From Antedon bifida (lineage: Eukaryota > Echinodermata > Crinoidea > Comatulida > Antedonidae), in assembly GCA_963402885.1 (NCBI GenBank), contig OY727103.1, positions 11,868,085 through 11,932,084 on the forward strand: a stretch of 64,000 nucleotides of DNA, written 5' to 3'. The notes beneath the pieces were generated by a model. The model was not told where the DNA came from. It saw only the letters and a program-made list of their open reading frames with translations, and made no database searches. Position numbers and translations under genes: made by a program. This document shows positions 1 to 64,000 of the stretch, piece by piece. Every line of letters begins with the position of its first letter. Positions within the stretch are counted from its first letter, which is position 1.

Positions 1-558
1 TTATTTACTGTACATAGATATCAAGGCCACAGCCCCTCTTAAACACAGAATCATTTACTGTACATAGATAACAAGGCTACAGCCCCTCTTAAACACATAA
101 TTATTTACTGTACATAGATAACAAGGCCACAGCCCCTCTTAAACACAGAATCATTTACTGTACATAGATAACAAGGCTACAGCCCATCTTAAACACAGAA
201 TCATTTACTGTACATAGATAACAAGGCTACAGCCCCTCTTAAACACAGAATCATTTACTGTACATAGATAACAAGGCTACAGCCCCTCTTAAACACAAAA
301 TTATTTACTGTACATAGATATCAAGGCCACAGCCCCTCTTAAACACAGAATCATTTACTGTACATAGATAACAAGGCCACAGCCCCTCTTAAACACATAA
401 TTATTTACTGTACATAGATAACAAGGCTACAGCCCCTCTTAAACACAGAATCATTTACTGTACATAGATAACAAGGCTACAGCCCCTCTTAAACACATAA
501 TTATTTAATGTACATAGATAACAAGGCCACAGTCCCTCTTAAACACATAATCATTTAC
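1..558. repeat. 50-bp tandem repeat, about 11 copies
   Basis: About eleven head-to-tail copies of a 50-bp unit starting with TTATTTACTGTACATAGATA, diverging at a few positions. It lies beyond the last visible exon of the SUR-like gene, so it is probably intronic. It touches the window edge, so its true length is unknown. Confidence 0.95.
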
Positions 559-806
559 AAATAAACAATTAGTTTATTCTTTGAACCTAAATTACAGTAT
601 ATATTAAAAGAAAACAAACTAACCACAAGTGTTACAAGAAGGGGTGATGCAATGGTTGTTGTAGCTGAAATATGAAAATAATAGTTTTAACATTTTTACA
701 ACTGAATGAATTTGTTGGTGTTAATAAACTTCAATTGAAACAAAAACAATATAATCATTGATGATTTCTCCACATGATGTATTATATCTATTTCATTACA
801 GTAAAC

Positions 807-3800
807 AATATTCATACTTAAAGCAGAACTCCAGAGGGAGCCCTTCATCCTGACATGAACTTCGTTGGCTCGTGCTTCTTTAATGTTGCGTAAAAACAGG
901 TCTTCCCATCCATATAACTTTATTAATTTGATTCCTTGTAACATTTCGTTGATCCTCTTCAAACGTTCATCAGAATTTGCCTAAAATACAACATTTAAAA
1001 GACAGACAATATTACAAGCATTTTTACTTGACAAACATAGTAAATATAAAACATATGCAAATTAGCTTACCATTATTATTTTCTGGAAACCAGCCAGTAT
1101 ACCAGCAATCACAGTCTGTAATGGCATTGTAACAAAGAACACACAAAAACCAACTAATGCAGAGTAACCCAATGTCTTGTATAAGATATAAAGTGATATA
1201 CCAAGCTGTAAAATAAACACACAAAAACCAACTAATGCAGAGTAACCCAATGTCTTGTATAAGATATAAAGTGATATACAAAGCTGCAAAATAAACATTG
1301 TTATTGTTTAGTGAAATATGCACAATTATACATTACATTAAAATGCCTGCAATGTTACATATAACCTCACTTACGAGATGAAAACATGAAGAGTATAAGA
1401 TACCATTATAAATATAGTGGTAATAGTTAGTTATAATTATAATGAATCCAGGTAAACACAGTTATTGAACCATATATAATGGATCCACTGTAATGAGTTA
1501 ATAACATCAAGTTATTAAAGACTTACCTGATAGGGAATAGACCATATATAATGGATCCACTGGAATGAGTTGAGCAAATTCATAGCATCAACAGACATCA
1601 AATTTGTTATTTGTCCCATTGTCATTGAGCCTCCAGTCATTGTCCATGTTGATAAATTCAAAGCTTTGTCATATACACTTGCCTGTCAACAAAAAGCAAG
1701 TGATTAGTCAATTAAGTTTCAACTTAGTTCATTTAGATATCATTTGATAGTCAACTGACTTACCTGAATAGCTGCCCTTAAATGAATACTTTCAATGATA
1801 ACAATTTGATAATGTGATTGTAAACACAAGGACTTCAAGACAGATGCAAAGAAAATGATAACTAGTAGAACATAACCATTTTGAAGAAAAACATCAACAG
1901 TCACATAATCCTCCCTTTGCTACAAAAAAGAATAAAATTAAATTATTTTACAGTTACATACAGTGTAGAAACATAAGGGGTGTCTCAACAGTTGTAACAA
2001 GCAATTATAGAAATTTATAAATGAATATTATAATTATTTTACTGCTTTGTGTAATCTTGTCATACTTACTGGTTTTGCTTCTAAGCCAGTAACATACAAG
2101 AGTAGGTACTTAAGGGCAATTGGACCTACAAAACTTAAAGAATCTCCACATAATTTAAGTCCACCAGCCATCCCTAATCTCAACCCAAAGACCTTGATGA
2201 ACACACGATACAGGTTAATTTCCACACCTTTCGCCAGTGCTCTCTCCTGAAAAATTGATACAATTATACTTTGCAATCGTTCCATCATCATAACTATATA
2301 CTTAATTGTTCCACATATAGAAACATACACAGAAATCTTTGGATTTTTACAAATAAATCAATAACAAATTCACAATTATGTATTCGAAAACACAATAAAT
2401 ATTCATATCATAAAACCAGGCACAAGAGTGAATACAATGGGGTTCTAGACAAATATAAAACAACCAATTTATCACTTTTCTCTAAATCTGAAAATGTTTA
2501 CAAATCTACAAATCAACAAATACCGTAATAATTATTAACTATTCTAAAATGATTTCCAATCTGACCTTTGATCTAGTTACTCGTTGAACCACCATTAATT
2601 ACAATATCAATAATGAATTGTCAATCAAAAGGGTTGTGGTCAAATCGTACTGCTTCTTAACCCTAACAATACATATTAAATATCAATCAAAAAGGTCTTT
2701 GTTAAACTATGAATGAACCTGCAGTAAGATTATACACTGTTTTCAATAAAGTTTGAAGTTCAATACCATGTAAATATATCTTGTGTGAAATGTAATCAAT
2801 CAATTCTTGCAATCAAAGCAAGAAGGTTCCAGGACAACAATATATAGTAATAAAATTGAGAAAATTAGAAAGACACTAACTCGTTCTTTTTCCAAAGCTT
2901 CTTCAAAAAGCATACGATTCTGACGTGCTTTATGTGATTTGGAGAGGACACCAAGATCTTCAAGTTCAATCGGTTCTTTGTAACCTTTACGAAATAAGCC
3001 ATTTAGCCACCAATAAGTAGCAGACGACATTAATGTACAAAATCCCTGCATAAAGTGCATGTTGGGTTTCTTCAGATCACTTGGTAGCTCATCATCAGAA
3101 CAGCAAATCTAAATAAAGAAAATCAGAAAAGATATTTATTGTTTCACAAGGGCATTCAAAATTAGTTTCAAAATTTAATTTTATTCACTACTGTGCCATC
3201 AAGGACAACGCATGAACAGACAAAACAAATATAAATACATAATAGAAAAAACAAGTTAAAAATAGCAACATTTAATTAATTTATTGAAAAATACTGTACC
3301 TTGTGTAAAATGACATATATCTCCATCAAAATGTACAATGATGTAATCACAATACTTGCTATAACCAAATCATAACGCAAAACGTTAAATTCTTTCCAGT
3401 CGTCATCAATAGCATTTTCCAATGTTAACACATCGCATGCCAGCATACATAACCAATATAGGAGCAGAAGTGATATCATGAATGGCTTGTTCCAATATTC
3501 CACATGATGGTAGTATATAAAATACATTACCATGCTGATAAAACATGCAAAAGCTGGAACATACAGATATGGTTCTGTTTCTTGTTTCTCACGTACAATA
3601 ACATCTGTAATGATACCCTCACTAACTCTTGACAACTGAAGAACTAGCAGCAACACATTCAGCAACCAACGAGGCACATGTCCAGGGAATGCAATTAGGT
3701 ATTTATGATTCAGATTTTTTAGTGCAGTGAAATTTGCCAAGACAAGTAAAATGGACGAAGCTAGTATAACAAACAAAACACTGATACCCGATGAAATCAA

Positions 3801-3911
3801 CCCAATAAAACAAGCATTGTCTACTGTGTTGCTTTTGTCCCAAGTGAAGTTATCAAATGAAACATTAGCATCTTCTCCACAAAACCAGTTAAACTTTTCA
3901 ATAGCATACAT
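807..3911 (-). CDS. SUR: Sulfonylurea-receptor-like ABC transporter (ABCC8/ABCC9 type), N-terminal half
   Basis: ABCC-family protein of the SUR type, which in vertebrates is the regulatory subunit of K-ATP channels in the plasma membrane. Seven coding exons, all phase 0: 3911-3300, 3108-2881, 2246-2070, 1919-1764, 1682-1527, 1205-1071, 980-807 (546 codons). The first exon encodes a TMD0 with several hydrophobic segments and the SUR-like motif FPGHVPRWLL. The second holds the L0 linker and ATYWWLN. Later exons give the start of TMD1, ending with NEMLQGIKLIKLYGWE, which is near-identical to SUR1/SUR2 and marks the first cytoplasmic loop. The start at 3911 was chosen because a polypyrimidine acceptor at 3938 excludes the Met at 3944; MYAIEKFNWFCG then lines up with the SUR N-terminus. 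The last exon end (GTTTAC donor) is the least certain. The nucleotide-binding domains lie left of the window. SUR rather than MRP is inferred from TMD0 similarity; channel partnership cannot be seen. Confidence 0.88.
1139..1294 (-). repeat. 78-bp duplication spanning a SUR exon acceptor
   Basis: Two copies of a 78-bp unit, 1139-1216 and 1217-1294. Each holds the splice acceptor and the first 26 codons of the exon ending at 1071. The length is a multiple of three and both copies stay open, so use of the distal acceptor would insert 26 in-frame residues into a membrane segment. The single-copy reading fits the family length better. Confidence 0.85.
1466..1570 (-). repeat. 72-bp offset duplication of a SUR exon end
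   Basis: The end of the coding exon 1682-1527 (ATGGATCCACTGG on the plus strand) recurs about 72 bp further into the intron, around 1469-1498, on the other side of the donor. The intronic copy has drifted and its donor is lost. Confidence 0.7.
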
Positions 3912-3937
3912 GTTGGATTCCTGCAACCTAGAACAGT

Positions 3938-4437
3938 CTGACAAAGAAGAAACATGCTAATTATAATAATACTCTCGACAGATCTTATCAGCATCAAAAT
4001 ATTGTTTGTTAAGCATGGGATAAAATATGTCCTTCATAACAGGAAAACATTGCTAAACTTCAATGAACGTTTAATCCATAATCTAAACTAGTTGTGTAGA
4101 GGTAATTTTGTTCATATGTTTGCCATGTAGTAAAACAGAAAACCTTGCTTTGCACAATTATCTTTTTTTTTAATAGTATAAGTAACTTGGAAGTGGCATT
4201 AAGAATTACTTATTGACCAACACGGCAAAGAAAAGACTTTTATTTTACCTGGCTGTGACTTAACCAACCATCTATCTCACCACCACCTACCCAACATCCT
4301 ATCAATCCCCATCCTCCTAAGGCTAATATTTGCTGCCTACTTAGCCTAGCTAGCTAGCCTAAGCATTACATTTATTAAGAAGTACCCACACAACAGGGCC
4401 TACTAAATTATTACTAAACTAGGCCAAGGCCCCTACC
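3938..4437 (-). other. First intron of the SUR-like gene and end of a probable noncoding exon
   Basis: On the minus strand a good acceptor sits at 3938 and a strong donor (ACAG then GTAGGG) at 4437/4436. The simplest reading is a noncoding first exon ending at 4437 and a 499-bp intron. No coding potential is seen between them. Confidence 0.45.
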
Positions 4438-4439
4438 TG

Positions 4440-6300
4440 TAAATAACAGCAGAGAAAATTGCCATTCCTCGGCTAGATGGTAATGTTGTGGCTTATTTTT
4501 CGGCCAAAAAGACGCTAATCTGATCAACAAAGATAGGCTGGCCAAATGAGAGAGAGTGTTTGTTTTCTTTCTGCATGTCTACAGTTCGTGGATTAGGGAT
4601 CAGCTCAAGTATAAAAAGGCTTCCTTTAATTGAGATAGGAACCAAAGTGTGCAATCATGCGAATCGAAAGTTTATGCTCATGCGTATTCATAATTCCTCC
4701 CACCTTTTGTGTGACGTCATATACTGCGTGACCAATTAGAGCTGATCTTCAAATCACAAACAACAGAGATTAGAGAGATGACTTGACAGAAATACTAGGG
4801 ATGCCCTTCAAATCTTAGTTTACAAAGCAAACAATGTTACAATGACCTAAGCACGTTCTCAGTATTATATAGTTTTCCGTTCAGAAAGTAGCCTGTAGTA
4901 CGATAATTTACTCGTTGCATGCCTAATGCTGTTCTCATCGAATACTAATGCCCCGCTTTGAATAAACGCCTTCCTCATATGATATAATGCTTACACAATA
5001 TTAGGCTACAACACTATGTAATAGAATTCATTAAAACATTAAACACAATTTACCAAGCATTTTGATACAATTTTTAATATCAGCTAGTCTATTCGTGTAT
5101 TTCTACAAAATTAAATTAAACAAAAAATTTTAATTATAATTATGTAGACTGGCTTCGAGTACTTTTCTCTTTAGAATTTGGCCTACAAAGTTAGACACAA
5201 ATAAATCAATTTAAGTATCCATCTCATACCCACCAACTTTGTTTTGCCTGGGGGTTTTCGGGTTCTTGTATTTATTTTTATTTGTTTTTTTCATTTTCCC
5301 GGAGTCATTACATGATGAAACGTACGCCTATCATCAGTTTTACTACCAAGTACTACAACGTTTAACTGGTTTTTTTATAGCACAGTTTTCAAAATTCTAT
5401 TATGAAGTGTTATTAAAGTGGATTAGCGCCACCTATTATTGCATTGCACTGGTGGCGAGTGTGACAAGACGTTTCCCAATTTGTTTTACGTTACCTAGCA
5501 ACAATTGATCGACGACGGGCAGATGTAGACTCTCCCACATTTTGCGTGCGACTGACATGTTAAGCTTCCATTCTCTTAACCATTAATTACTGTAATATGT
5601 TAAATAGACCGTGATATAGACAACAATTAGCAAACACAATGCACTTTAAATGACAACTTAGGACACACGCTTGTCGAGGCCTAACTCATCCCCTTCCTTA
5701 GTTGTTGTTGTCGCAAAGTAAACTTTTATTTAAAATGAGATTCGACAGGACTTTGGAATATAGCACATGGCCAGAAGATATTAAGGTATGAGAACTTATA
5801 AAGTACTCGGATAGAGGTGTATATGTCTCTTGGAGTTGTTCAAAGACTGTGCTCGTCGGATATTGTTAGTAACATGGGACATCTCACGTATGTTTGTGAG
5901 ATGCAATAATACACTAATATTTAATTAGAGAGGGATTTCTGTTTAATTAAATCATGCGCCTGCGCTCTGATTAATAATATAGTGATGCAATTATCTACAA
6001 ACATAAATACATTAAATAGTATTTATCTTTAACCAATGCAAATAGAGTACAAATAATGAATCTGGATGATAATTAAAACAGAGTTAAATCAGAATAGACA
6101 GTAGCGATAATTATCCTTCTCAATCAAACTCTGCGCGTCATCATCTTGATACAGGAAATAATAGTATTCAAGTTGTATGCATTGCAGGTGCAACATCATT
6201 TCGTTCAACTATCAAATTAGAAAACGCTTTTACATTACAAAGTATACTTTGACAGCCATTTAAATGAATTTTGCGATCATAACAACACGAACAAGAAAAA
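4440..6300. other. Intergenic region between SUR-like and Roco genes
   Basis: AT-rich divergent intergenic sequence with AGGCCTA/CTAGCTAG clusters near 4340-4430. One possible orphan exon starts with ATG at 5735 and runs 17 codons (begins MRFDRTLEYS) to a clean donor (AAG then GTATGAG) at 5785. It ends in phase 0 and I found no acceptor joining it in frame to the Roco exon at 6301, so it is not placed in a gene. Nothing else is recognisable. Confidence 0.5.
4712..4719. promoter_or_regulatory. Full CRE palindrome TGACGTCA
   Basis: A perfect CREB/ATF palindrome TGACGTCA lies about 0.8 kb upstream of the SUR-like start codon, close to the inferred noncoding exon. It could serve the SUR-like promoter; only the sequence match supports this. 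Confidence 0.4.
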
Positions 6301-9300
6301 ATGTATTTTAAAGATCATATTGGATACAAAATGAAAGTAATATTTGTTGGAAAAGATGGAAGCGGAAAGTCGAGTGCAATTCGATGTATTACAGACAACG
6401 GTGAGAATGTACAATCAACGGTGACGACGACAAAAAATGACGTTCTTGCCAGTACGGAACTCTGGTTTCCATTTCAAACTAACGGTAAGTAACAATTATT
6501 TGAATGCTTCTAGATCCGATTTAACTTTATTTAAATTATTTATTCGTCTCATTGAATGAACACACAAGCATTATAAATAACAGGAAAAACATGAAACAAG
6601 GAACCGAAAGTCAAAAACAATACTGTAACTCATCTAGTAAAACGAGTAATTGTCGAAATTATCGTATACTAAAATTGATATTAATTTATATCTATATTTC
6701 AACCTGTGTTTATAATGACATAATAATGGATCAAAGCATAACAGAGGTCATTTTGAATTATTAACTGAAGAATTTATCACATAGGTCTATTTTTCTTCGA
6801 TCAATCACCCTGACGAAAAGACAATTCTTAACATTACCATCACATAATAATAACGATAAACGAATAAAACATCTGAGCCTGAAATTATATATAATGTGGG
6901 CCTAGTTGTTGCATCAGCTATGATAGTATTATATTACTCCTACTTAGATAAACTAATTAAATTCATGAACTATGATGGTTACAAGCTAGAAGCAGGTGTT
7001 TCACAAAATAAAAAGAGGCAAACATAACTAATGTATTATAACACTGACGCATATTATGTATACAGTATAATCAACAATAACCGATCTTTAGATTTAGACT
7101 TTCTATACTCTTTTGAGTTTTAACTCAGTTTAATATATTATGATTATTACAGATTCTGATTTTAACAACACATTTTCTGAGGAAGAGCAAATACTTTGCT
7201 TTGAATTGTGGAATTATTCCAGTAATAGTAAGGTAGTACCTTTCTTACATCATGTATATACAACATTTGCTTAACCCTGATTTTATTCTAGGCGCAGTAA
7301 CACGTAGAGATTGTGTCAACTTGGCTAAACCATGGCCTACAGTAAATTACGTAAAATTAGAAATGTATAGCTCTTATGAGTGTTGATTAAAACAAATTAG
7401 TAAATAGGTTTTTAAGAAATTACTTTTATTTTCTCCAGATATCTCGGAAATGTCAAGAATTGGCAATGTCAAACACGTGTGTTTACGTCATTATTTCGAA
7501 CATGGCGGAAGAGGATTCACTGAGCGGCATCATCGACAGTTTAAATGTTGTTCAAACTAAAGTAAATACACGGAATATTATTAAAGCATTTATCAATGGA
7601 CATAAACGAAAGTAAAATGTTAGTTCATTATTAAAAAATGATTATTGCCTTGTTTAGGCTCCTGGTGTTCCCGTGACGATTGTAGGCACTCATTCGGATG
7701 ACATGGTGCTTGATAAAAGGCAAGAATGGTTAAGTTCGTTGCAACAAGTTTTACAGAAATGTAAAGTGAAACAAGAAGAGAAAATAAAGGAAGAACTTGA
7801 ACATCTTCAGTAAGATTTCATTAGGTCAATATTATTTAGTGTTTAATAGAAATTGTTTTCTTCAGTAAGAAACAATAATGTACACGAGCTATATAACAAG
7901 TTGTTATTTCTTTTAACAGACAATTAAATGATACAAGTAATTCGATAAAATTATCAAGTTGGCGCCAGAATATGTCAGATTTACTAAAAGCTGTCTCAAA
8001 CATTCAAACTAATACGGTGTGTACAAGTATTACTACAGGAAAGGTAAACATTATTAAATGAATGATTATTTAAAAGTATCGTAATATAAACCAATGTATT
8101 CGTCGTAAAATTGAGAACATCTTTTAGTTTTATGTTGTATGTTTGAGAATTGAACACTTGGGTATTTCTCATATTAGGGGTTTGACGAACTACGGAGGGT
8201 AATCACAACAACAGCATTAAGTAATGGACGTTGGCTTAATTTTAAAAACAAGATGAATGAATCAACTATGAGTAAATTGTACAACGAACTTCATTCTTTA
8301 ACTACATTTGGAGTTATTCTATTGACGTTGGATAAGTTTAAAGATCTTGCACATACGTGTGACATACACAGTTGCAAGGACGTATCCACAACGTTGGAAA
8401 TCCTAAGAGAAATGGTAAGATTAAATGCAGGCTATTGGCAGTTCTTAAATAAATGTCGACATTAGGATTGTGGCAATAAATGTAATTATCATTTGATTAC
8501 AGGGAGTCGTGTCTTACTTGGCCAAACATGTTGATTTTCCGGGTAACACACCTTCATGTTTACCATCGATTATATGTATAAATCAGGCTTCTTTTCAAGA
8601 GGTACTACACTCCATCCATTTAGAAGATTGTACAAAGGCATTCAAATTTGAAAGTAAACGATTTTGGCCAAAATCAAGCAATGACAAACGACCGGATCCT
8701 CTCATACTCGTGAAAGCTATAGAAGAAATTCCTACTCAGGGAGTAATAAGAGAATGTTTATTTCCTTTAATTTTACAGGTACGTTATTTTCTCACAATCA
8801 TTTTTAATGTTTAATGTCAAATTATAAGTTCTTTGTGTGGTCAAAGTTTTTTCGTTATGTTTCAGAAATTCGACCTAACTGAGGAACAAATATTGCTGAT
8901 AATTGAATATTTAATCTCACTTGGAATTCTGGTTCCAAAAGAAGGTACTTATAACGATGATGAGGATATTCAATGTCTTCAACTTCCTCAATTTCCCGCT
9001 CTTTCCACTAAACGGTGCTATTATATCACCTGGATGGAAAACTTTCCAGATATTGAACCGGTAGGTAGACCTATATTCAACTTCCTCAATTTCCCGCTCT
9101 TTCCACTAAACGGTGCTATTATATCACCTGGAGGGAGAACTTTCCAGATATTGAACCAGTAGGTATATTCAACTTCCTCAATTTCCCGCTCTTTCCACTA
9201 AACGGTGCTAATCGCCTGGATGGAAAACTTTCCAGATATTGAACCAGTAGGTATATTCAACTTCCTCAATTTTCCTGGATGGAAAACTTTCGATATTGAA

Positions 9301-12300
9301 CCAGTAGGTATATTCAACTTCCTCAATTTCCCGCTCTTTCCACTAAACGGTGCTAATCGCCTGGATGGAAAACTTTCCAGATATTGAACCAGTAGGTATA
9401 TTCAACTTCCTCAATTTCCCGCTCTTTCCACTAAACGGTGCTAATCACCTGGATGGAAAACTTTCTAGATATTGAACCAATGAGGTATATTCAACTTCCT
9501 CAATTTCCCGCTCTTTCCACTAAACGGTGCTAATCGCCTGGATGGAAAACTTTACAGATATTGAACCAGTAGGTATATTCAACTTCCTCAATTTCCCGCT
9601 CTTTCCACTAAACGGTGCTAATCGCCTCGTTGGAAAACTTTCCAGATATTGAACCAGTAGGTATATTCAACTTCCTCAATTTCCCGCTCTTTCCACTAAA
9701 CGGTGCTAATCACCCGGATGGAGAACTTTCTATATATAAGCAGTAGGATATATTCAATCTTTACTTTGATAAATAAATAAATCTATACTTTTTGTTTGCA
9801 TTGTGTTTTGTATTTTATAGAGGCTTAACTGGACTTCGGCACTGTTTGATGGGGATTTAGAAATTGGCATACGTTACGTTTTTCCCTTTGGAATTCCTGA
9901 TGGCTTTGATGATCGTTTAATGTGTGTTTGTTGTCAGATGTGCTATAGAGGACGCTACAAGCACCACTGGAAACATGGGTTACTTGCTAAAATTGATCAG
10001 GTAAAATGGTTACAAATTAACTAACCATCATGTGAATGTTACTAAGAAACTTTTAAACAATTAATTTTACTGGTACTGTAATGATGACGCAACCATTCAA
10101 TCAGTAACCAAGTACCAGTATCAGTTTAAAATTCGATACTTGTTTCTGTAAATGATATTCTATTGGTTGCCATGCATTTGGTTTGCATGCCAATACAATT
10201 TCAATCATGGTCTAAGTAACTCTCTTGCAATCTTCCTGTGAGGAGATTAATTATTCTGCTCTTTCAACATATTCCATGATCTAAATAACTTAAATATCGT
10301 CAAGTGCTGTGCCGAGGATAGGCCATATTAACGGTATGTAACCAACTATAGTTTACTCTTTAACAAGGCCATATACATGGCTGCAGTCGCGTGCTCAAGT
10401 TAGTGTTTACCGACCAACCAACAGACCGACCGACCGACCAACCGACATAGTGAGCTGTAGCGTCGCGTTGCACGCGCCTAAAAACATAATGGGGGCGAAC
10501 GTCCATTTTAAAATGACTTGATATTCCAAATGAGTGTGTTGATACTGCTATTATAATTTAATTTTAAAACTTTTCATTTGAATTTAATTCATAATTTAAA
10601 TCCTTATGAAACTATAGACCTACTCTGAAAGACTCTCCTCAATTTGAATCATCACAACCTATAGTCTAAAAGTAATAATGAATTCAGATTTGAGTAACAC
10701 AAATTAAATATATTGTAGCGTGGTTTTTAGCCTACGGCAATCGAGTTATCGATCATAATTGTTGTGAGATTGCTATCTCTACAGCATACTAATCCATCTC
10801 GTGGACACAACTCAACAATCTACTTTGATTAATCCAAGCATGAATTGATAATAAACATGACAGTAGATTAACTTTGGTTTATGAGTAGTGCTTGTGTTTT
10901 ACAGGTTCTAATTCACCTGTCATCTCAGAAGCAGCAAGACTCTGATGAACACATAATAGTTTTTACAGGAAGAATAACTGTTGACGAAGAAGAAGGGGAA
11001 CGTAAGGCTACCAAAGTATTGTGGACACAACTTGCAATTGTTCTTCATCAAACGGAAATATATCTATCTCAGTGGCCAGGTCTACTGAGAAAGGTAAGCT
11101 AGATGTTTTACACATCCCCGTCTCCATTTTTTGTATTGATTTATTTGCTTTATACAATGTGCGTGATTGCGATTAGATTAGAAACCGATAACTATAGCAC
11201 ACACAATGAAGTAATGTTGAAGTACATTCATTTACTGCAGGTGTTTATACAACCTGGTCCATGGTACTTTGAAGGTGAAGCCCCCACTCAACCTATCCAT
11301 ATACCTCTCATCGATTGCTTTCATTTTTTGGATGAGGGGGAAAATTCATTGGAAATTTCAATAGACGAACAGTTGTTTAACGTAGACTTGCATGAACTAC
11401 TGCCTCGAACAGGTAATTTGTTTTTATTGCATAAATATGTTGTTCAACAGGGAATTTGATCTACTCTAAAACAATTATTCATTATAAGTTTGAATTTATT
11501 GTTCCGTAGGTCTAAATGTTGCGATATAAAAACACAATCGTGAAACAAATTGAGTATAAAAGACAAATTAATTGACAGGAGACAGCACCAATCCATATTT
11601 CGTAGAGGCCTATAATTATTAATTAACTACGTCACTAAAATATCTGTGTTTGCCTACCTTTTAACAACATTATTTCCACATAAGTACGTTCTTCTTGTTG
11701 ACCTTTACCATGCAATAATATTGATTTCAACTTGATTTTTATTACCTTGATGGAACAAAATCCAAAGTATCAACAATTTTGCTGATGATGCGGCTGCAAT
11801 TGAAAATGACATCATTCGACTGCATCCTGCTGTAAAATATAAATTATGATAAGGTTTATACAATTGTTTTCGAAAAAAAATCATCGGGGTTTCAAACAAA
11901 TTATTTTATACAATTTCTTTATCAATTAGATAATTTATGACTAAAGGACTTAGACAACTTTATTAAAATTAGGTAAAGTTCAAACTTGATAATAATGTTG
12001 TATACAAAATAATTCACAGATGATAACAAGTTGAATATTGTAGAATGGTTTGATTGGCTTTCTTCACTTGAAAGTGAATACTCACGAGATAGCAATACGC
12101 CGATAGAAACGTTTGATGTTGTTGGTGCTGGTCCCTTAATCGTGACCACAAAGATGGAACAACCCACAAAAAATAAAGGGACAGTTAAGTGGGATCTGCA
12201 AAGCGATAACACCAATGGCCATTTAAAAGAGCTCAGTAACGTAGAGTTTCAAACGGTAATTATTATTTCAATTTCATTTTCATATATTTTTTCATTTTCA

Positions 12301-12677
12301 TTAATAAAAATATGAACATATCATAATTTACACTATAAGCCCGTTATTAATATATCGTAAAAACATAACATGATCCATATACGCTATTGAAACAAGTGTA
12401 GGTCTATGGCAATCAATTTAATGTTTAATTGATGGAATAAATCTTTAATATAAATTGTGTTTTTTTTTACCAAATGCAGGCCGTGGCTAAATTTGTAGCT
12501 AATATCATTACACAGTCTTTTTCAAAGCTGGCATTAGAAGTGGAACAAACTAAACAAGGATCAACTCGTATTGAGGAGAAGTCTGTCTCAGTTTTAGAGA
12601 AAACATTTAATAGAAAGTCACACGGTCGACGGCTATCGAAGTCGTCAACAAAAAGCAAAACATGTGAAATACTTTGA
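6301..12677 (+). CDS. Roco family protein: degenerate Roc GTPase plus COR domain
   Basis: Thirteen exons in continuous phase give 781 residues: 6301-6484, 7153-7232, 7439-7561, 7658-7809, 7920-8043, 8178-8414, 8503-8778, 8866-9060, 9821-10000, 10905-11093, 11241-11412, 12020-12255, 12480-12677. The N-terminus is a Roc domain: P-loop GKDGSGKSS, G4-type VPVTIVGTHSD and a G5-like SITTGKG. The Walker-B/G3 position reads LWNYSSNS where Roc domains have a form like LWDFAGQ, so the catalytic Asp and Gly are gone. A COR domain follows (IRYVFPFGIPDGF, WKHGLL). There is no kinase domain and no leucine-rich repeat in this model, so it resembles short Roco proteins rather than LRRK. The first Met is near the edge of the P-loop strand and upstream exons may be missing. 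Function is unknown; nucleotide binding without normal hydrolysis is an inference from the lost G3 residues. Confidence 0.8.
8978..9740 (+). repeat. About 90-bp minisatellite copied from the end of Roco exon 8 and its donor
   Basis: Roughly eight further copies of an 88-97-bp unit follow the exon ending at 9060. Each starts with coding sequence (TTCAACTTCCTCAATTTCCC) and ends with the exon end and donor GAACCAGTAGGTA. One copy near 9255 is internally deleted. The intron therefore carries a row of duplicate splice donors. Confidence 0.92.
10362..10485 (-). mobile_element. Short dispersed element with (GTCG/GTCT)n core, copy A
   Basis: On the minus strand it reads TTTTTAG, GCGCGTG, CTCACTATGTCGG, then tetranucleotide repeats, then CACGCGACT and GGCCTTGTT. 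It lies in the Roco intron between exons 9 and 10. It is a diverged relative of copies B (13005) and C (55260). The terminal CGCGTG/CACGCG inverted match suggests a MITE. Confidence 0.75.
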
Positions 12678-13004
12678 TTGAAGGTACTAGCTACAATTGT
12701 TAACGAACCACCTGTTTATTATTGGTCTCCAAGGCGAACAATAATACGTTGTTGTCCGTGATACACTGTAGAGCTAAATGAGGCTACAGTTTACTGTTTT
12801 TTACATAATATATAAGGTAAAAACTAGGCATATTAGCATGATTATTGAGAAATCAATTTAAAAATCTATATTTCTTAGGAACACTTACAGTATGTCGACG
12901 TGTGTGCTTGATCATGAGTATTTTAAAACGTCTTGGCTCGATATCACGCACTCCTGCGATTTGTTTACAGAAGTATAGTGGGCCTAGATATTCAACAGTT
13001 ACGT

Positions 13005-13133
13005 TTTTAGTCGCGTGGACGCGACTCTATAGTTCACTATGTCGGTCGGTCGGTCTGTCTGTCGGTCTGTCTGTCGGTCTGTCTGGTATCACTATGCATT
13101 GTAGCACGCGACTTAATGGCTGTTGGCCTTGTT
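13005..13133 (+). mobile_element. Short dispersed element with (GTCG/GTCT)n core, copy B
   Basis: Starts TTTTTAGTCGCGTGGACGCG, continues with CTATAGTTCACTATGTCGG and a GTCG/GTCT microsatellite, and ends CACGCGACTTAATGGCTGTT then GGCCTTGTT. Both flanks of the microsatellite match copy C at 55260-56992 almost exactly, which defines the element. AGTCGCGTG and CACGCGACT form inverted ends. Confidence 0.8.
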
Positions 13134-13701
13134 TTAATTGTAGGCCTATATACTTCGTACTGCATGGACGGGTAAACAAACGCAAAATAAGAAATAGCAT
13201 TAGTTTAAGGTTCATCTGGATATTATTCATATACTAGTGTAAATAATAGCATAATGAAGTAGGCTTACGATGTGAAGTGTAAATGGATAAGGGCGCTCAG
13301 CAGGCGTGCACATTATTGTAAGCTACAATGTAAGATTAGTATCACTGTAACAAATATGTAAGGATAATATTAAATTATTTACTATCAGCTAATATTAAGT
13401 AGGCTAATGTCTGATATATAGTGTACGTGCGTGTTTACTTGCTTGTTGCATACATTGGACTTTACAACTCAATTGCACTCAGCAGCAGGTGTGAGTCATT
13501 GATTGGAATATTATAATATTATAATAGTTGCTATAATTACAGCGAACATTAGCTTATTATGCAAATCTTACGACTACAGTAGTCTACATGTATTTCAACG
13601 TCATTTCACATATAAGATATAAACTATAATCATATAGTACCTTTTATTCAGCTGATTAAATACTACATTTGTAACGCTTTCAAACCCATCAACATATATC
13701 T

Positions 13702-13767
13702 GTTATGAACGTAGCCTGATCACGTTATGAACGTAGCCTGATCACGTTATGAACGTAGCCTGATCAC
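13702..13767. repeat. 22-bp tandem repeat, 3 copies
   Basis: Three perfect copies of GTTATGAACGTAGCCTGATCAC in the Roco/EEA1 intergenic region. Confidence 0.9.
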
Positions 13768-14559
13768 GTTGAGTATAACAACATATATTGTAATGTCACT
13801 CTTCTCTTTATAATATATTTACTGAATCTGAACCTTGAGTACTCAAATAACCAGTTCTTATTATATCTTACTCGTTTTCAAAATTATTGAATAATAAAAA
13901 TTGGTGTTTTCACATATACAATTAAAATACAGTACCGTTTATTTCAACGTTAACTAAGGATTCTAGAATACATTTTTTCAAGTTTACAGGTGGGTCATGT
14001 GAATAAACATTAATTTGTAATACTGTATGTAATTGAATATTGTTTAGCAACTAAGGGTAGTAGACAAGATATTAAGTTGGTATACATTTTGCTGGAAGCC
14101 CATTACAAGATACACAATCAAGCAAAACACTAATAATATTAAATGAATTTAAAATAATTTGATATATTTGTTGACTGAGAAGCAGTGCCACATGCAGTAG
14201 TTTGAGTGTATTACACAAACAATAATCTTAGTAACAATTTTATACTAAACACATATCTACCGTAAATAAGTACTGATCTAGATTCCATCTATAGTAAATT
14301 CTATTTAATAATAAAACAGTTTTAAAACATCTTCATGCTGTATATATCTAACATAGGTCTATTATCATTTTATATACAATACAGAATATCAAATAATATA
14401 TAGTGTAAATAATTTGAGTTCACTTAATAGATATTATGTCATAACAAAAGAAGATAATCAACAAAGGATATGTAATGATTACCGATCAAATAAATTCATG
14501 TCTATCGAAAAATATATCAATTAGTAGTACTGAACAAAAAAAGAAAGACTAGAATGAAA

Positions 14560-17500
14560 TCATTTCTTTGTTTCATCAAAGCAAGTTTCACAAACACGAA
14601 CAGGTTTCTTAGAAGACGCTAAAACTGTGGTCTTGTTGGAACACTCGTTACAGAAGATACCTCCACAATTGCGACAATGATGCTGGAAGACATAAACAAT
14701 GCAGATACTATTAGACATTATAATACATGGTATGTGTCATAAACACATCTAATCATTTTAATGGTTGTTATAGGCAATTTGCTACCCATTCAAAGTGGCC
14801 GCAATGAACTAAATACTATTTAAGGAGAGATAACAAAATTATTTTGTATTCGTTGAATGAAGAGAAAATGATTGACTACTTGGTACTGTATGGTCAATCA
14901 TGGAGATCGTCATACACATCCTTTGTTACAATGCATATACACACATGTACATCAGACTTACTTTTCTAACTGTAACTGAGAATCCTTTGTTACAATGCAT
15001 ATACACACATGTACATCAGACTTACTTTTCTAACTGTAACTGAGAATCCTTTGTTACAATGCATATATACACATGTACATTAGACTTACTTTTCTAACTG
15101 TAACTGAGAATCCTTTGTTACAATGCATATACACACATGTACATCAGACTTACTTTTCTAACTGTAACTGAGAATCCTTTGTTACAATGCATATATACAC
15201 ATGTACATTAGACTTACTTTTCAAACTGTAACTGAGAATCCTTTGTTACAATGCATATACACATGTACATCAGACTTACTTTTCTAACTGTAACTGAGAA
15301 TCCTTTGTTACAATGCATATACACATGTACATCAGACTTACTTTTCTAACTGTAACTGAGAATCCTTTGTTACAATGCATAAACACATGTACATCAGACT
15401 TACTTTTCTAACTGTAACTGAGAATCCTTTGTTACAATGCATATATACACATGTACATTAGACTTACTTTTCTAACTGTAACTGAGAATCCTTTGTTACA
15501 ATGCATATATACACATGTACATTAGACTTACTTTTCTAACTGTAACTGAGAATCCTTTGTTACAATGCATATACACACATGTACATCAGACTTACTTTTC
15601 TAACTGTAACTGAGAATCATTTGTTACAATGCATATATACACATGTACATCAGACTTACTTTTCTAACTGTAACTGAGAATCCTTTGTTACAATGCATAT
15701 ATACACATGTACATTAGACTTACTTTTCTAACTGTAACTGAGAATCCTTTGTTACAATGCATATACACACATGTACATCAGACTTACTTTTCTAACTGTA
15801 ACTGAGAATCCTTTGTTACAATTCATACAGTTTGTTGCTTCCTCATCACTAGTCCATTTTCTTCCCATTTTTTGAGTACTTATAATTTGTAAGTTCTGAT
15901 TTTCTCTACCCAGTTCATGCATGGCTGCAGTTGCATCATCCAGTTTCCGTCGCATCTCCAGCTGTTTCGCCTGAAGACGTTCAACATCAGATTCACTTTT
16001 CAGACATCTACATGTTACACAAAATTATATTATTAAATCTAGTATCTGTAATATAAACAAAACTGAAAACAACATTCATGAAAAAAAAAAGAAAATATGT
16101 GAAATAGACAATGATTACCTTTCTAATAAAGCTCGCCTTTCATCTTGATTATTTTGTATCGTAGCTTCTTGAACTGTAGAGTATAAGAATGATTTTAAAG
16201 AAATAAAGAATCACTGCGTTAATATCATTGTGTTATCTCATTACAAATCTAAGATTACGACAAATACGTCACTTGCAACTCTTTTCTTACCTGCCATTAC
16301 ATACAGTATAAGAATGATTATAAAGAAATAAAGAATCACTGCATTAATATCATTGTGTTATCTCATTATAAATCTAAGAATATGACAAATACATCACTCT
16401 TTTTTTACCTGCCATTTCACCACGTAAATCATCATTATTCTTTTCATGTTCTTTGATGCTGATTTCTGCTTGCATTAGATCTCGTCGTAATGTTCCTAGG
16501 TTCTCATTTAGAGCTGTAATCTGAAGCTCTAAACGTTGTTCTATTTCTTCCTTTTCACACTGCAACTCTGTTCTCAATTTGGATTCAGCAGCCTTGATAC
16601 AAAAATGGAAATTAAAGACATTCGAAAGGATTATCCAACAGATTATTTTATTTATAATTAGTTTATAATTTGTTTAACTGAACTAAGCTATCTCTTGCAT
16701 ATAAAATCTTAATCTTACAAGTTTTGTTTGAAGTGCAGCAGACTCATCTCTTAGCATAGCCTGTACTTTCTTGCTAACTTCTTTCGTTTCTGTGTGATCA
16801 CCTTCACATTTTTCAAGATTTGTTTCCAAATTTTGTATAGAAGATTGTAGCTCTAGCTTTTGCTTTATTAGTAACTGTTTTGCCTCTTGAAGACTTGTAA
16901 TTTCCTATCAAATTATCATCAAATAATACATTAATTATTAAAACTTTTATAACATATACTTTCACAATTAAACCCGATTATAGAGGGGGTATGTCATGGT
17001 TCATGTAATATAACAGTGTATAACAATATTATTGTAATTGAATAATAGATTAAAAACCATCAGGCTACAGAGATAAAACATGAATAGCATTGAATGTGAG
17101 TAATCAACAATATTATTGTAATTGAATGACAGATTGAAAACCATCAAGCTAGAGATAAAACATGAATATTATTGTAATTGAATAATAGATTGAAAACCAT
17201 CAAGCTAGAGATAAAACATGAATATTATTGTAATTGAATAATAGATTGAAAACCATCAAGCTAGAGATAAAACATGAATAGCATTGAATGTGAGTAATCA
17301 ACAATATTATTGTAATTGAATAATAGATTGAAAACCATCAAGCTAGAGAGATAAAACATGAATATTATTGAACTGTGAGTATATAGCATTACAATTTACA
17401 AAAAACATACACTGATTTGTTGCCGTCTGTCTTCTTCAGCTAACGTCTTAGTTTGACTAAGTTCTTGTTCTACGCTGGCTTTAATATTCTTAAGGTCAGT

Positions 17501-20500
17501 TGTTATTGACCTTTCCTCAATCAGCTGCTTCTCAAAAGATAACTAAATCAAACAAAATAGTAATTATTCAAATCATATGCTAGTATTATATGTTTGAATA
17601 GTAAATGTATGGTATAAATCAGTCAGTGGTCGTTCACCTGACAGTGGTGCTACAACTTACTTTGTCTTCTTCAACTTGCATTCTTTTATTTTCAGCCTCT
17701 TTTAGTTCCTCTTCAAGATCTCCTATCTTACCATCTAAAATGTTCTTCACCTGAAAAGAATAATGAATTGACATTATCTGTATTTAACATGCAAAACACA
17801 AATCTGTGTGCGTCAGAGTTAGGCCTGCTCACCTCTTGAAGTCCTTCCACACTGCTTCTTAGTGACGCTTCACTTCCCTGTACCTTCTCTAGTTCTTGTT
17901 CTGTTGTTAGCAGTGTTGCATGTAGGTTTTCAATATCACCTTGAAGGGCAGAACTCTTCTCATTTCCTTCCTAAATAATAAATAACCATTTGCAACCATT
18001 GAAAATAATAGAAATATTTGAGCATCCTAATTTGGACACATATCACATGGCTTAAATATCTACCTAGATAACACTCTGTAATTTCACTGTTTGAGCTTCA
18101 TAATTTTGACACATATCACATGGCTTAAATATCTACCTTGATAACACTCTGTAATTTCACTGTTTGAGCTTCATAATTTTGCAGTGGAGTTGTGGCTTGG
18201 TGGTTATGATGCTTGGCTACCACTCTAAGGGTCCTGGGTTCAAGTCCCGTCACATGTCAGGATTTTTTCTAAGGACCAAATTACTCCACTCCCAAAGACT
18301 TGTAATAAGACTTTGTTTATGTCGAGCATCTTGTGTATATGTTTGTCTTGTGAACCTCTGAGGGTCCCTAATGATCAGCAATAGCTGGATGGATCACCCT
18401 CATTAAATATGGTTAAAAAAAAAAATGTTGACACATATCGCATGGCTTAAATATCTACCTTGATAACACTCTGTAATTTCACTGTTTGAGCTTCATAATT
18501 TTGACACATATCACATGGCTTAAATATCTACCTTGATAACACTCTGTAATTTCACTGTTTGAGCTTCATAATTTTGACACATATCACATGGCTTAAATAT
18601 CTACCTTGATAACACTCTGTAATTTCACTGTTTGAGCTTCATAATTTTGACACATATCGCATGGCTTAAATATCTACCTTGATAACACTCTGTAATTTCA
18701 CTGTTTGAGCTTCATAATTTTGACACATATCACAAGGCTTTGACACTTCTTTCTGAAGTACCTCTATCTTTCTTTGCAAGTCTTTTTGTATTTCTTCTTT
18801 ACTGAAAAGTTGCTGTTGAAGTTGTTCCGCTTGATTCACCTACCAATAAATGCAAAATGTCTGTCAACTAAATTCACCTACCAATAAATGCAAAATGTCT
18901 CAACTAAATTCCTCATTCATCCTTCATTGATATAAACATTATTATTAAAGTGTAAATTATTTGAAATGGTTTGTTACCTTTTGCGCAAGACTTTGGTCTT
19001 GTGTAAATTATTTGAAATGGTTTGTTACCTTTTGCGCAAGACTTTGGTCTTGTTGTGTAAATTGTTCTTTCAACACAGCTACCTGATTTATCTCAGTTTC
19101 TAAAGATTGTTGCAACTTTACTTTTTCATTTCCTTCTTTGACAATAAGCTCTTGAAGTTCAAGTTCACTTTGTGTCTTTTCAGCTAAGATTGTCTATAAA
19201 AGAAAGATTATTTACAATTTTAAAGACTGAACAATAAAATATTCAACTGGTTGTTAAAACATGTCTCCAGCAACTGCTGTGCAACATATAACATTAACAT
19301 TGTTAAAACATACCTTTGTCTCCAGCAACTGCTGTTGTACAATGGATAGGTCCTTTTGAGAAGCATTTAGCTTTTCAGTCGCAGAATTCATCAATGAAAC
19401 CTACAACAAAAAAATAAAATTGACATTTCCACACAATATATATAACACTACATGTACCATTTTTCTGTTAATCTTAAATCATCGAGAGGAAAATATTAGA
19501 ATTGTCTACCTTATGTTCTTCATGAGTGTGATTACTTTCTTCTAATTCTTTTTCTTTCATTTCTAATGATTCCTTTTCTTTCCTCAAGCTTGTTTGTAGT
19601 TCATCATTTTGCTGTTTTAATTTATCTGCCTTTTTGAAAAAATTGTTGAAATGAACACTTTTGAATTGTTTAATAAATGTTAATGTGCTAGTTATTTAAT
19701 TTAGTTAATAGTTACCTGTTGCTGCATTTCAGATCGTGTTTCTGTGAAAGTTGTTTTAATGCCATCAAGTTCAATCTGCATTCTTTCCATGTTTGCTGTA
19801 CTTTGCTCATTTAACTAAAAATACAAAAGCATTTTAATAATAATCTTCATTAAAAACCCATTACACAGTAATAACCTTGTTTTACCAATTGGTGGTAGAT
19901 CATTTTTTGTTGTAAATACCTTTTTAATTTCTTTGTGAAGGGCATCATTTTCATCAACCTTACTTTGCAGAGATTCCTCTGTTAACCTTTGTTGCTCCTC
20001 AACTTTGCTTCTAGCTTCTTTCTCAGATTCAAGTTTTAAACTAACATCTGACAGATTGTTTTGAACAGTGCCAAGTTCTGACTTAGTAGCTCCTAAGGCT
20101 AACGTTACCTAATGAAAAGCACAAGTGAGAATGAACTGCATAGCGGAGATGTTTACTTTAATCAACCAATGTATTTAAAAAATGAGTACCTCTTGAAAGT
20201 TGTTAGCAAGGTCGTCATAATCCTTAGACTTTGTTGCAAGTGCTACTTGTGTTGTTTTTAGCTGGTTTTCCATTTCTCCTTTAAGAGACGATTTAGCAGT
20301 CTCAGTCGACACCAATAAATCAGCCTGAAATTAAATAGGTTGTTTTTATCTTCTTTTTAACTTATTCTGCATCCATGACATTTTTGTCACTATAACAATT
20401 GAATATTTTACCTTTTCTTGTACATCTGCTTGTAAAAGTTGGATCTTATGATCAGATGATGTTAGTTTTTCTTGAGTTTCCTTACACTTTGTAACAGCAG

Positions 20501-23500
20501 CAATCAATTCATCTTTCTTTTCATTTAGTTCTACAGTCATCTATAAAAATAAACACATTTTGTAGTACAACTGATAACTTATTATTTCACTGAGCAACTG
20601 ATGATTCAATATAAATAAATAAAATGCACCTTATCCACCTGCTCCTGGAGTTTAACTACATCCTTTTGTCTATCTTGCAATGCATGCTGGGACGTCTTAA
20701 TATGAGATTCAAGATCTGCACGCTGTGTTGCCATAGAAGCTTCAGTTGCTAAGATCAATTCATTCTAAAATAAAGTTCATAATCAAATTTATTTTAGGTA
20801 ATGACTTTGTAAATCATTGAGTTCACGACATGTTTGTATTAAAGAATCCTTCTTATCCTTTCTATTATTTCCTTACCTTTGTATTTAGTTCTGCTTGAAG
20901 AGAAGATGTTTTTTCTTGAGAAGAATTAAGCTTAGTGTTTAGATCATCTAGGTTGCTTTTTGATTTTTCAATCTTGTCATTCAATTCTTCAATCAATGAT
21001 TTATTCTGTAATAAAGCAACATTTTAAAAGTAACAGTACAACTAACATCCTGCATATTATGCTTGTATAACCAGTTGTATGTAAATTACTTCCTGTATAT
21101 GCTAGTATAACCAGTTTAAACCTCAAGCAGTATAACAGTACAATTGTGTGTACATTACCTCCTGTATATGCTTGTGCAATTCCTCTTCTTTACTTCTCTG
21201 TTCTTCAGCCAATGTGTCTTTAGATTCATTTAACATTGTAACTTGGTCACGCAAACTACTCTGTAATTAAAATGAAATCAGTTTTACGTTTTTGAATCAC
21301 GTTTTTATAATTTGGGCTGCCTGTAAAAGTGAATTAATCTTACATTGTCTGTAATTAAAATGAAATCAGTTTTACGTTTTTGAATCACGTTTTTATAATT
21401 TGGGCTGCCAGTAAAAGTGAATTAATCTTACATTGTCTTCCTTTAGTTGATTTATTGCTGTGCTAGCTCCCTCGCCTTGTTCAATCTAAAATCAAGCATT
21501 TGTTTAAATTACTTTCCAATACAAAATGATATGGCCTTTTCTTTTTACAAATTAATGTACAAATCTAACCAACCAACCAACATTCAATTAAAAAAAACAC
21601 AATTTCTACCTGAAGTAGTAATTCTCTTCTTTCTTTCTCCATTTTCTCAGTATTCTGTTTCTGAACTTGTAAAGTTCCCTCTACTTCTAATAACTGCATT
21701 GTTCTTAACAATAACACATCACATTACAAACAATATTGTATATTTAGACATAGACATTTTATCAGGATCAAGAAATATAGTTTGAAACAGTGTACACATT
21801 TACTGAGTTTCAATTATTGAATGTTAACAATTTTAAAAGATTTTCAATCTAGCTTAAAAAATAGTTTTAAAACTTACTTGGCATGAATGAGACGTAAATG
21901 TTCTTCAATATTAATTTGTTTTTCTCTTAACTCTGTCTTGAGTTCATTATTATTGTTGGATTCCATCTGATATTGCTGCTGAGTTTCTACTAATTGTTGT
22001 GAAAGGTCGTCGTTACTTGATTCTTTCTCTTTTATCTGATTCTGTGCCTAAATGTAATTCACTACTGAATCAATGCAGCTCAAATTCTTAACATAACATA
22101 AATGATTTACAGTATACACAAGTGCACAACAGTACCATTGTAAAGACAATAAATTGTACAATTAAAATATAGAGGGCAGTCTTCATTCTGTGATTCTAAA
22201 GAATGTTTTCTTTCAAGCACCATTTTCTACTTGTTTTTATCACTTTATGGTGAATACAGTTAGTAACAAGATACATACTTTGGTTACTTGCAATTGTAAA
22301 TTCCTAATTTCTTGGTCCTTTTCTAAAACACTCTCATTGGCTTGTTGGTCACTCTCTGCTAACTTCTGCTCCAACTTTTCAACTGCGACTTCCTTTTCTT
22401 TTATTACTCTCTGCATCTGTAAATATCAAGTTGTTTACAAAATATAAACTGACATAACTTAATTATGGTAATCCACTTATATATGAACAAACACTATATT
22501 AGTTAATACATTATGTATGAAACCAATAATTATAATAATTACTTGTTGGATGTCATCTTCAAGTTCTTTGACATTAATCATAACATCTTGTAATTGTTGT
22601 TGTTGTTGCTGTTGAGTAAACGCAGTATCTTTCTGCTGTCGTTCTAATGCCGCTTCTTTCTCCTTCACAACTATCTCCATCTTTGATACCTGTTCTTGTA
22701 ATTCAATATTTCTCTGGTTGTTAACTTGCATTTGTTCTTGAATTTGTTGACTTCCAGTACTTGTTACACTCAAACTATTTTTCAACCTATTCAAATAAGT
22801 AATACATTCTTTTAAATATGTTAGTTGACTTCCCGTACTTGTTACACTCAAACTATTTTTCAACCTATTCAAATAAGTAATACATTCTTTTAAATATGTT
22901 AGTTGACTTCCAGTACTTGTTACACTCAAACTATTTTTCAACCTATTCAAATAAGTAATACATTCTTTCAAATATGTTTATTGAATCAGAGGATTATATA
23001 AACCAATAGTTTGTTAAAATAACTTACAGTTCTAGCTCTTCAGCCTTCGGAGCATTCATCAATAAAGATTTTGTTTTGTTAAGTTCTTCATTAAGTCTGA
23101 AAAAATTAGATTTAGAAACTATAACAAACTTGTTTAAATATAATTATATATGATGTTAATTGATATTTAGACTAATTAAATGATACATACATTGCATGCT
23201 CTGCTTGAAGTTGATCTAACTCTTTACGAAGCGCAGTTTTCTCAGATTCACTTTCTTGTGTTAAATTGTCCATCAGCATCTGAACAGACACTAATTCTTT
23301 TTTCAAGACGACTACATCATCAGCACCAGGTCTAAGTAACAGTATAATATAAAATAATTATTATCAAAGCTGTACATTACATCATCATCTCTGGTAATAA
23401 TCATCAGGTTTAAATTAAGAATACAGAACAAGATATACCTTTGAAGTAGTTGTGACTCTACTGCGCGTAGCTGAGCACGGGTGTCGGTAACTTCAATCTG

Positions 23501-26375
23501 TTATCATAAAGCAGTAATTATTAATGTGTTTATTTTGTTTAACTCAAATTCTTATACTAAACCAACATTTAGTACTTTCATGTGACATGACATATGTAAC
23601 GTATGGTGTATAAAAATGACAAGCTTCTTATTTGAGGTAATTACCAGCCTATGATAAAGATAATAAACAACTTACCTGTGATTCTCTAAGCCTTTCCTCG
23701 AGACCAATTCTACGACCTCTCTCTTCATCTACTTGCGCTTTCAGACTAGCTGTTTCTCCAGCCTATCATAAGGATAATCATAAAATCAGATTATCAATGC
23801 AAATATAAGTACAACTGCTTTAGTTAAGTAATGGTGTAATTAAGTTTAACTAACCAAGACGGCTGTTTTTTGTTCAATATTGTCTTTCTGTTGTTTTAAT
23901 GAACTAGCATTCTCCATAGACTCTAACAATTGCTTCCTCAATAAAACTACCTCTGATGACACTACAAAATAAATATATCCATATAATAGTATAATGGATT
24001 CATTTAATATAACACAATTTATAAAATAAAGTACAATATGTTATTTAGAATGAGGAATTGTATAGTATTTTAAGGAAATATTGAAAGAATATAAAATACT
24101 TACATAATTCTGAATTAACACCATTTTGAGATTCACTGCCCTCACTCTGTAAATAGAAAACAAAAACACTTCATTATTGTTATTTATTTTTCATGTTATA
24201 ATACTTTTTCATGACATAATTCCCTGAATAAAACTTACCACCCTTTGCTGTGTTAGTCTATCTACTTCTTTCTTAAGTTCATCAGTATACCATTTTTCTT
24301 CCTAATAATAATAATATGATTTGAAATGATAACAATGCTGTTGAGTATTTATATTAAAATGGTATGACCTTAATATAAATGATAACAATGCTGTTGATCC
24401 CAAGTAGTTATATTAAAATGGTATGACCTTAATATAAATGAGGATAATGGATGCTGTATGTCTTCACCAACAACAATACCTTTAATGTAACTTTAAGATC
24501 ATCTACTTCCTGTCGTAGAGCTAGAACATCACCACCACTGAAAAAAGTTTAAATATAATTGACTCCTCTTTCAACATTGATTTTAGACATTGTGTTATAG
24601 TAGGCTGACAATTGATAACCAACCACAGTGTTTTACAGCAATGTTGAATATAATATGATTTATTTACAGTGTATTTTTAAATTAAGGTTTAGAAAAATAT
24701 CTAAATTTGTCTTACCGATTCTGCTGGACGGCACAAGCAGGAAGAAAAAAAGATAATTTGTATTAGAATAATAAGACAGATTGTACTAATGTCATTGTCC
24801 TTCTTAATTGTAAAAAAATAATAATTGTTATAAATATATCTATAAATAAACTGTTGTCCAAATTCCTTATACTCTTTGATAACTAAATCATCACATACCT
24901 CTGCTACATTTCTAGCATGATCTGTTGCAGGAGGTACACCATGGACCTTCTCCCAGTGAGACTGTAAATCCTCTGCAGATGTTAATGCAGTCATACATTG
25001 TGGACATATAAACCCCTATAAGAAAACAATGCTTGATAAACACACAGATTTAGAGATTTACAGCTATAAAAAAACATGCTAAAATAAAAAATGAATAACC
25101 ATGCTCAATATATAGTAAATAAAAGAAGCCCATTGCCAACAATAACTACTTTTAAAGTTTCTCAATATGCTTTCAGTTTGGTAGTAAATTGTTTAAATGA
25201 TGCATACACCTTTAATCTACTTAATGCAAGTAAACTCAATTTATCTATAAACACTAAAAGATATGTGTTGAAATTATGCAATACTCAAAACAATAATGTT
25301 GTCTGAAGTAAAAGAGAGAAATATACAAAAAAAACAAAGTAAAAAAAGTAAATTAAAACACACCTCAGCTGCCTGAAATTATAGGGAAAAAAATATGTAG
25401 AATTAAAATGAATTCATTCATAGAATCCTAACTAAATCTTAGTTTCTAATGAAATCCCAATGATGTAAAGTTTAATCAAATGGTCAATAAATGATATTAT
25501 ACTGTAATCAATAAAACAGTTAGTTTCCCAAAAACACAATTTAAACAAACACTAGTACATTTACAACTCAATCTATTTTCAATAAAATTTGTTTGAATAT
25601 ATAAAAGTAGTGGTTAGTAAAGTAGAACCATTACAATTAGTAAAAGCTGTATGTAGTAGCGCCTTCTATACCTTAGTTGAATCTTGGTTTGTTGTAGAAT
25701 CATGATCTCTCTGCCAGTGTGTCTCCAACTCTTCTGCTGACTTCATCGATATCATACATTGTGGACAGATAAAACCCTGTGTGATGATGCCAAATTAGAC
25801 ATGTATGATGTAGGGCCTAGATGTATATGATGACCACATATGAAATACATTTTGAACATGATAATCAAATTTAGAATATACCACATACTCTTTCAATATA
25901 TTTATTATTATACTACTACTACTGTACTACTAAACATTAAAATGATTGTAATGAATGAATGGACAAACATTATGAATTACTTAATAATAATATTAATAAT
26001 TTACTTACAGAGACATCATGTACCGATGTTGATTGGTTAGATTGGGATTCTTGTCTGGACTGTAAAGCGAGCATAACAAAACTTTAGCAGTGTTTTAGTA
26101 TAGATAATCTTATTCTTAGGCCTAGCTAGTAGGACTCTCACAGATATACAGCCAGGATATCCCTGGCAGACCACCAGCAGCAGAGCCAGCAGAGAGGGCC
26201 TCCTCCCTACTCCAAGTCTAGCTAGGCCTAGACTAGAGTAGGCCTGGGCCTAGCCTAGCTAGGCCTAGTAGGTTTTAATACCTTCTTTATAGAACAAACG
26301 ATTTCAAATTAATAAAAAACTTACGCTGTCTACGGTATCTTTCGTCTTTTTTCGTAGTCTACGAAAAGCTTCCAT
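14560..26375 (-). CDS. EEA1: Early endosome antigen 1 (EEA1)
   Basis: Rab5 and PI3P effector that tethers early endosomes. 38 exons in unbroken phase give 1415 residues (human about 1411): 26375-26325, 26059-26009, 25776-25672, 25372-25364, 25015-24899, 24723-24716, 24537-24480, 24301-24239, 24146-24104, 23961-23855, 23762-23676, 23497-23439, 23331-23191, 23096-23028, 22786-22543, 22416-22279, 22047-21878, 21703-21610, 21485-21432, 21260-21159, 21005-20877, 20764-20630, 20540-20412, 20324-20190, 20108-19920, 19814-19716, 19629-19510, 19400-19314, 19193-19029, 18839-18678, 17970-17833, 17750-17661, 17542-17411, 16904-16719, 16592-16409, 16173-16119, 16007-15788, 14682-14560. The N-terminus has two C2H2 fingers (GFICPQC about residues 35 and 73), where human EEA1 has one; a long coiled coil follows. 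The C-terminus is an intact FYVE finger: WTSD, RKHHCR, four CxxC pairs and [21 protein letters not shown] and [11 protein letters not shown] match human closely. Two exons are only 9 and 8 nt long. Confidence 0.95.
14918..15835 (-). repeat. 62-64-bp minisatellite copied from an EEA1 exon end and donor, about 14 copies
   Basis: Each unit (plus strand CTTACTTTTCTAACTGTAAC then TGAGAATCCTTTGTTACAAT) contains the reverse complement of the last coding bases of the exon 16007-15788 ([10 protein letters not shown] of the FYVE domain) plus its GTAAGT donor. About 13 extra copies fill most of the intron before the final exon. Most decoy donors are intact. Confidence 0.95.
16180..16420 (-). repeat. About 125-bp duplication of an EEA1 intron with exon end
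   Basis: The stretch beginning GTATAAGAATGATT at about 16183 is repeated from about 16309. Each copy ends in CTTACCTGCCATT, the reverse complement of the end of exon 16592-16409 and its donor. An intron plus a fragment of exon end was therefore duplicated. Confidence 0.8.
17030..17375. repeat. Intronic tandem repeat in EEA1
   Basis: Four to five imperfect copies of a 55-85-bp unit containing ATTGTAATTGAATAATAGATTG and AAAACCATCAAGCTAGAGATAA split across variants, within the intron between exons 17542-17411 and 16904-16719. It does not include exon sequence. Confidence 0.85.
18036..18735 (-). repeat. 73-bp minisatellite copied from an EEA1 exon end and donor, interrupted by a SINE
   Basis: Six copies of a 73-bp unit. 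Each contains the reverse complement of the end of exon 18839-18678 (coding [12 protein letters not shown]) and its donor (plus strand ATATCTACCTTGATAAC). The array is split at 18179-18431 by a tRNA-derived SINE, so the array predates that insertion. Confidence 0.92.
18179..18431 (+). mobile_element. tRNA-derived SINE
   Basis: A tRNA-like head with an A-box-like TGGCTTGGTGG and a perfect B-box GGTTCAAGTCC is followed by about 180 bp of unrelated body and an A-rich tail (TTAAAAAAAAAAA). It sits inside the 73-bp array; array sequence resumes directly after the tail. The size and box spacing fit a Pol III SINE rather than a tRNA gene. Confidence 0.85.
18828..18912 (-). repeat. About 38-bp duplication spanning an EEA1 acceptor
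   Basis: The segment TTCACCTACCAATAAATGCA with following AAAATGTCT occurs twice in tandem. The first copy is the real acceptor of exon 18839-18678; the second carries a decoy acceptor just upstream of it. Confidence 0.75.
18958..19060 (-). repeat. 49-bp duplication of an EEA1 exon end and donor
   Basis: ATTTGAAATGGTTTGTTACC followed by TTTTGCGCAAGACTTTGGTC occurs twice. The copy next to exon 19193-19029 is the real exon end (SLAQK) with its GTAACA donor; the other lies in the intron. Confidence 0.85.
19256..19340 (-). repeat. Partial duplication of an EEA1 exon end and donor
   Basis: The bases encoding the end of exon 19400-19314 (plus strand GTCTCCAGCAACTGCTGT, preceded by GTTAAAACAT) appear again about 55 bp into the intron, with the copy lacking a few bases around the donor. 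Confidence 0.7.
21262..21431 (-). repeat. 84-bp tandem duplication of a whole EEA1 intron
   Basis: Two copies of an 84-bp block (starts TCTGTAATTAAAATGAAATC on plus). Each runs from the acceptor of exon 21260-21159 through the intron to the donor and last bases of exon 21485-21432. The intron was duplicated together with a 5-nt exon scrap; splicing the outer sites removes both. Confidence 0.85.
22747..22980 (-). repeat. 78-bp repeat spanning an EEA1 acceptor, 3 copies, open reading frame
   Basis: Three 78-bp units at 22747, 22825 and 22903. Each holds the acceptor and first coding bases of exon 22786-22543 ([12 protein letters not shown]). The unit is a multiple of three and the frame is open through all copies, so use of an upstream acceptor would add 26 or 52 in-frame residues to the coiled coil. 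Confidence 0.9.
24310..24445. repeat. Intronic duplication in EEA1
   Basis: GATAACAATGCTGTTGA and the following TATTAAAATGGTATGACCTT occur twice within an EEA1 intron. No exon sequence is included. Confidence 0.75.
24716..24723 (-). other. EEA1: 8-nt microexon of EEA1
   Basis: On the minus strand a pyrimidine-rich tract ends in CAG, followed by CAGAATCG and the donor GTAAGA. Eight bases convert phase 0 from the preceding exon to the phase 2 needed by the next one ([14 protein letters not shown]). A 5-nt version using the following CAG is equally phase-consistent. Confidence 0.7.
25364..25372 (-). other. EEA1: 9-nt microexon of EEA1
   Basis: GCAGCTGAG (Ala-Ala-Glu) is flanked by a pyrimidine-rich acceptor and a GTGTGT donor between the two zinc-finger exons. 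It is phase-neutral, so it may be alternatively included. Confidence 0.6.
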
Positions 26376-26754
26376 TATTTTAATTTAACATTGAAAATAA
26401 ATGTATTATTTTTCGGGAGTATGTCTACGTCGTACGTACGGCCGGGTCATAGGTGAGTCGAGTCGAGCTCGCACTTTTCACATGTAGCGCCCTCATAAAA
26501 AAATTATATTAATCTATAAGATCTTTGTATTAATGACAAAAACCGCCCTCTATAATGTGTTGGCTTGCCGACAGTAAACTACGTCATCGGGATGTAAACA
26601 ACGTGAAGGTTCCAAATTCAGTTTTTATTTTGCTGTAAACTTGATGGAATTATTCGGATTTATTTTTAAATTTAAGATCTGGATGTTTATTGAAATACTT
26701 AGTTATACATAAGCATATTTCAACTAGTTATTTATATCGCAAAAAGCGATAATA
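26376..26754. promoter_or_regulatory. Shared head-to-head promoter of EEA1 and the tandem-C2 gene
   Basis: Only 379 bp separate the two start codons on opposite strands. The stretch includes a CG-richer patch around 26425-26470 and an ATF/CREB-like TACGTCAT at 26580. No TATA box is evident. Confidence 0.5.
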
Positions 26755-28882
26755 ATGGGCGGAAATGCAAGTCAACCAACGGCACCTACAACTGGTCCAA
26801 CGTCAATAGGAAGAGATCCTATAGATTCAGCAGATGATAGAGTTGCACGACTTGCTCGAGTAATGACATCAAAACCAAAGCAAAATAAACGTAGACATGA
26901 CCATCCATTTTGGGATGTTGAAGAGGATACAGATTACGATGGTTATGAGGTACCACATCATTAATTACAATAGTATTCATTACATGGATTAAAACAAACT
27001 TAATATAAAATTAAATAGGCCTATCCCATTTAATATCATTATTCATAAAAACATACTTGTATTGTAAAAAGTTTAATTTCAAATGATGTTTCTATTTAGG
27101 AGAGTATTTACATCCTGAAGCAGTTGTACAAGCGAATGGATCCAAGTGTTATGAAGACATTGGGTGATGCAAAAGGTGATGTCAAATTATCTTTGAAATA
27201 CGATGTAAGACGTCAACTTCTTTTGGTTAAAGTGGTTTCAGCAAGAGACTTAAGTGCAAAAGACTTAAGAGGAAAAGCCTCAGATCCTTACATAAAGGTT
27301 TGTATAGTGACTTCTGCTGGTGGTAATAATTTCTAGTTTTTAAATGTTTTTTCCAGAACTAATATTTGTACAAATGATTCCATTTAGCTTGATGTGATTC
27401 CCGATAGTTACTCAGATGGTGCCAAGTCAACTTCAGTTGTGACAAAAAGTCTAAGTCCAACGTACAACGAGATCTTAACGTTTAAAGTGTTACCAGAAGA
27501 CTTAAGTGATACACAGTTGAGGGCGCAGGTGATGAGTCATGACCCCATGGGGAAGGACGATTTTATGGGAGAAAAGATCATTTCATTGGCCGACACAGAC
27601 TTGTCTAAAGTATCTACCGAGTGGTACACACTACAAGCAGAGGTACAGTATTGGGCGTAGTCCAAAACATAAATTTATACAAATCAAACATACAATATAA
27701 ATTCTGTTATCAAATAGACTGCACATTCACTTTACAGTTTAATTGTTAATTTACAGACTGATTTGGACATTAAAGGAGAACTTGAGATAGGTTTGCAGTT
27801 TCAACTGCCAGATACACTTCACGTTAGCATAATAGGAGCAAGTCAGCTAGTCTGTCGTGATCCAGATAAATTACCATGCCCTTACGTAAAGGTCATCATA
27901 CCTGGAGTAGCAAAAGTTGAACAGACAAAGGTACCGTAATTGTGCTTTTATTCACTACACATACATACTATTTATTGGGGAGCCAAAATAATAAATATAT
28001 TACAATTTAAGATGCTTTAATGGATTCCTGTTTTATAGGTTGTCAAAAACACTTTGGATCCTGTATGGAATGAGACATTTGATTTTCCAGTAGCAGAGGA
28101 AGAACTTGGTAGTAGGTAAGTAACAACCACAGCTGGCTAACCCACAGTTAAAGTGTGTTTATTTGAAGAACTTGATAGTAGGTAAGTAACAACCACAGCT
28201 GGCTAACCCACAGTTAAAGTGTGTTTATTTGAAGAACTTGGTAGTAGGTAAGTAACAACCACAGCTGGCTAACCCACAGTTAAAGTGTGTTTATTTAAAG
28301 AACTTGGTAGTAGGTAAGTAATTTACAACAGCTGGCTAACCCACAGTTAAAGTGTGTTTATTTCAAGCTGATTACAATTTTCTTTTTGTAGATATATTGT
28401 ACTACATGTGCTAGACAAGGCATTTGTAGGGGAAACGGATGCTATGGGTCAAATATTTATTGACCTTTTGAACCTTGACACCAGCGTTGGCTATGCAGGT
28501 AGATTCCGCCTGGCTGACCTGGTAAGTACAATTCAATCCAAACAAGTTTAATCATTAGAAACACAATTTATAAATGCACAATCTGGCGTTTTACAGCCAT
28601 ATCATTTAATGTTTGTAAATTGTACAATATAAAAAATACCTATTAAATCTAATCTTAAACATTGGTTTTAATTCTGTGCAGAAAAACTCCAACAAAGTGA
28701 GGACGAAGTGGTCACAAACAGCAACAGTGCAAGAGTTCCGCGAAGCTATGTATGCACATTCAATCAATCGATATCCTAAATTGATCTTTCAAAAACACAC
28801 AGGAAATAAGGTGGTAACAGTCTCTAGTAGGAAAGCTGGTTCTTCTGCAAGAATTCGTATTGTTGATGGAATGGCAATCTAG
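26755..28882 (+). CDS. Tandem C2-domain protein, possibly N-myristoylated
   Basis: Seven exons in phase, 409 residues: 26755-26949, 27100-27297, 27388-27642, 27757-27930, 28039-28115, 28392-28521, 28682-28882. It begins MGGNASQ, which fits the MGxxxS N-myristoylation pattern, and has no transmembrane segment. C2A (about residues 85-215) keeps most Ca2+-loop acids: KDLRGKASDPYIKLDVIPD and HDPMGKDD. C2B (about 225-345) has lost some: the usual SDPY is PCPY, and loop 3 reads VLDKAFVGETD. The overall plan resembles synaptotagmin-like, Doc2 or rabphilin proteins, but the N-terminus and the basic C-terminal tail are not recognised, so no ortholog is claimed. The role is likely Ca2+- and lipid-dependent membrane association. 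AATAAA at 29015 is a plausible poly(A) signal. Confidence 0.85.
28094..28372 (+). repeat. 66-bp repeat copied from the end of C2 exon 5 and its donor, 4 copies
   Basis: Each unit starts with GAAGAACTTGGTAGTAG (coding EELGSR) and the donor GTAAGT, followed by about 45 bp of intron. The first copy is the real exon end at 28115. Three decoy donors follow. Confidence 0.93.
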
Positions 28883-29014
28883 AAATCTGCCATGCAAATC
28901 AACACTAGTGAATTCACATATCCAAGATAGAAATCAACAAGGTCCATGGAATGGCTACAAGAACTTGTATATATTAAATCTAGAACATTGTAATCATGTT
29001 AATAATTTGTATTT

Positions 29015-29020
29015 TAATAA
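29015..29020 (+). terminator. Poly(A) signal candidate for the C2 gene
   Basis: AATAAA lies 133 bp after the stop codon, within the 406-bp gap to the convergent RUVBL1 stop. Confidence 0.5.
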
Positions 29021-29288
29021 AGAGAAAGTGTTCTCAATTATTTTATAGTTCAACAGAAAAACAACTTATTCAACTTTCAACAAGTTTTACAAATTACAAA
29101 GAAGCTAGTTTGTGTTTACCATTGTTTTATATACAAAAGAAATCCAAATTTACAAAAAGAACACTGGTTTTATCCGCAAAAAAAACAAATGATTTGTATT
29201 TATAGTAATTACACAAGTTTGTTGACGTGAGTAAATTACGTTTGAATAGAATACCTTGTGTAAATACTTGGCTTAAAAGAATTTGTCC

Positions 29289-35057
<5,769 letters not shown>

Positions 35058-35843
35058 GTAAGTATTTTTTGGCAGTTTAATTTATTTTTTATTACATTGG
35101 ATTGTTTAAGTAAGTTAACATAGTGTGTATTTGTTCAATTAACCATTCATAATATTAACGGTCAAATTAGGTACGATATGCCACCACTGTAACAACAACA
35201 AACACGGCAATCATATAATGTAGGCCTCCTAGGGCCTAGGCCTACTATTAAAATGCAATGTGTGAAAACACACCCTCTTGTGACTCGTCTCACTTTGGTG
35301 AGTGAGTCTCAGCCAGGACCCAAGGCCTACTAGCTAGGCTAGGCCTTTAGGTGCTAAAACCAAGTAATAAAATAGGTAGAAAGGACAATGGAATTAATTA
35401 TGTACTAGCAGATAATATTGATTGTATGATACATCAAAACCAGACATTGGCTCCTTCCCATCCCACACAACATATACTTTATAGACAGTGAATTCAATAC
35501 AACATAATACAGACACTAGACTAGACAGTGAATTCAGTACATTGAAATTGACCTTCCTTGCTCACATTCCAGTATTTGAAATGAAATGATTCTATTGTTT
35601 TTTTTTTAATGTATTTAGCACACCCCATTAAAAATAGCCTAGCATGACCAACAAAAAGCATCAAGCACATGGCATATGATAAAAATAGACTCTAGCTAGG
35701 GCCTAGGCCTAGAGGTAGGCCTAGTGTTTAAATATGCAGCCATAGAAACAATAATAACATTGAGCAAATAAAAATACTTGCCTCACTTTTTCATATAAAA
35801 CCTGTATTTATTTGGTTTGTTTTTTTCGTTAGCAGATGTAAGA

Positions 35844-38800
35844 ATGAGTGATGATGGTGAAAGAAATAAAGATGCCATTGCCCCAGTTGCCCCAAAGGTC
35901 ATTATACAGGAAGAAGGTCAAGTTGAAGTGTCCGGCAGTCCTGCCTTTCAATGTCTAGATGAGGTAACCAACTACCATCTTAATTTAAGTCATTTATTAA
36001 TTTCAAAGAATTATTATTTTGATGAATAATTTAAACATGTAATGTTATCAGAGACATGTCTGTGATGTTATCAGAGACATGTCTGTGATGTTGTTTAGCT
36101 TTATTTTAGTCAAAGTTGTTTATACAATGTGTGTAATATAACCTGTATCTTATTTTTTTTAATGTAATCAACTATTTTCTTTAAATTTGATCAGCTTTTT
36201 CAAGAAGGCAAGTTGACTGGTACTGAAGTAGCTCAACTAAAGTCTAAGTACACACACTTACACAAGACACTTGCTTCGTAAGAAAACATTTTATGTATAG
36301 AAATCAATATAGACTAAAAATTTGATTGAAACCTGACCTGAATAGATATTATATAGATATTATGGAATGTATTGTAATTTGTTTTCAATTTTTTTTACAG
36401 AACAAGAGATTCTGAATCAAAGTTTTTACAGGCTGCTAAAGAATCATCAACAATTTTAGAGAAACAGAATGCTGAACTTGAAAAGGCGGACAATTTTCCT
36501 GATAGTTCCAACACAGATGTTACCAAACATAGAATGCAACTTCTAAAACATAGAAATGAATTTGACCAATCAGAGGAAAGAAAATATCAATATGAATTTC
36601 AAAAAGAAAGGTAAAATACTTAAGAATAATTTAGTGTTACTCTTAAATTAGAATACTTAGTTAGTGTTACTCTTAAATTCCTATAAAATAATCAACACTT
36701 AATTCAATGTTGTCCCTATGTTGTATGCATTAACTATTTTGTTTTTCAGTCTTAAAGAAGAAAAAAGAATGCTTGAACGTGAATATGATCGTCTTCCAAA
36801 AAAAGATGAGATTGAAAAACAAACCAAAGAATTAACAAAAAGTATTGAAGATTTACGAGTAGAAATTGCACAGAGGAAATTGGAAGCAAAGAATTTACGA
36901 GAAGAATTAGAAACAAAAAACAGACAAGTGATGATTGAGAAAAAAGAGCTAGAGAATACAACTGAACAAGTAGAAAAATTGAAAGATGAACTTGTTCAAG
37001 TGCATTCACTACCTGGACAGTTAGCCAAAGAAATTGACAAAATGAGTAAACACAAAAAGTAAGCTTTATTTATAATATATTTCTTAATATATATCATTTA
37101 ATTGCAAAGGGAAAAAAGGTTTGATAAACATGTGTGTGTTTGTTTTCAGTGAACTTGATAAAACCAAATGTGAAGTTGATGAGGAAAGCACTGCCCTCAC
37201 TGTTGAACTTCTGAGAGTAGTTGAGGAACAACAAAAATTATCTAATGATAAATCTAATTTAGATCGAGAAAAGGACCAGCAGAGGCAGATATTAGAGAAC
37301 AGACGGAGAGAATTTGACGCTTTAATGAAAGATTTTGAGTATAAGAAAGAACGTGAAGCTGTATGTCTTGGTGATCGAGCGACCTTTGACCTCAGTCTGC
37401 GCCACGTTCAAATGGAGAAAAAAAATCAGCACGATATTTATGCTAGAAAACAGCGAGAAAAAGAAAGGGACTTGAGAAATTTGAAGAAAACGGAACTGCA
37501 TTTGAAAGTGGCCACTGAGGCCCAAGCTCATACTCAAGTGAGTTGGTAGTCAATAAATTGAGAGGGAGGGTATATCTTAACATTGAGGCCCAAGCTCATA
37601 CTCAAGTTAGTTAGTCAATAAATTGAGAGGGAAGGTATATCTTAACATTGAGGCCCAAGCTCATACTCAAGTGAGTTGGTAGTCAATAAATTGAGAGGGA
37701 GGGTATATCTTAACATTGAGGCCCAAGCTCATACTCAAGTGAGTTGGTAGTCAATAAATTGAGAGGGAGGGTATATCTTAACATTGCTTGTAGGTTATAT
37801 TAATCCTGTTATTACCATAACTAGATGAGATTCTTTTTTTGTTTTATAGACAATTTATGACAAAGTAAAAAGCCAAGCAGACTCAGGTCCAAAAGATGAT
37901 GGGAGTTTAATGGAGAAAAGAAAAGACCTTCAAAAGGAAGTGGACGAAATTAAAAGAAAACTTGCAGCACAGGTAACGTCACATTAATATGTTAATTAAA
38001 ATGATCTATACAATATTAAACAATCGTAACATACTCTTCTCTATAGAATTCTACTAATGATCTACTCTATACACTATTAAACATAACATAACTCTTTTCT
38101 ATAGAATTCGCTGACTGCTGTAGAGCAGGTTAAAGTTGAACAAAGCATTGCGGAAGAAGAGCGCCTCCTATATGAACAGAGTGATTTGAGAATTGAGGTT
38201 GTTGAGTTGACACGACTGGCAGCAATAAAAGGTGATGAGCGCGAGCAGAAGGCAAGAGACTTTATGCGAGCTGAGCTACGATATCACCGTGCATTAGATG
38301 ATTTAAAAGCTAAAGATCTTGCGATCATTGATAACAGAAAAAAACATCAAGAGATGATCATCAGGTAAGTCATCATTTATTGCCGCAACACTATGTTCAT
38401 TTATTGCAACACTATGTTCATTTATTGCAACACTACAGTATGTTCATTTATTGCAACACTATGTTCATTTATTGCAACACTATGTTCATTTATTGCAACA
38501 CTATGTTCATTTATTGCAACACTATGTTCATTTATTGCAACACTATGTTCATTTATTGCAACACTATGTTCATTTATTGCAACACTATGTTCATTTATTG
38601 CAACACTATGTTCATTTATTGCAACACTATGTTCATGTGACACACATACAGTATATAACAGGTTTTGATCTTTTTAGAAATACTTTGTGTTTACAGATTG
38701 AAGGATTTTGCTAAGATGTATGATGTCATAAAAAATGAACGAAACAAGTGTGTAAATCTGATCCAAGCAAGCACACAGAAAGCTGCTGAAATGAGAGAAA

Positions 38801-41176
38801 AGATTAAAATTCTACAAAACGAAATAGAAATATTAAGAACTGCATGCAATGCTAAGGAAAGGTATGTTATAACATTCTGTATTCCTCAACTATTAAACAA
38901 TCTTATTGAAAGTGTGCCGCAGTAATTCATGTTGTTTGTATTCCTCAACTATTAAACAATCTTATTAAAAGTGTGCCGCAGTAATTCATGTTGTTTGTAT
39001 TCCTCAACTATTAAACAATCTTATTGAAAGTGTGCCACAGTAATTCATGTTGTTTGTATTCCTCAACTATTAAACAATCTTATTGAAAGTGTGCCGCAGT
39101 AATTCATGTTGTTTGTATTCCTCAACTATTAAACAATCTTATTGAAAGTGTGCCGCAGTAATTCATGTTGTTTGTATTCCTCAACTATTTAACAATCTTG
39201 TTGAAAGTGTGCCGCAGTAATTCATGTTTTTTGTATTCCTCAACTATTAAACAATCTTATTGAAAGTGTGCCGCAGTAATTCATGTTGTTTGTATTCCTC
39301 AACTATTAAACAATCTTATTGAAAGTGTGCCGCAGTAATTCATGTTGTTTGTATTCCTCAACTATTTAACAATCTTGTTGAAAGTGTGCCGCAGTAATTC
39401 ATGTTGTTTGTATTCCTCAACTATTAAACAATCTTATTGAAAGTGTGCCGCAGTCATTCATGTTGTTTGTATTCCTCAACTATTAAACAATCTTATTGAA
39501 AGTGTGCCACAGTAATTCATGTTGGTTTTTTTTATCAGACAATTCCAAAAGGCTAAACTAAAGCATGTTAATGCTGTTGTTATACGTGATCAATTGCGTA
39601 ATGATCTTGCGAAACATCAACGTATTGAAGAGGAAATGCGAGAGAAGCGTGAACAGCAAAGAATGGATATTGCAAAACTAAACTTGATGATAAACCAAGC
39701 AGAGGAACAGATGGTAAAGTTAAGGAAGCGATATGAGAATGCTGTCCAACATAGAAATGACAGGCAAGTGACCGCTAACTACGCTGACATTTACCAGTTT
39801 AGTAATTAATAAAATAGTCAATACTCATTTCAAATTTGCATATTTATTCAGAGGTGTCCAGTTGATTGAGCGCAATGAGGAAGTTTGTATCTTTTATGAG
39901 AAAGTTAATATCCAAGACGACATGATACGTAAAGGGGATGTTGAATTACAATCACGTGAGGAAGAGATACGGTTTCTAAAGATGCAGGTTGCTGAAGAGA
40001 ACAGGTCTATAAGCTTAGCTAGAAAGACACTGCCAAACAAGAGGGCATTGGATGGTGAGCTGGTCACACTACAAATACAGGTATATCACCTTATCATAGT
40101 TAATGACAAATATTTCCTTTTAAACGTCTAATGCATTAAGCATACTAAATGGATATACAATTTTAATAGTTGTCACAGTGTCAAGACCGTATGGCAGAAC
40201 TGGAGAAAAACCTAGAGAATCCTTATGACGAGAGTCGTGTCAGACTTTTGGAAGGAAAAGATATGCCACCTGGGGACCTCAACAAGAAGATTGAAGAGGT
40301 AATAATATAATTGGATTTTATCGATATTGAAGATGACATATAATAATAGTGTACATAATAGTAAAAATAATTGTGTTATTATAAGAAAGCTTGAATTTAT
40401 TTTATAGCTTGAAATTCGCTTAGCAGAGAAGGAAGAACACTTGCTTGAAAAAGATTTAATCTTTGATCAAGTTTGTAAGCTGTCAGAACGAGTAAATCAA
40501 AAGATGGACGCTGGAAAAACACACACACTTAATCTTGCAAAAGAGGTGAATACATTATTAATGGTATGTCTATGATAGTGCGCATATCCATGTTGATCTG
40601 GTTGATACTGAAATGTTCTTTTTTGCAGGTGAATGACTTTCAGGCTAAAATAAAAGGTGTCACTCGTAGGATGATGGCACGGGTATCAGAGCTGTCAATG
40701 ACTCAAGCAGAGTCTTTAAAACTCCAACAAGAAGTAAGAGATAAAGAAACAAGTCTTGAACAAGCTTACATCCGAATGCAACGTGGTGAAGCTCCAACAA
40801 ATGAAGCTGCTAAGGAATGGGAACGAATGATTAATGATGAAAACAGAAGGATTGAAGATAAACAAAATAGACAAGCTGTAAGTCAAATTATTATACATTC
40901 ACTAATTCCTGAGAAATTTAGGATAAGTTAATTACGGATACATTCACTAATGTCATTAATATATTTGATTAGATCCAAGAGGATGAAGAGCAGTATGTCC
41001 TTGCAGGAGGAGCAACTACAACTGCTGAACCACGACCAAATGCATATATCCCAGACGATGACCTGGAACTACCTGTACCACGACCTTACGGTGCTAGCGC
41101 CCCCTTCAAACCACAGGAGTCTGGCGCTAACATGAGACATATAAGAAAACCTATTATCAAACCAATAGAAATTTAG
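35844..41176 (+). CDS. CCDC146: Coiled-coil protein CCDC146 (MBO2-like)
   Basis: Centriole/flagellum-associated coiled-coil protein, related to Chlamydomonas MBO2 and needed for sperm flagella in mammals. Fourteen coding exons in phase give 943 residues (human about 955): 35844-35963, 36195-36277, 36401-36610, 36750-37058, 37150-37537, 37850-37972, 38105-38364, 38697-38861, 39539-39763, 39852-40080, 40170-40298, 40408-40545, 40629-40877, 40973-41176. It is almost entirely charged coiled coil. The C-terminus [13 protein letters not shown] and [14 protein letters not shown] is the family signature. The start was taken at the first Met after the acceptor at 35835. The exon ending at 39763 uses a GC donor (CAG then GCAAGT). 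Several introns hold minisatellites. Confidence 0.94.
36038..36085. repeat. Short intronic duplication in CCDC146
   Basis: TGTTATCAGAGACATGTCTG with GA occurs twice in tandem (about 22 bp) in CCDC146 coding intron 1. Confidence 0.8.
37513..37786 (+). repeat. 65-68-bp repeat copied from a CCDC146 exon end and donor, 4 copies
   Basis: Units at 37513, 37581, 37646 and 37714 each start with GAGGCCCAAGCTCATACTCA (coding EAQAHTQ) followed by the donor AGTGAGTT. The first is the real exon end at 37537; one copy has lost the donor GA. Confidence 0.93.
38020..38112 (+). repeat. About 65-bp duplication spanning a CCDC146 acceptor
   Basis: CTATAGAATTC, the acceptor and first bases of exon 38105-38364, occurs also at about 38040, each preceded by a similar ACTATTAAAC-AACATAACTC stretch. 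The upstream copy is a decoy acceptor. Confidence 0.7.
38366..38636. repeat. 21-bp tandem repeat, about 12 copies, abutting a CCDC146 donor
   Basis: Unit ATGTTCATTTATTGCAACACT begins within a few bases of the donor at 38365. The first unit (CATCATTTATTGCCGCAACACT region) merges into the donor-proximal sequence. Confidence 0.95.
38875..39522. repeat. 60-bp tandem repeat, about 11 copies, in CCDC146
   Basis: Unit begins TGTATTCCTCAACTATTAAA and contains GTGTGCCGCAGTAATTCATG. It fills the intron between exons 38697-38861 and 39539-39763 without including exon sequence. Confidence 0.95.
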
Positions 41177-41766
41177 ATAATTACGGTGGTTAATTAAATA
41201 TTTAAATGATATATTTGTGAATAGAATTGTAGTGTGCTTTTATTGCATGGGTAGATGATGTAGTGATTTTCAATTGCTCTTTATATTTATAAAGAATTTA
41301 AATTAATACTTAAAGCATCAACTTATTTTTAGGAATAAAGACAAACTGCTTCCAAATAGAGTTTTCAGTTCCATCAAAGTATATAATCTAATCCAAGATT
41401 TACATTTTTGGTCCATTAAAAAATACCAAAACCTGCTCTCAAATACCTCAATATTTCAAGTCTTTCTGTGAAGACAAATATTGTAGAACAGCTTCCAATA
41501 AATTATTCACTGTATTCAACTTGTTATAAACAATCTACTTCCAAATATGTTGCTATCTACAGTTAGTAAAACAGCTTCCAAATGAATAGGAGTTAATACA
41601 GTAGTTATTAAGTATCTGAATGTATGCTAAAGGTCACATTAATCTTCCTTTTTAGAAGGTGCGTCGTTTGGATTACAACTTCCTTGATGTAGAGGTGCAT
41701 AACAATAATATAATTTACTTAGTTTGTAGTTAAACGTTGGATAAATGAATTGTACAAAAATGTAAG

Positions 41767-41772
41767 AATAAA
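41767..41772 (+). terminator. Poly(A) signal candidate for CCDC146
   Basis: AATAAA (in GAATAAAGTAAC) lies 591 bp after the CCDC146 stop and 91 bp before the GSAP stop on the other strand. Another AATAAA is at about 41333. The two 3' UTRs may overlap. Confidence 0.45.
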
Positions 41773-41862
41773 GTAACCCGAACTATTTGCACATAATTTA
41801 TTTGTTAATATTTTATTTGTTAACATTGCACAATCATTTGTATTCTAATTACGGCTACCATT

Positions 41863-44800
41863 TTAAAATGTTACATCAGATAGATTATTTCCATACTTTT
41901 CCATTGTATTGAGTAAAGCTACTTTTTCAACTTTCCTTGGTTCCATCTGGAAGCAGCTCGGTTCGTTATCGAATCCATGATTCACTATCATCATCTTGGG
42001 ATCTGAAAATAATAAATAAAAAACAAGACATATATTTTATATTACGATATACTTACACGACATGGGAAAACATTGCAAATACCTTACCTTTCTCTCTTAG
42101 CAGTTTCATCAAAGTTCCTAGAGGTGGAAAGGCACCTGTTATGCTTTCATGTTCATCAGAGCCTGCATCTGTAATACACATTAATAATTGAATTAGTTTG
42201 ACTATCACATTAATAGTGTTCTTTCATTAGTAATATGGAAAGCCTCTTACATAAAGTACTACCACGATCAGGGTCCTGCTCCATTGCAGTCTCTCTATTT
42301 AGATAGAATGGATACTCTAAACAGCCTGAAAATTAAAACAATACATCAGTTAAAATATGTACAGTCTAGGCTGATTCACGGTGTGATATATACAGAGTAT
42401 TATCAGTTAAAATATGTACAGTCTAGGAGGCTGATTCACGGTGTGATATATACAGAGTAGTATCAGTTAAAATATGTACAGTCTAGGAGGCTGATTCACG
42501 GTGTGATATATACAGAGTAGTATCAGTTAAAATATGTACAGTCTAGGAGGCTGATTCACGGTGTGATATATACAGAGTAGTATCAGTTAAAATATGTACA
42601 GTCTAGGCTGATTCACGGTGTGATATATACAGAGTAGTATCAGTTAAAATATGTACAGTCTAGGAGGCTGATTCACGGTGTGATATATATACAGAGTAGT
42701 ATCAGTTAAAATATGTACAGTCTAGGAGGCTGATTCACGGTGTGACGTATACAGAGTAGTATCAGTTAAAATATGTACAGTCTAGGCTGATTCACGGTGT
42801 GATATATACAGAGTAGTATCAGTTAAAATATGTACAGTCTAGGCTGATTCACGGTGCGATATATACAGAGTAGTATTTAATTACAAATATAACAATGGGT
42901 ATGTTCTTACAATCATCTTTGAGTGCGTCCTCTACATACTGCTGGGCTAAATACTTCAAAGCAAGTGGATGCTTCCACTCTTCTATAACCTCCAATGCTT
43001 CCGTCTGCAAAATACACATAGTAACATGTTAGTGCTTTTATAACATACACAAGTCTTTATACTGTGTATTGTTTTGTATCTAACCTGTGGTAACTGAATC
43101 AAGATCTCATGCTTTTGTAAGGAATGCTCTTCGTCATCTGGAAGTTCAGCAAAGAATTTTCTCACAAATTCAGGGGTTAGTTGAAGAACTCCTCGCTCTA
43201 CATATTGCAGAAATGAAGAGTAACTTAGGCAACGATAGCCAAGACAAGTAAAGCACGTCTGAAATCCTGAAAAAAACATAAACAGAATCATATTACATTA
43301 TTCAGATAAAGTAATAACGATAAATTTGTTTAGAACTAGAACTACAACCCACCTGGAGGAAATGGAAAACAAATGCTGTCTGTTGCTAAGTAACATCGTT
43401 CTAGTAAGTTGTACAAATGTTTATCCTTTTCACTCACCGGATCTTGACTGAAAAATAACATTTCTTTGTTAATATCTCCATTTACAGAATGAAAACATTA
43501 GCTGCACATGAACAGAGTCATAGAAAGTGAATAATTAATTAAAGATGTATTGTCCCTTTAAACACAAAAAAATGAAGGTCAAAATATTCTATATTTAAAT
43601 TGGCCATATCAAAGTAATATTAAAGTTATTCACTTTAAGTCGAAAATTCGAGTCAAAAACAACAATTTTACGTAATTAAAAGCTAAATTAATTTGATTAC
43701 ATTTCGTCTGGAAAATCGTCGCGAGCGAAAGTAAACAAAGATTTCAAACCACGAGTATACATTATGCAATTAGGATTGTTTACAACTCTTCACGGTTGAG
43801 AAGGTGTTTTCACACAGATCGCGAGGAAGTTTTATGAGTATGCATACATAGTAGCCAAATAAGCGCGTTGCATTATGAGATATGTTTTGATCGAAAACTT
43901 TGACTGGAAGTCAAAGTTATTTTTTTAACTAAAAAACGTCTGTATTTCAGTTAAATGATTTTTTTTTCGACTAATTTTTGGTGAAAGTTAATAACTATTA
44001 TGATACTTCAAAATGACCCACTTTTTTTCGAAATCTTTTATTTTTTATTTTTTTGGAATTTGACAAAGGGACAATACATCTTTAACCAAGTAGCAATAGT
44101 AAAAGCTCACAAGTATAAAAACTTACAATGTAATATTAGCTGGTTCAAGTTGCTGACCTTTGACACCCACAGAATTGGAAACAATTTCCAGAAGTTGTTT
44201 TGCTTGTTTCATTTGGCATTCAATGTACTCTGCAGAAAGTGACCTCATTCTGACCTTTTTGCTATAGTCAGATAAGTGCAGATCAAAATGACGAGTCAAT
44301 TTATCAATCATCTACAAAGGACAAATAAACAAATAATACAACTGTACAAGGTGATGATAGTCAGTTTGAGATTTTGTATTATTACATGTAGTTGCCAAAG
44401 TGATCTTTACTTTCATGTTTTATATCTCTCTGAAAGAAATAAAAATGTAATAATCTTACCAGTTGCTGTAGTCTATTGGAGTCCTTGTCTACATGTAATT
44501 CTGATGCATAGAATACTGAGGTAGACGTTGTGTTCAATGTCGGTGACAGCACCTTCTTAGCTGACATCATCTTTAATTTAGCAGATCGCATAAATGATAC
44601 ACCCGTCCTCGATGATGTGTCGGTGAAAGAGTTGGATCGTTCAAGCTATATCAAATACAGGTCAGAAGTCAACTGGAGAAATACGTAGAATGTAAATGAT
44701 GTAAAATAATGCTTACCTCAGTGGTTGTAGTGGCATCATCTTGCATCAAGTCAGCATTTAATACACAGAATATAAATGATGTAAAATAATACTTACCTCA

Positions 44801-47800
44801 GTGGTTGTAGTGGCATCATCATGCATCAAGTCAGCTTTTAATACACAGAATATAAATGATGTAAAATAATGCTTACCTCAGTGGTTGTAGTGGCATCATT
44901 GTGCATCAAGTCAGCTTTTAATGAACTTGTGTTAAAACGTTGCTGCTTTTGACGTCCTTTATGTAATGCCTGTACCAACTGTTGAATGCTTTCCCAAACG
45001 CCAATATTTACTCCAACTTGACTCTGTCTACGCTCCTTCCTGTCCGCCTAAACATTAATCAATTATCATTAAACTGACAAAAATGAAGATATTAAATAAC
45101 ATTAAACATCAAATTACTATAAAAATTACCATGTAACATTCACATTTTACCTTGTAAAAGAATGCATCAAAGACAGCAGGAGCTTTAGTGTAGCTAAATC
45201 TGACTGTGATTCTCTTTCCATTATTCTAAATAAATTAACAATAATTTATGAATTGAAAAATTGAATTGATAAAACTGTATACATGTTAGTTTACAGCCTG
45301 TACTATCTGCATAGAGCCTACATTGGAAATACGTACATGCTCAATTTGACCACGTAGTGCCTCGGTTGATGTGAAAGGCAGATGTTTGAGGGCGTCCTTG
45401 TTCATACTACGTCGGACAGCATTAAATGTAGAGCCAATCAGATACTCTGAAAATAGTTGTGGTATGTATTGGCTGCTGATGTCGTCACAAACCAGCTTCA
45501 TAACCTGAGAAATGATCATTAAAACATTTTGTATGTTATTCTGTTAATCAGTCAAAATTAGTCAAAGCTGGATCTTTCATGTATAGATTGAGGTAATGTA
45601 AAATAGCTAGACGTTGAGACAGTCTTATGTCAACTTACCCTTTTAGTCAAAGCTGGATCCTTCATGTGTAGATTGAGGTAATGTAAAATAGCTAGACGTT
45701 GAGACAGTCTTGTATTTTCTTTGAATGTTTGTACCAAGCCCTCTTTACTGATGCTTACTTTGAATGCTTTACCAGATTGGTTATTGAACATACAATCACC
45801 TTGAAAATTACAAATTGAAAGACATTTTAGGATTTTTATCAGGAATGCCAATAATCAATAAATTTGTATTATTTTATAACAAAAAACAAAAAGCAAATTA
45901 AAAAAAACTTAGTGAGATGAGAAAATTGAGACAATACTATTGATGGGGCGCTGTATGATTGAGTTTATGCATACATAACACAAAATGATGACGTTATACT
46001 TACCATTTAAACTAGCAGTTCTTTCTCTAACAAAGTGTGTTAGATTGTGAGAGTCTGTTAGTCCATCCGCGATTGGATGGTTTGAAACTTTATTACCATG
46101 TAATGCAATATGAAGACATGGGTTGATTTCTGGACTAACATTGACTAAATGAGACAGCTGTCCAGGAGAATAAACAAGAATGTACCCATCTGTAAACAAA
46201 GAAACTTAGTAATATACAACTAAAAACATCATTTAATACCTATTCTCATCAATAAAATATATAACAATATAAAACAAATAAAATGTATAAAATAAAACAA
46301 TATAAAATAATCACCTAAAGATGAAAAGTAAAGTTGAGCGTTTTCTGCAATTGAACGAGCAATGTCAGGAATAGTGGCGTTGATAGTTAGCCCATGATGC
46401 ACAACCAATATGGTATACTTCATGTCAACTAGTTGCCTACCAACAGTCTTCTCATTGGACCTCATTAAACCTTGTGTTTTCCAATCATCATTATCCGTAT
46501 CATCTTCTGTACTTGACATGATATGTTGCTCATCTACAGATGATTCTGATCTTGCCTTCTCAATAGGATGTTGGTAACACACACAAAGGGAACCTCCAGA
46601 TTGATGTATAACTTCCATATTAAACTGCTTATCTGTTATTAAAACATATTAATGACACTCAAAAGGCAAAATGTACAAATGTTTACAAAGATCATTTAAT
46701 TCTTACTGTACCTGATACTGTTCTGCTTGGCCCACTAAATGTATATTCTTGTCTGAAATTGAACAAAATATTTTGAAACTACACTAGTTTATCAAACTCG
46801 TCAACATACAATGGTTTAACAGGATCGCCCTCTATGGTCGGAAAAAAGAAGTCGTCTCTTATTTACTTACTGTGAACATTCCGCAGGAATTGGCAAGTCC
46901 AATTTAATTTCAAACTAAAACAATAACAATAATAAAAATCATTGATCAAGATACAATAGATGACCGACTGCTCATGTGTGTTTTTTTATTGATAATAATA
47001 GAAATAAACCAGGCAAATAAAATTAAGCGAATATGTGTAAACAACATTCTTACCATCTTGGTGAAGTTATTGTTCTTATCATGATATTCGTAACATTTGA
47101 GAACTAGGTACGGTTGAACTTCTGCAGATTTGGAATATTTACGACAAACGAAGAACAATCTTTGACAAGAAAGGTCCCATTGCGACCAGTAAAAATGTTT
47201 CACTATCTCACAAATTGTAGGCTGGCTACTTATTACCTGAAGACAATAATAAAGTTTAATTACTAATTGCTACAATGACAAAAACGTGATACTAATCATC
47301 TAAATTAAATAATACTTAATAGGCTTACCACACCCATCTGGTCCACTCTTCCAAGTGGAATGTTATATAAAGCAATTGCTATTTGAAAAAAACAAATACA
47401 TTTTATTTAAAAATGATGTCATTCTAAACTAAGTCCTACATTTTCTACTTTGGCATCAGCATGTAATAGGTGTGTCAGTCTTAACCATGGAATATACATT
47501 ATATGTGCATTGTAGAAAATGCCTTTAATTTTAATTAATTGATTTCTTTCTTACATTCTTGGTGTAGGAACAGTATAAGTTTAGACTCTTTCATGAAAGG
47601 TGAATTGCTCCATAAAAACTGAACCTGTAGTTGATTTCGCCTCGAAATATTTAGGTCAAAAATTCGATTCTGAGGTTTTATTTCTGCAAGGTATGCACAG
47701 TACCGCTCTGAAAAAGTACATAAAAATATAGTAAAAAATACTTCCTGTAACTTGAAGTTTAGAAATAGCTAATTAGTGTGGTGGGGAAAGTATAGTTGGA

Positions 47801-49424
47801 ATTGCTGCATAAAATACTTAAAGCCCCCTTCCCTACGTTTTTTAGATCTAATTTAAGATCACAAACTATATTTAATGTAAAAATAATACTATATGGTCCT
47901 ATTGCGATAACTTTTTTCGTCTTTAAACGGTTAAAAATGTGAAAAATAAGTCGATTCTAATAATTATAGCGGCCCGCTATAAATCCCAAAATGCATTGCG
48001 CGCGGATTGATATTTTTATTTTTCACCTGTAATTCGCCCACTTTTCGATCGATCGTGAGGCCAAAACAAATGGAAGACTCCTAACTTTTCAGCGAAAATA
48101 CCGGGTTTTCCCCAATTTGTATCAACGGAGTCTGGCAAAAATAGAAAGACAATTAATGCAGCAACTATACAACGTCAGGCTAGGTATATAGCTAGTGTAC
48201 GATGTTCGTACGTTACCGATGTTTACCAGCTAGGCCTACAAAACTAAGCCTAGCTAGGCTAGGCCTAAGACCGTCCACGAGAGGTCGATCGCCGCGAGCT
48301 ACTTAGGTAGTGCATTGTTTCTCACTTTTTATCATAATTTACCATAAAACGTACATTTAAGACAAGGAATGACATGGTTTAATGTTTTTAAAGTGATATA
48401 TATGTATTATTTTCAAAAAAACGTCCAAAATTGCAGGGAAGGGGTCTTTAAATATGGCATTTAATATAAATAATGTTATACCACTTTTGAATGATGATTT
48501 TGCAACAGGAGGTGATCGCTTACTGTTTGTAGACTTCACCATTGCTACATATGCCAACACACTGTGACCTTTATTTACACTGCAACTCACTATGTTCAAC
48601 TGTTTATCATGCACAAACAATGTCTGTCAAAATTAAATAATAAATAAATAATCTTTCAAACATTTCATTTATTTGCTTCACAATAAAACAAAAAGAGTAG
48701 CCCAACTAAAGGCTCCTTTAAAAAAAAAAAAAGTAAACTTCAAAATATATGAATTGTTTTAAATTGTTGTTGTGTATGTAATTTATAAACATAAAATACT
48801 AACAGAATGAGTTTGATTGGAGGGCGTATAAATGCCGACATGAGTAACCAGACAGTTGACAGAGCTCAGATGTGAGACATCATCCCAAACGTATATCACT
48901 TCCATTTCCCTTTCTTGACCAACAACTTTAACACATATCTTATTTTCGGTGAAAGCTGAATACATTTTACAAAACAGTATAATTTTATAAAGTAAATATT
49001 ATAAATATAAATTATCGGTATTATAGCGGGTCATTCCTCCAAGTCTTGGACCAAGTAGTCAAGTAAAGTAACACTGAACTTCTTTTTAAAAAAGTACTTA
49101 TCAACAAATATTTTAATTTATATTATGGGCATATCATTTATAAAAAGGTATATGAATTTATGATCACAGGCAAAATTTATTTAGCGCCCTCTTGAATCTT
49201 AGGCAGCAAGTAGTAGGCCTAGATAGAATAGGCGGCGGCCGGGTAAAGTAAGCCAAGTCCCTAGCATTCGAGGTCCAATTTTTTAGTCTAGCTAGCTGCC
49301 TGAATATGTAACAAGGTGAAGGCTTGACTAACTTACAATGATTAGCATGATGTTCACGTCTTTGCTTTTTAACATAATTTAGAATATCCCTTTCTACATC
49401 AAAACAGCAAGTGAATTTTAGCAT
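41863..49424 (-). CDS. GSAP: Gamma-secretase-activating-protein-like (GSAP)
   Basis: Ortholog-like to vertebrate GSAP, reported to modulate gamma-secretase; its native role outside vertebrates is unknown. 22 exons in phase give 989 residues (human 854): 49424-49337, 48955-48804, 48623-48524, 47707-47555, 47378-47329, 47236-47054, 46914-46871, 46752-46712, 46632-46315, 46189-46004, 45799-45639, 45504-45295, 45225-45151, 45047-44877, 44645-44460, 44311-44127, 43447-43353, 43266-43085, 43004-42911, 42325-42251, 42168-42088, 42002-41863. Family matches: QFLWSNSP, FYWSQWDLSCQRLFF, GGSLCVCYQHP, CFPFPPGFQTCFTCLG. The N-terminal half looks like a beta-propeller and the C-terminal half is helical. The start at 49424 is the only ATG before the first coding stretch. 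The 45295 and 48524 ends have alternative donors. Acidic and Ser-rich insertions in exon 46632-46315 account for part of the extra length. Confidence 0.9.
42335..42875. repeat. 54-60-bp tandem repeat, about 9 copies, in GSAP
   Basis: Unit begins TCAGTTAAAATATGTACAGT and contains GCTGATTCACGGTGTGATAT; two length variants differ by GAG. It is intronic, between GSAP exons 43004-42911 and 42325-42251. Confidence 0.95.
43543..44081. mobile_element. TTAA-flanked MITE in a GSAP intron
   Basis: A 539-bp element bounded by TTAA on both sides (43539-43542 and 44082-44085). It has inverted ends AGATGTATTGTCCCTTT on the left and its reverse complement on the right. There is no coding capacity. TTAA duplication fits piggyBac or Kolobok type non-autonomous elements. 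Confidence 0.85.
44680..44935 (-). repeat. 80-bp repeat copied from a GSAP exon end and donor, 3 copies
   Basis: CTTACCTCAGTGGTTGTAGT and the following GGCATCAT occur at 44711, 44791 and 44871. The last is the real end of exon 45047-44877 (coding NDATTTTE) and its donor. Confidence 0.93.
45555..45722 (-). repeat. 85-bp duplication of a GSAP exon end
   Basis: GTCAAAGCTGGATC and the next 70 bases occur at 45561 and 45646. The second is coding (RLAILHYLNLHMKDPALT) at the end of exon 45799-45639; the first is its copy beyond the donor. Confidence 0.85.
47822..48447. mobile_element. TTAA-flanked MITE in a GSAP intron
   Basis: A 626-bp element between TTAA repeats (47818-47821 and 48448-48451). 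The ends are inverted: AGCCCCCTTCCCTACG on the left and AGACCCCTTCCCTGCA reading in from the right. It is similar in type to the element at 43543 but not in sequence. Confidence 0.78.
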
Positions 49425-52400
49425 GATTTGTGCCACAACAAAAAACAGCTATCAACTCGAAAAGAACTCAAATAACTATTATTGTCACGTGAAAGAGTCA
49501 TTCAAGTGGAACGATACTTAGGACCTTTAAATCCTAAACACAGATTCTACTATCGTTCCACTAGGAACACTAAGATTGAATGTACTTTATTTTTCATAGT
49601 AAATATCATTATTTTATTAATTAACATTTTTTTACAACAATATCACGCACACAAAACTAACAATAGCCCATTTGAGTGCTCGCGTTTGAATGCGCATTTC
49701 AGCAGGTGACTTACGCACAGAAATTAGTGAGGGAGTAGCAGTTGACTTTGTATGAATGATCCATGTTTAGCAGTAGTAGAATCACTGATCAAAATAGCAC
49801 AGCGTGAATTCTATCTATTGCCAAATATAGACCACTACTTCGAACATCGACTCGTCCAGAAGGTTGTTGGTTGACATGTTTTCTAATTCTGCCATGATGA
49901 ATACAAATGTGTTCCTATTTGGGGCTAGCATTATTTGCTGGCGTATAAAGTACAGCAAATTGTGCCAGTGCCAAATAGCAACACACTCCACGTCCAATAT
50001 GCCGCAAAACGAAGGCCTACCATCCGCCATATTTAATTTCTTTTAATAACTTTTGATAACACAAGTCATAATATCACGTTTAAATTAATGTGAAGACTGT
50101 AATCATTATATCTGAATGGTACAAAATTACCTCGTTATGTGTTCTCGTATTTCGTCCATTACGATTTCTTTGTCATAATTACTTATATCTTTCCTCTTAA
50201 ATATAATTATCCTCTATAATATTAAATGTAGTTAAGTTTCCTAATCTTTTTGTCCAATTGCTTTGTGTTTTATTCGCCGTGCTCTCCCATTCAAGTCTTT
50301 GTCGTCATAATGGCCAATTATGTCCATTGAAGGACTCCTGCCTCCGCTTTAAGCGACTTCCATGCAACTAATTTGCCAACTACCTTATATGCAAATTATA
50401 CACATTTACATATTACTGAGCATCTGCATTATATCTTTTAGAATGTTGTTGGTAGATTATTCTTTATTAGCACAACACGAGGAGTAAGTGACCAACTACT
50501 CTTATTAGACCCAAACCATTATCAGCATTCAGTATTTCTCAATTTTAATTTCGAGATAAATTAAGAACATTAGTAATTAGTTGACTAATAGGACATATTG
50601 GGTCTTGGTTTATTGCAGTAGTACAATGAGTGCTAATTAGTTTTACAAGGACTTCAATTAGCTCTATTGAATACACCAAACTAAAATGACGTCATCCTGC
50701 GCCGCCGACCAACATTATTGAACGTTCATAAATCACACACCTTATTTGGCTTTTTTAACGATACGATATTTACATATTTGAATGCAAATTTGAACTTTTA
50801 AATGATATTTTATATTTTAAATTGTATTAATTTGTTAATGTGAATTTTGCGACGCTGCATTGTTTGTTCTCAATATCCATTTTACTAATTTAAGAAGTTC
50901 CACAACAATTATTGACTGATTTTCTTATGCAATCATCATCGTCTTCATCATCACTCTATTTTCAACTATTGACAGCGGTAGTCAGAAAGTTTCATTTAGT
51001 ATTGATATTTTAAGGTTCTTTTTCATCTGTGGGTGGGTTGGTTTCCATATTATATCTTGCTTGTAAAGCATAACCAAATGACATCGTCAAACGGGCCCGA
51101 AGTTAATCTGTGGGTGGGTTGGTTTCCATATTATATCTTGCTTGTAAAGCATAACCAAATGACATCGTCAAACGGGCCCGAAGTTAATCTGTGGGTGGGT
51201 TGGTGTCCATATATCTTGCTTGTAAAGCATAACCAAATGACATCGTCAAACGGGCCCGAAGTTAATCTGTGGGTGGGTTGGTTTCCATATTATATCTTGC
51301 TTGTAAAGCATAACCAAATGACATCGTCAACAGGCTTTAAGTAAATCTGTGGGTGGGTTGGTGTCCATATATTTTGCTTGTAGAGCATAACCAAATGACA
51401 TCGTCAACGGGCCCGAAGTTAATCTGTGGGTGGGTTGGTGTCCATATATTTTGCTTGTAGAGCATAACCAAATGACATCGTCAACGGGCCCGAAGTTAAT
51501 CTGTGGGTGGGTTGGTGTCCATATATCTTGCTTGAAGAGCATAACCAAATGACATCGTCAACGGGCCCGAAGTTAATCTGTGGGTGGGTTGGTGTCCATA
51601 TATCTTGCTTGTAGAGCATAACCAAATGACATCGTCAACGGGCCCGAAGTTAATCTGTGCCAGCTTACTCTTTACAAAACAAACTACTATATTTAATCAC
51701 CTGTTTTGTTATGTTAATAATAAACCCACTGATGAACACATGTGCCTAAAACACAAAAGGGCCCTGTATGACTTTTAATCTGCCTGCATCTGTTTTTATT
51801 TAATGCTTTTAAAGTAAATAATGGCAGATTCAATAGCGGCAATATAATTAATCTGGCATCGATATAATGTGTACTATTTATGAAATAATCTAAATGAAAA
51901 AGAACATTAAATCAAACATTAAGTTATTTTTTTCGTTTTATAAATTAAATTTTATTCTAAACTATTTAAAGTTTTTCACTTTCGAAAAAACAGTTTCATT
52001 AACCGTTATCTTAAGTCTGAGAATGAACAAATCAATCCGAATTATAGCAGAGATATTCGTTCACTATATCTAGTCTTTCAATTGGCTGAAAGTACTAGGC
52101 TTACATTGTTAGCAACGGGAAGTACGTGTGTTGTTTGATTGAAAATGAAAGAAATGTATAGATTATAAAAATAATATACAACGAATTCAAATTTAAGATT
52201 TTTCAATCAAAACTATACTGATGATATCAACGAACAAAATGTTTTCATACCAACCCTAACGCTTAGATTTACTTCAGTAAAAAAAATACCTTACCAATGG
52301 AGCTATAAATAGCTCTATACATTACCAATGGGTTGAAACGAAATAAATCAAGATACTTACGGCTAGGGCGCAGCAGACGATCTTTTTTCTGTAACAACTC

Positions 52401-53323
52401 TGTTGAAAATCATGAATAGTACTGCGTCAGGTTGTTTTCTTCGTTGAATGACATCAAGCACTGGTTTCAAAGAATGACAATGTTTTCTCTTTGTAGGCTT
52501 CTTTGTATCTTGGGTCTAATCAACTACAGAGCGAGAAACCTTACCAAATTTAAATAACAATTATGTTGGCAGCAGTGATGAGCTTTCTCAATAATTGCCC
52601 ACAAAGTAATTACGTAACACATCATTGTAATGCATGCACCTCATGTAATCATGTCACGTGTTTTGTCCAATTAGGCTCGACTTTTTAGTTCAATATTTAG
52701 GGATATTAAAATACAAATTATCTGTAAAATGGAATAAGGACCACTTCTTTTTCTTCTGTCGCGTTGGTACCCCCACCCTCCTCTGTTGGTGCGTTCCCGT
52801 TCTGTACTGAGTTTAAGAGTAGTAAATATTATATTATGCGCAAATTCTCTACAATTACCAGAATTATTGGGCGTTTAGTAAGTACATATACTTACAGAAC
52901 ATGGATATTGATTTTCAGAAAAAAAAATCTCGAGTTCTTTGTATCTTCAATATGGGCAATAATATATAGCACGCCCTCCGTTTCTCTCTCTATATTGCCA
53001 AGTACAGTATTTCTAGACTTTATTTTGGTCAGATTAAACAATAGGACTTGATTGACAGTTGGCTTTGAGAAATGAATGACTGAAATGTTTCACACTTTTT
53101 GTTAGAAACAAAGACACTGGTGAATAGGCTTGTATTAAATTAGTACTAATTACTGACAGGGTTGCCAACTGAACAATCAATGTCTAATTATAAATATAAT
53201 GAACTCATTTCTAGTAAAAACCAAACATAAAGTAAAAATAGAAGATTATTAATGAGCTTTATTTATTCACACAAACTCTATGATGGAACATTCAAGATTT
53301 TAGTATGTACTTAATTTGGCTAT
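49425..53323. other. Intergenic region between GSAP and TRMT10C
   Basis: No convincing gene. It contains a CACGTG E-box at about 49483 near the GSAP start, a hairpin at about 49504-49561 (12-bp arms AGTGGAACGATA and TATCGTTCCACT), and the array at 51.0-51.7 kb. Short open frames around 49815-50030 and 52764-53051 have no recognised domain. Confidence 0.55.
51027..51660. repeat. 73-79-bp tandem repeat, 8 copies, intergenic
   Basis: Unit begins TCTGTGGGTGGGTTGGT, contains GCATAACCAAATGACATCGT and ends near GGGCCCGAAGTTAA. Variants differ by small indels; one copy has CAGGCTTTAAGTAA in place of the GGGCCC end. Confidence 0.95.
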
Positions 53324-54592
53324 CTACTTATATTTTGGTCTCAGTGCCCGACTAAAAATAAATTTGTCTTTGGCTGCCGGTTCCTGCCCGCTGAATGTTG
53401 GTTGGCCACATGTTTTCATTCCTTCGTGTTTTCTAATAGGGACATGTTTCATAGCTTCTTTCCAATCATTTGTTTCTTTCATTGCTGATAATATCTTGAT
53501 TACTTGATCTAAAGTTAGATTCTTGTTCCCTCCACTTCCCCACTTTAAGTAGTAATCAATTGGTAATCGTACATGAGAAACATTTAATCTTTTTGCAATA
53601 CCTAACGTCAATCCTTTTTGTATTTGAGTTCCGTCAACCAAAGCACCAATAACGTACGTCTTTGTGGCATCAAATGTACGCATTATGTTTGGTGAATCTG
53701 GTGACAGATAAATAATGTCCTCTTTTGGAAATGTTTCCAGTAAAGATTGTGAACTCATTGTCACCATCATCTTATTGTAAACGTCCTTTGTTGTTGTACG
53801 CACCAATTCTTTATGCGATAGTGAACTCTCTAGGTGGTTAACAAAATGTATGTGAAAAGACTCCTTAGCTTTCTTATTTTCATGTATTACATAACTCATT
53901 TGCATACTTAGGCTGATAGCATCTCTTCGTTGCATATACTGGTCATAGCAAAAATCAAACACAACATTCTGACCAAATTTCATTCCTTGAGACAGTTTCC
54001 AATTATCAGACTCCAAAATACGTTTAGGATTCATTTTGAGGAACAACCGGTTTTCTATTAGTGTTTCATACTCCTTACTTTCTTCAGATTCTATTTTTCT
54101 TTGTTCCTGTTTTTCAAGACGTTTTTCCTTATCCTTCAGCCGCAAACACTCTCTACGATACATGAAAGTCATAAACTTTTTCCTTTGCTTTTTAGATTTG
54201 ATAGAAGCAAAATGTTCTAAATCTGCATCATTGATTTGTTGTGGCACTTGCCTGCCAGAAAGCCTCATTTCTTCTATTAACTGTCTTGCCTCTTCAAGTC
54301 CTCTGTCATAAGACGTTTCTTTTTCCAATTTACTAGATTCATTTGTAAGAAAACAGTAATATCTTGATTGATAGATAAGTTTGTTTTTAAATTGGCTCAC
54401 TGATATCAATGACGTACTTCTTTTATTCTTCACTGATACAGGAACGCTGTTTTTACATACTGGTGGTAAGCTTCGTAACAATTTCAAAAGGTGAAACATT
54501 TCTATCTGTGAATTTAACGCAAAATAATTATTGAATAAAAATGGTAACCAATCAATGGCAATGCCAACTTTCATTATGCACAGTTTATTCAT
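53324..54592 (-). CDS. TRMT10C: tRNA methyltransferase 10 homolog C (mitochondrial RNase P protein 1)
   Basis: Subunit of mitochondrial RNase P and an m1R9 tRNA methyltransferase. Intronless. The open frame allows 422 residues from 54592; the better start is the Met at 54499 (MFHLLKLLRSLPPVC, 391 residues), which gives a basic, hydrophobic mitochondrial presequence; human is 403. A charged helical linker (residues about 90-180 of the long frame) precedes the SPOUT domain. Matches to human include YLSPDSPNIMRTFDATKTYV, GIAKRLN, LPIDYYLKWG, NKNLTLDQVIKIL and VPIRKHEG. The NLTLDQ and DSPN motifs separate TRMT10C from cytosolic TRMT10A/B. The C-terminal tail past RKHEG is longer and unlike human. 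Confidence 0.93.
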   Translation of the reverse strand: MNKLCIMKVGIAIDWLPFLFNNYFALNSQIEMFHLLKLLRSLPPVCKNSVPVSVKNKRSTSLISVSQFKNKLIYQSRYYCFLTNESSKLEKETSYDRGLEEARQLIEEMRLSGRQVPQQINDADLEHFASIKSKKQRKKFMTFMYRRECLRLKDKEKRLEKQEQRKIESEESKEYETLIENRLFLKMNPKRILESDNWKLSQGMKFGQNVVFDFCYDQYMQRRDAISLSMQMSYVIHENKKAKESFHIHFVNHLESSLSHKELVRTTTKDVYNKMMVTMSSQSLLETFPKEDIIYLSPDSPNIMRTFDATKTYVIGALVDGTQIQKGLTLGIAKRLNVSHVRLPIDYYLKWGSGGNKNLTLDQVIKILSAMKETNDWKEAMKHVPIRKHEGMKTCGQPTFSGQEPAAKDKFIFSRALRPKYK

Positions 54593-54630
54593 GAAAAAGG
54601 CAAATTCTTAATAAAACTAAGGGTACACTA

Positions 54631-54898
54631 AGCCCGGTAGGATTTTATGATATAAAATGTTATCAAGTAATGCTAAAATTATATACAATTTTTATATTGT
54701 GTGAAAAAATGTCAAAATATTGATTAGGTTTATTCAGAAACTGAAGACCGCCCTCTGTGATAAGTGATGTTTCTGGCGTTGAATGCGTTGCAAATTAACA
54801 ATATTTTAACCGATTTAAATTTGTTTCTGGAAAGAAATATATGTATAAGACTTAATATGTACTTGATATCATTTTAAATCATACAAGCCTACCGGGCG
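54631..54898. mobile_element. Small TA-flanked inverted-repeat element
   Basis: A 268-bp segment with inverted ends AGCCCGGTAGG...TATGAT and CGCCCGGTAGG...TATGAT (about 21 bp, a few mismatches), flanked by TA on both sides. It lies just upstream of TRMT10C. It is probably a MITE; the family is not known. Confidence 0.6.
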
Positions 54899-55320
54899 TA
54901 GATTAGTATGAACGCTATGTATTTTAGGCCTAGGCTAGGCCTACTTAGGAGGATGGCCTTACTTATTCTCAACCAATTCTCCTGCTTACTCTACACTACT
55001 AGTAAGTAGGTTAGGCATGCCTGGTTACTACTAGTAGGCCTAGCCTCGCCTTATTGTATTTGTAGGCCTAACTATATTGTACCTAGATATACATCCACAC
55101 TAACTTTCATACAGTAAAACAACTTACTTCTTTTTATTGTATGGATCCACTTGAAAATTAAAAAAAAGTTTCATTTAAAATACTGTAATTTACAACACCA
55201 CCATGCTGCACATGTTTTTTTTTTTTAATGTATACTGCCCTCTATAATATTTTTCATGATTTTTAGTCGCGTGGACGCGACTCTATAGTTCACTATGTCG
55301 GTTGGTCTGTCTGTCTGTCT

Positions 55321-56917
55321 CAGTGGTGGCGCCAGCCGGGGGGCTACGTCCCCTCGTCGGGGAGCCTAGCCCCCCCGTCGGGGAACACGGGTACTTTTTG
55401 TCAGGGAATATAATATACAGTAAAAAACGTTCTCGTTCACTTCATATAGCTTCAGCGCCTAGAAAACCACGACGTTCCATTGACCGTGAGAGTACGTCAG
55501 AGGGCTAATATGCACTTTTATGCATTCATTATTGCCAGCGATCTAACTTACTACTAAACATTAGCTAGGTACGCACTTGTCTGGCGGTATCCCTTTGTAC
55601 GAATCGTTCAACATTGGGTCGAGACGCGTGATATCATGTTTCATCCAGGGACCAAAATGTGTACTGTAGTTATTTTCCAGGCGAAGTTTACCGACGGTTA
55701 CCGAAGGGAACACGGGTACTTTTTGTCGGGGAATATAATATACAGTAAAAAGCGTTCGCGTTCACTTCGTAGCTAGCTTCAGCGCCTAGAAAACCGCAAC
55801 GTTTCATTGACCGTGAGAGTACGTCAGAGTGATATTATGCACTTTATATGCATTCATTATTGCCAGCGATCTAACTTACTACTAAACAATAGCTAGGTAC
55901 GCACTTGTCTGGCGGTATCCCTTTGTACGAATCGTTAACGTTGGGTCGAGACGCGTGATATCATGTTCCATCCAGGGACCAAAATGTGTACTGTAGTTAT
56001 TTTCCAGGCGAAGTTTACCGACGGTTACGTCGTGTACTGCGTCGACGTACGCTACACTACAGCAAAAACGAATTATGTTAATTGTTCGTATGTTCACCAA
56101 TTTTTTAATTTACAAGTAACCTTCTGTACCGTGGGGCACCTAAAATACATTTTTCATCCATTACTAAACAAAAAAACATGCCCTTTTCGCTTAGCCAACA
56201 TCTTATTATAGCTAAGTTATTACATTTTCAATATCCTGTATGTCATGAATTTCTCACCACTCGGAAGTCCAGATGGTACGCACGCATACACCTGGGAGGA
56301 ATAAACTTCTACTTCTAAAAGGTCTACGCTTGCGTTTTTTAAACCTCTAGGCTTGATGTTTCCAAAGTATAAAATGCAATTTTTTTGAAGACCTGCAGCT
56401 CTAGTTTTAAACATTTTCTTAGCTCAGCCCCAACAATAAAGCTGGTCATATTTCGAAGAACAAGAAGTACATTTTCCGGGACCTAACATCTCTATTTTTC
56501 AAACATTTCTTAGCTCAGTCACAACCATGATAGGCACTTATATATTTTGTTTCATGTTTTGAAGTATAATAAGTCCAATTTCCGGGACCTCCAACTCTAT
56601 TTTTCTAAATTTTCTTTGAACTTTTATTTTTTAAATTGAAAAATATGGATTGAAACAGTCATCGCGCATCGTTTTTTTGCACGCAGTATTTTATTTATGC
56701 ATTATAAAAAATGGAAAAAATGGCTACCCTAAATCTGATTAAAAAGACCTCAAATGACGCTAGAACGCGTTGCTTCCGGGGGCTTCGCCCCCTGGACCCC
56801 CACCGGGGGCCCTTGGCGGCCCCCTGGCCCCCAGCCTAGTGATGCTCGCTTCGCTCGCATAGCCCCCTCATCGGGGAATGTAGCCCCCGCGTCGGGAAGA
56901 TCCTGGCGCCATCCCTG
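55321..56917. mobile_element. hAT-like non-autonomous DNA transposon nested in copy C
   Basis: A 1597-bp segment with ends CAGTGGTGGCGCCAG on the left and CAGGGATGGCGCCAG reading in from the right, continuing as GC-rich inverted sequence (GGGGGCTAC). GTCTGTCT flanks both sides (55313-55320, 56918-56925) and would be an 8-bp target duplication, though it lies in a GTCT microsatellite. CAG ends and 8 bp fit the hAT superfamily. No transposase was found. Confidence 0.8.
55382..56032. repeat. About 325-bp internal tandem duplication in the hAT-like element
   Basis: The block starting GGAACACGGGTACTTTTTGT at 55382 is repeated at about 55707, with a few percent divergence, through CGAAGTTTACCGACGGTTAC. 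Both copies lie within the nested transposon. Confidence 0.9.
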
Positions 56918-57635
56918 GTCTGTCTCTGTCTGTCTGTCGGTCCGATATCACTATGCATTGTAGCACGCGACTTAATGGCTGTTGGCCTTGTTATATAAAA
57001 AGGCAAAATATTGGGGGTGGTAGGGGTTACTAAACAGATTTGCATTTAGATCCAACATTACGTCATTAGAGGTCACCGACGTCCCTAACCCAAAATGATT
57101 TTTTTCTAAGATTAACTTGTAATTCAGTTTTTAAAAAACGGATTATGAAAACTGATGAATTAAAGGTGATTCATTTAAAACATTCACAACATCCACCGAC
57201 ATATCAACATTTATTATATTACATAAATACAGATAAAATAATATGAGTATAGTTTATGAATGGGCAAAACTGTACTTGCTAGATTTCTATGAACTGTTGA
57301 ATAAATGGGTCTGGCCTACCATAGTGTTCTGTATATAGGCTACTTGACTATAATACTTTAGCAAAACCTAATTTTAATTTTCAATATTATCACGCATCCT
57401 GGCTGATAAATCGGAAATTAAGCGAATTATTTAGAAATATTAAAAATTACTGAAACTAATGCGTAAAACATACTTTATACTTGATGTTGAGACTTAGCCG
57501 TAGCTTGTGTGTCCCTCAACATGTTTCTATATATTATCTTGTCTACTATAGGGGGGGCAAACATGTGAGATTGTCTTTTTATGTTGGCTGGTATACACAG
57601 AGTATGCACTTAGTATACATGTCAAAATGTCACAT

Positions 57636-60600
57636 TCATAAGATAGGCTGCCATGAAGTCGTCTCTCCTCCTTCTTTGCTCATACTTGGCATCAAAGCGG
57701 ACCTGGTCAGACCCCAAAACTTTTCAGGCTTCAGCTTACGCTTTGTTGCGCTGAATTTCCACCCCATATGACTTGAACAGTGTCGACACTGAATTATTGT
57801 CCATGCATATCTATTAAGAAATAATAAACACAAACTGCATTGATGATGTACACTCCTGCAGTAGATTCTGTTGTTAAATTATAGATAAGTCCTACATATC
57901 TGTGCTTTATTGGATTATATTAACAATATCTATTCATTAATCAAATGTGACTTGATAATTAGGTAAGGTTTAACATGTATACACACCCTGGAAACCAGCT
58001 GTTTTCTTTTGAGGGCCGACCAATTAAGTTGAGATTTTGAGCTCGATAAAGAGTCAGTGTTTCATGAATATATCCTCCAGGGTTAACATAAGCTGCCATG
58101 GGACCATCAAGAGACATACTAGAAAATGAAACATAATACTTATTAAAAAAAAAAATTATTTATATTTTACTTTCTGTTTGTAATCATCTGAAAATGTTAA
58201 AACTTACCAAAAAACATCAGTCTTGTTTGCAATCTGGTGACCGCATCTCTTACAACATAGTAATGTACACTGAAATAAGATAGTACACATGTTAGACTAC
58301 AGTTGACACCGCATCTCTTACAACATAGTAATGTACACTGAAATAAGATACAGTACACATGTTAGACTACAGTTGACACCACCACCACTACTACTTGTTC
58401 AGCTAGACCAAAACCTACCTTCTTTAGTAAGTCAAGCTCACATCTCATTCTTTGTATTGGTGAGTTCACTTTCAGTAACAACAACCTCTGACTGTCATTA
58501 ATTGGAATATTGCTGGCAACCCAAAATGAAAAATCTACAAAAAAAAGAAACACTCAATCATCTAAATATCCATATGAAACAATGAAGTTTAAAATAATGT
58601 TAGCAAAATTATTTGTTACCTGATGGACGTTCTGGGATTGTACTAAATGTAATAGATCCCTCGTACCAGCTCCGTAACTCTTCTTTTATCAATGCCATTA
58701 GATATTCCTAATAAATGTATAAATAATGCACTATCAGCAGAATGTAAATTGAATGTTTACGACCCGACAACAATCAGTATCAACCTGACAACAATCATTA
58801 TCAACCTGACAACAATCAGTATCAACCTGACAACAATCAGTATCAACCTGACAACAATCAGTATCAACCTGACAACAATCAGCATCAACCTGACAACAAT
58901 CAGTATCAACTTGACAACAATCAGTATCAACCTGACAACAATCAGTATCAACAAGACAACAATCAGTATCAACCTGACAACAATCAGTATCAACCAGACA
59001 ACAATCAGTATCAACCTGACAACAATCAGTATCAACCAGACAACAATCAGTATCAACTTGACAACAATCATTATCAACCTGACAACAATCATTATCAACC
59101 TGACAACAATCAGTATCAACCTGACAACAATCATTATCAACCTGACAACAATCATTATCAACCAGACAACAATCATTATCAAGCAGACAATAAACTTACA
59201 GAATCGTACATCTGGTATACCCAAGGTGGCCACCATGTAAACTGTGACTCCAACAACTTATTTTTTCTCCTTCTTGAATCGAAAATAGTTTGTTTATGAG
59301 GTAAAAGCGCCCTCTGTTTGTAATATGAATTCATCCTCGCACCATGTAAAGGATCTAGAATTTCTTTGTCTGGAAGAATCTGTACCTTAGCAACCATGTT
59401 CCTAAAAACATGAATAAAATTATTGTTAACTTGTAAACGATTAAAGAATAAATTTATCAAGTTTTTTTAGAGGTCTTTATTTCATTATAAACAGCAAGAT
59501 ATTTACCCATCTGTTTGTCTACTAATATCCATAATTTTAAATCGCTGTCTTCCCATTGCTTTGATCTTCATATTTTCTAAACCATTTTCATCATTTTCTT
59601 TTACACTATAAATCTCAGCCGTTGTTCCAACTGATGCGACACCTTGCTCAAAATCTTGTCTAAAAACGCAAGAGAGTAGCGTTGTAAAAACCAATGATTG
59701 CACAAGTCAATATGAAATAAAATAATGATCATTCTTTTGTATGATAATAATTTACAAATGACAACTTACCCAACACTGACAACGCCAAATGTACGGTCCT
59801 TCTGAAGCACATGTCTCATCATTGAGATCTTTCTTGGATCAAGGAGTTGTAATGGAATGGTCTGACCAGGGATGAGTACAACATTATTGAGAGGCATCAA
59901 AGGAAGTGTCACGTAACTTTCATCATCATGGATTGTACGACCACTGTATTCTTCTAAATCATTTCCCAAATACTATATAAAAAAAGAAAATATTCATTAA
60001 TTACCTTCATATTCAGAATGCATAAATGGTGATAATCACACCTCTTTGTATTACTCTATCAGAATAGTTTTAAAGTAATGTAAAATAGCCTCAGAGAAGA
60101 CTTAAATATAAAGTATGTACTTACAGAATGAGCAGTAGGAAGTGATGGGTCAAAATTGAATTTAGCTGGTCTTTTTTTCACTTTTTCATGATCTTCAACT
60201 CCCCTAATGTTTATCCTCCAATCATTTATATTCATTTCAATATTTTCTTGAGCTTCAGGTTCTAAACAATTATTCAATATATACACTGATTATTACTTAA
60301 TTAATACTATACACACAAACAAGCTAGTATAAGTTACATAACATAATGTCTTAACGATATCCATCTTGCTGCTGCTGCTCCAGTCAAAATCGTTTCACCA
60401 CCATCCGGGGAATTCCCAGTAGATAGGCAGGGCTAGCTGGGCTACATACCCAACGAGCTGCTAGCAAGTTAGCTAGCCTGGTAATTGATTAATAATTTAG
60501 GCCTAGTCTAGACTGACTGAGGCCTAGATTCTAGGCTTAACCAGCAGACTGTATATGGAAGAGGCAAGACTTTCATCAAAATTAACCATCAATTTATATT

Positions 60601-60713
60601 AATAGCTTGTCTTTGTAAAGAACAGTATTTGCAAGTTGCATTTAATATTAATAAAAGTTAACTTTACCACTGTCAGAGGAAGAATCAAAATCTTCGTCAT
60701 GCACTTCGTCCAT
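57636..60713 (-). CDS. CRBN: Cereblon (CRBN), substrate receptor of CRL4 ubiquitin ligase
   Basis: Binds DDB1 and recruits substrates through the CULT domain. Ten exons in phase give 437 residues (human 442): 60713-60668, 60261-60125, 59972-59770, 59659-59507, 59401-59200, 58707-58620, 58534-58419, 58269-58208, 58118-57987, 57810-57636. An acidic N-terminus is followed by the LON-like domain ([44 protein letters not shown]), a DDB1-binding helical stretch ([13 protein letters not shown]) and the CULT domain. Zinc cysteines are present (CCKRC, QCRHC). The tri-Trp ligand cage is intact: SW, YAW and GWKF. The human His378 position is Asn (KENSWF), and human Val388 is Ile (YAWTIIQC), the residue found in mouse. 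Confidence 0.96.
58239..58376 (-). repeat. 68-bp duplication spanning a CRBN acceptor
   Basis: CCGCATCTCTTACAACATAG and the next 48 bases occur at 58241 and 58309. The first is the real start of exon 58269-58208 ([10 protein letters not shown]) with its acceptor; the second is a decoy acceptor upstream. Confidence 0.88.
58757..59190. repeat. 21-bp tandem repeat, about 20 copies, abutting a CRBN donor
   Basis: Unit CAACCTGACAACAATCAGTAT with point variants (CATTAT, CCAGAC). It ends about 9 bp inside the intron from the donor of exon 59401-59200. Both strands stay open by chance of the 21-bp period; the apparent 150-180-codon frames are repeats, not genes. Confidence 0.96.
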
Positions 60714-61371
60714 GTTTACTTTGCTCAGGTCAAATGTCAAGGGGCGGAACTAAAATTCTCCCAACCAATCAGGTTACGCGCAGTGTTGTTAATAGAAAAA
60801 AAGGGGAATTACCACTCTCATTATAAAAACAAATCTGCGGCATTGTTTAGTATAGTACTGTACGAAGTATGCAGCTGTTTGGAAAAGAATATTGATCCAG
60901 ATTATTTGATATTAATTGGTAACTGACCACGTGTACATTATATCAGGTAGGCACATTACAATTAGTTATTTATGGAAGAAAACTAATATTAATAGAGGCT
61001 ACATTACAAACAAATCGCAGGGAAAGAGAGAGAAAGATGAACAGTAGGCCTACTGAGTAGGCCTACTATCTACACATTGCCCAAACGTACCAGTACTTTT
61101 AACTATCACCAACAACCAGCATCAGCAATTGGTAGGTGGTAGCCCTACTACACTGCAACGAATAGACAACTACTATTTATTTGCAGTAATCAATTTCACC
61201 CAGACTGTGAACCATTGTAAATGTTATGCTAAAATATGGTCAATAAATGTTTCTTGAACTGTAACCGTAATGTTATTTATTATTAAATCATTACCATTTT
61301 GTGCATTTGTTGAGTTGACATAAAAACTTCTACTACTTCTAAATTAACCTTTTCAGTTGTTTTTTTTTCAG
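60714..61371. promoter_or_regulatory. Shared promoter of CRBN and the J-protein gene, with noncoding first exon
   Basis: CRBN starts at 60713 on minus. On plus, a donor (ATCAG then GTAGGC) at 60946/60947 and the acceptor at 61371 imply a noncoding J-protein exon ending at 60946 and a 425-bp intron. A CCAAT box (AACCAATCAGG, about 60761) and CCACGTG (about 60928) lie in between. These recall parts of ER-stress elements, but the spacing is not canonical. Confidence 0.45.
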
Positions 61372-63643
61372 ATGGTGCTAACATCAAAGATGCAGAAAAT
61401 GAAATACATTGTATTTATTATCACAATTATATGTTTCTTTGGAGTAATAGCTAAAAAAGCTAAAGATTATTATAAAATACTTGAAGTTGATAAAAAAGCA
61501 TCTCAACAAGAAATTAAAAAGGCTTTCAGAAAACTAGCCATCAAATATCATCCAGACAAAAATAAAGATCCTGATGCAGAAAAGAAGTTTGTTGAAATAG
61601 CAAAAGGTTTGTCAAATTAATTATAAAAATTCCCACAATATTGTCATTATGTTAATACAGTAAATAAAATAATGTAAATAATTAAAATTATATATTTCAT
61701 TAATTTATAAACATATATTTATTTATACATATCATATCATTTTTCTTTTAGCATATGAAGTTCTTTATGATCCAGAAAAACGCAAACAGTATGACCAGCT
61801 TGGAGCAAGTCGGTATGAAAGTCATACTAAAGGAGGCGGATATGGAGGTCACTCTGGAGGTCAAGAGTCAAAGTTCAATTACAATGAGTTCTTCAAAAAC
61901 TTTGATGATACCGTCCGATTTGGCAAAAGAAAAAATGCAAAGCAAAATAAGAAAAGTGGTCATAAATTTAATTCAATTTTTGACGGTCTTTGGGATGACT
62001 TTGATTCTGACAATACAATGAAAGACATGTTGAATAATATGTTTAAGGATATGGGAGGAGCTGGAGGCAATTTTGACGGCTTTGGTTCTTTTGGTTCAGC
62101 TGGTAAAAAAAAGGTAATTAGTAAAATTAATTTGCAAGCAAGTATTTTGGAAAAATACTTTTTTCAGGGCTGCATAAAGTAAAGTAATCATGTTACAAGG
62201 TGTACTTAATAAAAACACTTTATATTTCATTTCAGGCAAACTCATTTATGAGCGGTCAAGCCCACATGTTTGGTAAGATTTACGTTAACTTTAATAAATA
62301 TAACATATATTTGAATTAACAAACAAATAATTGTATTATAAAACAATATTTTAGTTTTTGTGTTGTTAGCAAAATGTTTTATTTGTTTTCAGTTGTCATT
62401 ATTTGATATACTAACACTTTTGCACCCCCACTTTCCCTATTGTCATCACCGTATTCCCTCCCTTATTTTGCCCACATTAAAATCCTCAGCTAAACATCTT
62501 CACACTCACGACTCACACCAAGCCAAATCAAGAATTTTAGTCATGGTATCAAAAATGATGAAAAAAAACAATAAAAAAGATAAAACAAAACAGAAAGACG
62601 CAAAGCAGCCACCGGTAAAGAAGAAGGAAACGCCAAAGCCGCCACCGGTAAAAAAGGAAGCTCCTAAGCCGCCTCCCCCTAAGCCACCTCCCACTAAAGC
62701 ACCTCCTCCTAAACCACCAAAGCAGTCCAATCCACCACCACCACAACCTGAAAAAACAACAAAGCCTAAAAAAGGGATACTTTCAAAAGATGAATTCAAG
62801 GCAGAGTTCGACCGAATGAGGGCGGCATTCAAAGAAAAATTAGCTAAAATGAAGGGCGAATCTAACGTTACTAGTTCAACTACTGTAGATAAAGATGGCA
62901 AGAAGCACACTACAATCACTTCTAAAACAACTAACAACAACCCTGAAAGCAACGTGCCAAAAACTAACAACAACCCTGAAAGCAACGTGCCAAAAACTAA
63001 CAACAGACCTTTAAAAGAAAATGAGGACAAAACAATGGACACAAATAAAGAACAGAAAACGGGTAAAAATAATACAAAAAATGCATCACAAAGCCAAAAT
63101 CTAAAAAGCAGTTTAAATCAAAAAAGACACGAGGCATTGCATAGTTCAACAGTTAATAGTATTTTAGAGAAACACAAAAACAGAAGGAAGGGCGCAAAAG
63201 GACAGCTTGAAAATGAAAAGAAGAAAGATGTCAAAACAATGAATCATAACCGGTCGAAACACAAATTGAAAGTTCCTTTGAAAAAGAAACCTCTAAAGAC
63301 TTACTCAAAGGTTCCTCAAGCAGCTAGTGAACAAGAACATGAGAATACTAATACATTTGAGAAAGATAGAAATCAATCCACTATAAAAACAGTACATACT
63401 AGACACAATGCTCACAAGGACAGGCAGACACAACATGAAGGAATAAAGAAAAAGCCTAACAAACAAATTATGAATTCTGATAAACTATATTTTGAAGGAT
63501 CAAGGAACTGTGTTGAACCAACTGGTTACAAAGATAGCAATGGCCATATTTTATTTTGCAACTCTCCTATTATTGAAAATAGATACAAACATTCAGCCAA
63601 CAATGTTTTTTCTAAACCTGAAACAACCCCCGACAGGTATTAA
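61372..63643 (+). CDS. DNAJB9: ERdj4/DNAJB9-like J-protein with long Pro/Lys-rich C-terminal extension
   Basis: ER-type Hsp40 co-chaperone. Four exons in phase give 595 residues: 61372-61606, 61752-62113, 62236-62272, 62490-63643. A hydrophobic signal segment ([17 protein letters not shown]) is followed by a J domain with the HPD motif ([17 protein letters not shown]) and a Gly/Phe-rich middle like DNAJB9. Vertebrate DNAJB9 stops near 223 residues; here the last exon adds about 383: Pro/Lys repeats ([17 protein letters not shown]), a helical [20 protein letters not shown], a Ser/Thr stretch, a Lys/Asn-rich region and a final two-Cys segment ([18 protein letters not shown]). The acceptor at 62490 follows a very long pyrimidine tract and is the only one I found that keeps phase with the 37-nt exon. 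An upstream acceptor at 62393 would be read in a different frame and stop at once. Whether the tail is translated as modelled is the main doubt. Confidence 0.8.
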
Positions 63644-63779
63644 TTTGATTAAGTATACTGTACATACTTCTGTGTTCTACACTTTAATTTATTTCAATCC
63701 ATCCATTTTGTATCCCTATTCCGTCATTTATTTCAATCAATCTGTCCATTTTATACCCTTATCAGACAATTTATTGTAA

Positions 63780-63988
63780 AATAAACCGTCCAATTTGTAT
63801 CCCTGTTCCACAATCCATTTTCTGTAGTGAATGGGTTAATCAGTAACTGAAGTGGCTGTTAAATATTCACTGATTTCTACCGATATGCATGGCGGCCTAT
63901 AACTTTACCACTATTCCTTTTTCAATGCACCTTTGTTTTATATGTTGAATTGCATTTAGTTATTTGTTAGTTTATTTATAGCAATAAA
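63780..63988 (+). terminator. Poly(A) signal candidates for the J-protein gene
   Basis: AATAAA occurs at 63780-63785 and 63983-63988, 137 and 340 bp after the stop codon. Confidence 0.5.
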
Positions 63989-64000
63989 GTTATAAAAGCT

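Follow-up and report, generated by a model that had tools for sequence, protein, structure and literature searches.

Genes and tandem repeats of the window

The window analysed here, a 64-kb stretch of the genome of the crinoid Antedon bifida, lies between 11.87 and 11.93 Mb on a contig of 19.35 Mb, and position at a contig end was rejected as a factor. Our gene models for it comprise 114 introns (113 counted first, plus one added later with an EEA1 microexon), with GT-AG borders in all 113 first counted and a median length of 134 bp. The synaptotagmin-like protein, whose gene an earlier note on this DNA had called a C2 gene, and GSAP are 97% and 94% identical, respectively, to A. mediterranea proteins. 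The CCDC146 model is backed by a remote homology check only, the homology check of EEA1 at junction level covers its FYVE end, and the Roco-like gene bears the name given in the earlier note, its model having neither a Pfam match nor a homology check behind it. An Rfam search at gathering scores gave zero matches and ARAGORN detected no tRNA.

Arrays were located with Tandem Repeats Finder (TRF) and BLAST self-comparison; the latter gave 65 hits at 40 bits or more against none in each of three Markov-resampled controls, and at 32 bits one of these controls gave one hit. Units measure 38 to about 125 bp and occur in 2 to 14 copies, as the earlier note had described. Sixteen local duplications span an exon-intron junction, and our own gene models bear out that note's statement that eight of the nine multi-exon genes are affected. 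These sixteen loci comprise 14 of the 17 junctions it had listed, at each of which exon and intron sequence are both duplicated (1205, 9060, 15788, 16409, 18678, 18839, 19029, 22786, 28115, 29448, 37537, 38105, 44877 and 58269), the duplication of a whole EEA1 intron (21261-21431), which is likewise confirmed, and a duplication over EEA1 donor 21159 that the note had overlooked. Of its other three junctions two do not stand: SUR 1527 and GSAP 45639 have part of the exon repeated inside the intron beyond a spacer, with the donor outside the aligned copies. The third, EEA1 19314, has a degenerate copy, seen by eye, that lacks the bases around the donor, was reported by neither program and is outside all counts. 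The junction loci are all extensions of existing introns, plus the one whole-intron duplication.

In the following account, loci were found by TRF except where BLAST is named. In SUR (minus strand), a 78-bp unit is present twice (1138..1297) over the acceptor of exon 1071-1205, and position 1283 offers an in-frame decoy acceptor (+78 bp); the protein aligns with solved ABCC9 without an insertion at this acceptor. A 31-bp piece of exon 1527-1682 is copied into the adjoining intron at an offset of 72 (1469..1571, BLAST). The Roco-like gene (plus strand) carries about nine units, mostly of 88 bp, over donor 9060 (8978..9757), with six recognised decoy donors.

EEA1 (minus strand) is the most heavily populated gene. 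Fourteen copies of a 64-bp unit (14918..15827) cover the donor of exon 15788-16007 and supply 13 decoy donors with an equal 9-mer score; the FYVE domain reads across the 15788/14682 junction. A unit of about 125 bp is present twice over donor 16409 (16177..16419, BLAST), with one decoy whose donor score is higher. The 73-bp array over donor 18678 (18017..18740; five decoy donors) is interrupted by an insert at about 18182-18423, which by eye is tRNA-type and SINE-like. Close by, a 38-bp unit present twice covers acceptor 18839 and takes in six exonic bases (18834..18911), and a 51-bp unit present twice covers donor 19029 (18950..19053). The duplication over donor 21159 (21065..21175, BLAST) has copies at 21065-21106 and 21130-21175, and the duplicated intron, 83 bp long, lies in tandem together with five exonic bases (88 bp, two copies; 21260..21438). 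Three copies of a 78-bp unit (22746..22978) cover acceptor 22786, with decoys at 22864 and 22942 that are in frame and would add 26 and 52 codons. Two further loci of the gene are intronic, a 56-bp array that touches no junction (17022..17381, TRF and BLAST) and a 59-bp unit present twice (24324..24441).

The synaptotagmin-like gene (plus strand) has four copies of a 66-bp unit over donor 28115 (28099..28367; three decoy donors). In RUVBL1 (minus strand), 7.5 copies of a 66-bp unit cover acceptor 29448 (29413..29908) with six decoy acceptors, five of them intact, and the protein is collinear with solved RuvB-like 1 across this junction. CCDC146 (plus strand) has four copies of a 68-bp unit over donor 37537 (37516..37786; three decoy donors), a duplication at an offset of 61 over acceptor 38105 that includes five exonic bases (38005..38109, BLAST), an intronic 21-bp array of 12 copies (38385..38636) and a 59-bp array of 11 copies (38878..39524) that almost fills the intron between 38861 and 39539. 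GSAP (minus strand) contains an intronic 60-bp array of nine copies (42345..42876), three copies of an 80-bp unit over donor 44877 (44680..44922; two decoy donors) and, in the intron at an offset of 85, a copy of 69 bp of exon 45639-45799 (45558..45711, BLAST). In CRBN (minus strand), a 68-bp unit is present twice over acceptor 58269 with one decoy acceptor (58240..58380; TRF and alignment to solved cereblon). An intronic 21-bp array of 20 copies in the same gene (58762..59190) is open in frame and was first modelled as coding, which we rejected on finding no counterpart in solved cereblon.

The earlier note's proposal that arrays enlarge introns agrees with the length data. The 22 array-bearing introns have a median of 294 bp, which falls to about 96.5 bp once the arrays are collapsed, similar to the median of the remaining 92 introns (116 bp). 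Surplus repeat units account for 5,766 of the 27,193 intronic bp (21%).

Junction overlap compared with chance

The TRF arrays entered in the first placement test had periods of 30-200 and scores of at least 100. Arrays at transposon ends were retained and the two halves of the split array counted separately; the array at 3-558 was scored as intergenic, a position that the left flank places inside a SUR intron. Under uniform placement, 13 of 24 arrays lie on junctions against 6.1 expected (P = 0.002), and the numbers become 13 of 23 against 7.5 (P = 0.014) if placements entirely in coding sequence are disallowed. When placement is length-matched, inside gene bodies and not wholly coding, the figures are 13 of 20 against 9.8 (P = 0.11). 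A refined list was compiled by hand from the TRF, BLAST self-comparison and left-flank results. It omits two transposon-end arrays (32024-32205 and 33894-34096), a left-flank pair of similar ones (L014 3339-3517 and 3929-4081), periods below 30 bp, intergenic arrays and the degenerate 19314 copy, and treats the array split by the insert as one locus; the limits of one exon in the left flank (L014 1974-2079) were placed by eye. With this set the length-matched gene-body null, again not wholly coding, gives 16 of 23 against 11.7 (P = 0.048), or 13 of 23 against 10.2 (P = 0.16) if at least 10 bp are required on each side of the junction. Adding the left flank yields 17 of 29 against 13.2 (P = 0.10), and 14 of 29 against 11.4 (P = 0.20) under the 10-bp rule.

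There may be a 1.3-1.4-fold excess over the length-matched nulls (P 0.05-0.2, n = 23-29 loci), but the number of junctions, which the earlier note had thought excessive, is mostly what length-matched placement inside gene bodies yields. Because introns are short, most of the overlap is expected by chance. Arrays lying wholly in coding sequence are depleted, with one observed against about 11.4 expected without selection.

Decoy splice sites

As the earlier note had stated, the arrays fill introns with decoy splice sites. We recognised 48 in the 16 junction loci, of which 47 retain GT or AG and 31 score at least as high as the functional site (within 0.01). If used, 45 of the 48 are predicted to give a premature stop; the three in-frame decoys are those at SUR 1283 and EEA1 22864 and 22942. 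Eight junction arrays have at least three copies; in these, variable columns among decoys are similarly frequent in exon-derived (20/348) and intron-derived parts (18/248, P = 0.50), and with the functional copy included the numbers are 24 and 21 (P = 0.53). Constraint on the decoys had been considered on the basis of pairwise divergence (0.021 exon-derived vs 0.047 intron-derived) and was rejected when the difference vanished in the column count. With regard to concerted evolution that bypasses edge copies, unit alignments of eight arrays show the functional copy to differ at a few fixed positions.

The proteins of relatives contain no extra array unit at the junctions compared (RUVBL1, CRBN, SUR, synaptotagmin-like and GSAP), and the A. 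mediterranea synaptotagmin-like protein and GSAP, compared as proteins, show a single copy at the 28115 and 44877 arrays. Proteins of Anneissia, Amphiura, Lytechinus and Ptychodera were read and left out of the comparison. The frame is conserved at these junctions, and open frames together with homologous proteins suggest that the spliceosome uses the exon-proximal copy. For short introns, intron definition predicts that exon-distal copies win, and exon definition that exon-proximal ones do.

Relation to known systems

The earlier note knew of no named system of this kind, but the "mirage" minisatellites of amphioxus have the same arrangement in the available text of their descriptions (PMC3087553, PMC3902484). 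There they are known from Adh3, the globins BflGb6 and BflGb9, PGBD5 and troponin C, RT-PCR suggested normal splicing, and a model of intron gain was put forward. As in Antedon, tandem units of similar size cross exon-intron boundaries on the donor or acceptor side, and many copies keep their AG/GT signals; here the unit contains the boundary at 16 loci, and 47 of the 48 recognised decoys retain the signal. The present case differs in its echinoderm host, in the presence of 16 such loci in one 64-kb stretch with up to 14 copies, in that overlap was tested against a placement null, and in that splicing is judged from open frames and homologous proteins. Their presence in an echinoderm, in addition to amphioxus, suggests that mirages are not peculiar to cephalochordates.

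In human segmental duplications, variable internal tandem repeats at exon-intron boundaries likewise change introns, as far as the available text of PMC2812944 describes them; those lie in recent paralogues and often give alternative transcripts, whereas nearly all Antedon decoys predict a premature stop. The Rogers model, as cited in the available text of PMC3087553, derives introns from tandem duplication of a segment containing AGGT. The Antedon arrays share with it the carriage of splice signals by tandem duplication, but they lengthen introns already present. Introners are repeats with splice sites. The Antedon units resemble them in that respect and differ in being locally derived, with no shared family among the window and sampled DNA.

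Origin of the arrays

We interpret the arrays as mirage-type minisatellites produced by near-neutral local tandem duplication, leaving the mRNA unchanged as long as the exon-proximal site is used (probability about 0.8). A short local stretch (about 40-125 bp) would undergo tandem duplication, to which short direct repeats at its ends may have contributed; unequal exchange or slippage would then enlarge some of the pairs. A stretch that included the end of an exon would take the splice site along, and the spliceosome would pick the copy adjoining the exon, that is the 5'-most donor or the 3'-most acceptor. Since extra units would then stay intronic and the mRNA the same, junction duplications should be about as tolerable as intronic ones, and duplications wholly within coding sequence would be removed. 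Given introns of about 100 bp prior to expansion, around half of the surviving gene-body duplications must touch a junction, which is near what is observed. The outcome would be intron growth accompanied by silent decoy sites. The evidence for short direct repeats is thin: of eight two-copy cases, counted without a chance control, five run 2-5 bp beyond two units, one ends exactly at two, and two fall short. Hairpin-driven slippage was rejected for want of general support: 12 units folded as DNA gave z-scores of -1.77 to +1.36, the lowest being that of the 51-bp EEA1 unit, which 11 of 200 shuffles equalled.

A true excess could arise if duplication were directed at splice junctions, with splicing-coupled R-loops or breaks as one conceivable route. 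The uniform-placement tests and the refined set (16 vs 11.7) point that way, yet the other length-matched tests do not, only one of the seven left-flank arrays used spans a junction, and the placement nulls make targeting unnecessary to explain the overlap; we consider it improbable. Slightly less credible still is that the decoys are used, either for alternative splicing, which the earlier note had thought the arrays could drive, or to poison transcripts and so tune expression via nonsense-mediated decay. Their intactness and the three in-frame cases would suit such a role, against which stand the many predicted premature stops, the lack of extra conservation in exon-derived parts, and, at the level of protein, the one copy seen in A. 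mediterranea GSAP and its synaptotagmin-like counterpart.

Assemblies are error-prone at tandem arrays, so that copy numbers might be inflated or regions stacked. This is very unlikely here: the assembly of 315.6 Mb in 27 contigs, with a contig as long as the present one, suggests long reads, the copies carry distinct variants in irregular order, and the longest array is about 1 kb. That the units are a mobile, introner-like family bringing its own splice sites is consistent with the donor or acceptor sites that they contain, but we give this almost no credence and reject it for the window and sampled DNA, where the dispersed copies expected of such a family were not found. Compared with the window and other sampled DNA, with matches within 1.5 kb and among six left-flank units masked, 31 units gave eight short, weak off-locus matches, none between two arrays. 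The 64-bp EEA1 array, the one searched against the whole assembly, matched itself alone among the best candidates that were scored (simple repeats skipped), and the junction units consist of local exon-intron sequence.

Regional density and implications

While the kind of repeat is known, what is new is the density with which these repeats crowd one region. The window, which was picked for this feature, holds 32 loci in 64 kb compared with 9 in 110 kb elsewhere. The 5 loci in the first 10 kb of contig C1 are excluded from this comparison and transposon-end arrays are included. One array crosses the border, so that the flank density test was run with 39 of 48. With local tandem duplication as the preferred origin, it is possible, although we regard it as doubtful, that at least 74 kb of the chromosome form a domain that is a hot spot for the process. 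About one-fifth of its introns would have roughly tripled in length and some 50 intact decoys would have arisen, which splicing apparently passes over for the exon-proximal copy, even though introns originally measured close to 100 bp.

The region illustrates how introns lengthen by minisatellite growth. Arrays of near-identical sites with an open frame from one position offer a ready test of spliceosome choice among equal sites, most sharply in RUVBL1, where the intact decoy acceptors lie upstream of the functional one, and at the equal-score decoy donors of EEA1. If the hot-spot reading is true, the domain would be a natural competition assay for exon-proximal choice (exon definition) in genes with short introns, and EEA1 could vary a 26-residue repeat by choice of acceptor.

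Gene models and junction-spanning arrays

The assembly around the window comprises 315,563,634 bases in 27 contigs, and the window occupies positions 11,868,085-11,932,084 of a contig of 19,350,822 bases. Gene models came from a small gene finder, for which the window itself served as training sequence, followed by hand correction; ten genes make up the curated set, and nine have more than one exon. The introns of the curated models, 113 in this count, are all GT-AG, with a median length in the window of 134 bp (the value before the last small model corrections). The synaptotagmin-like protein (26755-28882) shows 97% identity to the Antedon mediterranea protein and 81% to that of Anneissia japonica, GSAP shows 94% identity to the A. 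mediterranea protein, and both models are collinear with their A. mediterranea counterparts. The source is accordingly a crinoid, from Antedon or a genus close to it. The SUR model, including its left-flank part, is collinear with ABCC9 and ABCC8, the CRBN model with cereblon, and the RUVBL1 model, along 456 residues, with the solved RuvB-like 1. The first 500 residues of EEA1 match Acanthaster EEA1-like at 36% identity, and its FYVE domain reads across the last junction. The matches of the CCDC146 model are remote CFAP58 chains only, and the name Roco-like is the earlier note's only, because a Pfam search at E 0.001 left that gene unmatched. In a Pfam-level check, the single-exon gene matches tRNA m1G methyltransferase and the last gene DnaJ. 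CCDC146 and GSAP adjoin in the window (35836-49424), a neighbour pair that is presumably also found on human chromosome 7.

After merging, and with a period of 30-200 and a score of at least 100, TRF finds 24 arrays in the window, of which 13 lie over a junction, seven are intronic, three intergenic and one exonic (33 bp, in frame). A BLAST self-comparison of the window adds degenerate cases. From both sources we compiled by hand a refined set of 23 genic loci, leaving out transposon ends and requiring a period or an aligned length of 30 or more; 16 of them extend over a junction with an overlap of 5 bp or more. The earlier note had described such arrays in eight of nine multi-exon genes, and this observation is real and well read, the sole exception being the DnaJ gene. 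Among its individual junctions, 1527 and 45639 are intronic copies of exon pieces without a splice site and 19314 is a degenerate copy without a donor; junction 21159 had been overlooked and is added here.

The same note knew of no named system, and this has to be corrected. In amphioxus the kind is called mirage (PMC3087553, PMC3902484): tandem repeats spanning exon-intron boundaries in the Adh3 and globin genes, with normal splicing suggested by RT-PCR, reported length and somatic instability, and a model of intron gain drawn from them (PMC3087553); the PGBD5 and troponin C genes provide more examples (PMC3902484). Boundary repeats have also altered introns in human segmental duplications (PMC2812944). 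We found no crinoid report in the open-licence literature on mirages, boundary minisatellites or Antedon repeats or, among the matches listed, on intron gain.

Junction overlap and chance

The significance of the junction overlap depends on the choice of null. In our placement null, arrays were collapsed and unit-length segments were then dropped at random. Against 13 observed, 6.1 of 24 are expected over a junction for placement anywhere in the window (P = 0.002), 7.5 of 23 when wholly coding segments are barred (P = 0.014), and 9.8 of 20 when placement is also kept inside the gene body (P = 0.11). In the refined set 16 of 23 are observed against 11.7 expected (P = 0.048), and 13 against 10.2 (P = 0.16) if at least 10 bp are required on each side of the junction. 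With the left flank (10 kb, outside the window first read), which was added after the first placement tests, the corresponding values are 17 of 29 against 13.2 (P = 0.10) and 14 against 11.4 (P = 0.20). The proposed excess thus holds under whole-window placement but mostly vanishes under the gene-body, not-wholly-coding nulls (P = 0.048-0.20), and therefore short introns, together with purifying selection against coding duplications, account for most of the junction preference. Wholly coding arrays of the refined set fall clearly short of the null, with 1 observed against about 11.4 expected. Compared with intronic arrays, those over junctions show no depletion, and this in itself suggests that copying a splice site does almost no harm.

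Decoy splice sites

We recognised a decoy, a splice-site copy carried into an intron by tandem duplication, if at least 14 of 20 bases were like the functional site. The arrays do place such sites in introns, as had been proposed: there are 48 across the 16 junction loci, 47 keep GT or AG, and 31 score at or above the functional site. At EEA1 15788, 13 decoy donors score the same as the functional donor, and five intact decoy acceptors lie upstream of RUVBL1 29448. Use of 45 of the 48 is predicted to bring a premature stop; the frame is kept by SUR 1283, EEA1 22864 and EEA1 22942, and the solved ABCC9 alignment has no insertion at the SUR 1283 site. With EEA1 22786 set aside, the reading frame predicts the exon-proximal copy to be the functional one. 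Exon definition predicts the exon-proximal site, which intron definition with introns of about 100 bp would not, and the predicted choice agrees with the former and not with the latter.

Eight junction arrays have at least three copies; in these, variable columns among decoys number 20 of 348 exon-derived versus 18 of 248 intron-derived (P = 0.50), or 24 versus 21 with the functional copy included (P = 0.53); since the two classes vary equally, nothing suggests constraint on the decoys. The EEA1 78-bp array (22746-22978) is open through its exon and intron parts, so that the protein could gain 26 or 52 residues through the choice of acceptor. At GSAP 44877-45047 the exon copy reads MHND, and both intronic decoys and A. 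mediterranea have D there; given this common D, the decoys may keep an older state.

Origin of the arrays and mobile elements

Each array appears to have arisen at its own place, since no match joins two arrays among 31 units (with matches up to 1.5 kb away, and those between units of the left flank, masked) and the EEA1 64-bp array is its own sole match among the best assembly candidates scored. Against the window and fetched DNA, these units gave 8 off-locus matches, short and weak. Length exceeds two units by 2-5 bp in five of eight two-copy cases and by none in one, and two are shorter; a hairpin tendency is not general among 12 units folded. Surplus units account for 5,766 of the 27,193 bp of intron sequence. 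Arrays (21-bp arrays included) occur in 22 of 114 introns, whose median is 294 bp, or about 96.5 bp once collapsed (approximate for arrays reaching into the exon), versus 116 bp in the other 92.

RUVBL1 intron 1 holds a foldback-type DNA transposon of about 2.1 kb (32006-34116), with inverted ends built of 16-bp tandem units of AAGTCGCCCC type (TRF) and the 8-bp repeat ATTAAACG on both sides. An element of similar build lies in a SUR intron (3339-4081 of L014, the fetched left flank), where a short core stands between inverted arrays of GTCAACTCGGCC type. The EEA1 73-bp array contains an insert (18182-18423) that we judged by eye to be tRNA-type and SINE-like, with A-box-like and B-box-like motifs and an A-rich tail, and in which ARAGORN called no tRNA; the array is therefore older than the insertion. 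An element at 55258-56990, with TCGCGTGGACGCGACT and GTCTGTCTGTCGG motifs, seems by eye to be interrupted by 1.6 kb of inserted sequence that includes a 327-bp duplication, and similar stretches lie near 10385-10500 and 13018-13130.

Regional density

By a common criterion (a TRF array of period 25-200 scoring 80 or more, or a BLAST match of 40 bits or more), there are 32 loci in the 64 kb of the window, 8 in 10 kb of left flank, which was not picked for the feature, and 1 in 10 kb of right flank. Elsewhere, at round-number positions, we counted 1 in 10 kb at 6.0 Mb of the same contig and, on contig C1, 5 in 40 kb at 5.0 Mb and 2 in 50 kb at 12.0 Mb, the first 10 kb of C1 (5 loci) being excluded as a contig end. 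By their coordinates, four of the seven C1 loci counted fall entirely or nearly so within predicted exons, and a fifth overlaps the ends of predicted exons. The contrast (32 of 41 loci in 64 of 174 kb, P = 9e-8) is inflated by the picking of the window for the feature, and the 110 kb compared with it are a small sample. The array density of the window's domain deserves a second look, as do its decoys, which could serve to test splice-site choice.
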